Source: a virus
IMG/VR virus record: IMGVR_UViG_3300027413_000016
Location: 1-39,905 of that record
DNA: 39,905 nucleotides
Direction: 5' to 3' (one strand)
This document shows positions 1 through 39,905 of the stretch, piece by piece. The translations under genes were made by a program, and so were the position numbers. The notes under the pieces are model-generated. The model was not told where the DNA came from. It saw only the letters and a list, made by a program, of their open reading frames with translations, and ran no database searches. The stretch's first letter is position 1; each line of letters starts with the position of its first letter.

Positions 1-3
1 CAT
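1..3 (-). CDS. Start codon of a gene leaving the left edge
   Basis: Only the ATG is visible (plus-strand cat at the very first bases). It is preceded on the minus strand by the same AAATAAAGGTT start context that precedes many genes here, and by a promoter cassette at 40-70, so a leftward gene almost certainly begins here. Nothing can be said about its product. Confidence 0.6.
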
Positions 4-39
4 AACCTTTATTTTTATTATTAACCTTAACTACGTGGT

Positions 40-70
40 GAATATACGAACAATATCTGTGGTAGCCAAA
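40..70 (-). promoter_or_regulatory. Bacteroidetes-type promoter cassette 1
   Basis: Read on the minus strand it has TTTGG (-33 type), a 20-base spacer, and TATATTC (-7 type), followed by a leader containing GTTAAGG and then AAATAAAGGTTATG. The -33 element lies next to the stop codon of the 54-residue gene upstream. The geometry is identical to at least eleven other sites in the window. It should drive the gene leaving the left edge. Confidence 0.75.
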
Positions 71-73
71 TAT

Positions 74-238
74 TTATGCAATTACTTTAAATGTTTTTTT
101 CATACAATCATCAATATGAACTGTGGTAGTTGCTTTATTAGCACCCTGAATTAAAACATTATTACCTTGAATTCTTTTAACTTTGAATGTATCATTTCCA
201 AACCCAAAAACACCAACTAAATCATCTACTTTTATCAT
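74..238 (-). CDS. Hypothetical 54-residue protein
   Basis: Short minus-strand frame of 54 codons starting MIKVDDLVGVFGFGNDTF and ending KVIA. The ATG is preceded by the strongly conserved AAATAAAGGTT context and by promoter cassette 2, and the stop abuts promoter cassette 1, so it is a real single-gene unit. The N-terminal half looks like a small beta-rich (SH3/KOW-like) fold, but this is only an impression. Function unknown. Confidence 0.65.
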   Translation of the reverse strand: MIKVDDLVGVFGFGNDTFKVKRIQGNNVLIQGANKATTTVHIDDCMKKTFKVIA

Positions 239-276
239 AACCTTTATTTATTTATTATTAACCTTAACTTCCCCAT

Positions 277-307
277 GAATATACGAACGAGTTTTTGCTT
301 CTCCAAG
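277..307 (-). promoter_or_regulatory. Promoter cassette 2
   Basis: CTTGG at -33, 20-base spacer, TATATTC at -7, then a GGGGAAGTTAAGG leader. The spacer half (plus-strand 277-312) is identical over 36 bases to cassette 11 at 14596-14631, while the leader half differs, so the cassette looks mosaic. It drives the 54-residue gene at 74-238. Confidence 0.75.
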
Positions 308-324
308 CATTTGCGCAATTGCTT

Positions 325-678
325 TTACCCTTTCTCTGTACCTATAAATCCAGGTATTTTTTCTAATGGATTAGATTCTTTAACTTCAGGCTTTACAATT
401 GTAACATCTTCATATTTAATTTTACCTATTGTCTTTTTACCTAACATATCAAATGTATAAAGTGTAATACAAGTAGGACCAAATTTTTGGACATTCATTG
501 CTTTACCAAAACTTGCATTTTCTGTAATGGCAAAACTTCTTTCATCTGTCGTATCATGACTATAAACTTTAAATTCTTGGATTCTACCTAAAACATCTTT
601 ATGACCACAAGTGAAAACAATATTCTTTTGTGTCATTAATTTTTCTCTAACTACTATATTTTGATTTTTTTTATTCAT
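325..678 (-). CDS. Hypothetical 117-residue protein
   Basis: The first Met is chosen because it follows AAATAAAGGTT directly and lies behind promoter cassette 3; a second Met at residue 15 is the alternative. The protein is mixed and beta-rich with no signal peptide or membrane segment. C24 and H26 in FTCGHKD are not enough for a metal site. The stop lies just upstream of promoter cassette 2. I do not recognise the family. Confidence 0.7.
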   Translation of the reverse strand: MNKKNQNIVVREKLMTQKNIVFTCGHKDVLGRIQEFKVYSHDTTDERSFAITENASFGKAMNVQKFGPTCITLYTFDMLGKKTIGKIKYEDVTIVKPEVKESNPLEKIPGFIGTEKG

Positions 679-705
679 AACCTTTATTTTTTTAACTTAC
701 GATGT

Positions 706-736
706 GAATATACGAACCCTACCTCGGGTAGCCAAA
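706..736 (-). promoter_or_regulatory. Promoter cassette 3
   Basis: TTTGG, 20-base spacer and TATATTC on the minus strand. The spacer contains a short inverted repeat, CTACC-CGA-GGTAG. The leader half (with TCGTAAGTTAAAA) matches cassette 12. It drives the 117-residue gene; upstream, the DUF6884-like gene ends within 20 bases. Confidence 0.75.
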
Positions 737-752
737 TATTTACGCAATTACT

Positions 753-1529
753 TTATGGATTTTTTAAAGAAAATAAAATCCTAGATAATCTATTAGGACC
801 AATAGCAAAACCCTTACTAGATATTGTTTTTAATATTCTGGTTTTAGGTGTATCAATTCCTATTTCTTTAATAATTTCAATTAAATCCTCATCTAATATT
901 TTAGCTTTATTGGGTGACCTATCATATTCAGGACAATCTTTAACCATATCAGTAAAGTAATTATTTATATTATTTTTATCCCACCCTATAGAATCTATAT
1001 TTTCTAAAAAGTGTTTTATTGTTATTGCAGTTGTAGTAATTTTATTACCCCCTAAAACATATCTAAGTTTTAAAGATGTTTTTAATATGTGGGGAGTAAA
1101 ATGTTTTCCTTTAGTATCAGGAGAAAATATATAAAGATTTTTATTATCAATAACAGGTAATAAATCATTTTTTATTGCTTTTATATATGAATTAGAAGCA
1201 TAAAGTATAAATTTATCATTAGGATGACTTTCAATTAATTTTTTAACTGAATTATCTTTATCATAACAAGTAATAGCATCCCAGTATTTGGTTGGGTTTA
1301 ATCCTATATGTCCTATATAATCTTGGCTATCGGGTTTAAATGACAAATTGTAGGGTTTTATTACTTTGTTAGATGAAATTAAACCATTTTGAGCTGAAAG
1401 TATCCAAGTATAATCTACTTTAGATGATATTGCTTTAACTATATCCCAGTATCCTCCTTTATATAAATCAATAGCAGGTGCAGGTATGCTTAGTTTTTTA
1501 GTAGCACAAATTGTTATAAAATGAATCAT
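753..1529 (-). CDS. DUF6884-like protein
   Basis: 258 residues. The first 70 residues carry the pattern I associate with DUF6884: a Cys near the N-terminus (C8) followed by KKL, a PAPAIDLY segment, then ILSAQNGLI and IKPYNLSF around residues 43-63. DUF6884 has no settled function that I know of. The C-terminal part (about 165-258) looks helical and may be a separate domain. Start and stop overlap as TAATG with the MutH/Sau3AI-like gene just upstream, so the two are translationally coupled and probably act together. It is the last gene of an operon reaching back to promoter cassette 4 (4270-4300) through the DNA ligase. The family call is moderate; the coupling is seen directly. Confidence 0.6.
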   Translation of the reverse strand: MIHFITICATKKLSIPAPAIDLYKGGYWDIVKAISSKVDYTWILSAQNGLISSNKVIKPYNLSFKPDSQDYIGHIGLNPTKYWDAITCYDKDNSVKKLIESHPNDKFILYASNSYIKAIKNDLLPVIDNKNLYIFSPDTKGKHFTPHILKTSLKLRYVLGGNKITTTAITIKHFLENIDSIGWDKNNINNYFTDMVKDCPEYDRSPNKAKILDEDLIEIIKEIGIDTPKTRILKTISSKGFAIGPNRLSRILFSLKNP

Positions 1530-2191
1530 TATATTATAGGTTTTAAAAGTCTAGTTATTACGTTGTAATCTAATGTAAAATTGTAAGGTTTAGTAATATA
1601 TTTGATACCCTTTTTAGTTATATATTCTCTATATTTTGTAGTACCTGCTGTTCTTACATGAAGAATTTGGTCTTCACTTAATAATTTAGCTTTACTTTTA
1701 AATTTATTAGCATTTCCTTCACACACTAAATTACGATAATAATTATACTCTTTCTTTATCTGGGGAATATACAAATTTAAATCTATAATTCCAAATCCTA
1801 AAAACTTTCTTTTCAAAACATTTTTATTTTTTGATAATTTGATTATAAACATTTTAGATTTATCTAAAACATGAGAAGTTTCAAAAGTTTCGTCTTCAAT
1901 AGTTGAATAACTAACTGATGTTAAAGACATCTTTTCAAGTGCTTTTTCACCTGTATCATTAAATGTAACGGTTTTAATCTCCCAACCTTTAAAATCCGGT
2001 TCAGGTTTATTATCACCTCTTTTTTCTGTAATAATCCATTCAAATATATCTCCTGCTAATCCTTTACTTTTTATATTAGCATTTTCAACCCAATCTTGGA
2101 GGTCATTTAAGTTAGAATCTTTAAGTATTTTATCTAAACTTTTACCTATTCTTTGGTTAAAAAATTTTATTTGTTCTTCAGTTATTATCAT
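1529..2191 (-). CDS. MutH/Sau3AI-like restriction-type endonuclease
   Basis: 220 residues. Residues 42-73 match the core of the MutH/Sau3AI family: SKGLAGDIFEW (E51, equivalent to the helix glutamate of MutH), then a PEPDF-KGWEIKT block giving D66, E71 and K73 as the D...ExK metal-binding triad. Downstream Lys and beta-rich segments fit the rest of a PD-(D/E)XK fold. MutH and Sau3AI act at GATC; specificity cannot be read from the sequence here. Length is close to MutH (229). The gene overlaps the small gene upstream by 14 bases and is coupled (TAATG) to the DUF6884-like gene. Likely roles are breakdown of host DNA or cutting of competing phage DNA. No partner methyltransferase is seen. Confidence 0.65.
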   Translation of the reverse strand: MIITEEQIKFFNQRIGKSLDKILKDSNLNDLQDWVENANIKSKGLAGDIFEWIITEKRGDNKPEPDFKGWEIKTVTFNDTGEKALEKMSLTSVSYSTIEDETFETSHVLDKSKMFIIKLSKNKNVLKRKFLGFGIIDLNLYIPQIKKEYNYYRNLVCEGNANKFKSKAKLLSEDQILHVRTAGTTKYREYITKKGIKYITKPYNFTLDYNVITRLLKPII

Positions 2192-2315
2192 TTAATTTAA
2201 AATAATTTACACCTTCTTTTGTTGAAGATTGTTGCCAAGGCAAATTATGACCCATTAATTGGTCTAATTCTATAGCCATTTGATTAGACACAAGATAGTC
2301 AATTGTTGTTTTCAT
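2178..2315 (-). CDS. Hypothetical 45-residue protein
   Basis: A 45-codon frame starting MKTTIDYLVSNQMAIELDQL and ending LNDNN. Its stop lies inside the start of the endonuclease gene (14-base overlap), and its start is 8 bases after the stop of the 81-residue gene. It could be a helper of the endonuclease, but that rests on position alone. Confidence 0.5.
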   Translation of the reverse strand: MKTTIDYLVSNQMAIELDQLMGHNLPWQQSSTKEGVNYFKLNDNN

Positions 2316-2323
2316 TACTACTA

Positions 2324-2569
2324 TCAAAATGGTAGTGGGTCATTAACAGTCCAAGTATTAACTGATTCAGGTTCACTAATATTATCTAATGATTGTGTAG
2401 TTAAACTTGCATAAGGACATTTTACAATGTCTGCTACTCTTAAACCATCACTTTTAAATTCTCTGTGTATTGAGTTTTTCATATTATGAGCTTGCTGTCT
2501 TGCTTCATAATCATTTTCAGCGTAAATGTATGTATCAATTACTACTGCATATCGTTTTAAATTTCTCAT
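2324..2569 (-). CDS. Small protein with an SSB-like C-terminal tail
   Basis: 81 residues; basic N-terminal half and an acidic tail ending NDPLPF. Bacterial SSB proteins end in a similar acidic-(I/L)PF tail that recruits DNA repair and replication proteins, and Bacteroidetes SSBs often end DDLPF. The body (about 8-50) does not look like an OB fold and is too short to be an SSB. ATGA overlap with the DNA ligase gene upstream. A second small gene (30931-31158) ends EHPLPF. The tail is seen directly; the interaction role is inferred. Confidence 0.65.
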   Translation of the reverse strand: MRNLKRYAVVIDTYIYAENDYEARQQAHNMKNSIHREFKSDGLRVADIVKCPYASLTTQSLDNISEPESVNTWTVNDPLPF

Positions 2570-3810
2570 ACTGTTCTTTCTTTACCGTGTACTACTTTTA
2601 CTGTTGGAAATCTTAAGCTAATACCACCTTTATCATTGGTAGTTTCTTCAAAATATTGCACTGTTATTATTTTACCTACTATTGAGCCATCCATATATTG
2701 TAAACGTTGTTCTTGGCTCCAACCACTACCAACTTTTACCTTATGACCTTTATGCATTATGTAAACTTGAGCTAACATTTGAATAGTTTCTGATTTACCA
2801 TCTCTAACTACTTCATGATCATCAATATCAAAATCAATAACTTCATATTCAGCATCATAAAATTTCTTTACTTTAACTAAGTTTTTACTTCGTTTACCTT
2901 CATATCCAACATCTTTTCTCAACATTAGCCCTTCCCATTTACCATCAGCAGCCATTTGCTGCCACATATCAAAATGTCTACCATCTATAATAACTGCTTG
3001 TTCAGTATAACGTAAAATATTTGTATCAATATTATCATCTAAAAATGATCTTAGTGTATGTAATCTATCACTTAATATTTCTTTACTCTTTTGATTATTG
3101 AAATCTCTAATATTTAACATATCAAACATCATATAAGCTGGATTTTCTATTTGATGGTCTTTACGTCTTAATTGCTTCATTACACCTTGAAAATCTTCAT
3201 TTCCATTCTCATCTACTAAACAAATCTCACCATCAAATACAGTATTGATAATACCTGTTGCTTCAATAGCATCTTTAACTTTATCCAATGTAGTAAACTC
3301 TTTGCCCATCCTAGAGTATAAAGTGCATTTACCATTTTCATCTGTAATAGCTAAACATCTTACACCATCTAGTTTTCTTGAAGCATACCAATTATCTTCC
3401 CAATTACATTCTTCTTTATATTCTTGAGCTAATGCTACTGAAAATGTAGGTATTAATCCTGGTATTGCTTTATTTATTACTTTGGCTCCAGCTCTAATGC
3501 CTAAATCCTTATCAATAATCTTGTAAATAAGTTCATCACCATAACCATTTACTAATGCTATGGCATCATGACCTGTTACAACTCTTTGATTTAATCTGTC
3601 TAATACTTCAAATACATTTTTAACGTTTTCAGCTTTTAAATGACTATTCTTAATACAAGTTTTACTTGTAACATAGTATTGTTTAAATGGATTATAAGTG
3701 TATTCTAATATTTTATGGATGAAATCACTACTATTTTTTATAATTTCTACTTTGTCATTAGCACTACTTGTGCTACGCATTTGCTCAATAAAACTGTTTA
3801 ATTCTGTCAT
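2566..3810 (-). CDS. ATP-dependent DNA ligase (T4 gp30-like)
   Basis: 414 residues, covering the N-terminal, adenylation and OB domains of a phage ATP ligase; somewhat shorter than T4 gp30 (487). Motif I is KLDG with the adenylated lysine at K146, motif III FDGE at 192-195, motif IV EGLMLRK at 293-299 and motif V KVKK at 313-316. The C-terminal 100 residues hold the OB-fold part. It seals nicks during replication and recombination using ATP. The start follows AAATAAAGGTT; the stop overlaps the next gene as ATGA. It sits mid-operon behind promoter cassette 4. Confidence 0.95.
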   Translation of the reverse strand: MTELNSFIEQMRSTSSANDKVEIIKNSSDFIHKILEYTYNPFKQYYVTSKTCIKNSHLKAENVKNVFEVLDRLNQRVVTGHDAIALVNGYGDELIYKIIDKDLGIRAGAKVINKAIPGLIPTFSVALAQEYKEECNWEDNWYASRKLDGVRCLAITDENGKCTLYSRMGKEFTTLDKVKDAIEATGIINTVFDGEICLVDENGNEDFQGVMKQLRRKDHQIENPAYMMFDMLNIRDFNNQKSKEILSDRLHTLRSFLDDNIDTNILRYTEQAVIIDGRHFDMWQQMAADGKWEGLMLRKDVGYEGKRSKNLVKVKKFYDAEYEVIDFDIDDHEVVRDGKSETIQMLAQVYIMHKGHKVKVGSGWSQEQRLQYMDGSIVGKIITVQYFEETTNDKGGISLRFPTVKVVHGKERTV

Positions 3811-3815
3811 AACCT

Positions 3816-4067
3816 TTATTTATTTTTTATATTGTAACTGTAATTCCAACCTGTATCCTCATCTTCAATTTCTTGCTTCTCAACTTTGTAACCTAATTTA
3901 TCAAATATAGCATAAAATTTATCTTCATAATATAATTCATTCCAATAGCCAAATCTAAACATAATGTATTCTTCACCATCAAATTTATCATATCTTGCTT
4001 CAACTTGGAAATCAGATGATCCGTAATAATCTTGGACGTCTAATAATGTTTCAAATTTTAATCTCAT
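3816..4067 (-). CDS. Hypothetical 83-residue protein
   Basis: Acidic and very aromatic (many Tyr, Phe, Trp), with no membrane segment. The ATG follows AAATAAAGGTT. It lies 5 bases before the DNA ligase start in the same operon. The family is not recognised. Confidence 0.7.
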   Translation of the reverse strand: MRLKFETLLDVQDYYGSSDFQVEARYDKFDGEEYIMFRFGYWNELYYEDKFYAIFDKLGYKVEKQEIEDEDTGWNYSYNIKNK

Positions 4068-4072
4068 AACCT

Positions 4073-4240
4073 TTATTTTAATAAATCTTGAATAATTAAT
4101 TTTTTAAATTCTACACCAACACCTACCTCATTAGCTTCCTTTTGAGCTAATTGAATAGCAGCATCTGCTTTTAATCCACTAGTATAGTTTTTACTTTTAA
4201 AACTATTAAATATATTTTGAGCTTTTTCTAAATTTGTCAT
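4073..4240 (-). CDS. Hypothetical 55-residue protein
   Basis: A 55-codon frame starting MTNLEKAQNIFNSFKSKNYT and ending IIQDLLK; largely helical, slightly basic. AAATAAAGGTT precedes the ATG and promoter cassette 4 lies 30 bases upstream, so it is the first gene of the ligase operon. The stop is within the start context of the next gene. Unknown function. Confidence 0.65.
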   Translation of the reverse strand: MTNLEKAQNIFNSFKSKNYTSGLKADAAIQLAQKEANEVGVGVEFKKLIIQDLLK

Positions 4241-4269
4241 AACCTTTATTTTTTTCTTAACTTCCCCAT

Positions 4270-4300
4270 GAATATACGAAAGAGCTTTCGCTCTTCCAAA
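4270..4300 (-). promoter_or_regulatory. Promoter cassette 4, with hairpin spacer
   Basis: TTTGG, 20-base spacer, TATATTC. The spacer contains a perfect 6-bp stem with a GAAA loop (AAGAGC-GAAA-GCTCTT, 4280-4295). The leader is GGGGAAGTTAAG. It starts the seven-gene operon running through the DNA ligase to the DUF6884-like gene at 753. Confidence 0.75.
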
Positions 4301-4317
4301 TATTTACGCAATTACTT

Positions 4318-4518
4318 TTATTTATTATAAGGTAATTTATAACCTAATTTTTCACAACCTTCTTCAAACTCCACATGAAGGTTATTCATTTCATAATACT
4401 CATCCCAAGTAATAACTGGGTTATCTGAATTTATAGTACAACATAATTCCCAATCATATTGAGATTTACTATTCCAACTCTTATTAACTTGATTTTGTAT
4501 TTTTTCTATTTTATTCAT
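4318..4518 (-). CDS. Hypothetical 66-residue protein
   Basis: Acidic, Trp/Tyr-rich soluble protein; its WDEYYEMNNLHVEFEEGCEK segment is probably helical. Single-gene unit between cassettes 4 and 5, with AAATAAAGGTTATG at its start. Not recognised. Confidence 0.65.
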   Translation of the reverse strand: MNKIEKIQNQVNKSWNSKSQYDWELCCTINSDNPVITWDEYYEMNNLHVEFEEGCEKLGYKLPYNK

Positions 4519-4556
4519 AACCTTTATTTATTTATTTATAACCTTAACTTCCCGGT

Positions 4557-4587
4557 GAATATACGAACAGTATTTCAGGTAACCAAA
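4557..4587 (-). promoter_or_regulatory. Promoter cassette 5
   Basis: TTTGG, 20-base spacer, TATATTC and a CCGGGAAGTTAAGG leader. It is nearly identical to cassette 7 across both leader and spacer. It drives the 66-residue gene at 4318-4518. Confidence 0.75.
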
Positions 4588-4590
4588 TAT

Positions 4591-4977
4591 CTACGCAAAA
4601 ATCTTCCAATCACTTTCACCTTCTATTGCTTCTAGTTCAAATGGATGATTATCATATTCATATCCTTCTTCATCATATAATCGCTTCATTTCATCTCCAT
4701 CTTGAAGGTAATGGATATATTCATGTATTAGTGTTTGGATAACCCATTTTTCATCTGTTGCTTCTGGGTAGTAAATCCAAATGGTATTTGTTTCACGCTC
4801 AAAATCAGCTGCAGGCATGAAATCACCTTCAGCATTATCTATTCCTGTAATACGAGCCCAAATACTATGATGGTAATCTACCTTGGGTGCTTCACCATTA
4901 AACTTGGACTTACCATAATACGCTTGTATAAATGGATAAACCTCTTCTACGATATTTTTAACTTCGTTCTTATACAT
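4591..4977 (-). CDS. Zincin-type HExxH protein
   Basis: 128 residues. HEYIH at residues 85-89 is a zinc-metallopeptidase motif (H85, E86, H89), in a helix preceded by KWVIQTL. A downstream acidic helix (HPFELEAIEG, E114/E116) could supply the third ligand, as in small gluzincin-like phage proteins. There is no signal peptide, so it would act inside the cell. Start and stop overlap as TAATG with the small membrane gene upstream. The protease call rests on this motif only; some HExxH phage proteins have no known substrate. Confidence 0.6.
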   Translation of the reverse strand: MYKNEVKNIVEEVYPFIQAYYGKSKFNGEAPKVDYHHSIWARITGIDNAEGDFMPAADFERETNTIWIYYPEATDEKWVIQTLIHEYIHYLQDGDEMKRLYDEEGYEYDNHPFELEAIEGESDWKIFA

Positions 4978-5105
4978 TATGCTATATTTAAAAGAATAAA
5001 TTTAACACCTAACCAACCAATATAAAGCATAGTAGCAAATGCAATACTATCAACTAAACCTTTAAACTCAAACGAACTATTATATTTTTTAATCAAATTT
5101 TTCAT
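4977..5105 (-). CDS. Small single-pass membrane protein, 42 residues
   Basis: Frame starting MKNLIKKYNSSFEFKGLVDS followed by a hydrophobic segment (about residues 19-40, ending KFILLNIA). AAATAAAGGTT precedes the ATG and promoter cassette 6 lies just upstream. It is coupled by TAATG to the HExxH gene. Confidence 0.6.
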   Translation of the reverse strand: MKNLIKKYNSSFEFKGLVDSIAFATMLYIGWLGVKFILLNIA

Positions 5106-5127
5106 AACCTTTATTTATTTATGCCCT

Positions 5128-5158
5128 AAATATACGAACGGGGTTTGGCTAAGCCAAA
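5128..5158 (-). promoter_or_regulatory. Promoter cassette 6, with palindromic spacer
   Basis: TTTGG, 20-base spacer, TATATTT. The spacer and -33 element form a perfect 21-base palindrome (plus-strand 5141-5161) with two 10-base arms. The GTTAAG leader element is missing. It drives the membrane protein/HExxH pair. The palindrome might also act as a terminator after the DUF932 gene, but no T-run follows. Confidence 0.7.
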
Positions 5159-5180
5159 CCCTTTCGCATAAGTCTTTAAA

Positions 5181-5987
5181 TTACTTTGCAAATTCTAATG
5201 CAACATCAAATAACTCTTTATTAATCTTTTGATCTTGTTTGAAGTTTTTGATTTGTCTAGCTTTTCTAACTTTAGTACCAGCAATATATTCAAAATCACC
5301 ATCAATGATTTTTTCTTGTACTACATTAAATACTGACCATAAATCATTACCCATATCCTCATCTCTAGTAGGATTAAGTAGTTCTTGAAAATCAATCTTG
5401 ATTCTTTTTAACTCATCTTCTTTGAATCTAGTAGCTATTGCTTTTTTAGCAAAACTAACCATTTCATCTTGACCAAGCTCAGTTGCTTGCATTTTATTCA
5501 TTGATTCAACAGTTAAAGGTAATTTTTCAACCATTTCTTTAATCTTAACCTGTAATTCCTCAAATGAATAACCCATATGTCTCATTTTAACATCTTCAAA
5601 CTGTGTCGTTGAAATAACTAAACCATTTTCGCAAATCATTCTAAATAATCCAGCGGTAAATGTAAATGCATTTTTACCATCATGGCTATTTGTTAATAAT
5701 ACTTGTGGAAAAACTGTATCACCACCTTTACCATCAATCTGAACATCTGGATTTCTGAATACTACTAAATGCTTTTGGAAACCGATTGTGCTATTTTTTC
5801 TAGCTTTAACTTCTTTAGCATCAACAACGTCCCAACCTAATGTTCTCATATCGTTAATTACTTTACTAGTAGGAATATGTGTATAATGTTTGGAAACCTC
5901 ATTACTTGGTTTTTCATTAAATACACATGGAGCTTGCTCTGCAATTTGAGCATCATTTAAAAATTCACTTTTTTCTAAATTTAACAT
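5181..5987 (-). CDS. DUF932 family protein
   Basis: 268 residues. The segments YTHIPTSKVINDMRTLGW, a central HLVVFRNPDV, LLTNSHDGKNAFTFTAGLFR and CENGLVIS fit DUF932, common in phages and plasmids and of unknown biochemical role. Some family members are early, abundantly expressed proteins. Its own promoter (cassette 7) and AAATAAAAGTTATG start context suggest separate strong expression. No membrane or signal segment. Confidence 0.8.
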   Translation of the reverse strand: MLNLEKSEFLNDAQIAEQAPCVFNEKPSNEVSKHYTHIPTSKVINDMRTLGWDVVDAKEVKARKNSTIGFQKHLVVFRNPDVQIDGKGGDTVFPQVLLTNSHDGKNAFTFTAGLFRMICENGLVISTTQFEDVKMRHMGYSFEELQVKIKEMVEKLPLTVESMNKMQATELGQDEMVSFAKKAIATRFKEDELKRIKIDFQELLNPTRDEDMGNDLWSVFNVVQEKIIDGDFEYIAGTKVRKARQIKNFKQDQKINKELFDVALEFAK

Positions 5988-6036
5988 AACTTTTATTTTT
6001 TAATTTATGATGTTAAGTACCTCTTAACTTCCCGGT

Positions 6037-6067
6037 GAATATACGAACAGTATTTCAGGTAGCCAAG
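6037..6067 (-). promoter_or_regulatory. Promoter cassette 7
   Basis: CTTGG, 20-base spacer, TATATTC, CCGGGAAGTTAAG leader. It shares about 39 bases with cassette 5. Drives the DUF932 gene alone. Confidence 0.75.
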
Positions 6068-6088
6068 TACTTTACCGGAAGTCTTTAA

Positions 6089-6232
6089 TTACTTTGAATT
6101 TTCTTTATAGTCAATGATAAAACCTATTAATACTAATATGTTTAAACCAAATGATACTATTATTTCATGTAAGTCTTGATATACATTCAGTGATAGATGT
6201 ATATGACCTAGTACCCAAAAAGGTATAGCCAT
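6089..6232 (-). CDS. Small membrane protein, 47 residues
   Basis: Frame starting MAIPFWVLGHIHLSLNVYQD, with one hydrophobic segment at about residues 24-40. The frame is open upstream as far as the end of the 103-residue gene, but no earlier ATG exists. The start context is weak, so this call is less sure than the other short genes. Confidence 0.45.
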   Translation of the reverse strand: MAIPFWVLGHIHLSLNVYQDLHEIIVSFGLNILVLIGFIIDYKENSK

Positions 6233-6269
6233 TTGTTGACTATACCATATTAAGGCAAATTTGATAAAT

Positions 6270-6581
6270 TTAGATAACTTTGTGATGGTCTAAAATTAAT
6301 AATTCTTTCATCTCATCAGCTAATTCTGACATTGATGTCATATACTCTTTTAATGTGTATACTTTACCACTTGTACCTGTTGGTACATGCTTTTCTCTTA
6401 ATATACTTCTAATTAAATGAGGTAATGACTGGTAATATCCTGATGTTGATTGTGTTTCAGCTACTACTTTTAAATAAGTATGTGTTGTTTCATCTATATG
6501 AATTTCATAAGGCAATATTAGTTTATCCTTAATTAAACACGTCCTTGTTGTACTCCCGCTTGGTCTTCCTTTTCCTGCCAT
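6270..6581 (-). CDS. Hypothetical 103-residue basic protein
   Basis: The basic N-terminus (MAGKGRPSGSTTRT) suggests nucleic-acid binding; the remainder is mixed alpha/beta, including EIHIDETTHTYLKVVAETQ and a helical C-terminus. The length and the small-residue start recall phage-encoded regulators, but I see no clear HTH or RHH motif. Start follows AAAAGTTAT; promoter 8 lies upstream. Confidence 0.6.
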   Translation of the reverse strand: MAGKGRPSGSTTRTCLIKDKLILPYEIHIDETTHTYLKVVAETQSTSGYYQSLPHLIRSILREKHVPTGTSGKVYTLKEYMTSMSELADEMKELLILDHHKVI

Positions 6582-6607
6582 ATAACTTTTATTATTTTGT
6601 TTATCGT

Positions 6608-6638
6608 TAATATACGATTATTATTTGGATTTTCCAAA
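6608..6638 (-). promoter_or_regulatory. Promoter 8, inside the glucosaminidase gene end
   Basis: TTTGG, 20-base spacer, TATATTA, with the same fixed spacing as the cassettes but without their leader. It overlaps the last codons of the glucosaminidase-like gene. Likely drives 6270-6581 and 6089-6232. Confidence 0.6.
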
Positions 6639-7211
6639 TCTTTCTATTAAATTATTTTCTTTAATAATCCTTTTTAATGCTTGAGGATAATAAGTTGCCT
6701 CAGCATATTGTTTATTTAATAATTTATATAATTGTTTTTCATTCTTACATTTATATGCAAATGTAGAATACCATAAAGCATAATCTGAAACCGATTCTTT
6801 CCAATTATCATAATATGCATGTCCATATTGAGTACCTTTAGCTAAGTTAAGTCTAACTCTAGCTTCTTTCATACCAAATAGGTTATTGTTTTCTACAAAT
6901 ATCTTTGATTCAAAATGTCCAGTTTCTAATATTGCTTGAGCTAATACTATATAAGGGAATTTGAAATTTAGTTTAGATATTTCTTCAACTAATTTATCTT
7001 CATTAAATGAATTATGTTCTTCTATTATCAATACTTTTTCAGTATCAGTGATGTATTCCTTTTTTATGGGCGCACTTGATACTCCTAAAAGTAGTATTGA
7101 TGTTACGAATAAAAATGTTAATTTAGTGAATCTATTTAATCGAAATATTTTATTATATGTAAGAGTTTTCTTGTCAAATGTATATAATTTCATATGTTGG
7201 TTTTGGTTCAT
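6621..7211 (-). CDS. Glucosaminidase-domain lytic enzyme (GH73-like)
   Basis: 196 residues from the chosen ATG; the longer frame starts at a TTG inside the upstream gene, so the ATG just after that gene's stop is preferred. A hydrophobic signal/anchor segment (about 30-47) is followed by an exported domain. AQAILETGH (catalytic Glu at 96), NNLFGMK (109-115) and a WKESVSDYALWY block (137-148) match the Bax/GH73 glucosaminidase fold, which cleaves the glycan strands of peptidoglycan. With an N-terminal anchor it could be a signal-arrest-release type endolysin or a periplasmic lytic enzyme. It lies downstream of a run of small membrane proteins, fitting a lysis group. It could instead be virion-associated. 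Confidence 0.8.
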   Translation of the reverse strand: MNQNQHMKLYTFDKKTLTYNKIFRLNRFTKLTFLFVTSILLLGVSSAPIKKEYITDTEKVLIIEEHNSFNEDKLVEEISKLNFKFPYIVLAQAILETGHFESKIFVENNNLFGMKEARVRLNLAKGTQYGHAYYDNWKESVSDYALWYSTFAYKCKNEKQLYKLLNKQYAEATYYPQALKRIIKENNLIERFGKSK

Positions 7212-7212
7212 A

Positions 7213-7587
7213 CTAAGATATAACAAAGCTAAAGCTCATTGCAAATAAACCTACCCCAAATAACATACCATGGGGACCTATAGGAATAGTAACATTTGGA
7301 TTATCAAATCTAAAATTACTATTTCTAGCGCGTACTATTTGTACTGTACTTATTGTAGTAAGTGTTGCGCCTATGATAAATACCAAAGCTCTATTATTAG
7401 CTTGTTTTCCTGCTACAAATTTATTTTGGGGTTTATCTAAATTCAATTCAATTCCAGGCAGTTTTACATCGTAGCTAGCCATATCTTGGCCACTTACTAC
7501 ACTAAAACATAATAAAAATAATAATACTATAGCCATAATAAATGCTAAATCTCTTATTTCTTCTTTTACCTTATTGCTTAATTTCAT
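7213..7587 (-). CDS. Membrane protein, about three TM segments
   Basis: 124 residues with hydrophobic segments at about 13-33, 67-85 and 105-123. The loop between the first two contains NLDKPQNKFVAGKQANNR. The first segment ends CFSVVSGQ and could be a signal peptide, leaving two TM segments. It ends 1 base before the glucosaminidase ATG and begins in an ATGA overlap with the 40-residue membrane protein. Holin is possible from position only. Confidence 0.65.
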   Translation of the reverse strand: MKLSNKVKEEIRDLAFIMAIVLLFLLCFSVVSGQDMASYDVKLPGIELNLDKPQNKFVAGKQANNRALVFIIGATLTTISTVQIVRARNSNFRFDNPNVTIPIGPHGMLFGVGLFAMSFSFVIS

Positions 7588-7706
7588 GTATAACCTTTTC
7601 TTTTTTTATTTTTATTTTTTCTTATAGTTTCTTTAATATATTCCACTATAAACATTGTTCCTAATATCATACCAGCTATTAGAATCAGACCAATTCTCTC
7701 TTGCAT
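7584..7706 (-). CDS. Small membrane protein with basic tail, 40 residues
   Basis: Frame starting MQERIGLILIAGMILGTMFI followed by VEYIKETIRK and a Lys/Arg-rich tail ending RKGYT. One TM segment (5-21) with a positive C-terminus, as in small holin-like or accessory lysis proteins. Its stop overlaps the next start as ATGA. Confidence 0.55.
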   Translation of the reverse strand: MQERIGLILIAGMILGTMFIVEYIKETIRKNKNKKRKGYT

Positions 7707-7722
7707 TTTCTATATACGTATG

Positions 7723-8073
7723 TTAAGAGATTAAATGGATTATCCAAGCTATTAATCCGTTTACCTGCAGTGCAACTAAATTCCATTGTTTACGAACTGC
7801 AGTTTGGATTAATACACAAATAAATCCTGCTATATATAAAGGTGGAGAAACTGTCCATTGAGCTGCTATTAATAAACCTGCCCCCAAATAACCTACTCTT
7901 GCTGCTAAACGTTCTTTAGGTGTTAGTTTTCTTTCTCTGACTAGTATTTTCATCCAGCCTTTTTGGATTAAACGTTTACCATTTTTTAATTGTTTTTGAG
8001 TTAGGGCTATTGTCCAACCTAACATAAGAATAACATTTAATACTATTAAAATTACTATTTTACTTGTTTCCAT
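7723..8073 (-). CDS. Polytopic membrane protein, 116 residues
   Basis: Hydrophobic segments at about 5-24, 60-77, 78-92 and 99-115, with a basic loop (KNGKRLIQKGWMKILVRERK) after the first. No family recognised. Position within the run of small membrane genes upstream of the glucosaminidase is its only functional clue. Confidence 0.65.
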   Translation of the reverse strand: METSKIVILIVLNVILMLGWTIALTQKQLKNGKRLIQKGWMKILVRERKLTPKERLAARVGYLGAGLLIAAQWTVSPPLYIAGFICVLIQTAVRKQWNLVALQVNGLIAWIIHLIS

Positions 8074-8083
8074 TCTTTTTTTA

Positions 8084-8341
8084 TCATTTTACTTTTAATA
8101 TTACATTTACTGTTGAATACATTATACCTCCAAGTATTACAACTGCAAACATTATTTGATTAGGTATTTCATTTTTAGTTGCTAATACAAATCCACTTAA
8201 AAATATTAGTTTAAGGAATAAACTAGCATATACTATTGAATAACCTATATTGTTAAACTTTTTAAATAATTTAATTAATAAATTTGTTAACACAACCAAA
8301 AACGTTGATCCTGCTAAACCATAAGCTAATGATATAATCAT
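8084..8341 (-). CDS. Small membrane protein, 85 residues
   Basis: Three hydrophobic segments (about 3-22, 34-54, 62-82) separated by short basic turns (KLFKKF). It starts in an ATGA overlap with the acidic 66-residue gene. A holin-like topology is possible, unproven. Confidence 0.65.
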   Translation of the reverse strand: MIISLAYGLAGSTFLVVLTNLLIKLFKKFNNIGYSIVYASLFLKLIFLSGFVLATKNEIPNQIMFAVVILGGIMYSTVNVILKVK

Positions 8342-8538
8342 TCCTCTTCTATTAATTCAGGCCAATCATGGTCTTCTAAAACTTTATCATGTGATAATTC
8401 AAAATCAACTTCATCTAAAACTTCTTCTTGTAAGTCTTCATCACCTGATTTCCATTTTTCTATTTGTTCTGGAGTTAATTCCTCGGTTTCTTCCCATCTG
8501 TAATCAGTGTAAGTAACCATTTTTCTTAATTTTGCCAT
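8338..8538 (-). CDS. Highly acidic 66-residue protein
   Basis: After a basic start (MAKLRKMVTYTDYRW) it is strongly acidic, ending PELIEEE. Such charge is common among DNA mimics and inhibitor proteins of phages, but nothing specific can be claimed. The start follows AATAAAGTTATG. Confidence 0.65.
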   Translation of the reverse strand: MAKLRKMVTYTDYRWEETEELTPEQIEKWKSGDEDLQEEVLDEVDFELSHDKVLEDHDWPELIEEE

Positions 8539-8558
8539 AACTTTATTTTTATTTATTA

Positions 8559-9140
8559 TTAAATTGGTTCACCGTCAGTAATTACTAACTCATGACACTC
8601 TTTTAGAAATTCTTGTTTAGTTTTATAAACTTCATCATAAAACTCTTGTTGTGTTTCATCATAATCTTCATCCTCCCAATCCATATCATTAAGTGGATTA
8701 TCAATATAATCTTCTTCTCCCCATATACAAGGAGTTCCATCTTTATCTTTTTTAATAACAAAAGCACCTACTGGGTCATATGATTCATCTTCATATAATA
8801 CTTCAATTTCTACATTTTCATCTAATTCAGCACATAACTTATATAAGTGAATATAAAACTCTTTTGGTGGATACCAAGCTGATGTAAGTGAAAATTCACC
8901 TTCACCTTGAACATCTTCTAAATAAGTCCATTTAGGGCCTATATTATCATTTGCCCAATCATACATTACTCCTCCACCACTTCCACAGTCAACATCTTTA
9001 TAAAATGCCTTTGCAAATGCTGTTATACCATGAGTATCATTTTCGATTTTTTCTTCAGCTTTAGTAACTAATGAATCAACATATTTTAAGGTGTCATCGT
9101 TAGCTTTAACTGTAATCCAACTTGTTAAATTATTTGCCAT
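8559..9140 (-). CDS. Api92-like / DUF1281-type protein
   Basis: 193 residues. The W-N-x-GPKW pattern (ANDNIGPKWTYLE) followed by FSLTSAWYPPKEFYIHLYK resembles the ferredoxin-like domain of Api92-like phage proteins (DUF1281/YubB type), where a conserved W/K pair and an AWxPP motif are typical. The C-terminal third is extremely acidic (about 130-175). Function of the family is unknown. Four bases separate its start from the 56-residue gene upstream. Confidence 0.6.
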   Translation of the reverse strand: MANNLTSWITVKANDDTLKYVDSLVTKAEEKIENDTHGITAFAKAFYKDVDCGSGGGVMYDWANDNIGPKWTYLEDVQGEGEFSLTSAWYPPKEFYIHLYKLCAELDENVEIEVLYEDESYDPVGAFVIKKDKDGTPCIWGEEDYIDNPLNDMDWEDEDYDETQQEFYDEVYKTKQEFLKECHELVITDGEPI

Positions 9141-9142
9141 AA

Positions 9143-9313
9143 CTATATTTCTTTAATATCTAATTTTCTAACTAAATCTTCCCTACCTGGGTAAGCATTT
9201 TGAAATTTTCTAATTTTACTGAATGTTAAATCAGGAATAACTCTAGACACTCCACTAACTGGGTATCCTAATTTATTATAATTTGTAATTGAAATTTTGT
9301 ACCTATTTTTCAT
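9143..9313 (-). CDS. Hypothetical 56-residue basic protein
   Basis: Frame starting MKNRYKISITNYNKLGYPVS and ending REDLVRKLDIKEI. Compact and basic. It follows promoter 9 directly and is the first gene of the run that leads to the glucosaminidase. ATG preceded by CGGTT. Confidence 0.6.
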   Translation of the reverse strand: MKNRYKISITNYNKLGYPVSGVSRVIPDLTFSKIRKFQNAYPGREDLVRKLDIKEI

Positions 9314-9327
9314 AACCGTTTTGGTGG

Positions 9328-9358
9328 GAATATACGAAAAATATTCATATAAGCCACA
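9328..9358 (-). promoter_or_regulatory. Promoter 9
   Basis: TGTGG at the -33 position, 20-base spacer, TATATTC at -7. Same spacing as the cassettes, with a weaker -33 and no GTTAAG leader. Likely drives the eight genes from 9313 down to the glucosaminidase at 6621. Confidence 0.6.
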
Positions 9359-9385
9359 TTATTTTTTAATTATTTAATACTCTTC

Positions 9386-11017
9386 CTATCTGGTTAGTAA
9401 TACATGACCTTTTAAATTACTTTCTTCACCTGATGAACTATTTATTAAATCTATCTTCCACACATATGAACCTGGTGATAATGGTTTGTTTTGATATGTA
9501 CCATCCCATTTTTCATTTAAGTCATTAGTACTAAACATTAACCCTCCCCATCGGTTAAATATCTTAAAACTGTAGTTTTCTATTTTATCACCAATAGGAA
9601 AAAAACTATCATTTATTCCATCTCCATTTGGAGTAAATACATTTGGTACAAAAAGTGAATATTCACCTTCTACTATTTGAGTTCCATAAACCGTATCTGA
9701 ACAACCATTCTGATTCTCTACATACAACTGAATATAATACTGTTGTGCTATTATCCTAGAAAAGTTATATATTGGATTCTGTACATAATCACTGCCAATC
9801 ATTGTATTAGTACTATCATAAAACGTCCAATCAAAATATACTACATCTGAACTAGATGTATCTACAAACTGTACTGTAGGAGTTAAAATTGAAACAGGAT
9901 TTGGTGAAGATGTAAAACCTGCTATAGGGTTATCATATACATTTATGTAATTAGTATAAGTAGTATCATTTACACAACCATCAGAATTTGTAACTTCTAG
10001 AGTAATATGGTATAATCCTGGAGTATTGTAAACCGTTATTACAGTATCTAAATTGTTGGAATAAAACCCATTACCTAAATCCCAATCACAGCTTGTTACT
10101 TGGGATACATCTGTATTATTATAAAATAATATTTCTAAAGGTTCACATCCCTTAGTAGTATCAGATGAAAGTTTTACATCAGGTAGATTGTACCAACTGA
10201 TTGAAATGGAATCAGTAGATAAAGTACAGGAAATATCATTTGTAAAGTAAGAAATTACTGTGCAGTTTTGATTAATGCTATTAGAAACATTATCAATATT
10301 GTAATTTAATGGACTTACAAAAGGTGGGTTAAATATAACTGAGTCCCCAGAACAATCTTTGACAACTAACGAACCAAAAAGAGGTGCATTAGTAAACTCT
10401 ATAGTGCCACTAATATCATAAATAGTTGATAAGGAATCACAAGCTATAACATCAACACTAATTGAAGTTATATCGCATTGAGGGGGATTTAAGACATTGC
10501 AATCTGTTCCTCCTGTGCCTCCGGATTGTGTAAGAGATATATTTTGAATAGCATTTGAATAATTGGTAACTAATAGAACATAAACTTCACCTGCAAGGGC
10601 ATTATTGATTGAAGGTGTTTCGATGTTAGAAGCAGAATAACTACACCCCTGTTGTAAACCAGGAATATTGGGAACTATATCAGCAGCAGAATAAGAATTA
10701 CAATTAGCTATAGCATTTGCCAAGTTTGGAAAAGGGCCCCACATAATAAAATCTATATCTAGAACTGCAGTAAGAGTCATTAGAATATTACCTGGTTGGG
10801 ATATTTCTAGGTAATACCAAGCTGGGTTTGGAGTAGTAAATAAACAACCATAATCATTTCCAGGATTAGAAATACTAGCAGCTGGAACACCACTGTTGGC
10901 TTGAAAGGTTAATCCAGTATTTGTACAAATCCCAGACATATTTACACAGTCTATATTGTTTTGACTGTAGGAGTTAAAATAAAAGAGGATTGTGATAAAT
11001 GTTAAAAAGAGTCTCAT
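9386..11017 (-). CDS. Secreted PKD protein with T9SS C-terminal sorting domain
   Basis: 543 residues. Residues 1-19 are a typical flavobacterial signal peptide (hydrophobic core, ending SYSQ). Residues 22-165 hold the beta-sandwich common in flavobacterial surface proteins (PGNDYGC, NPAWYYLEI, DIDFIMWGPF). Residues about 283-362 and 363-450 are PKD-like domains (CDWDLGNG, VYFDWTFYD). Residues 453-543 are a CHU_C / gliding-motility type-B C-terminal domain: FVPNVFTPNGDGINDSF, YSFKIFNRWGGLMF, WDGTY, YVWKIDL. That domain directs cargo through the type IX secretion system to the cell surface or medium in Bacteroidetes. A phage copy is unusual: it may be a captured host adhesin, a virion fibre using a host-derived fold, or a surface-blocking protein. 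Confidence 0.9.
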   Translation of the reverse strand: MRLFLTFITILFYFNSYSQNNIDCVNMSGICTNTGLTFQANSGVPAASISNPGNDYGCLFTTPNPAWYYLEISQPGNILMTLTAVLDIDFIMWGPFPNLANAIANCNSYSAADIVPNIPGLQQGCSYSASNIETPSINNALAGEVYVLLVTNYSNAIQNISLTQSGGTGGTDCNVLNPPQCDITSISVDVIACDSLSTIYDISGTIEFTNAPLFGSLVVKDCSGDSVIFNPPFVSPLNYNIDNVSNSINQNCTVISYFTNDISCTLSTDSISISWYNLPDVKLSSDTTKGCEPLEILFYNNTDVSQVTSCDWDLGNGFYSNNLDTVITVYNTPGLYHITLEVTNSDGCVNDTTYTNYINVYDNPIAGFTSSPNPVSILTPTVQFVDTSSSDVVYFDWTFYDSTNTMIGSDYVQNPIYNFSRIIAQQYYIQLYVENQNGCSDTVYGTQIVEGEYSLFVPNVFTPNGDGINDSFFPIGDKIENYSFKIFNRWGGLMFSTNDLNEKWDGTYQNKPLSPGSYVWKIDLINSSSGEESNLKGHVLLTR

Positions 11018-11023
11018 AAGTAT

Positions 11024-11224
11024 TTAATTACTTAACGCTCTTACCTGAAGTACTGTGTCAATCATTTCTAGTTGATTTTCGCATTCTATTAGTTTGAGAA
11101 AATCATCATTTATGTTTGATAATCCTATTTGGACTTGTTTGGATTGTTCGAGTTTGATTAATTTAAATGCATCTAAACGATTTAACATGCAAATGTATTT
11201 TTCTTGTTTTAAACTTAATCTCAT
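11024..11224 (-). CDS. Hypothetical 66-residue helical protein
   Basis: Helical, with one run from about 10 to 60 lacking Gly/Pro breaks, probably coiled coil. ATGA overlap with the upstream gene. No recognisable family. Confidence 0.6.
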   Translation of the reverse strand: MRLSLKQEKYICMLNRLDAFKLIKLEQSKQVQIGLSNINDDFLKLIECENQLEMIDTVLQVRALSN

Positions 11225-11460
11225 TTACCTTTTGAATCTTTTAATAGTTCAACTAAAATTTTTAAATCAGATTTAACTTCAGCTAAACTGACTTTTAGTT
11301 CTTCCATATTTTTAGACATTAATTCATGTCTTCTCTCAAAGTTTGTTTTAACTTCTCTAATACTAAAAAAGAAAAATTGATATAAAGCATATAAAGCCCC
11401 TATTGCTATAACTAAGGATAACCCAAATTCTTTAACTAAATTTAATACTTCTTCCATCAT
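11221..11460 (-). CDS. Membrane-anchored coiled-coil protein (holin BhlA/UviB-like?)
   Basis: 79 residues: an N-terminal TM segment (about 11-33, GLSLVIAIGALYALYQFFFF) then a charged coiled coil to the end. This layout resembles BhlA/UviB-type small holins. Overlaps both neighbours by ATGA. Similar architecture in the next two genes upstream could instead mean a structural or membrane complex. Confidence 0.6.
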   Translation of the reverse strand: MMEEVLNLVKEFGLSLVIAIGALYALYQFFFFSIREVKTNFERRHELMSKNMEELKVSLAEVKSDLKILVELLKDSKGK

Positions 11461-11858
11461 AATTTCCTCCCCTTTTTATCTACTTTAATCTCTCTAACTA
11501 TTACTTTTGGTTTTCTTTTTTGTAGTGCCTCTAATTGGGCATTTAATTCAGCAAATCTATCATCTGCTTCTGTACCATCTTGTAACATTGATGAAGTAAT
11601 TTTGATTTCTTCTCTTAATAAATCTTGCCCTTCTTCAATCATTTCAATTCGTTCCTTCAAACTTAAAATCATTTGCTCATTCCACTCTTCTTTAAGGTCA
11701 TATTCTAACCTTTCAATTGCGGCTTTAGGTTCGTTTTTTGCTACCTCTATATCCGCTTGTAGTGTATAATACATCCCTACGAATGTGGATGTAATCATAA
11801 TGATTGCTACTATTGTTTTGAGATCGATTTTGATTGATGTATCTTCTCCTATTTTCAT
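11457..11858 (-). CDS. Membrane-anchored coiled-coil protein, 133 residues
   Basis: Short cytoplasmic start, TM at about 14-33 (TIVAIIMITSTFVGMYYTL), then a long acidic coiled coil (about 36-113) and a basic end (KPKVIVREIKVDKKGRKL). Second of three adjacent genes with this plan. Function unknown; a spanin-like or tail-tube accessory role cannot be distinguished by eye. Confidence 0.65.
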   Translation of the reverse strand: MKIGEDTSIKIDLKTIVAIIMITSTFVGMYYTLQADIEVAKNEPKAAIERLEYDLKEEWNEQMILSLKERIEMIEEGQDLLREEIKITSSMLQDGTEADDRFAELNAQLEALQKRKPKVIVREIKVDKKGRKL

Positions 11859-11887
11859 ACTTTTATGTTAAAAAATTAACATAACTT

Positions 11888-12232
11888 TTATTTTTCTTTA
11901 TTTTCAGTAGATTTTTTTCTTCTACCTACTTTGTTTTTAGCGTTTACTAAAATTCTTTCTTCCATTCTAGCTAGTTTTTCTCTTAGCTGTATGTTTTCGG
12001 CTATTAAGGAATCTATTTTAGATTCTAATTCGCCTATTTTGTTTTTTAATTCCTCTATTACTTGTGCCGTAATTTGGTCTTTAGTGGTTTCATAGGTAAC
12101 TTTCCTTTCGGATTTAAGTTCTGCCTTTTTTCCATCTAAGTCCATCTTCTTTTTGATGATGCTCCATACTTCTTTTAAACCTAAAGCTGAAACTAGTGCG
12201 GTAACCAACACTATTAAATCATGATCTCCCAT
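11888..12232 (-). CDS. Coiled-coil protein with N-terminal hydrophobic segment
   Basis: 114 residues: weakly hydrophobic helix at 5-19 (LIVLVTALVSALGLK), then a long coiled coil rich in E/K/I/L (about 55-95) and a basic tail (VGRRKKSTENKEK). Third member of the trio. Not recognised. Confidence 0.65.
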   Translation of the reverse strand: MGDHDLIVLVTALVSALGLKEVWSIIKKKMDLDGKKAELKSERKVTYETTKDQITAQVIEELKNKIGELESKIDSLIAENIQLREKLARMEERILVNAKNKVGRRKKSTENKEK

Positions 12233-12286
12233 TTATATAAAAATTAAAATTTTAGTTATAACGATTATACATACAGTAATGTATGT

Positions 12287-13456
12287 TTAACTTAATCTAT
12301 TTTTAAGATTTTCTCTTAAAGTATTTCTTAAGGGGTTTTTTGTAGATATTTCAAACATAGAGTTTATTTCTTGGTCTAAAGCTTTGTCTTCACCACAACG
12401 ACAATCTCCACTACACCCGCAATCACCTTCATCTAAATCTGATTCATTCATAGGTAAATATTTTTGTCTAATTTCAGGTTCTTCTAGGTGAATTTGAATT
12501 CTATCATCTAAATACTCAGCATCCTTAGCTTCGTCTTTGGTAAGTTCATCTATACCAATAACAAATTTAATTAAATCTTTACCATATGTTTTTACTAAGT
12601 CACCTAGAGTTTTTTTATTAACTGATTCATCCATTCTTCCTCTCTGATAATCAGTCATTCCATCTTTCATATCATCTGAATAGTCACCTTGGCTACGTCT
12701 TGTATAATCTGTTTTAAATTGTTTTTCTGTCTCTCTATTCGCATAACTTAGCATCTCTTGCTTTTGGGCAATACTTAATTCCATCCAAGGTTTGCCATAC
12801 TCATCTCTTGCAATCTTATCCCATTTTTCATCTACTTCATTCATTTCATCTTTAGGCTTATACTCATCATACATTTTATCTAAATCTGATTTGTATGCTA
12901 AAGCTCTTGCAGGTACTTTTATTTCATCTCTTTTACCTAATATAGCAGAATCTTCTAATGGTCTAATGTAAACCATATTTCCATCCTTTCTCATGATTAT
13001 ATGCTCTTCTCCATCGTATATTACAATGTCTTCATCATCATATTTTTGATTTTCTTCTAACATAGCCATACTTAATTCAGATCTTGGATCCATACCAATA
13101 AAATCATCTGATACAGCAAATAATTCAACTACACCATTTTCTAAATCATTAATATCTAAATCTTCTAAATCATAACTATCATTAAGTTTTCTACCTATGA
13201 TTTCCATTTGTCTTAAAGCTTCAGCTGAACTTAATCTTCTAATTTGACCTGCCATTGTTTCTTTACCTAAAGCAATTCCTACACCTGGTCCTGTATCGTA
13301 TTTAATATATGCAGATAGGAAATTAGGATTATTTTTATCTTTTCTAAAACTTGGTTCAGATATTTTTATGTATGAGTCTTTATTCTTTTTGAATCCATCT
13401 TCATTCAATGGATTTCCTAAATGAGCTTCTCTAATAAGTTTTTTAAAATCTTTCAT
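12287..13456 (-). CDS. Hypothetical 389-residue protein, possibly virion-related
   Basis: Acidic soluble protein beginning MKDFKKLIREAHLGNPLNED. Parts: a possibly catalytic-looking but unassigned region 30-100; a charged middle (200-280) with YxRxxxD repeats; and a Cys cluster near residues 350-358 (CGCSGDCRCG) that could bind metal. The MKDFKKLIREA start reminds me of short core or scaffold-related proteins of T4-like phages, but that is a weak impression. Neighbours are small membrane proteins. Confidence 0.65.
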   Translation of the reverse strand: MKDFKKLIREAHLGNPLNEDGFKKNKDSYIKISEPSFRKDKNNPNFLSAYIKYDTGPGVGIALGKETMAGQIRRLSSAEALRQMEIIGRKLNDSYDLEDLDINDLENGVVELFAVSDDFIGMDPRSELSMAMLEENQKYDDEDIVIYDGEEHIIMRKDGNMVYIRPLEDSAILGKRDEIKVPARALAYKSDLDKMYDEYKPKDEMNEVDEKWDKIARDEYGKPWMELSIAQKQEMLSYANRETEKQFKTDYTRRSQGDYSDDMKDGMTDYQRGRMDESVNKKTLGDLVKTYGKDLIKFVIGIDELTKDEAKDAEYLDDRIQIHLEEPEIRQKYLPMNESDLDEGDCGCSGDCRCGEDKALDQEINSMFEISTKNPLRNTLRENLKNRLS

Positions 13457-13472
13457 AAATGTATATTATATG

Positions 13473-13664
13473 CTATAAATATTCAACTACTTCTGCTTCT
13501 TGCACTGTTTCGCAAAATAAGTAATGTGTTTTATTACTTAATACATGATCACAGTGATATATAGTTTCCATAAATTCTTTTATCATGCTTTTATCTGGGA
13601 AATTGTGGTGTCTAATTTCTCTTAGTATGTTGTATAGTTGTCCTTGGTGATGGAAGTATTTCAT
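13473..13664 (-). CDS. Hypothetical 63-residue protein
   Basis: The longer frame opens with TTG inside the upstream gene; the ATG at 13664, in an ATGA overlap with that gene's stop, is preferred. His/Tyr-rich (FHHQGQLYNILREIRHHNF), probably helical, with an acidic C-terminus ending AEVVEYL. No family recognised. Confidence 0.6.
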   Translation of the reverse strand: MKYFHHQGQLYNILREIRHHNFPDKSMIKEFMETIYHCDHVLSNKTHYLFCETVQEAEVVEYL

Positions 13665-14005
13665 TTCCAGAGTACTTGAATGCAAATTAATATTAATGCC
13701 AATGCTAATGATATAAATGTTTTTGTTGTAATACCTTCATTAAAAAAGTGATTAACTAATAAAGCGTAAATTACCATTCCTATTCCAAACCCAACAAATC
13801 TTGCGGGCCATAATAAACCATCTAAACCCATTACTGTATATTTAGTAGCCCATATAAAAAAATAAGAACATGGTATTCCTATTGCTACCATTATCCATTC
13901 GTGTTCTTTAGCCCAGTCCCATTTGAATTGACTATTCAACTGAAACCAAGCTAAAATATGACCTACCATCATAAATAGCACTCCATATAGTAAGTTAATA
14001 TTCAT
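13661..14005 (-). CDS. Conserved-looking four-TM membrane protein
   Basis: 114 residues with TM segments near 5-20, 36-54, 66-86 and 94-112. WDWAKEHEWIMVAIGIPCSYF and GLLWPARFVGFGIGM look like conserved signature stretches; I have an impression of similar proteins in other marine T4-like phages but cannot name the family. Resembles a small inner-membrane transporter half in size, role unknown. Confidence 0.65.
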   Translation of the reverse strand: MNINLLYGVLFMMVGHILAWFQLNSQFKWDWAKEHEWIMVAIGIPCSYFFIWATKYTVMGLDGLLWPARFVGFGIGMVIYALLVNHFFNEGITTKTFISLALALILICIQVLWK

Positions 14006-14006
14006 A

Positions 14007-14258
14007 TTAACCTAATAATAAATTATTATTCTCGAGTCCCACTTTCCAAAATCTCATTAACCATAATTTTCTGGTTTTATTTTCAATAATAGATTCATCA
14101 CTGAACTCATTATTTTCCATAGAATATGTAGCGACCATTGCTATCCCAGAATCAAACCAATCTCTTGCTTCATCCATTTTACCTTCTTTAACTGCTAATT
14201 GACCTTTTTCCCATGCTTTAGAAATTGGGAACTCTGTGTTTTTATCAAATTTAATCAT
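14007..14258 (-). CDS. Hypothetical 83-residue protein
   Basis: Helical; the segment AWEKGQLAVKEGKMDEARDWF looks like one TPR-type helical hairpin. The ATG follows AAATAAAAGTT and promoter cassette 10 lies just upstream. Confidence 0.65.
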   Translation of the reverse strand: MIKFDKNTEFPISKAWEKGQLAVKEGKMDEARDWFDSGIAMVATYSMENNEFSDESIIENKTRKLWLMRFWKVGLENNNLLLG

Positions 14259-14287
14259 AACTTTTATTTATTTTTTAACTATTGTGT

Positions 14288-14318
14288 GAATATACGAACT
14301 TTATTTCAGGTAACCAAA
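14288..14318 (-). promoter_or_regulatory. Promoter cassette 10
   Basis: TTTGG, 20-base spacer, TATATTC, leader with AGTTAAAA. The spacer belongs to the CCTGAAATA subtype shared with cassettes 5, 7, 12 and 13. Drives 14007-14258 and probably the genes beyond it. Confidence 0.75.
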
Positions 14319-14321
14319 TAT

Positions 14322-14546
14322 TTACCTAGAATGGTTTTTATTTTTTCTAGATGAAAATTGCTTACCTCTAGCTGTGTTTTTACCATCAGCACCTTCAATA
14401 TCCATTTTTTCAAACGTTCCTATTGTTAATTCTTGAAGACTAAATCCAGCTGCTTTAACTGCTTTAATTACATTTGCAGGAGTTGCATAATTGCCTGGTA
14501 ATAGTGATTTATTTGTCTTATTGTGTTTTGCTATATATCTAATCAT
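14322..14546 (-). CDS. Hypothetical 74-residue basic protein
   Basis: Basic, with an HTH-like middle (TPANVIKAVKAAGFSLQEL) and a very basic, Ser-rich tail (RGKQFSSRKNKNHSR); likely nucleic-acid binding, inferred from charge only. AAATAAAGGTT precedes the ATG; single-gene unit between cassettes 10 and 11. Confidence 0.65.
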   Translation of the reverse strand: MIRYIAKHNKTNKSLLPGNYATPANVIKAVKAAGFSLQELTIGTFEKMDIEGADGKNTARGKQFSSRKNKNHSR

Positions 14547-14595
14547 AACCTTTATTTTTTAATTTAACGAGTTAAGCGTTTCTTAACTACGTGGT

Positions 14596-14626
14596 GAATA
14601 TACGAACGAGTTTTTGCTTCTCCAAG
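14596..14626 (-). promoter_or_regulatory. Promoter cassette 11
   Basis: CTTGG, 20-base spacer, TATATTC, leader CCACGTAGTTAAG. The spacer half is identical to cassette 2, the leader half to cassette 1: direct evidence of mosaicism. Drives 14322-14546. Confidence 0.75.
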
Positions 14627-14629
14627 CAT

Positions 14630-14746
14630 TTACGCAGATTTCTTTAATTTTTCAATCTTTGCTTTTAAAATAGAAGCAGTGCCTTCATTTCCCATTTGTG
14701 TGTGGAAATCTAATAACTGTTCTAATTCTTTTATTTTATTTAACAT
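14630..14746 (-). CDS. Hypothetical 38-residue helical protein
   Basis: Frame starting MLNKIKELEQLLDFHTQMGN and ending EKLKKSA. AAATAAAGGTT precedes the ATG, and its stop is in the conserved upstream end of cassette 11. Second gene after cassette 12. Probably a short coiled coil. Confidence 0.5.
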   Translation of the reverse strand: MLNKIKELEQLLDFHTQMGNEGTASILKAKIEKLKKSA

Positions 14747-14751
14747 AACCT

Positions 14752-14955
14752 TTATTTTAAAATATTATTATTTAAATGCTTAATTGCATTTTCAATTTCT
14801 TCTTTTTCAACATAATCGAATAATCCAAATTTTAAACCTGTTTCCTCAAAAACTAATTTAACATAATTATCAGCTTCATCATAACTATAACCTTGATTAA
14901 ACACATGCTTTCTACACTCTTCAATTTTTTGACCTAATTTTAAAAATATCTTCAT
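14752..14955 (-). CDS. Hypothetical 67-residue protein
   Basis: Helical protein (MKIFLKLGQKIEECRKHVFN at the start). AAATAAAGGTTATG start context behind cassette 12. Not recognised. Confidence 0.65.
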   Translation of the reverse strand: MKIFLKLGQKIEECRKHVFNQGYSYDEADNYVKLVFEETGLKFGLFDYVEKEEIENAIKHLNNNILK

Positions 14956-14982
14956 AACCTTTATTTTTTTAACTTACGATGT

Positions 14983-15013
14983 AAATATACGAACAATATC
15001 TCAGGTAACCAAA
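14983..15013 (-). promoter_or_regulatory. Promoter cassette 12
   Basis: TTTGG, 20-base spacer, TATATTT, leader TCGTAAGTTAAAA shared with cassette 3 but with a different spacer. The -33 element lies next to the PhoH stop. Drives 14752-14955 and 14630-14746. Confidence 0.75.
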
Positions 15014-15016
15014 TAT

Positions 15017-15679
15017 CTATGCATAAGCCTGCAGAAGCTTTAATACTTCATTTAATGCAGCATGTCTATGGTTGTCTTTTAAAGTAACAGCATGTACAAA
15101 TTTTGAACTTTTAACTTTAGGAACATCATGTATAGCTGAGTCGTTACTAAATTTTAAATCAATTTGTTGTGGGTCACCTGTTAATATCATTGTAGAACCT
15201 TTACCTAATCTACCTAATACCATTCCTAGTTGTTGTTTGGTTAAGTTTTGAAACTCATCTACTATAACACAAGCATTTTCAAATGTTCTACCTCTAAAAT
15301 GTGATAATGATACTAACTCTATAGTTTCATCACTTTCCATCTTTTGTAGTATGTCTGGTTTATTGTATACTTTTCTCATATTAGAACGGATTGGAACTAA
15401 CCAAGGTTCCATTTTTTCTTCTAATGAACCAGGTAGAAAACCATTATCTTCATTTGATACTGTAGGTCTTGTTATAACAATTTGATTAACATTTCTTTTA
15501 AAGAACATATCTAATGCTACTTGAACTGCTAATAACGTTTTACCACTACCTGCTTTACCGATGATAAAGTTATAGGGGTGGGCTAAAATTTCAGCTTTTG
15601 CTGTTTTTTGTTCTTCAGATAAGGTAATACTAAATTTAATATTCCCTTTTGGTGGGGTTTTTGATATATTTTCTGGCAT
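15017..15679 (-). CDS. phoH: PhoH-like ATPase
   Basis: 220 residues. Walker A GKAGSGKT at 41-48, Walker B VIVDEFQNLT at 138-147 and TGDPQQID at 167-174 are those of the PhoH ATPase domain, as in the short PhoH proteins of marine phages. Proposed roles in RNA metabolism or phosphate stress remain unproven for phages. The gene is downstream of a glycosyltransferase and ends in promoter cassette 12. Confidence 0.93.
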   Translation of the reverse strand: MPENISKTPPKGNIKFSITLSEEQKTAKAEILAHPYNFIIGKAGSGKTLLAVQVALDMFFKRNVNQIVITRPTVSNEDNGFLPGSLEEKMEPWLVPIRSNMRKVYNKPDILQKMESDETIELVSLSHFRGRTFENACVIVDEFQNLTKQQLGMVLGRLGKGSTMILTGDPQQIDLKFSNDSAIHDVPKVKSSKFVHAVTLKDNHRHAALNEVLKLLQAYA

Positions 15680-15689
15680 AATATTAATA

Positions 15690-16736
15690 TTAAAATTCTA
15701 AACTTACTCCTATGGCTTTTGCTGCTATTTGCATTTGTTCTTTATATGCACCCTTATAAACTTCCTCCTTAACAGGTAATAATTCATTTTGAGGGATTTT
15801 AATACCCATTCCTAAACAACCATATGAGAAAGCTTCTTTATGCCTTCCCGCATTATTAAAAATAGAGGCTATTATCCATAAGGGTTCTAATCTACTTTTT
15901 CTAAAATTCCAACATCTTAAAAAATCATATAAAACTTCATTTTCAAAATGTTTAAAACTTTCGTTAAGTCCTATTTTACACATAGCTATATGGTATAAAG
16001 ACCAAAAAATTTCTTCTTGACTTATTTGATGGTTATCTACTATTTTAGTTCTTAAAGTGTAAAATTTAATTGCTTTTTTATAATCACCTGCTTCTAAATA
16101 AGATTGACCTAAATAATATAAAGTTCTTGTATCCTTTGGGTTTCTTTTATATTCTTTTAATAATAATTTAGCATCTCTTAAAAATTTATCTTCTATGGAG
16201 ATTCCATGAGATTTTGCTCCCCCATGGATTTTAGGAATAACATAAATATCATCTTGAGATTGATTTTTAATGGTATTAAGTGGAAGATTAGGAATTAAAT
16301 AATTATGGATTACACCTTCCCATTTCCATCCTAAAAAATTATCATTTTTAATATTAATTATTCTATTAGAGGCAAATACTTTAGTAGGTAATTTTACTTT
16401 TATTTGATTAGCATCTCCTAAATTTTCAAATATTTTTTTACTTTTATAATTTAAAACTTCATCAGCATCTAAAATTAAAGCATAATCTGCTTTTCCTATA
16501 GCAGGTTCTAAAGCTAATTGTCTATTTACCCCAAAATTTTCCCATTTATGATGATGAACTTCACCTTTAATGTTATAACCATCCATAATTTCTTTAATTA
16601 ATTCAGGTGTACCATCTTCTGAACCTGTATCAGATATTACATAATATGAAATAATATCTTTAATAGATTCAAAACATTTTGGTAATGTTTTTGATTCATT
16701 TTTAACAATCATGTTTAGACAAATAGTAGGTATCAT
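15690..16736 (-). CDS. Family 2 glycosyltransferase with TPR region
   Basis: 348 residues. GT-A start CLNMIVKNESKTLPKC, the nucleotide-sugar segment VISDTGSEDGT (33-43) and a metal-binding DAD at 90-92 (ALILDADEVL) mark a GT2 enzyme. Residues about 190-260 form a TPR-like helical repeat (TRTLYYLGQSYLEAGDYKKA), as in SunS-like transferases. Acceptor unknown; could be protein, surface glycan or DNA. ATGA overlap with the J-domain-like gene; separated from the main glycan island by about 4.5 kb. Confidence 0.88.
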   Translation of the reverse strand: MIPTICLNMIVKNESKTLPKCFESIKDIISYYVISDTGSEDGTPELIKEIMDGYNIKGEVHHHKWENFGVNRQLALEPAIGKADYALILDADEVLNYKSKKIFENLGDANQIKVKLPTKVFASNRIINIKNDNFLGWKWEGVIHNYLIPNLPLNTIKNQSQDDIYVIPKIHGGAKSHGISIEDKFLRDAKLLLKEYKRNPKDTRTLYYLGQSYLEAGDYKKAIKFYTLRTKIVDNHQISQEEIFWSLYHIAMCKIGLNESFKHFENEVLYDFLRCWNFRKSRLEPLWIIASIFNNAGRHKEAFSYGCLGMGIKIPQNELLPVKEEVYKGAYKEQMQIAAKAIGVSLEF

Positions 16737-17284
16737 TTTTTTCTTTCTTTTATAGGTTGGGTTTTTAGTAAATGGTTTTTAAAAGTATCTTTTTTTTCAT
16801 CTGGAATATGGTGCCAATGCCAAGCTATTGTATTTTTTTTCTCTTCAATTTTTTTCTCAAGATTACTACAACTTTGTTCAAATGAATTAGCCATTTCTTT
16901 ATCAATATAATCTTCAACTTTAATGTCTACATCTAATGCTTCTAAAATTAACCCTACAGTATCTCCACTATTATATAAAACTGAAATTGATTTAAATCTA
17001 TCTTCATCCCCAGTTTCTCTATCTGGGTGGTAGATTTTACTTAGTTGCTTATATAACTTTTTTCCAGGTTTATCTTCTTTAATAGTTTCTTCTTGTTCTT
17101 CTTGCTCTTCCTTAAGATTTTCTATTTTTTCTTTATTGATAGCCTGTTGCCTTATTTTTTCCTCATCAGGGTTATCTTCAAAATCTTGATTGAATTCTTT
17201 AACATATGTTTTTAATAAATTGTTAACATCTTCAAGATCTTCTAGATAAAATTTATATTTATGAATCCACTTCTTATAAGACAT
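16733..17284 (-). CDS. J-domain-like protein
   Basis: 183 residues from the ATG at 17284; the longer frame begins with TTG and is not preferred. After a Glu-rich linker, KKLYKQLSKIYHPDRETGDE carries the HPD tripeptide (86-88) between two helices, as in the J-domain that stimulates Hsp70 ATPase. The rest is coiled coil. The partner would be host DnaK. Together with the phage GroEL, GroES and Hsp20 it suggests a phage chaperone programme. J-domain call is from this motif alone. Confidence 0.65.
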   Translation of the reverse strand: MSYKKWIHKYKFYLEDLEDVNNLLKTYVKEFNQDFEDNPDEEKIRQQAINKEKIENLKEEQEEQEETIKEDKPGKKLYKQLSKIYHPDRETGDEDRFKSISVLYNSGDTVGLILEALDVDIKVEDYIDKEMANSFEQSCSNLEKKIEEKKNTIAWHWHHIPDEKKDTFKNHLLKTQPIKERKK

Positions 17285-17501
17285 ATTTCTCTTTATATTT
17301 TTCAATAAAGCTTTCTCCTATGGATAAATGTAATATTTCTGCTTTGGAGGGAACTCCGGGCAATTTATCTCTTTCAAGACCATCTATAACTTCATCTACG
17401 TTTTTAGTTTTATAAACTTTCATTTTGGTTTTAGCGTTTGAACGGTTTGACGTTTTAAATACTAATACTGTTGGGTATACATATGACTTCTCTCTAGGCA
17501 T
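17274..17501 (-). CDS. Hypothetical 75-residue protein
   Basis: The ATG at 17501 (MPREKSYVYPTVLVFKTSN) is preferred to one 33 bases further upstream because it overlaps the HNH gene by only 8 bases. Basic, mixed alpha/beta. Overlaps the J-domain-like gene by 11 bases. Confidence 0.55.
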   Translation of the reverse strand: MPREKSYVYPTVLVFKTSNRSNAKTKMKVYKTKNVDEVIDGLERDKLPGVPSKAEILHLSIGESFIEKYKEKYVL

Positions 17502-17877
17502 GTTTATGTTTTTTATTAATAAAATCTCCCTCATCTATTGATTTAAATAAATGACAATATTTACAAATTAACTGGTAGTTAGATGGTTGTTCACCTTTTA
17601 ATGTGCCCTTAATTTTTGGGTTAATGTGGTCAACATCCATTCCTTGTACTATATCTTTTAATGTACGATTAGGAAATCGCTTTTGCAAATCATCTTTACA
17701 AATTTCACATATGGTACCTTCCCCTTTTAATATTTTTTCTAGCTTATACATTAACCAAGGTCTTGATGGGGCATTCCTAACCCATTCTTTATATTTGTTA
17801 TGAGTAGAACAAAACTTATATTTTTGAGATTTATTATAAAACTCTGTTTCTATATTACACCAACTGACTTGACACAT
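17494..17877 (-). CDS. HNH endonuclease
   Basis: 127 residues. Zinc knuckle CEIC (57/60) with CKYCH (105/108), the DHI core at 83-85 (MDVDHINPKIKG) and N100 fit an HNH beta-beta-alpha-metal nuclease. An N-terminal CQVSWC / FCSTH pair may bind a second zinc. Free-standing homing-type HNH enzymes are common in T4-like phages. One of three HNH-like genes within 3.1 kb. Confidence 0.8.
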   Translation of the reverse strand: MCQVSWCNIETEFYNKSQKYKFCSTHNKYKEWVRNAPSRPWLMYKLEKILKGEGTICEICKDDLQKRFPNRTLKDIVQGMDVDHINPKIKGTLKGEQPSNYQLICKYCHLFKSIDEGDFINKKHKHA

Positions 17878-17993
17878 CTTTTTCCTTTTTTAGGACCTTT
17901 ATTTTTTTTAGTTTTAATACCATTCATCTCATTATAGACTTCCCAATATAAAGACGATTGTTCTTCACAATAATATCTACCTTTTTTCTTCAT
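17850..17993 (-). CDS. Hypothetical 47-residue basic protein
   Basis: Frame starting MKKKGRYYCEEQSSLYWEVY, with a Lys-rich middle (KTKKNKGPKKGKR) and ending VKSVGVI. It overlaps the HNH start by 28 bases and the 61-residue gene by 17, which is much for this genome, so the call is tentative. Confidence 0.4.
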   Translation of the reverse strand: MKKKGRYYCEEQSSLYWEVYNEMNGIKTKKNKGPKKGKRCVKSVGVI

Positions 17994-18162
17994 TGTTTGA
18001 TTTTTTCCAGTGCCATGCACCTGATCCAATATAATATTCTTTAATGTATCCTAATTTTTCCATTTCATCATCTGCATTTGTACCATTTCTCTTAGCGGCA
18101 GTCATTGCGTAGTAACTATCTAAGCTCATATTATTTTTTATCTTTCTAAACATTTTCTCCAT
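17977..18162 (-). CDS. Hypothetical 61-residue protein
   Basis: Basic, with a Trp-rich GAWHWKK end. It overlaps the preceding HNH gene by 25 bases. No recognised family. Confidence 0.5.
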   Translation of the reverse strand: MEKMFRKIKNNMSLDSYYAMTAAKRNGTNADDEMEKLGYIKEYYIGSGAWHWKKSNNEEKR

Positions 18163-18644
18163 CCCATATTAACAGCAAATATAGCATCACTTTTACTATT
18201 AATATACTTAAGATTTTCATTTTTAACTAAATTATCTAAAAACTTATTTTCTACCCATTCTTCTGTAGAAGCATTTAATTTATTATGCCCCCAATGTCTA
18301 GTTGTTTCTTCTATTGCACTTCTTAAACTTTCTTTTACATGCCAAAAAATATTGTAACTTCCAATATTAGTTCTTCTAATCCATTTATCCATTTCATCAG
18401 GATCATTAACATTGGGAGCTTCTTGATGACAACGATTACATAAAAGCCTATAATTGGAAGGAATATCTTCTCCCTCTAAAGCCGATGGTATAACATGACA
18501 TTTTTCAGTATTTTGACCATCATGTCCACATCTCCAACAATGAGAATGCATTTCTGAGGCATCTACCCCATACCCACACTCATTTATATTTTTCCTTCCC
18601 CATTCTATAATCTGTTTTTTAGTAGTTTTCATACGTTTTCTCAT
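18138..18644 (-). CDS. HNH endonuclease
   Basis: 168 residues. CWRCG (36/39), CHVIP (H50), SNYRLLCNRCH (N64, C69, C72, H73) make an HNH core with structural zinc. The C-terminal half is helical and probably binds DNA. AAATAAAAGTTATG start context. Homing-type or late DNA-processing role cannot be told apart. Confidence 0.8.
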   Translation of the reverse strand: MRKRMKTTKKQIIEWGRKNINECGYGVDASEMHSHCWRCGHDGQNTEKCHVIPSALEGEDIPSNYRLLCNRCHQEAPNVNDPDEMDKWIRRTNIGSYNIFWHVKESLRSAIEETTRHWGHNKLNASTEEWVENKFLDNLVKNENLKYINSKSDAIFAVNMGWRKCLER

Positions 18645-18649
18645 AACTT

Positions 18650-19093
18650 TTATTTTTTAATTTTTAACTCTAGTGATTTAATATGTTTACAACGTCTGTT
18701 TTTAGCCATCCATGTGCCGGGGCAATCACAATGATACTTACCTGAATCTGGGTAGTATCTAGTTGTATACTCAATGTCACTTGAACTGCTCTTATTTGTT
18801 TCTATAATTGGGTCCTTTCGTTTTACAACTTTTGGTTTGATATTTTTAATATCATCTAATGTTGTTTCAGGATGTACCTTTTCCATTGATGGTAATATAA
18901 ACTTATCACCATTATTATCTGTGTATAGTGAGGCACTCAAATATGGGTGCTTCATTTCATAGTAAAATCTTTGTACATTTACAAATTTACCATATCCAGA
19001 TGGGTTGAATGAAAATTGTGAGGTAGGACTATGAACTATCCTAGTTCTTAGATTACCATGCTTGTTTAAATTTTGAAATTTGAATAATGCCAT
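18650..19093 (-). CDS. SWIM zinc-finger protein
   Basis: 147 residues. The C-terminal CDCPGTWMAKNRRCKHIKSLE has the CxC...CxH pattern of a SWIM zinc finger (C122, C124, C135, H137), which binds DNA or protein partners. The N-terminal half (WYL-like beta) is unassigned. In phages such proteins are uncharacterised. Start follows AAAGGTATG. Confidence 0.7.
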   Translation of the reverse strand: MALFKFQNLNKHGNLRTRIVHSPTSQFSFNPSGYGKFVNVQRFYYEMKHPYLSASLYTDNNGDKFILPSMEKVHPETTLDDIKNIKPKVVKRKDPIIETNKSSSSDIEYTTRYYPDSGKYHCDCPGTWMAKNRRCKHIKSLELKIKK

Positions 19094-19102
19094 ACCTTTA
19101 TT

Positions 19103-19321
19103 TTAATGAAAAACTCTACCTGATTCATAAGCTTGCTGTTGAATATACTCATCTGCTAATACATCATAATCTGTACTATCACAAACATTACAGCCTTTAT
19201 TATTACATGCTCCACAATTTACAACTGTACCTGCTGTTCTAGCAAATTCAATCATTTCATCACATATTTGATTTATATTTTTTACTGAATTTCCTCCAAA
19301 CATTTTATCTAATTCACTCAT
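19103..19321 (-). CDS. Small zinc-binding protein with DnaJ-like Cys motif
   Basis: 72 residues. CGACNNKGCNVC (C36, C39, C44, C47) resembles half of a DnaJ-type zinc-finger repeat. Since a J-domain-like gene lies 1.8 kb downstream in the same transcription unit, a split J-protein system is conceivable, but the motif alone is weak. First gene after promoter cassette 13. Confidence 0.65.
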   Translation of the reverse strand: MSELDKMFGGNSVKNINQICDEMIEFARTAGTVVNCGACNNKGCNVCDSTDYDVLADEYIQQQAYESGRVFH

Positions 19322-19338
19322 AACCTTAATTTTGACGT

Positions 19339-19369
19339 GAATATACGAACAATATTTCAGGTAGCCAAG
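19339..19369 (-). promoter_or_regulatory. Promoter cassette 13
   Basis: CTTGG, 20-base spacer, TATATTC; leader CGTCAAAATTAAGGTTATG. It overlaps the last codons of the 114-residue gene upstream. It heads the long run from the zinc-binding gene towards PhoH. Confidence 0.7.
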
Positions 19370-19701
19370 GAATCTATGATAGAAGTTAATTCTTTTTCAG
19401 CTGTTTTTTTATCTAGAAAATCCATTGCTTTTTTTATTTCAGCACATTTTTCATATTCTTCTTTTTTTTCATATGCCTCTAAACTTTCTTCTAGTGTGTG
19501 GTGGAAATCTTGCTTGTCAATGGTAATGTCATATACAGCATCTTCGTCTGTGCTTATTATACTTAAAGCATGGTGGTGACGTTTTTTACTTTTTAGATTT
19601 TTTAATACAGTACTAACTAATGCTTCATATACTCTAAAATCTTTGGATTGAATTAATTTTTCAAATTCTTCTGCGTTTTGTACTTCAAATTCAGTTGCCA
19701 T
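19357..19701 (-). CDS. Hypothetical 114-residue protein
   Basis: Helical, with HH pairs (KKRHHHALS, DFHHTLEES) and a C-terminal acidic helix. No motif I can assign. It follows the 58-residue basic gene by one base. Confidence 0.65.
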   Translation of the reverse strand: MATEFEVQNAEEFEKLIQSKDFRVYEALVSTVLKNLKSKKRHHHALSIISTDEDAVYDITIDKQDFHHTLEESLEAYEKKEEYEKCAEIKKAMDFLDKKTAEKELTSIIDSLAT

Positions 19702-19702
19702 G

Positions 19703-19879
19703 TTAAAATAATTTTAAAAAGTTAGTATCTATCTTTTTCTCCTTAAGCTTTTGAAACTTTTCGTCTTTTTTAAGCATTTGCGTAGCTAATTTTTCTACAT
19801 GCTTAGCCTTTTGCGTGTCAAAATCTTTTACAATTTTGTCATGTTTCTTTTTTTTAAGTAGAGGTTTGACTTTTCTCAT
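19703..19879 (-). CDS. Very basic 58-residue protein
   Basis: Frame starting MRKVKPLLKKKKHDKIVKDF and ending DTNFLKLF. About a third Lys; probably one long amphipathic helix, so nucleic-acid binding is plausible. Promoter 14 lies just upstream; the stop is one base from the next ATG. Confidence 0.6.
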   Translation of the reverse strand: MRKVKPLLKKKKHDKIVKDFDTQKAKHVEKLATQMLKKDEKFQKLKEKKIDTNFLKLF

Positions 19880-19886
19880 CGAACAT

Positions 19887-19917
19887 AAATATATGAAGAT
19901 AAGATGTTCCTGGCAAA
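19887..19917 (-). promoter_or_regulatory. Promoter 14 (degenerate)
   Basis: TTTGC at -33, the fixed-length spacer and TATATTT at -7, between the stop of the HNH-like gene at 19918 and the ATG at 19879. No leader motif. Likely drives 19703-19879 and 19357-19701. Confidence 0.5.
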
Positions 19918-20565
19918 CTATCTGTATGATACTAGATTGTAGGGGTCATCATCGTCTATAGGGTTTTCACCATCTAGACCTAACTCCTTTAACCTTTTCA
20001 AATGATAGTCGTCTAGTTGCATATCTACAGCATCTGTAGTTTTAGATACTGAGAGATTATCCTCTAATTTTTTAATGTCTCTTTCTGTGAATACCTCACC
20101 TATAAATAAAAAATAACAGTTATAACATAAAAATTCAATGTTATTTAATCTATAGTTTAGTTTATTTTTATCTTTAAAATGTAATATTAAAGGTACTTTA
20201 TGGTCCGTTACTCTATGCTCTGTAAATCCACAATTACCACAACATTCTTCTAAATAACCCTCAGTTGTAAGTCTATATTTTAATTTATCCGGGGAGAATG
20301 AAGCAGCATTTATTCTACCCTCTATTATATCTAATAAGGCAGGGTCTTTTTTACCATTAGTTAAAAATTTAGGTATACCCTTACCTGAGGGGTTCAAATG
20401 AACTTCAAATAAAGTTTTACCAGATTCTTCATCTTTATACAATTTCATGTATTTTTTAAGATGTTGGTAAGAGCAATTTAAATAACGGGCAGCGCCAGCT
20501 ACAGATTGGGTTTTATCCATAGCATTCAAAATTTGTTCTTTTGTATAACTTTTTGCTGCTGGCAT
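19918..20565 (-). CDS. HTH plus HNH-like zinc protein
   Basis: 215 residues. Residues 8-42 form an HTH (TKEQILNAMDKTQSVAGAARYLN). Residues 108-150 hold a zinc-bound HNH-like fold: CCGNCG (C109/C112), the PLILHFKDKN strand, LNNIEFLCYNC (N141, C147, C150). The catalytic His pair looks degenerate (LHF), so it may be a DNA-binding protein derived from an HNH nuclease. The acidic C-terminus (DGENPIDDDDPYN) is unusual. Confidence 0.65.
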   Translation of the reverse strand: MPAAKSYTKEQILNAMDKTQSVAGAARYLNCSYQHLKKYMKLYKDEESGKTLFEVHLNPSGKGIPKFLTNGKKDPALLDIIEGRINAASFSPDKLKYRLTTEGYLEECCGNCGFTEHRVTDHKVPLILHFKDKNKLNYRLNNIEFLCYNCYFLFIGEVFTERDIKKLEDNLSVSKTTDAVDMQLDDYHLKRLKELGLDGENPIDDDDPYNLVSYR

Positions 20566-20877
20566 TTATTTGTCTGTTTCTACTATTGTAAATGGTCCTT
20601 GTAGGTTTCTACCTTCAGTTTTGTTTGGAGTTATTTCTGTTTTAGTTTTATTTTCCATTTCTTCATATCTCTCAAATTGCTCTTGTGTCATTACTTCTAA
20701 ATCAACCCATGTATGGTCACCTGTTCCTCTCATTACAGGTACTCCTCTTTTAGCTGAAACTGTAGAACAGTTTACACATACATGAAAACCTAATTCTCTT
20801 CGTTTTACTGGCATTGGGTTTCCACATTTTGGACATGCTATCATTTCTAATTTTTCCATTGTTTTTGTTTGATACAT
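20566..20877 (-). CDS. DksA/TraR-type zinc-finger protein
   Basis: 103 residues. CPKCGNPMP (15/18) and CVNCS (34/37) spaced as in the C4 finger of DksA/TraR. DksA-type proteins bind RNA polymerase in the secondary channel, but the coiled-coil arm is not obvious here, so only the finger is supported. A second start (residue 7) is possible. It abuts the neighbouring genes. Confidence 0.6.
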   Translation of the reverse strand: MYQTKTMEKLEMIACPKCGNPMPVKRRELGFHVCVNCSTVSAKRGVPVMRGTGDHTWVDLEVMTQEQFERYEEMENKTKTEITPNKTEGRNLQGPFTIVETDK

Positions 20878-20880
20878 ATA

Positions 20881-21276
20881 TTAATCTTTAAATAACTTTA
20901 ATTTTTTACACACATTGTATACTTGTAATGGTGTTTTTGCTTTATGTCTTTTACCTGTTTTTTTATCTTCTATATATTGTTCATCATCTTCGATTTTGGC
21001 TCCGTTAACATACCAAAACATTACTTCACCTACTTCTAAACCATAGTTTTCATATACTAAATCTTCTATGGTTTGAAAATATAAATCTTCATACATTATA
21101 AGATTTAAACCATATTCTGTAAATATTTTATCAGTGCGTTCTTGCATGGACACTAACCTATTTAATATAGCAATAAAAAATGCTTTATGTTTATTTTCAT
21201 TTTTTTTAGAACTTTCTTCCATTTGAAGTTTTAAACCCCCAATAGTAATAGATTTTTTTGGTTTTTTATCTTTCAT
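20881..21276 (-). CDS. Hypothetical 131-residue protein
   Basis: Basic N-terminus, then a helical core with EDLYFQTIEDLVYENYGLEVGEVMFW, possibly a conserved phage motif. Start and stop overlap as TAATG with the glycosyltransferase upstream. Not recognised. Confidence 0.65.
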   Translation of the reverse strand: MKDKKPKKSITIGGLKLQMEESSKKNENKHKAFFIAILNRLVSMQERTDKIFTEYGLNLIMYEDLYFQTIEDLVYENYGLEVGEVMFWYVNGAKIEDDEQYIEDKKTGKRHKAKTPLQVYNVCKKLKLFKD

Positions 21277-22016
21277 TAAAAAATATCTCTATAAAAATTA
21301 TTATTTGGAATCATTTTATTTTGTATATCATTTGCGGATCTTTGATAGTATTGTTGTCTTCCTGGGATAGGGTGTTTTAATGTTAAATTGTTTTTTTTAT
21401 TTCTTAAATAACCTACTATTAAAGGATCTTTATGTTCACCTAATTTAAAATTGTATTTTGGGTTTAATTTAATAAAATTCTCTAATCTCCACCAATAATC
21501 TGTATCACCTGAAAATCTTGTATTATCATAATACCCTAAATAGGGAAGTATTTTTTTAGAATAAAAAACATTTCCTTCACTTGTTGTAATGTGAGGTTTA
21601 CCATTTTCATAATCTACTTCTTTTGTCTCATACCACATTCTTATGTAAGTTGTTTTTAAACCTACTGTGTTAGGGTTATAGTTTAAAAAATCATTAATTT
21701 TGCTTAACCTTGTTAAATCCATTGAATCATCTGCCCCAGAAAAATTCCAATAATCCCAATCACCATTTAAATTAGCTAATAAAGCTTTATTAATACTATA
21801 ATAACATCCCTCATTTTTTACATTATATAAAAAAGATATTTTTTCATGGTTTTTATATCTATTTAATAATTCTTCAGATTTATCAGTTGAGGCATCATCA
21901 AGTAAAACTAAATGCCAATTTTTATATTCTTGTTGAAGGACACCTTCTATTGCTTCCTCAAAACACTCTCCAGGATTGTAGTAAGGTATTATTATTAAAA
22001 ATTTTTTATTTTCCAT
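21276..22016 (-). CDS. Family 2 glycosyltransferase
   Basis: 246 residues. GT-A signature: IIIPYYNPGECFEEAIEGVL, LLDDASTD at 39-45 and a GADDSMD metal site near 95-100. C-terminal part differs from polymerising GTs; single transfer likely. Last gene of the main glycan island; donor and acceptor cannot be told. Confidence 0.88.
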   Translation of the reverse strand: MENKKFLIIIPYYNPGECFEEAIEGVLQQEYKNWHLVLLDDASTDKSEELLNRYKNHEKISFLYNVKNEGCYYSINKALLANLNGDWDYWNFSGADDSMDLTRLSKINDFLNYNPNTVGLKTTYIRMWYETKEVDYENGKPHITTSEGNVFYSKKILPYLGYYDNTRFSGDTDYWWRLENFIKLNPKYNFKLGEHKDPLIVGYLRNKKNNLTLKHPIPGRQQYYQRSANDIQNKMIPNNNFYRDIF

Positions 22017-22019
22017 ATT

Positions 22020-22658
22020 TTAGAATATTAATCTAATAACTTCAAATGACTCAGCCAAATTAAAATTAATCTGTTTACCTCTAATCATCATTAAAGATTT
22101 TATATATTCTTCACTAATATAGTTTCTAAATGATTGAGATTTGTACTCTAAAATAGAATCTACTTTATTCTTTAAATCTTGTTCTTGAACTTTAATAAAA
22201 CATCTATTACTAATGTCTAAATTATTCCAAGGTAATTCATACCCTAATATACTTGTTTTTTTAAAGGCTCTTAATCCCTCTTCATAAATGGTTTTATGGT
22301 CTTGATGAATATCAAAAGAATTATGAATTAATACTAAATCTGGTTGGAGAGTATTATTTAATCTAACCATATCTTCTAAAATATCTTGTCTATTTTCTGG
22401 GAAATTTCTTACTTTGTATCTTAAGGTTTGGATATTATTTTGTGGTATTCCTAACTTACTACCAGCTTTAATTATTTCTTTTGAAGTAATATCATTAGGG
22501 AATTCTTTTGGGATTGATTCTTCACATATTGAGAAAGCAACATAATGTACCTCTTTACCTTCTCTACAAAATCTTGAAATTGTAGCTCCTGCTCCTATTT
22601 CCCCATCATCTGTATGAGCTCCTATTACTAAAACCTTATTAAAAATATTAGTTATCAT
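22020..22658 (-). CDS. PIG-L/LmbE-family deacetylase
   Basis: 212 residues. AHTDDGEIG at 14-22 corresponds to the AHPDDE metal motif (Thr replaces Pro), and HQDH at 118-121 supplies the second metal ligand. The family removes acetyl groups from GlcNAc-containing or similar sugars. It overlaps the acyltransferase gene by 4 bases. It fits removal of an N-acetyl group from a glycan intermediate; a BshB-like thiol-cofactor role is less likely because no BshC is seen. Confidence 0.87.
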   Translation of the reverse strand: MITNIFNKVLVIGAHTDDGEIGAGATISRFCREGKEVHYVAFSICEESIPKEFPNDITSKEIIKAGSKLGIPQNNIQTLRYKVRNFPENRQDILEDMVRLNNTLQPDLVLIHNSFDIHQDHKTIYEEGLRAFKKTSILGYELPWNNLDISNRCFIKVQEQDLKNKVDSILEYKSQSFRNYISEEYIKSLMMIRGKQINFNLAESFEVIRLIF

Positions 22659-23176
22659 TTATTATTTTTTAAAAATTTAGCAGGGTTTCCTGCCCATATT
22701 TCATTATCTGGGATATCTTTAGTTACTACTGCGCCCATACCAATTATAACATTGTTGCCTATTTTTAATTTTTGTCTAATTGTAGAATTTGCTCCTATAA
22801 AACAATTTTCTCCTATTTCAACTGAACCACATATTACACTTCCTGCTACAACTAAAGTGTTTTTTCCTATGGTAACATTATGACCCACATGAACTAAATT
22901 ATCTATTTTTACTCCATCTTTAATAATAGTATCATGCATGTTCCCTCTATCAATACAAACATGAGAACCAATTCTAACGTTATCTCCAATTACTACATTT
23001 CCAAAATGAGGAAAAAATACTAAATCCCCATTTTCATCAGGTTCAAAACCAAACCCATCATTTCCTAATACTGCAGATGGCTTAATTTCACAATTATCTC
23101 CTATTATGATTTTTGGGGGTAATATTTCTTTATCTTGTAAAGATTTTATAAATTCTAAGCGTTTTTTATTCCCCAT
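22655..23176 (-). CDS. Hexapeptide-repeat N-acyltransferase (LpxD/WbpD-like)
   Basis: 173 residues. Left-handed beta-helix repeats run from about 23 to 155. GFGFEPDENG and the NLVHVGHNVTIG block (catalytic His about 99) resemble LpxD; the WAGNPAK end is that of small sugar acetyltransferases. It lacks the LpxD N-terminal uridine-binding domain, so an N-acetyl/acyl transfer to an amino-sugar nucleotide, as in WbpD/WlbB, is more likely. One base from the oxidoreductase gene. Confidence 0.85.
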   Translation of the reverse strand: MGNKKRLEFIKSLQDKEILPPKIIIGDNCEIKPSAVLGNDGFGFEPDENGDLVFFPHFGNVVIGDNVRIGSHVCIDRGNMHDTIIKDGVKIDNLVHVGHNVTIGKNTLVVAGSVICGSVEIGENCFIGANSTIRQKLKIGNNVIIGMGAVVTKDIPDNEIWAGNPAKFLKNNK

Positions 23177-23177
23177 A

Positions 23178-24188
23178 CTACCTTTTGTTATATATTTTTT
23201 CTATTATTTCTACTACTTTTAATCCTTCTAAAACATTAGTAGTAGCAACATTTTGTCCTCTTAATGTTTCTACAACATTTTGAATAATGTAATGATGATT
23301 TGCAGCACTACCCTTATATTGTCCATAATCATTAGGTGGGTTTGATGGTGGCAGCGTAGGCATTTCATAATCTTTAATATTACAATATTCAATCTCATTC
23401 ATATACTGCCCACCAACTTTAACACTTCCTTTACTTCCAATAATAGTAATGCTACTTTCTAAATTACTATCCCATACTGCAGTTGAATAATTTAAACAAC
23501 CCATACCACCATTTTTGAAATCAAAAGAAACTATTCCTGAGTCCTCAAAATCTGTAGATTCTTGGTGAGTGAAATCATTGAATTTTCCTTGAATATTTTC
23601 TATATCTCCAAACAACCAATACATGATATCTATGAAATGGGAAAACTGAGTGAAAAGTGTACCACCATCTAAATCTTGGGTTCCTTTCCATCCTCCTTTT
23701 TTATAATATCTATCGTCTCTATTCCAATAACAATTTACTTGAGCCATAAAAATATCACCAATAATTTTTTTATCTACTATTTCTTTTAACCACATACTTG
23801 GTGGAGAATATCTATTTTGCATTACTGCAAAGACTTGTTTATGGTTTTGAAGTGCAGCATGTAATACTTTTTCAGATTCAGATATTTTTAAGCCTATGGG
23901 TTTTTCAATGATAACATGCTTATTATTTTCTAATGATTGTATTGCCTGTTTCGAATGTAAACCATTTGGAGTACAAATACAAACCACATCTATTTCTGGG
24001 TGGTTGATTAACATATCTTTTATGTTATTGTAAAAACTTACACCCTTAAAAGATTCTAATCCTAATTCGTTTTTATTTTTTACATCACAAAATGCTATTA
24101 ATTCACAATTTTTATTATTTAATACCATACTGCTGTGTCGTTTGCCTATATGACCAACACCTACAACTCCAAAATTTATTTTTTTCAT
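23178..24188 (-). CDS. Gfo/Idh/MocA oxidoreductase (WbpB/WlbA-like)
   Basis: 336 residues. Rossmann GVGHIG (10-15), EKPIG (95-99), and C-terminal alpha/beta domain (DLDGGTLFTQFSHFIDIMYWLFG) are family signatures; K96 of EKP is the usual catalytic lysine. WlbA-type members oxidise C3 of a UDP-sugar before amination and acetylation. Adjacent acyltransferase supports such a route, but no PLP aminotransferase was seen in the window. Confidence 0.9.
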   Translation of the reverse strand: MKKINFGVVGVGHIGKRHSSMVLNNKNCELIAFCDVKNKNELGLESFKGVSFYNNIKDMLINHPEIDVVCICTPNGLHSKQAIQSLENNKHVIIEKPIGLKISESEKVLHAALQNHKQVFAVMQNRYSPPSMWLKEIVDKKIIGDIFMAQVNCYWNRDDRYYKKGGWKGTQDLDGGTLFTQFSHFIDIMYWLFGDIENIQGKFNDFTHQESTDFEDSGIVSFDFKNGGMGCLNYSTAVWDSNLESSITIIGSKGSVKVGGQYMNEIEYCNIKDYEMPTLPPSNPPNDYGQYKGSAANHHYIIQNVVETLRGQNVATTNVLEGLKVVEIIEKIYNKR

Positions 24189-24943
24189 TTTAATTTATTT
24201 AATAAGGTTATTATTTCATCTGGGAGGATTTCTACTAAACTTTGTTCAGGAGGATAAAATCCTACAGGAGTGTGATAAAAATTATTTTGATTGGAATAAC
24301 ATATTTTTCTATCCTGGGAGATTTTATTAGCTCCATCTGTATGGAGACCTTTTTGGTTGTTTTCGAATTGAAATCTAGGTTCTATAGTAATTTGTTTTCT
24401 AATCCAATTGTCAATATGTTTGCTAGGCCAAGGTCCTTTTAATTTTTTTATATATTCAGTTTTAGTACACATAAATAACCCTGTTTTTGAATTACCATTA
24501 GATGGTAATTTATAAGTACTAGTATCACCAGTATTTACATTATAAAATAACCCTTTTTTAACATCAACCCAATTATTTCCTTCTAGTATTTTTTGATGGG
24601 AGATTTCTAAACGATTAGGAGGTGAATAATTATCTGATGCAGCTAAAATAAAAGAATTTCCTAATGCTACCTCAGATATTAAAACCCATTTTTGAGATAA
24701 AGGAACCCAATCTTGTAAAGTTATATATTTTATATCTACACAACCTGCTTTTTTTAACCTTGGATAATAAGAAAACAACGTTTCTTTTCCCATCATGTTT
24801 GGAGTTTGTTCTTCACAAACTATTAGTTCCCAAGTATATTGGGTTTCTTGCCTACATAAGCTTTCTAATTGAAGCCAAATTATATCTTTATTTTCCCAAG
24901 TAGGAAGAGCTACAGTAATATCTATTTTATTTTCTAACTCCAT
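24185..24943 (-). CDS. GT-A glycosyltransferase
   Basis: 252 residues from the ATG at 24943; an ATG 42 bases upstream would give 59 bases of overlap with the methyltransferase. ITVALPTWENKDIIWLQLESL and WELIVCEEQ fit a GT-A/GT2 N-terminus; ILAASDNYSPPNR supplies the acidic metal site region (an SDN rather than DxD). Ends in ATGA overlap with the oxidoreductase gene. Confidence 0.75.
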   Translation of the reverse strand: MELENKIDITVALPTWENKDIIWLQLESLCRQETQYTWELIVCEEQTPNMMGKETLFSYYPRLKKAGCVDIKYITLQDWVPLSQKWVLISEVALGNSFILAASDNYSPPNRLEISHQKILEGNNWVDVKKGLFYNVNTGDTSTYKLPSNGNSKTGLFMCTKTEYIKKLKGPWPSKHIDNWIRKQITIEPRFQFENNQKGLHTDGANKISQDRKICYSNQNNFYHTPVGFYPPEQSLVEILPDEIITLLNKLK

Positions 24944-25514
24944 GACAAAGATAAATTTTAGAGGTTCCAGAGATTTTAATCTCATGTACTAAATTAATTT
25001 CTAGTAAATCTTTATATCTATCTACAATTTCATTAAAAGATTTATAATGTCTAACATGCCCCCTTGAGTCGTAGTTTGGTACACTAAATAATATATTATC
25101 GTTGGTTTGTAACTTACCTAAAATTTCCCTATCAAAGCTTATATGTTCTAAAAACTCAAAAGATGTGTAGAAATTATGTTTTTTATCTATTTTAATTTCA
25201 TTTAAATTTTGTACTTTAAAAGACATATTTTTTACATTTTTATTTCTTTTTATCGCTTGTTCTATAGCAACTACAGAAAAATCATAACCCGTATATGAAA
25301 CGTCATCCCCATTTTTAAATAATGACGCAAAATGCCCTGGACCGCAACCCAAGTCAATTATGTTTTTTATACCCTTTTCAATTATATAATCGTATGAATA
25401 TTTCCAAGTAGGATAGTAAGACTTTATTTCTTTAGCCTCTTTTAGGTAAAGTTTTTCAAATCCACCTTTTTCGTAAACACTATCATAAAATTCTTTATTT
25501 AATTCTTCACCCAT
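24927..25514 (-). CDS. SAM-dependent methyltransferase (class I)
   Basis: 195 residues. IIDLGCGPGHFA (52-63) is SAM motif I; YTGYDFS is the acidic loop and FEFLEHI motif IV-like. The N-terminal FYDSVYEKGG and glycan-island context suggest methylation of a sugar or glycan end, with other small molecules possible. It overlaps the glycosyltransferase by 17 bases. Confidence 0.87.
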   Translation of the reverse strand: MGEELNKEFYDSVYEKGGFEKLYLKEAKEIKSYYPTWKYSYDYIIEKGIKNIIDLGCGPGHFASLFKNGDDVSYTGYDFSVVAIEQAIKRNKNVKNMSFKVQNLNEIKIDKKHNFYTSFEFLEHISFDREILGKLQTNDNILFSVPNYDSRGHVRHYKSFNEIVDRYKDLLEINLVHEIKISGTSKIYLCHGVRK

Positions 25515-25525
25515 TTTTTTCTATT

Positions 25526-26158
25526 TTATATTTTCTTTTTTTCAATGTTTTGGTATCTTTCATTTTGCATTTCCTGCCTGTCGATTGTTTTATTATGTGT
25601 AATACTCCATTCTTCTGATAAAGGTAAAGTAATATATGTTTTATAACCCGAAATCATCCCATGTACTTGGTGCCCTGTCCATTTAATAGAGGAATCATTT
25701 TTATATATTCTTTTTTGTGAGTCTGGCCAATTTACCCATCCTTTTTCATTTACACCCCATCCCCATTTTTGAATATGTTCCTGGGTTAGTCCTGCTACTA
25801 AATTCTTCCTAGGAGTAATAAATACATCAGCGGAATTAGATTCTAATACTGCTTTTAAATTTTCAACTAAAAACTTTTCTGGAATTTCATCTGCATCTAG
25901 TTGGAAAATATAATCCCCCTTACATTTGCTATTAAGATAATTTTTATTTTCTAAAAAATTTTGTTTAAAATCAAAAGGGTAAGAGGTACAATCACTTTTG
26001 TATTTTTCAAGTATTTGTTTTACTTCATTAGTTACTCTATTTTGATCATAAACAATAACTATTTCATCTTCACTTTCAATAATATCTTTTAAATAAGTAA
26101 TAAGATTTTCTAATTCCTTATCTTCATTACAAACAGTTAAACCGTAACTTATTTTCAT
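25526..26158 (-). CDS. Family 2 glycosyltransferase
   Basis: 210 residues from the ATG at 26158; the longer frame starts with TTG inside the upstream gene. ISYGLTVCNEDKELENLI, IVIVYDQN and DYIFQLDADEIPE (DAD at 88-90) show a GT-A glycosyltransferase. The C-terminal GHQVHGMISGY resembles WaaE/KdtX-like relatives. The acceptor is unknown. Confidence 0.85.
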   Translation of the reverse strand: MKISYGLTVCNEDKELENLITYLKDIIESEDEIVIVYDQNRVTNEVKQILEKYKSDCTSYPFDFKQNFLENKNYLNSKCKGDYIFQLDADEIPEKFLVENLKAVLESNSADVFITPRKNLVAGLTQEHIQKWGWGVNEKGWVNWPDSQKRIYKNDSSIKWTGHQVHGMISGYKTYITLPLSEEWSITHNKTIDRQEMQNERYQNIEKKKI

Positions 26159-26177
26159 ATTTTGTATTTTTTTATTT

Positions 26178-26639
26178 TTAACTAGGTAATACCCCAATAT
26201 ACGAAAGAGCTTCCATAAAATCACGTTCCTCAAATTGTTTCATTGTAGTCATGTCCATTCTATATTCATAATATTCTCCTTTTTTTCCCTTAATAGGAAA
26301 TTTTTCTTTTTCTTCTTCTGGTATTTTTACTGCTAAAACAGAAGCCCATTTCCAATTATCTGTGGTTGACCCATTTGCAAATACCATTCCTTGTTCTAAT
26401 AAATTTACTGTTGTAGGGAACCATACTTGACCATTTTTATCAGTAAATTGTAAGTCTTTATATAATTCAGGTAGAGTTTCTAACTGTTCATCATATAATT
26501 CTTCACCTTCACGTAATAAAGTGTTTGATTGAAAACCACAACCATAACAATAGTGGTTTTTTATATCTTGATTTACTTCTGTGATGTAACATGCATCAGA
26601 TCCACATCTATCACATATTCCTAATTTATCTGATTCCAT
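26178..26639 (-). CDS. Zinc-ribbon protein in glycan island
   Basis: 153 residues. CDRCGSDAC and CYGCG (C9/C12, C31/C34) form an N-terminal zinc ribbon. The rest has no recognised motif. It sits inside the sugar cluster, though it looks like a conserved phage protein rather than a glycan enzyme. A promoter-like TATATTG near its 3' end was considered and rejected. Confidence 0.65.
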   Translation of the reverse strand: MESDKLGICDRCGSDACYITEVNQDIKNHYCYGCGFQSNTLLREGEELYDEQLETLPELYKDLQFTDKNGQVWFPTTVNLLEQGMVFANGSTTDNWKWASVLAVKIPEEEKEKFPIKGKKGEYYEYRMDMTTMKQFEERDFMEALSYIGVLPS

Positions 26640-26640
26640 T

Positions 26641-27906
26641 TTATGTTTTTTGTAGTTTAGGTAATTTTAATTTAATATGTTGGGGCATATTTCCAGTTTT
26701 TTCTTCTAAAATACTACCCAATTTTTCTTTCATATTTGTATAACTAAAATTTTCTTTAACAAAATTTCCTTGTTTTTTACTTTTAATACTCCAGTCTTTA
26801 TAATTTAAATATATTGTTTTGAAAGCATTATTTAAGGCAACTACATCTATGTCAAACCATTGAGATTCTTTAACTAACCATTTATTAGCTGCACTTGGAT
26901 GTACATTGTGTAATTTCCCTTGAATTAAATAACTCATATCTGGTTTAAGAAAATCAACATGACCTGACCAACCTGAAGCTATTATTGGTTTTTTAGTTTG
27001 TGTAAATTCAAGTAATGGTCTACCAAATCCTTCTCCTTTAGTAGCACTTACCATACATTTTACTTGAGGGTGATTATATAATTGGTTCATTTCCTCATCA
27101 GTAAGGTCTCCATGAATTAGATAGATTTTAGGTAGTTTTCCTTTTATTTGAGCTTTAATATTATTTATCTTTTTTAGTATTTGTTGTCTACTAGAATAAG
27201 AAGCACTTCCAGCACTTGTTTTTAAAATTAAAGCTGGTTGTTTTTGTTTATTTTTAAAAGTTTCTAGAAAAGTTTTTATCATTACTCCTATATTCTTTCT
27301 ATCATGACCATAATCTCCTTGAATCCACATTCCAGTAAATAAGAAACAAAATTGTTCTTTAATCTCAGGTAAGTCTAATTTTTCTGTTGTTTTTTTATAA
27401 ACATTTTCATTAAAACCTTCAAATAAAACCTCCATTGGTAGGTTTGGATTTACTGTAATAGAACGTTTTTGACCTGTTCTATTATCCTGTTGTTCCCATT
27501 TACTAGCTTTAAGAACTCCAAGTGTATGTTTAGATGAGCCTAATATTAAATTCATTTTATTACATCCTTCTAACCAATCCGCAGGTGCTAAATTAGATTC
27601 AATTCCTGCTGTAATGCCAATATTAAATTTTCCTTGGGGCATGAATTCATTAGGTATTGTTATTTGCACCCAAATATCAGGTTGTGGTAATTGTCCTGTT
27701 TCAGGGGTTATTAAAAGAGGATTTAAAAAACCCCACTCTTCTTCATGGTCATCTATAAAACCCCAAGGTGTATCTCCCCATCTTTGAGGTAATACTCTCA
27801 CATCATATTTTCCTAATTCATAAAATGCTTTAACTACATCTCTACCTCTTGCTCCATAACCCGAATATGTGTCCACAGGACAACTTACTATAACTGTTTT
27901 TTTCAT
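26641..27906 (-). CDS. GT4-type (GT-B fold) glycosyltransferase
   Basis: 421 residues. N-terminal Rossmann start VIVSCPVDTYSGYGARGRDV; C-terminal EX7E signature at E292-E300 (GEGFGRPLLE), preceded by a strand that ends in MVSATK. Retaining transfer from a nucleotide sugar. Two bases from the next glycosyltransferase, which has the same fold, so the two probably add successive sugars. Confidence 0.87.
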   Translation of the reverse strand: MKKTVIVSCPVDTYSGYGARGRDVVKAFYELGKYDVRVLPQRWGDTPWGFIDDHEEEWGFLNPLLITPETGQLPQPDIWVQITIPNEFMPQGKFNIGITAGIESNLAPADWLEGCNKMNLILGSSKHTLGVLKASKWEQQDNRTGQKRSITVNPNLPMEVLFEGFNENVYKKTTEKLDLPEIKEQFCFLFTGMWIQGDYGHDRKNIGVMIKTFLETFKNKQKQPALILKTSAGSASYSSRQQILKKINNIKAQIKGKLPKIYLIHGDLTDEEMNQLYNHPQVKCMVSATKGEGFGRPLLEFTQTKKPIIASGWSGHVDFLKPDMSYLIQGKLHNVHPSAANKWLVKESQWFDIDVVALNNAFKTIYLNYKDWSIKSKKQGNFVKENFSYTNMKEKLGSILEEKTGNMPQHIKLKLPKLQKT

Positions 27907-27907
27907 A

Positions 27908-29365
27908 TTAATATATTAAATTGTGTGTTTGAGTTCTTAAAATATCTGCTTCGTCTGTGTCTATTACTTCAAAGACTTCCCTTGGCTCCCAAGTATTAAA
28001 TAGTTTATTTGTAACATCAATAAATCTTTTACCTTGATGTTCAGCTGTAAATCCTGCTTCATCACTAATTGCCCATTCTCTACCTTTAAGCCCAATTTCC
28101 TTTCTTTTTTCTTTACCTAAATCATATACTTCTCTTATTCTATCAGCTGCATCTTCAGGTTTACATCTATCATCCCAAATATATGGAGTTTGAGGTGATC
28201 CTTGGATTGATCTAGAAGTTGGGTAAACTGGAAATGCCCATTCACCATGGTTTTTATATTTCCCAGTATTATTAGAAGGTACTTCAGGAGAAGGGGTAAA
28301 CCATTTCCTTTTATCATCTGCAAACCTCATTTGGTCTTGCATACCTCCTGTTGAATTGGCTATAATAGGGTTACCTGATAATATTCCTTCTGTTAAGGTT
28401 AATCCCCATCCTTCATTTGATGTTAAAAGTATTTGGCAATCTGTTATATTGTATAAATGTCTTAATTGATTTATTTCCCATCTTTTTTCGTCAAATATAA
28501 CAGCTTTAGGGTATTTACCATCTCCAAATAATAATTCAGCTACAGCTCTTAAATCAGTCCCAGCATCAGTTACTAATTCAGTATGTAATAAAAACCTACA
28601 CTTATCAGCTTTTTCTTGTGGTAAACCATCTAAAAACATTCTAAATGCCCACAATGTATCTGGGATTTGTTTTCTTCTAATATTCCTAGAGTTAAAAAAT
28701 AAACAAAAGTCTATTTCATCATTTCCAAAGAAATGTTTTTTCATATTTTCTAAATCCTTATTTTCTTCTTTATTATATTCAGATGCAGGTTTGTAATTTG
28801 TATGATCTAAACCGTGTGGAAGGTATTCTATAATTTTATCTACTGCCTTATCTCCTAATACAATATTATTAATATTTACTGTTTGTTTTGAAATTCCCAT
28901 TAGTAAATCACAAGACTCATAAAATTCTTTATTATATAGAGGGGCTGGATAATCATCCCAAATGTTTAAATATATAATTGGAATGTTTTTTCTAATTTCA
29001 TTTTCAATAGCAAATAACCAAGCAAAATATCTAGGATCTGTAAATAACATTATAGCATCTGGCTTTTCATGTTTTATTAACTGTCTGACTAATGTAGAAT
29101 CGCTATATCCATGTACTGGGTATAATATTACACTTGGATCTTCTACTCCAGTTTCTTCAGATAATTGTTTATCTAATGATAGTTTTTTTCCTTTATCTGG
29201 GTGGTTAATGGCTCCTGCAATTTGAACCCAATTATAATGTTGGCAGGTTTTTTTAACAATTTGTTGAGCTATTGTTGCTACTCCTGAGTGTACTCTAATA
29301 TCATCACATATTAGTAGTATTTTTTTCCTATCTTCTTTAGGAAGGTACTTATAATCTTTATTCAT
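27908..29365 (-). CDS. GT4-type (GT-B fold) glycosyltransferase
   Basis: 485 residues. LLICDDIRVHSGVATIAQQIV begins the N-terminal domain; the EX7E signature is E318-E326 (NEGWGLTLTEG), followed by SGNPIIANSTGG. Retaining GT-B enzyme. First gene of the island in transcription order, one base downstream of the RHH gene. Confidence 0.88.
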   Translation of the reverse strand: MNKDYKYLPKEDRKKILLICDDIRVHSGVATIAQQIVKKTCQHYNWVQIAGAINHPDKGKKLSLDKQLSEETGVEDPSVILYPVHGYSDSTLVRQLIKHEKPDAIMLFTDPRYFAWLFAIENEIRKNIPIIYLNIWDDYPAPLYNKEFYESCDLLMGISKQTVNINNIVLGDKAVDKIIEYLPHGLDHTNYKPASEYNKEENKDLENMKKHFFGNDEIDFCLFFNSRNIRRKQIPDTLWAFRMFLDGLPQEKADKCRFLLHTELVTDAGTDLRAVAELLFGDGKYPKAVIFDEKRWEINQLRHLYNITDCQILLTSNEGWGLTLTEGILSGNPIIANSTGGMQDQMRFADDKRKWFTPSPEVPSNNTGKYKNHGEWAFPVYPTSRSIQGSPQTPYIWDDRCKPEDAADRIREVYDLGKEKRKEIGLKGREWAISDEAGFTAEHQGKRFIDVTNKLFNTWEPREVFEVIDTDEADILRTQTHNLIY

Positions 29366-29366
29366 T

Positions 29367-29555
29367 TTATAATTCTAAGTTGGTTTGATTACTAATCGTT
29401 TTTCTAAAATCTTCATCTGTAAGATACAAATAAATGGCGCGGTCGGCAAGTTTCTGGAAGGAAAATTTACGTTTTACGCACTCTATTTTAAAATCTTGAA
29501 ATAAATCACTTTGGATTTTAACACTGGTTAGTGTTTTGTCTTTTTTATTACTCAT
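29367..29555 (-). CDS. Ribbon-helix-helix type protein
   Basis: 62 residues: strand TLTSVKIQS then helices DLFQDFKIECVKRK and SFQKLADRAIYLYL, the beta-alpha-alpha layout of Arc/MetJ/CopG regulators. It precedes the glycan genes and follows a 47-base gap, so it may regulate them or itself. No clear operator was found. Confidence 0.65.
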   Translation of the reverse strand: MSNKKDKTLTSVKIQSDLFQDFKIECVKRKFSFQKLADRAIYLYLTDEDFRKTISNQTNLEL

Positions 29556-29602
29556 AATCTTTAATTTAATATAACTTTTTCATACAATACATATATACAA
29601 CT

Positions 29603-30550
29603 TTAGAAAGATGCACCTAACCCGCATAACTGTTTATCTTCTTTGTAGGGACAAAATGTGCAATTCCATTTTGATGGGTTAGGATACATTGTCTTTGTTG
29701 TATGTTTATTTTCTATAAAGCATTCGCTCATAAATTCTTCTATTGCTTTAGTTGCCCTACTTGTTTTTATCTTACCTGAAGGTGGAGAATACATTTGAAA
29801 TCGTTTCTGTGGGAAATCTCCTTCTTCGTATACTTTCCTTCTGGTAATGAAGAACTCAATATCAATATTTTCTATTGGGACTCCAAATTGCTCTGCAAAA
29901 TATTTTTTATATAGTATAAGTTGGAATTGTTTATCTTCATCGTCTTTGACATATTTTAATTTCCAACCATTGGTAGATGTTTTAATATCTATTATTTTAA
30001 ATTTATCTAGTTTTTCATTATACATTACAATATCTAGATAACCCATGAATAAAACATTAGGATTATATTTCATAGGAGGCATTAATATAGGTGTTTCTAT
30101 CCCTACTAAATGCCAACCTCGTTTTGAGAAATATTTACCCCTGTGTTTTTTTAAGTAATTTAGTATTTCAACTCCATCTTGATAGAATTCACTTAATTCA
30201 CCTGCACTGGAAAAATGTTGGTTTTTATTCTTTTTATATTCATCTTGATAATGGGCCCTAAGTTGGTCTTTAAGCATTTCATTGATATCTTCTCTATCAG
30301 CTGCTGCTGCACTTGTTTCATACATCGTTTGAATGTAATGTTGAAATGCTTCATGTAATGCTTTCCCAAATACTGTGTGGATACTTGGTTTATACATTTT
30401 ATGGCCATCTCTATATTGTAGTGCCCATTGTTTAGGACATTTCTTCCACATTGTATATTGTGAATATGAAATGTTTTTTTGATAACCATAGTTCATCTCC
30501 CTTTTAGGAGTTTTTTGGATTTCCTTTACTATTGCAGGTATCTTAGCCAT
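29603..30550 (-). CDS. PD-(D/E)XK nuclease, Cas4/AddB-like, with Fe-S cysteines
   Basis: 315 residues. Order of motifs: C38 (KKCPKQW), H66 (GKALHEAF), D173 (MGYLDIV), DIK at 188-190 (IIDIKTS), Q208/Y214 (DKQFQLILYK) and C297, C300, C309. One N-terminal and three C-terminal Cys match the 4Fe-4S cluster of Cas4 and AddB nucleases. It is a likely ssDNA exonuclease for recombination or end processing. One base from the DUF1599 gene; not near any CRISPR array. Confidence 0.85.
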   Translation of the reverse strand: MAKIPAIVKEIQKTPKREMNYGYQKNISYSQYTMWKKCPKQWALQYRDGHKMYKPSIHTVFGKALHEAFQHYIQTMYETSAAAADREDINEMLKDQLRAHYQDEYKKNKNQHFSSAGELSEFYQDGVEILNYLKKHRGKYFSKRGWHLVGIETPILMPPMKYNPNVLFMGYLDIVMYNEKLDKFKIIDIKTSTNGWKLKYVKDDEDKQFQLILYKKYFAEQFGVPIENIDIEFFITRRKVYEEGDFPQKRFQMYSPPSGKIKTSRATKAIEEFMSECFIENKHTTKTMYPNPSKWNCTFCPYKEDKQLCGLGASF

Positions 30551-30928
30551 TTATTTTTTCCACTTATCACGTCCTACTAACATACCAATTATACCATAAT
30601 TAGCTACATCTATAAACGTGTCTTCCATTCCTTCACCTTTAACAAAACTTCTACCATTAGTAAGTAAATTTCTTAATCTAGATATCTTGTCTGTTAATCT
30701 AATTGCTAAACCTGTTAGTGAAAACTTCTTATCATTTTCATTGGTTAAATCTCCTCCTAATGAAATGTTTTGTAAACCATAATCCATATGCTTCGCTGCA
30801 AACATTGCATACATTTCATCTTGAATATCTTTAAATTCTTTAGATAATTCAGGGTATTCTTCTTCAAAAATAGTAATTGTTTGATTTATCTCATCTTCGA
30901 TAATTTCTTTTATCTTTTCTGCTTCCAT
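30551..30928 (-). CDS. DUF1599 (nucleotide modification associated) protein
   Basis: 125 residues from the ATG at 30928; the longer frame starts with TTG. KHMDYGLQNI, a GLAIRLTDKISRLRNLL helix and DTFIDVANYGIIGM are hallmarks of DUF1599/Nmad1, a helical domain linked by comparative genomics to modified nucleotides in phages. No direct biochemical role is known to me. Start is 2 bases before the upstream stop. Confidence 0.8.
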   Translation of the reverse strand: MEAEKIKEIIEDEINQTITIFEEEYPELSKEFKDIQDEMYAMFAAKHMDYGLQNISLGGDLTNENDKKFSLTGLAIRLTDKISRLRNLLTNGRSFVKGEGMEDTFIDVANYGIIGMLVGRDKWKK

Positions 30929-30930
30929 AA

Positions 30931-31158
30931 TTAAAAAGGTAGTGGGTGTTCGCCCCAATATTTATTTAATGTTTCTAATCTATCATCTGCATCAGTTAAT
31001 AATGTTAGTGCTTCTGTAGCATCTTTCATAAAATCATTTACTGTGTGATCACCAATTCCTACTGCTTGGTTTTCTAATAAATCTAATGCCATTATGGCTT
31101 TTGCTTTATCTGCATTTGCTTGTGCAGTTAATGCTTCTATAACTTTACTTTTTTTCAT
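30931..31158 (-). CDS. Small helical protein with an SSB-like C-terminal tail
   Basis: 75 residues: Ala-rich helices, then a tail ending EHPLPF. Like the 81-residue gene at 2324-2569 it ends in acidic-PLPF, resembling SSB C-termini. Neighbouring genes encode a nuclease and clamp-loader parts, fitting a replisome adaptor. ATGA overlap with the 52-residue gene. Confidence 0.65.
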   Translation of the reverse strand: MKKSKVIEALTAQANADKAKAIMALDLLENQAVGIGDHTVNDFMKDATEALTLLTDADDRLETLNKYWGEHPLPF

Positions 31159-31313
31159 GTCTTCATTACGTTTTGATATGCCTGTTCATATAAATCTTCT
31201 CGTTTAAGAGAAGGGTAGGCATTTTTTAAATAGTAAATTTCTTTAAACATTTGTTGTCTTTTACCATGCTCTTCTGCACTGTATAAAAGTTCTTCAAGCC
31301 TACCCTCGTTCAT
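31155..31313 (-). CDS. Hypothetical 52-residue helical protein
   Basis: Frame starting MNEGRLEELLYSAEEHGKRQ and ending YEQAYQNVMKT. Adjacent to the secreted protein stop (31314) and ATGA-overlapping with the next gene. Unknown. Confidence 0.55.
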   Translation of the reverse strand: MNEGRLEELLYSAEEHGKRQQMFKEIYYLKNAYPSLKREDLYEQAYQNVMKT

Positions 31314-31685
31314 TTACTTCTCTTTTTTTACTTTTGGTTTTCTTTCCTTAGTTACTTCTTTAACTTTTTCAGGATTTAGACCAGTTGGTTTTGGAGCACT
31401 TGCTGCTCTGTTGTTAACAGTTACTTTTTCTTTTCTTTCACCCTTAACTTTTTCTGGTTTGTTAGTGTTAACTGAAGATGATGCTGCTCTGTTAGTAGAG
31501 TTACTATTAACTGGAGTTACAACAACTTTAGTTGTTTTTTCTTCTTTATTAAATACTGTAGGTTTAATAGGGTTAACTACAACTTTAGTATCTTTGATAG
31601 GTCTAGTGTTTTTGTGTCCTTTTTCTTGTGCAGAAAATGAAACAGCTACTAAAAACAGTATACCTGTGATTATTGATTTTTTCAT
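31314..31685 (-). CDS. Secreted Lys/Pro-rich repetitive protein
   Basis: 123 residues. Clear signal peptide (MKKSIITGILFLVAVSFSAQ). The mature part is low-complexity, very basic, with paired imperfect repeats: KVVVNPIKP/KVVVTPVNS and NRAASSSVNTNKPEKVK/NRAASAPKPTGLNPEKVK. Would be periplasmic or surface-exposed; might bind envelope polymers or DNA. Rare as a phage early/middle gene. A possible promoter lies at 31776-31806 inside the upstream gene. Confidence 0.7.
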   Translation of the reverse strand: MKKSIITGILFLVAVSFSAQEKGHKNTRPIKDTKVVVNPIKPTVFNKEEKTTKVVVTPVNSNSTNRAASSSVNTNKPEKVKGERKEKVTVNNRAASAPKPTGLNPEKVKEVTKERKPKVKKEK

Positions 31686-31686
31686 A

Positions 31687-32130
31687 TTATTTATTTTTGA
31701 GGAGTTTTTTTATTTCTTTTTCGTCTTTACCCATTTCTCCTAATATAATGGGTATTTCTTCTTTAGTCATTACTGCAATATACGAAAGGGCATCTGTTGC
31801 TCCAACTTCATAGTATTTTGCTATATCTTCTACTAAATCTTTATTAACTGTTTCAGTTTTTGATTTGACATATTGTAGCCAAACTTTCTTTTTAGGTAAC
31901 ATTTCTTTATAAAAATTATATATTTGTTTTTTCATATTTGGTAACATACTTTGCGCGTAATCTGCGATTTCAACGTAATATACATGCATACTAACAAATC
32001 TATGCACCATATATGAATTAAATTTTTCCCAGTCGTTATCCGTGAATTCTTCAGCGGATGTCTTATACAACGTTATATGTTGTAACCAGCAAAATATATT
32101 CTTAATCTTGTCCTTTTCGTTCTTGCTCAC
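31687..32130 (-). CDS. Probable clamp-loader small subunit (gp62-like)
   Basis: 147 residues, GTG start (no ATG before residue 41). The FNSYMVHRFVSM block and FYKEMLPKKKVWLQYVKSK resemble the segments (pFmi-RwlSM and P-K-rxxxiqYiKk) I recall from gp62, the small subunit that with gp44 loads the sliding clamp. Position near gp44 agrees, though two small genes intervene. The C-terminal ALSYIAVMTKEEIPIIL is an extension compared with T4. Confidence 0.6.
   Translation of the reverse strand: MSKNEKDKIKNIFCWLQHITLYKTSAEEFTDNDWEKFNSYMVHRFVSMHVYYVEIADYAQSMLPNMKKQIYNFYKEMLPKKKVWLQYVKSKTETVNKDLVEDIAKYYEVGATDALSYIAVMTKEEIPIILGEMGKDEKEIKKLLKNK
31776..31806 (-). promoter_or_regulatory. Possible internal promoter 17
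   Basis: GTTGG, the fixed-length spacer, TATATTG, inside the gp62-like gene and 90 bases ahead of the secreted-protein gene. It matches the cassette spacing but is within coding sequence, so chance is possible. Confidence 0.35.
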
Positions 32131-32194
32131 CTTTGTATACCCAGATTCCTATTAAAACTAATCCTATTGCAAATGTAATTCCTACATATATCAT
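32102..32194 (-). CDS. Tiny single-TM protein, 30 residues
   Basis: Starts MIYVGITFAIGLVLIGIWVY and ends with a charged tail KGEQERKGQD. ATGA overlap with the 81-residue gene upstream and a 29-base overlap with the gp62-like gene. A bare TM segment; may be an inhibitor or membrane peptide. Confidence 0.45.
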   Translation of the reverse strand: MIYVGITFAIGLVLIGIWVYKGEQERKGQD

Positions 32195-32436
32195 ATTGTA
32201 ATATCTTTATAATCCTCTCTAATTTCTTTAGGTAAAGAATCCGCTATTATTTTTTTAGTATCTAAATCATAAAATACAGGTATTGGAAGCATTGCATCTT
32301 CATCTGTTCCTGCTACGAATTTTGATACTTTTCTTAATACGAATGCTTGACCAAATAAATGCCCACCATCGAATCCCTCGATTGCAGTTGTATTCTTAAA
32401 ATCAATATTCATTTTTTGTTGTTGTGGGTTATTCAT
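32191..32436 (-). CDS. Hypothetical 81-residue protein
   Basis: Beta-rich; ATGA overlap with the clamp loader. No clear motif; possible start at residue 9. Lies between gp44 and the gp62-like gene, so it may be a replication accessory. Confidence 0.65.
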   Translation of the reverse strand: MNNPQQQKMNIDFKNTTAIEGFDGGHLFGQAFVLRKVSKFVAGTDEDAMLPIPVFYDLDTKKIIADSLPKEIREDYKDITI

Positions 32437-33356
32437 ATCACTTGTGGTTTTTTAATTTCAATTATTTTTGCTAATGCACTTGCTATATTGACTTCCTTGT
32501 CAATACGAAAGTTAGAATGATATTGATGCTCATTCAAAACTATTGCTACACTTCCTTCTCTACCAATGGCATATTCGGAGGCATGATCAAATAATGCTCT
32601 ATATAATTCTTCAAAATCACGTACTTGAGAATCGGCTATTATCTGTCTTAATTTTTTAAAATCGGTTTTCTTTAGTTTTAATTCCTCGATTATTTGTTTG
32701 ATATAGTTTGATGATACTAAGATTGATTCATCCACTACTAGCTCATTATTTTGAGTTGATAGCTGAATAGTATTTAGCATCTTTCGTATATCCGGATGAT
32801 GTTTATTAACTATGTTAGCAAGAGCTTTGATTTCAAACTTTGTTTCTTCCTTGTCTAGTATCCCTTTTATGTGTTTTGCTACCTCTTTTTTACTTGGTGG
32901 TACTATTTTTAGTACTTGACATCTTGATTGAAGCGGATCTATTATTCTTTCTACGAAATTACAAGTGAGGATGAAACGTGTAGATCTTGAAAACGTTTCT
33001 ATTGTATTTCTTAAAGATGCTTGTGCTTGGATGGTGAGAAAATCCGCCTCATCAAGGATGACAACTTTAATCTTTCTAAACGATATAGTGCTTGAGAAAC
33101 TTGTGACTTTATCCCTAATAGTTTCGATACCTCGTTCATCAGAAGCGTTGATATAAAGGTAATCACATTCCAGATTATTGACAATAAGTTTTGCCAGAGT
33201 CGTTTTTCCAGTACCAGCAGGACCATAGAATATAAAGTTTTGAATATCATCTTGGTCTAGATATTTTTGTATTTGAGTTTTAATATGTTCATTTCCTACA
33301 TACTCTGTTAGGTCTTTTGACCTATATTTTTCAACTAAAAGTGAATGTTCTTTCAT
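32433..33356 (-). CDS. 44: Sliding-clamp loader large subunit (gp44-like)
   Basis: 307 residues, close to T4 gp44 (319). AAA+ motifs: Walker A GPAGTGKT at 45-52, DEAD at 102-105, sensor TCN at 131-133, SRC at 144-146 (arginine finger motif of clamp loaders). Together with gp62 it opens the gp45 ring with ATP. The start follows AAAGGGTTATG and promoter 15 lies directly upstream. Confidence 0.94.
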   Translation of the reverse strand: MKEHSLLVEKYRSKDLTEYVGNEHIKTQIQKYLDQDDIQNFIFYGPAGTGKTTLAKLIVNNLECDYLYINASDERGIETIRDKVTSFSSTISFRKIKVVILDEADFLTIQAQASLRNTIETFSRSTRFILTCNFVERIIDPLQSRCQVLKIVPPSKKEVAKHIKGILDKEETKFEIKALANIVNKHHPDIRKMLNTIQLSTQNNELVVDESILVSSNYIKQIIEELKLKKTDFKKLRQIIADSQVRDFEELYRALFDHASEYAIGREGSVAIVLNEHQYHSNFRIDKEVNIASALAKIIEIKKPQVI

Positions 33357-33370
33357 AACCCTTTTTAATA

Positions 33371-33401
33371 TAATATACGAAATAAAATTGAGAGTCCCAA
33401 A
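33371..33401 (-). promoter_or_regulatory. Promoter 15 (clamp loader)
   Basis: TTTGG at -33, the fixed-length spacer, TATATTA at -7, 15 bases upstream of the gp44 start. No GTTAAG leader is present. Drives gp44 and the following genes. Confidence 0.65.
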
Positions 33402-33406
33402 TTGGG

Positions 33407-33661
33407 TTATTTATTTATTAATTTTACTAATCTAGATTCTAACTTATTAAGTTGTGAATCCATTTCTCTGTGTATGTTCTCAATTTCTCTTGTAGTACTA
33501 TCGTACATCACATTTAATTGAGTTGTTTGTTCTTGATTTACATCATGTAAATCTTGATTTACCTGTTTGAATCGATTTGAAACCCTAGTAACAAAAACTG
33601 CCACTAAAGTAGTTAAACCTGATCCAATCAGGGTTCCTATAATTATATCTAAATTTTCCAT
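33407..33661 (-). CDS. Membrane-anchored coiled-coil protein, 84 residues
   Basis: TM segment at about 5-25 (IIIGTLIGSGLTTLVAVFVT), then a long coiled coil to the end (QVNQDLHDVNQEQTTQLN...). Unknown; layout as in the trio at 11-12 kb. Confidence 0.65.
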   Translation of the reverse strand: MENLDIIIGTLIGSGLTTLVAVFVTRVSNRFKQVNQDLHDVNQEQTTQLNVMYDSTTREIENIHREMDSQLNKLESRLVKLINK

Positions 33662-33698
33662 AAGCGTTATTTTTTAGTTAATTTAGGACTCATCAATT

Positions 33699-33962
33699 TT
33701 AATACTCGTCTCCGTAAATATTGTATTTCTTTATTGGTTCAGGTTTGACTTCTTCTTCTGTTGTTTTAATAGCATATAACTTACCATCTAAAGGAGCTAA
33801 CCTATATTCGCCCTTGAAGTTACTAACTCCTAAATAAGCTTCCAAAGCATCTGTTAAAGATTTGTGAATAACTTTTTTTGAATCATCAACTAAAGACCAC
33901 CTGTCTCCAGGTGGTACTCTTGTTGCTATAACCTCATTTCTTTCTATAACTTCTGTTTTCAT
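33699..33962 (-). CDS. Hypothetical 87-residue protein
   Basis: Mixed alpha/beta protein with an acidic tail ending NIYGDEY. No recognisable domain. ATGA overlap with the tiny 21-residue frame upstream. Confidence 0.6.
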   Translation of the reverse strand: MKTEVIERNEVIATRVPPGDRWSLVDDSKKVIHKSLTDALEAYLGVSNFKGEYRLAPLDGKLYAIKTTEEEVKPEPIKKYNIYGDEY

Positions 33963-34024
33963 ATTTCGTCTTTAACTACTGTTAGTAAACAGCAGAATGT
34001 TAAAAATATTATTTTTATAATCAT
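33959..34024 (-). CDS. Possible 21-residue hydrophobic peptide
   Basis: Frame MIIKIIFLTFCCLLTVVKDE + one residue, in an ATGA overlap with the next gene and with AAAGTTATG ahead, directly after groEL. It could be a membrane peptide or a leader coupling translation of the 87-residue gene. Confidence 0.35.
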   Translation of the reverse strand: MIIKIIFLTFCCLLTVVKDEI

Positions 34025-34028
34025 AACT

Positions 34029-35672
34029 TTACATTCCCATTCCCATCATTGCAGCTGGGTCAATTTGGGGTTGTTTATTTTCGTTTGGTTTTTCTACAAT
34101 AGTAGCTTCAGTTAATAATATTGTTCCTGCTATTGAAGATGCATTTTGTAATGCACTTCTAGTAACTTTAAAAGGATCAATAATACCAGCATTTTTTAGA
34201 TTAATAACTTCATTTTTCTTGATATCATAACCTACCCAGTCTAACTGATTTACTTCAGACATTAATTCACCTATTCTATCTTTAGTATAACCTGCATTTT
34301 GTAAAATTTGACCAAATGGTTTTTGAATGGCTTGTCTAACAATATCAATACCAAAATCAAAATCATTTAATTTATTAATTCCATCATTTTTATCTTCTAA
34401 TGTTGAAGATGCTCCTAATAAAGCTGAACCGCCACCTGGTAGTATTCCTTCTTCAATTGCTGCTTTTGTAGCATGTAAGGCATCATCTACTCTATCCTTT
34501 TTCTCATTCATTTCAGTTTCAGTATTTCCACCTACATGAACAATTGCTACTCCTCCTACAAACTTAGACATTCTATCTTGTAACTTTTCCATTGCAAACG
34601 GGGTATCGGCTTTATCAATTTGTTTAGCTAATTCTTCTACTCTAGCAGTAATAGCATCTTCAGACCCTTTACCATCTACAATAGTTGTTTTTTCTTTAGT
34701 GATAGTAGATACTCTAGCTTCACCAAACCATTCCCAACTAAATTTTTCTAGTTTCATGCCTTTTTCTTTACTGAATACTTGACCTCCAGTTAGAACAGCT
34801 ATATCATCTAATACTAGTTTTTGTCTATCTCCAAATTCAGGAGCTTTAACTGCACATACTTTTAATGAACCTCTCATCTTATTTACAATAAGGGTAGCTA
34901 ATGCTTCATTGTCTATGTCTTTGGCAATGATTAAAAGGGATTTATTTGTATTTGAAACACTTTCTAGTATTGGTAATAATTCTTTTACTTGAGTAAAAGT
35001 ATGGTCTGCTATTAAAACATAACAATCATCCAATGTAGTAGACATTGTATTATTATCTGTAACAAAATAAGGTGATTTATAACCTCTATCAAATTGCATA
35101 CCTTCTACAGTCTCTAAATAAGTTTCTCCTGTTTTAGATTCTTCAATATGAACTACTCCTTCTTTACCTACTTTTTCCATTGCAGTAGCAATTAACTTAC
35201 CTATAGTTTCATCATTGTTAGAAGAAATAGTAGCTATTTGTTCTAGTTGTTCTTGATTATCTACTTGTTCTGTAATAGACCTTAAATTATTTACTACCTG
35301 TTCTACTCCTTTATCAATTCCCCTCTTAATATCAACAGCATTTGCTCCATCATCTAATCTTTTTAACCCAGCTTTAACTATTTCTCTAGCTAATAAAGTA
35401 GAGGTAGTAGTGCCATCTCCAGCATTGTCGGCTGTTTTAATAGCTGCTTGTTTAAGCATTTGAACACCTAACTCTTCAGTTGGTTCTTCTAATGAAATAT
35501 TTTTTGCTACTGTTACACCATCTTTGGTTGATTGTGGGTTTTGACCTGGTTTTGAAATAACTACGTTTCTACCATTTGGTCCTAATGTAGATACTACTGC
35601 AAGTGCTATTGTATCTATTCCTTTTACTAGTTTTTTTCTGGCTTCAGGGCCAAATTCTATAATTTTACTCAT
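34029..35672 (-). CDS. groEL: GroEL chaperonin (phage-encoded)
   Basis: 547 residues, the full length of bacterial GroEL. GDGTTT at 85-90 (nucleotide site), DALHATKAAIEEGILPGGG (catalytic Asp region), and a Met/Gly-rich end (MMGMGM) are all present. Its apical domain is intact. It would fold virion or replication proteins in concert with the GroES one base upstream. Sequence is well within the GroEL family but divergent (for example VKGIDTIALAVVSTLGPNG). Confidence 0.97.
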   Translation of the reverse strand: MSKIIEFGPEARKKLVKGIDTIALAVVSTLGPNGRNVVISKPGQNPQSTKDGVTVAKNISLEEPTEELGVQMLKQAAIKTADNAGDGTTTSTLLAREIVKAGLKRLDDGANAVDIKRGIDKGVEQVVNNLRSITEQVDNQEQLEQIATISSNNDETIGKLIATAMEKVGKEGVVHIEESKTGETYLETVEGMQFDRGYKSPYFVTDNNTMSTTLDDCYVLIADHTFTQVKELLPILESVSNTNKSLLIIAKDIDNEALATLIVNKMRGSLKVCAVKAPEFGDRQKLVLDDIAVLTGGQVFSKEKGMKLEKFSWEWFGEARVSTITKEKTTIVDGKGSEDAITARVEELAKQIDKADTPFAMEKLQDRMSKFVGGVAIVHVGGNTETEMNEKKDRVDDALHATKAAIEEGILPGGGSALLGASSTLEDKNDGINKLNDFDFGIDIVRQAIQKPFGQILQNAGYTKDRIGELMSEVNQLDWVGYDIKKNEVINLKNAGIIDPFKVTRSALQNASSIAGTILLTEATIVEKPNENKQPQIDPAAMMGMGM

Positions 35673-35673
35673 C

Positions 35674-36039
35674 TTAATTTATTGATTTAAGAGCATCAAA
35701 ATCTTCCTCTGATACTTCGGTTTCTGCTAAAACATCCTCTACTGATGTTGTATTTTTTACTCTTGCTAATATTTGATTTTCAGAGCCAATATAATATTCA
35801 TCTCCTTTATGTTCTAACTTTGTAAAACCAACTGTTGGGAGAATTACTTTGTCTCCAATTTTAATATTTGTTTCTACAAAACCAATTCCTGCTACTTGCC
35901 TTCCAGGACCTACAGCAACTACTGTTCCATGTTCATTTCTGTCTTTACCTAAATCAGGTACTACAATTGAACCGTATTGAGTCTCTTCTTCTTCTTGAGG
36001 TTTAACAATAACGGCATCGAATAATGCTTCTAATTCCAT
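35674..36039 (-). CDS. groES: GroES co-chaperonin with acidic C-terminal extension
   Basis: 121 residues; normal GroES is about 95. The core has the mobile-loop region (QYGSIVVPDLGKD) and GTVVAVGPG, then IKIGDKVILP. About 28 extra acidic residues (SVEDVLAETEVSEEDFDAL) follow the last strand, absent from bacterial GroES. Functionally analogous to T4 gp31. Promoter 16 precedes it; one base separates it from groEL. Confidence 0.93.
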   Translation of the reverse strand: MELEALFDAVIVKPQEEEETQYGSIVVPDLGKDRNEHGTVVAVGPGRQVAGIGFVETNIKIGDKVILPTVGFTKLEHKGDEYYIGSENQILARVKNTTSVEDVLAETEVSEEDFDALKSIN

Positions 36040-36066
36040 AACTTAATTTAATTTTACGTTTGTGGT

Positions 36067-36096
36067 TAATATAATAAAAATAGTTTAATAAGCAAA
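36067..36096 (-). promoter_or_regulatory. Promoter 16 (groES-groEL)
   Basis: TTTGC, a spacer one base shorter than in the cassettes, TATATTA. The -33 element is part of a 15-base sequence (36092-36106) repeated inverted at 36605-36619. Confidence 0.55.
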
Positions 36097-36106
36097 CCTA
36101 GGATGC
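36092..36106. repeat. Inverted repeat arm, left of hsp20
   Basis: GCAAACCTAGGATGC. Its reverse complement matches 14 of 15 bases at 36605-36619. The two arms flank hsp20 in noncoding DNA; this one overlaps the groES -33 element. Confidence 0.5.
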
Positions 36107-36113
36107 GGTTTTT

Positions 36114-36530
36114 TTATTTTATTGTTACTATTTTTGATTTTTTGTCTTCTGATGTTGGGATGAATAAATGGAGTAATCCATTTTCCATTTTAGCTTCTAT
36201 CTTTGATAAATCAAATTTAGCTGCTATTTTATACCCTAATTTAAAAGACCTTTTTGCTAGACCTTTATAAATATAACCCTCATATGATTCTTCTTCTGAT
36301 GGTTTATCATAAGATATGTTTAATTGATCTCCATCAATTTTTAACTGTATATCTTTTTTGGTTAAACCTGTGCAGGCAATCTCAAAATTGAGACCGTCAT
36401 CATCATAGAATATATCTAGTGGGTGTGGTTGTTTGTTTTCGAATGTTGTTGGTTGAAATTTTCCTTCGGCTTGAAAGAAGTTTTTGAATAAAATGTCGAA
36501 CGGTGTTCGCTCGTGAAATAATGTACTCAT
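36114..36530 (-). CDS. Hsp20-family small heat-shock protein
   Basis: 138 residues. Alpha-crystallin domain at about 33-125 (DDGLNFEIACTGLTKKDIQLKI, SYEGYIYKGLAKRSFKLGYKI, and MENGLLHLFIPTSE). N-terminus short and Phe-rich, normal for phage sHsps. Holds unfolding proteins in cells; small Hsps also occur in T4-like cyanophages. It lies between clamp and groES. Confidence 0.92.
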   Translation of the reverse strand: MSTLFHERTPFDILFKNFFQAEGKFQPTTFENKQPHPLDIFYDDDGLNFEIACTGLTKKDIQLKIDGDQLNISYDKPSEEESYEGYIYKGLAKRSFKLGYKIAAKFDLSKIEAKMENGLLHLFIPTSEDKKSKIVTIK

Positions 36531-36578
36531 ATCATTTAGTTTTGTGGGTGTTTAAACTACCCTGTTATTAAATTACTA

Positions 36579-36598
36579 AGCTCCCATTTTGGTGAGCT
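36579..36598 (-). promoter_or_regulatory. Stem-loop in hsp20 leader
   Basis: AGCTCACC-AAAA-TGGGAGCT on the minus strand: an 8-bp stem with one bulged A, 49 bases upstream of the hsp20 ATG. Could be a terminator after the clamp gene (but only a weak T-rich tail follows) or a structured, perhaps temperature-sensitive, leader. Confidence 0.45.
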
Positions 36599-36604
36599 GT
36601 TTGT

Positions 36605-36619
36605 GCATCCTAAGTTTGC
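36605..36619. repeat. Inverted repeat arm, right of hsp20
   Basis: GCATCCTAAGTTTGC; 14 of 15 bases match the reverse complement of 36092-36106. It lies in the gap between hsp20 and the clamp gene. Confidence 0.5.
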
Positions 36620-36638
36620 ATCAATACATATATGAAAA

Positions 36639-37379
36639 CTAAGAAATAATACCATCTTCTGTAGGAACCATATAATATTCGCTTTCTATAACACCATCTG
36701 TGAAATGTAAATACATTAAACCTGCGTTAGATATTTTAAATGTACCTTCATCCATATCTTTATTTGCGTTTAATATAGTCTTTAACATATTAGAGTTATA
36801 TTTAATTTTCATATGCTCTTTGTTTATAACACCCTTTAATTGGTATGTTATCTTATTGTTGTGTCCTATTTCGTCTCCAAATACAAGTTCACATACATCC
36901 ATATTATCTAAATCTTTTGTAGTAGTAACTAAAAATTGTTCTACTTCTGACATAGCACTTTTGGCTTTTAAAATATTGCCTATCTCTTCACTACTTAATT
37001 GTAATTCAACATACCAACCATCTACAGCTTTGGCTGTGCCTACTTTTCTAATTAATAGTGGATCTGATAAAGCATATTCTAAATTGAAGTTTAAATCTGC
37101 TATTTTTAGTTTAGTGATAATCTCCATTTGTCTTTCTAAATCTAACATTAAATCACCGTTACAAATTGAAATTAAATTAGCTAATTTTTTAGTGTTGTAT
37201 ATTGCTAAGTTAGCATCTTCCATTTGAAAATCGTTACATTTAACTGATCCCAGCACCATATTTGATGGGGCAACAAAATTAATGTTTAATTGTTTATCTT
37301 CAATTTCCCATTTAATTTGTTCTATTTCACCTAAATGGTATTTAGCTATTATTGATTGTAATAAAGATTTTGATATCAT
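36639..37379 (-). CDS. 45: Sliding clamp (gp45-like)
   Basis: 246 residues (T4 gp45 is 228). DANLAIYNTKKLANLISICNGD corresponds to gp45 FDVAIYDLNGFLGILSLVND; MKIKYNSNMLKTIL and GTFKISNAGLMYLHF correspond to its second domain end. Trimeric processivity ring for the polymerase. It overlaps polymerase C-part by 4 bases (ATGA), the T4-like neighbour order. Confidence 0.85.
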   Translation of the reverse strand: MISKSLLQSIIAKYHLGEIEQIKWEIEDKQLNINFVAPSNMVLGSVKCNDFQMEDANLAIYNTKKLANLISICNGDLMLDLERQMEIITKLKIADLNFNLEYALSDPLLIRKVGTAKAVDGWYVELQLSSEEIGNILKAKSAMSEVEQFLVTTTKDLDNMDVCELVFGDEIGHNNKITYQLKGVINKEHMKIKYNSNMLKTILNANKDMDEGTFKISNAGLMYLHFTDGVIESEYYMVPTEDGIIS

Positions 37380-38353
37380 AAGTCGAAAAATTGGTTTATG
37401 TAAGGGTTTAAGTTAAGGTTCCATTCTAAATCACCATAAAACCCTTCTAGTTTATTTAGTAAAATGCTTTCAAATACTTTCTTTCTATCAGCGTATTGTT
37501 CAATGAATGTATTAATTTTTTCTGGCATATCATAGTTTAGGAATGCTATTTCTTCAATATGGTATGGGTTTGGTTTTAAATAAATCCATTTAACCTTAGT
37601 ACCATTAGTAATTAATTCATGTTTACTATCTAATTTCCAAAATCTAAGTAAATCGTTATATCTAATAGCTGCTTTTACTGCTGCGGGTGCACCTAATTTT
37701 CTACCAACTTTATTTTCTACATGGTTAAATGTTGATAACATTTCTCCCTTTCTGGCTGGTTTACCTTGATGTTTACCTATTTGTTTTACTGATGTTGGAT
37801 TACCTAAATCGGTTAATGGTATAGTTCCATCTAATACTTGCTTTTTAAATACTTTTACCCTATTATCTATATCATCTTGTGTTTCACCTTTTAAAACGTC
37901 TACTAAAACATCATTAAAAAATTTACCTAATAAAGGTGGGAAATTTGACTTTTGAAACTCTAAACCTTTAATATCAAGTGTTTCTTTTTCAACGCCTTCT
38001 TGTTTAGTAATCCATTGAGCATATCTTCTAGTTGCTCTAAAATAAGCTGATCTTATTACACATTCAGTTTTCATTTCTAACCAATGTGGTTTATCAAACC
38101 ATTCAAATTGATTTATATTAAAAACATCCTTAGCTACATTATTGTAATGGTCTGTAATAATATCTTGATATTCTAAAGCTATATTTTCTAATTCAGTATC
38201 CTTTTCCTTATCAGACATTTCATCAAAATTAGGAAATCTATGTCTTAATAAAGGTTCAGCATGAAAATAGTTACTATCTGTGTCTACATAAGCACAGTAG
38301 TTAGTATCTTCAGGATCACAAATCCACCATGGTGTGTCTTCTAAATGCTTCAT
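37376..38353 (-). CDS. 43: DNA polymerase B, C-terminal part (motif C, thumb)
   Basis: 325 residues from the ATG at 38353 (a TTG start 6 bases earlier is ignored). Palm motif C is YVDTDSNYF at about 24-32. The rest is thumb, ending NLNPYINQFFDL, an aromatic tail typical of clamp-binding peptides. It has no exonuclease or motif A/B; those are in the gene at 38603. The start overlaps the 87-residue gene as ATGA. Needs the N-terminal part to be active. Confidence 0.9.
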   Translation of the reverse strand: MKHLEDTPWWICDPEDTNYCAYVDTDSNYFHAEPLLRHRFPNFDEMSDKEKDTELENIALEYQDIITDHYNNVAKDVFNINQFEWFDKPHWLEMKTECVIRSAYFRATRRYAQWITKQEGVEKETLDIKGLEFQKSNFPPLLGKFFNDVLVDVLKGETQDDIDNRVKVFKKQVLDGTIPLTDLGNPTSVKQIGKHQGKPARKGEMLSTFNHVENKVGRKLGAPAAVKAAIRYNDLLRFWKLDSKHELITNGTKVKWIYLKPNPYHIEEIAFLNYDMPEKINTFIEQYADRKKVFESILLNKLEGFYGDLEWNLNLNPYINQFFDL

Positions 38354-38613
38354 TCCCAATCTTCGTTTCTATGAGGTTTAGCTGGAGCTTCATATTCACC
38401 TTTACTATTTCTAGCATAGTCTTTTAAATCCTTTAAAATTTGAAATTTTTTACCCTGTATAGTAATAGTCCCTCCTTGTTGGAGCATTTTTCTAAAACGT
38501 CCTTCTTCATTCTCATTGAAATCTTTAGATATTTCTATTATTTCATCTTTTGACATTTTTACTCTATTTAAAAGTATAACATGCTCTTTTCTAATTGATT
38601 GTTTACTTAACAT
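38350..38613 (-). CDS. 87-residue ORF between polymerase halves
   Basis: Starts MLSKQSIRKEHVILLNRVKM; a helical N-half is followed by RFRKMLQQGGTITIQGKKFQIL and a basic end. It overlaps the N-part by 11 bases and the C-part by 4, so the three genes are translationally coupled. I see no HNH, GIY-YIG or LAGLIDADG motif, so it is not an obvious homing endonuclease. Perhaps it bridges the polymerase halves; perhaps it is a small regulatory protein. Confidence 0.75.
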   Translation of the reverse strand: MLSKQSIRKEHVILLNRVKMSKDEIIEISKDFNENEEGRFRKMLQQGGTITIQGKKFQILKDLKDYARNSKGEYEAPAKPHRNEDWE

Positions 38614-39905
38614 TTTTTATCTCCTCGTTCATTTTTTTATTTGCTATTAAAGCTGATTCTTGAATAATTCTTTGTCCCGAAAGTGTTATAGCTTTTGATA
38701 AATTAACATTACCATATCTAAAACTAGGTAATGCTGTTGCACCATATAAACTATTTAATAAAATTTTCATTGTATATTGTAGTAAATGATATTTAGCTCC
38801 TGCTTCTTTATCTCCAGCTTGATATGCTTTTTTCATTTTACCTTTGTATAATACTCTTTCACTAAACCATTTAGCTAGTATAGTTGATAGTACTGATTGT
38901 CTATTTGTAGCAAACATTGTACCATTTGCTGATATAGTAAATTGATTTTTATTTATAAATTTTAATAAATTTTCTATTGTGACTTCTGCTCTTTTACCTT
39001 TATTATTTTTAATAATCATAGTAGCATTTGGGTCCTTTAACTTTAAATCATTTAATCCTAATCTACTGTTTCGGTCATCAGCATCTATGATTCTTGCTTT
39101 TAATGTTTCTTTACCTATGTTGAGTGACATTATAATAGAAGGGTATAGTGAAGTTAAATCCTCATCAAACATATAGTTGTATATTCCTGCTTTAGGACAA
39201 AATAAATAACCTCCAGCATATCCTTTCTCTGCTTTTAAGTCTTTGTCTTTAGCAGGTGGGATTATATTTTGAGATAATAAATAAGCTGAAATAGCACCAT
39301 CTTGGGTATTTGTATTAGCATATACTTCTTGGTAGTTATGTTTTCCTTTATGAGATAAGTTTTTGGATAAAGCTAAATATTCTAATTTTTTATCTAATTC
39401 AACTAGTATTTCAACATCAACAAAGTTATATTGGATGAATTTATTTATGTCACTTTCAAATAATGAATCTAAATTACCTTCATATTCAACCTTATTTATA
39501 CCTGCATATTTCTCTCCAATAGCATCTAATTTCCATGATGGTTCATCTTTCCAACTAAATTTTTTATGTAATCTCATATAATCTAAAGATTCAACACCTG
39601 CTATTTGAATGTATTGGTCTTTAAACCAAGGTGTTTCTCTAACATAACCAATAGGGGATAAATGTCTAGCCCAATCTTCACCTAATACATTACACATTCT
39701 GTAATATAAATAAGGAATATCAAAATAATCACTATTGTATCCTACTATAATGTCAGGGTCAATTTCTCTAAATTTTTCTAAGAATTTAGCTAGTAAGTCA
39801 CTTTCTGTTTTGACTGGTGTGATTTCTTTATTTCTAGCTTTAGTGTGTTCTAATTGATTTTTAGTGTCTAAAATTAATATACCCCATTCATCTACTTGTT
39901 TATCA
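38603..39905 (-). CDS. 43: DNA polymerase B, N-terminal part (exonuclease, motifs A and B), partial
   Basis: The frame is open to the right edge; 433 residues are visible and the true start lies outside. Exo II is GYNSDYFDIPYLYYR (T4: GWNIEGFDVPYIMNR), followed by the shared LSPIG block. Exo III is YNFVDVEIL. Palm motif A is DEDLTSLYPSII; motif B is KILLNSLYGATALP. It stops with a normal TAA after NEEIKNVK, before motif C, which lies in the separate gene at 37376. Proofreading and most of the palm are in this piece; catalysis needs both. Confidence 0.93.
   Translation of the reverse strand, partial: DKQVDEWGILILDTKNQLEHTKARNKEITPVKTESDLLAKFLEKFREIDPDIIVGYNSDYFDIPYLYYRMCNVLGEDWARHLSPIGYVRETPWFKDQYIQIAGVESLDYMRLHKKFSWKDEPSWKLDAIGEKYAGINKVEYEGNLDSLFESDINKFIQYNFVDVEILVELDKKLEYLALSKNLSHKGKHNYQEVYANTNTQDGAISAYLLSQNIIPPAKDKDLKAEKGYAGGYLFCPKAGIYNYMFDEDLTSLYPSIIMSLNIGKETLKARIIDADDRNSRLGLNDLKLKDPNATMIIKNNKGKRAEVTIENLLKFINKNQFTISANGTMFATNRQSVLSTILAKWFSERVLYKGKMKKAYQAGDKEAGAKYHLLQYTMKILLNSLYGATALPSFRYGNVNLSKAITLSGQRIIQESALIANKKMNEEIKNVK

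Follow-up and report, generated by a model that had tools for sequence, protein, structure and literature searches.

What recurs between the small genes of a large virus thought to have Bacteroidota bacteria as hosts, and does it do more than start them? The window, the whole stretch of DNA analysed here, comprises positions 1 to 39,905 (39,905 nucleotides) of IMG/VR virus record IMGVR_UViG_3300027413_000016 and encodes a T4-like DNA polymerase and clamp loader. A first-pass annotation described a family of minus-strand promoter/leader cassettes in its sequence. Each cassette is probably a compact intergenic start unit, sometimes also a stop unit, that is exchanged by recombination as a whole or as a half.

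Results

All twelve sites of that annotation are found on the minus strand at the positions it gave, and two more of identical geometry, each before a gene, lie at 6637-6609 and 33400-33372. The total for the window is 14 cassette units between small genes of the variable region, with spaced matches at 1765 and 31777-31805 left out of the count since they lie within coding sequence. The claimed plus-strand offset of 23 bases from tatac to ccaaa is exact. The spacer of 20 bases holds when counted from TTTG and is 19 bases from TTTGG to TATATT. TTTGG or a close form is general, the exception being site 9328 with GTGG, not TTGG. As for the -33 side, said to run often into the stop codon of the gene before, the stop lies a median of 20 nt before TTGG across related sites.

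On the minus strand, the predicted promoter core of cassette 1, TTTGG-N19-TATATTC, occupies 40-70, with a leader at 4-39 and a gene start at 1-3, where the record ends. Cassette 2 (core 277-306, leader 239-276) precedes a gene of 54 aa at 74-238, and cassette 3 (core 706-736, leader 679-705, gene 325-678) contains the short hairpin CTACC-CGA-GGTAG at 719-731. The core of cassette 4 at 4270-4300 (leader 4241-4269, gene 4073-4240) has the spacer hairpin AAGAGC-GAAA-GCTCTT at 4280-4295. Cassette 5 lies at 4557-4587 (leader 4519-4556, gene 4318-4518). The strong hairpin of cassette 6 (core 5128-5158, leader 5106-5127, gene 4977-5105), GGGTTTGGC-TTA-GCCAAACCC at 5141-5161, takes in the -33 element and has a predicted energy of -15.7 kcal/mol. 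Cassette 7 (core 6037-6066) starts a DUF932 gene at 5181-5987 through a leader at 5988-6036 that holds the stem-loop GTTAAG-aggta-CTTAAC (6012-6028). The first additional site, TTTGG-N19-TATATT at 6609-6637, has ATCG preceding TATATT, a leader at 6582-6608 and a gene at 6270-6581. Cassette 8, with its weak -33 box, spans 9328-9357 (leader 9314-9327, gene 9143-9313). In cassette 9 (core 14288-14318, leader 14259-14287, gene 14007-14258), the -33 element sits in the loop of the hairpin AGGTAA-atatttgg-TTACCT at 14308-14327. The leader of cassette 10 (core 14596-14625, leader 14547-14595, gene 14322-14546) carries the 5' stem-loop AGTTAAG-aaacg-CTTAACT at 14570-14588, and that of cassette 11 (core 14983-15013, leader 14956-14982, gene 14752-14955) is the same as the leader of cassette 3. 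Cassette 12 lies at 19339-19368 (leader 19322-19338, gene 19103-19321), and the second additional site, at 33372-33400 with a leader at 33357-33371, precedes the clamp-loader gene (32433-33356). The small cassette genes have no match in Pfam or PHROG.

The motif clearly exceeds its density in shuffled sequence, the comparison proposed in the first-pass annotation. For TTGG-N15-TTCGTATATT, the minus strand of the window has 13 occurrences and the plus strand none, against none in 300 dinucleotide shuffles. TTTGG-N19-TATATT occurs 10 times (shuffle mean 0.15), and AAAGGTTATG-type starts 15 times (0.38 in dinucleotide shuffles). The suggested search in relatives, made by scanning viral contigs, yields 306 non-redundant sites with a single fixed spacing: exactly 15 bases in 217 of 231 spaced matches, and 304 occurrences of a TTGG-to-TATATT spacing of 19 versus 6-23 for each other spacing. 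Whole records carry the motif in 21 of 24 cases, with 0 for reversed-pattern controls. Among 257 Gb of cellular genomes, 32 stretches of mixed spacing are found, which is chance level, and 99 Bacteroidia genomes give 181 matches versus 194 for controls, no excess. The cassette motif is phage-specific.

Judged by its sequence, the cassette looks like a strong promoter. The putative promoter consists of TTTG/TTGG near -33, with TTGG covering -35 to -32, and of TATATT covering -12 to -7, preceded by A-rich tracts at about -54 and -64 (306 sites). Bacteroidota primary-sigma transcription starts 4-5 nt past the -7 element; at the predicted +1 of the cassettes there is a shift of composition only, C content falling from 30% to 1%. 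The predicted leader is A-rich, with a median length of 34 nt, and ends in a AAAGGTTATG-type start for 12 of the 14 cassette genes versus 6 of 56 other genes.

The description of these cassettes as built on the Bacteroidetes promoter fits their two-box layout. Like primary-sigma promoters of Flavobacterium johnsoniae, they have TTTG at -33, TA at -12/-11 and TT at -8/-7, followed by a leader of about 33-34 nt (mean 33 nt in F. johnsoniae) that lacks a Shine-Dalgarno sequence (PMC6847099). The description does not extend to the -7 box. The F. johnsoniae consensus there is TTTG, with T at -6 and G at -5 nearly invariant (PMC6847099), whereas the cassettes have C or T at -6 and, in 94% of the 306 sites, A at -5. 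They lack the TAHHTTTG form with nearly invariant G-5 that defines Bacteroidota primary-sigma promoters. Their -33 box and spacing are very strict, whereas the -33 element of F. johnsoniae host genes is hardly visible (PMC6847099). Host-like TTTG-N18-21-TAnnTTTG occurs 4 times in the window versus 2.4 by chance. A scan of the window for sigma70-type promoters, which does not model the cassette promoter, gives no excess over shuffles.

Host RNA polymerase with the Bacteroidota primary sigma factor most likely reads the cassettes, although this assignment is not secure because the -6 and -5 bases depart from the F. johnsoniae consensus. An unlikely alternative is that they serve a polymerase specific to or modified by the phage, by way of a phage sigma factor, a co-activator or an altered host enzyme, in place of the ordinary primary sigma holoenzyme. 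A -7 box systematically off the host consensus agrees with such an enzyme, as do the strongly conserved TTCG block preceding TATATT, the ATGT that replaces TTCG in several cassettes of the locus of the related clade L178, and the chance-level frequency of the motif in Bacteroidia genomes. However, a search of 11 large records for a phage sigma factor with region 4 found none, and region-2 matches occur in four records, one alone above the cut-off. With region 4 absent from these records, a promoter made of two boxes suggests a sigma from the host. Multisubunit RNA polymerase carrying a primary-class sigma typically uses two boxes with upstream A-tracts, and cassettes of the isolated Flavobacterium phage immuto keep TTTA after TATA, nearer the host consensus. 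Cassette timing is presumably early.

Hairpins across the -33 element are a component absent from the first-pass annotation. Column-by-column covariation is uninformative because the hairpin register varies among sites, so pairing was tested by permutation of halves. Over the 306 sites, pairing of upstream part with spacer gives z = -13.6, and stems ending directly at a T-rich tail number 21 versus 1.9 expected. For the window sites alone, 1% of permutations pair equally well. A scan for generic terminators in the window shows no excess over shuffles, and there is no match to known RNA families.

Hairpin-bearing cassettes may act as terminators as well as promoters. That the hairpins are mere operators or chance palindromes, in promoter-leader cassettes with no terminator role, is rather unlikely. 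Such a view accords with the long U-tract missing at most sites, where most spacers end only in TTCG, and with clear stems in few of the window sites (5128 and 4270, weakly 706 and 14288; 4 of 14). The full intrinsic terminator form, with a U-tract inside the promoter spacer, is present at about 7% of sites. Yet pairing of the arms is kept despite sequence change, in immuto as well (z = -5.4), unlike in a fixed-sequence operator, and the excess of stems directly at T-rich tails also argues for a terminator role.

The proposal that cassettes recombine as modules at the -7 element receives direct support from comparison of genes and cassettes in relatives. In the window, 277 and 14596 have a common upstream half through TATATTCA, after which their leaders differ, as described. 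Sites 4557 and 6037, reported as nearly identical throughout, show a single mismatch over the segment that begins with TTGG and ends with GTTAAG, and diverge beyond. The leader said to be shared by 40 and 14596 is common only in CACCACGTAGTTAAG; divergence right after it indicates a second junction at GTTAAG. Among distinct site pairs, 19 have a common upstream half but not leader and 63 a common leader but not upstream half, and the joins of both classes are located at the conserved -7 block. The close relatives L059 and L067 match at 99-100% in the upstream gene and upstream half and at 99% in the downstream gene, but at 51% in the leader, which contradicts cassette identity always tracking gene descent. 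The leader of cassette 3 occurs as an exact copy ahead of six unrelated gene families in relatives, the gene of cassette 4 (4073-4240) has another cassette in L067 and L020, and promoter-gene units are gained and lost in the f1...f0 slot.

These observations directly support modular exchange of cassettes and halves between unrelated small genes. Similarity by convergence, with selection on promoter and translation-start sequence acting alone, is very improbable and already largely refuted. The -33, -7 and start blocks look functional and would be constrained anyway, but constraint does not account for exact leaders common to unrelated genes, or for near-identical genes whose unrelated leaders and spacers are attached to identical halves. 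Among leaders that precede non-homologous genes, 8.7% of same-record pairs reach at least 85% identity, versus 2.0% between records. Even less credible is that the units form an integron-like or transposable system for site-specific movement of gene cassettes, with the hairpins as integrase recombination sites. A hairpin does separate some small genes from the next gene, and units that come and go in one slot recall such a system. However, hairpin sequences are not conserved, and junctions fall in the -7 and GTTAAG blocks, not at one point. Neither the window nor 11 of 12 further records have a tyrosine recombinase; the sole positive record, G014, is without the exact motif, and none of the 12 searched records carrying cassettes or their variants has a tyrosine integrase. 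The linked tyrosine recombinase of integron gene cassettes is lacking in the window and all searched exact-motif records, and exchange by integrase or transposition is rejected on this ground. A RecA-like recombinase is present in 11 of 12 records, and a recombination enzyme presumably exchanges the cassettes.

Discussion

The cassette would immediately follow a gene's stop codon and pack its overlapping parts into about 60-100 bp. Some copies would have an RNA hairpin that spans or abuts the -33 element; where this is clearest, a U-tract within the promoter spacer would complete an intrinsic terminator for the gene upstream. The promoter itself, TTGG at -35 to -32 with TATATT at -12 to -7, would be followed by an A-rich leader, short at about 34 nt and with a 5' stem-loop in some copies, and by the fixed translation start AAAGGTTATG. 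One unit could then start the next small gene and sometimes close the previous one. Because the -33, -7 and start blocks recur from copy to copy, homologous recombination or gene conversion between them could swap whole cassettes, half cassettes and intervening small genes, so that accessory genes would come and go as self-contained units.

The likeness to T4 cassettes is closer than first supposed, because a hairpin and putative terminator component is present. By analogy, and not as members, the cassettes may be the Bacteroidota counterpart of the PeSL (promoter early stem loop) cassettes of T4-type phages (Arbiol 2010 and Comeau 2014, via PMC4503421 and PMC3950731), with terminator and promoter overlapped. 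As outlined in those sources, PeSLs combine promoter and terminator in one cassette, occur many times among the accessory genes of large T4-like phages and are tied to modular gene shuffling. The window likewise repeats nearly identical units among the small genes in a variable region of a T4-like phage, and related phages recombine gene modules. Unlike PeSLs as outlined there, which have a host sigma70 early promoter (TTGACA/TATAAT), the cassettes have a Bacteroidota-type -33/-7 promoter (TTGG-N19-TATATT), include a non-Shine-Dalgarno translation start and display half-cassette exchange at the -7 block. Their predicted terminator, where present, has bases in common with the promoter, since the hairpin extends over the -33 element and the U-tract falls within the promoter spacer. 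The haloarchaeal viruses HGTV-1 and HF2 also have repeated intergenic promoter motifs ahead of many genes. The HGTV-1 motif contains an inverted repeat too and has been likened to PeSLs, and the HF2 repeats proved to contain promoters when tested; unlike the cassettes, these are archaeal TATA-box promoters served by different host machinery (PMC3950731, PMC8707807). Literature on Bacteroidetes phage promoters, within limited journal coverage, describes no such cassettes. It is conceivable, as a tentative proposal, that large Bacteroidota phages evolved, independently of T4, a one-piece "stop-then-start" element, in which the terminator hairpin holds the -33 box and the U-tract enters the -7 box, and that this element is a crossover site for single accessory genes and a main route of gene exchange in these phages.

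A search of isolated phages with a 45-nt consensus cassette gave nothing convincing, and the link to immuto was reached through the DUF932 protein. Analogous cassettes, hairpins included, number 24 in immuto and lie within 60.9-76.2 kb of its genome, the hairpin cassettes with U-tracts being at 64498, 67961, 68714, 69173, 69566 and 70242. Immuto is an isolate, which makes the cassette hypothesis testable in culture on Flavobacterium sp. LMO8. The motif could be put to use as a small expression element in Flavobacterium genetics, and searching with it picks out hundreds of putative transcription units among uncultured viruses that probably infect Bacteroidota. Small genes without known function appear to move as ready-to-express units. 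Promoter-terminator cassettes may have arisen repeatedly as exchange points, in T4, haloarchaeal viruses and Bacteroidota phages, and swapped switches and halves would explain the exchange of accessory genes among such viruses.

Putative promoter cassettes in the window

The minus-strand intergenic cassettes are present in a fixed geometry, are specific to viruses, pair into hairpins in excess, exchange as modules, and have analogues in an isolated phage. Each consists of a TTGG (-33) box, a spacer, a TATATT (-7) box, a leader, and a start block. All twelve sites listed by the first-pass annotation were found in the window, together with two additional gene-preceding sites of the same geometry. 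The minus strand has 13 copies of the core TTGG-N15-TTCGTATATT; the plus strand and 300 shuffles of the window have none. An exact match at 31777-31805 (minus strand) lies within a gene (31687-32130); with about zero expected by chance, it could represent either a promoter internal to the gene or a relic of conversion.

The 39,905 bases of the window make up one complete IMG/VR record. Its class, linear, often denotes a fragment, and its minus strand carries every well-supported gene. T4-like replication genes include a DNA polymerase split over two genes (PHROG 262) and a clamp loader (PHROG 168); GroEL/GroES, Hsp20, DNA ligase, PhoH, and a glycosylation block are also encoded. The two genes of the B-family polymerase (37376-39697) have a small gene (38350-38613) in between. 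DUF6884 and MutH-like genes (753-1529, 1529-2191) adjoin the cassette array. Contigs end at or beside cassettes (window 1-3, and the ends of related loci L162, L041, and L108), as expected if repeats break metagenome assemblies.

Occurrence in viruses and cells

A scan of viral contigs matched at least 119 stretches. Among the viral matches listed, 217 of 231 spaced matches have a 15-base spacer, and a TTGG-to-TATATT spacing of 19 occurs 304 times versus 6-23 for other spacings. Motif matches were found in 21 of 24 whole records, and a reversed control pattern gave 0. In 257 Gb of cellular genomes, 32 stretches match with mixed spacing, and 99 Bacteroidia genomes hold 181 motif matches versus 194 control matches. 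The exact motif is therefore a property of viruses.

Anatomy of the predicted promoter and its presumed sigma factor

The listed viral matches and relatives of the DUF932 protein provided 306 non-redundant sites. Their consensus begins with A-rich tracts ~18 and ~29 bases ahead of TTGG, followed by AAAAT, TTGG, CTaCCnnAAATAT-G, TTCG, TATATT, C/T, A, C, G, and a C-poor, A-rich leader. When the T of TATATT is taken as -12, C falls sharply at +1, where the putative promoter would start transcription, presumably early.

A two-box promoter requires a sigma factor with region 4, which was not found in 11 large records; four of these have region-2 matches, one alone above cut-off. At -5 the phage box has A, and at -6 it has either C or T, a departure from the F. 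johnsoniae consensus, TAHHTTTG (PMC6847099), so we can only infer that the host's sigma factor reads it. The host of the window phage is probably a member of the Bacteroidota, judging from the promoter, the type of leader, and the isolate with the nearest DUF932 protein. In the closely related locus L178, several cassettes have ATGT in place of TTCG while TTGG and TATATTTA are kept, which suggests lineage-wide homogenization of cassettes. The L178 cassettes (22, 955, 1438, 9923) carry GATGTTATATTTA instead of GTTCGTATATTCA.

Hairpins, leaders, and translation starts

The upstream arm and spacer were folded and compared with halves permuted between sites, giving a mean energy of -5.75 kcal/mol versus -4.38 for the permuted control (z = -13.6). 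In strong hairpins, either the loop or the stem contains the -33 box, as in L066 (CGCGGTAAC-atttg-GTTACCGCG-TTTTTTTTT-CGTATATTC). A T-rich tail directly follows the stem at 21 sites versus 1.9 expected, and the stop codon of the upstream gene lies a median of 20 nt 5' of TTGG. In a minority of copies, a predicted terminator thus sits where one is needed and shares bases with the next promoter; such hairpins would stop transcription.

The leader has a median of 34 nt, and AGGTT or AAGTT mostly precedes ATG. In the window, this start is found in 12 of the 14 genes counted as cassette-led, versus 6 of 56 other genes; the start block is therefore part of the cassette. One of the 14, gene 31314-31685, was included on the strength of the coding match at 31784 and probably has no cassette in front of it. 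Four genes (2566-3810, 3816-4067, 8338-8538, 18138-18644) have a cassette-type start, AAAGGTTATG or AAAGTTATG, with no promoter upstream and are possible leader-only remnants. Stem-loops at the 5' end of the leader also exceed expectation, z being below -2 in 16% versus ~4%, with examples at 14570-14588 and 6012-6028 of the window.

Modular exchange

A single exact 27-nt leader precedes six unrelated gene families, and among 105 ortholog pairs with at least 85% protein identity, 28% have leaders less than 70% identical. In the slot between families f1 and f11, the related loci L059 and L067 agree at 99-100% from the upstream gene through the upstream half and spacer; their leaders have 51% identity, and the next gene again has 99%. 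L205 and L033 have a similar leader difference ahead of one gene. L066 and L088 have the upstream half in common and differ in leaders and in the genes that follow. Distinct pairs with only the upstream half in common number 19, and 63 pairs have only the leader in common. Within the conserved gene order f3-P-f5-f1-P-f11-P-f12-f0 (P, promoter cassette), entire promoter-gene units are absent, replaced, or moved in relatives.

RecA-like recombinases are widespread, occurring in 11 of 12 records, and no integrases were found in the cassette-bearing records among those searched, so exchange likely proceeds by homologous recombination or gene conversion, through a presumed recombination enzyme. A cassette-led gene of 268-269 aa (family f17) appears to correspond to a RecA-type ATPase match (L163, ~13214-14020; L161, 11222 onward).

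Comparison with known systems

T4 promoter early stem loop cassettes (PeSLs) are described as composites of promoter and terminator that bring about shuffling (Arbiol 2010 and Comeau 2014, as cited in PMC4503421). A motif like this in HGTV-1 also includes an inverted repeat (PMC3950731), and the repeats of HF2 contain promoters (PMC8707807). The literature searched, whose coverage is incomplete, does not describe cassettes of this type for Bacteroidota phages. By analogy, the window units would act in a PeSL-like manner; they are kept apart from PeSLs because their promoter type differs and the comparison covers function.

The isolated phage immuto (NC_055915, MW353175), which infects Flavobacterium sp. 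LMO8, encodes a DUF932 protein that shares 43% identity with the one in the window. Its 24 cassettes occupy the 60.9-76.2 kb region; in most of them the leader is TATCAATAATTAAAA, placed ahead of differing small genes. The immuto hairpins also take in the -33 box, as in GTTGCCTC-TTCG-GAGGCAAT-TTC (z = -5.4). Since family A polymerases are annotated in immuto, the cassette type is independent of any single replication system.
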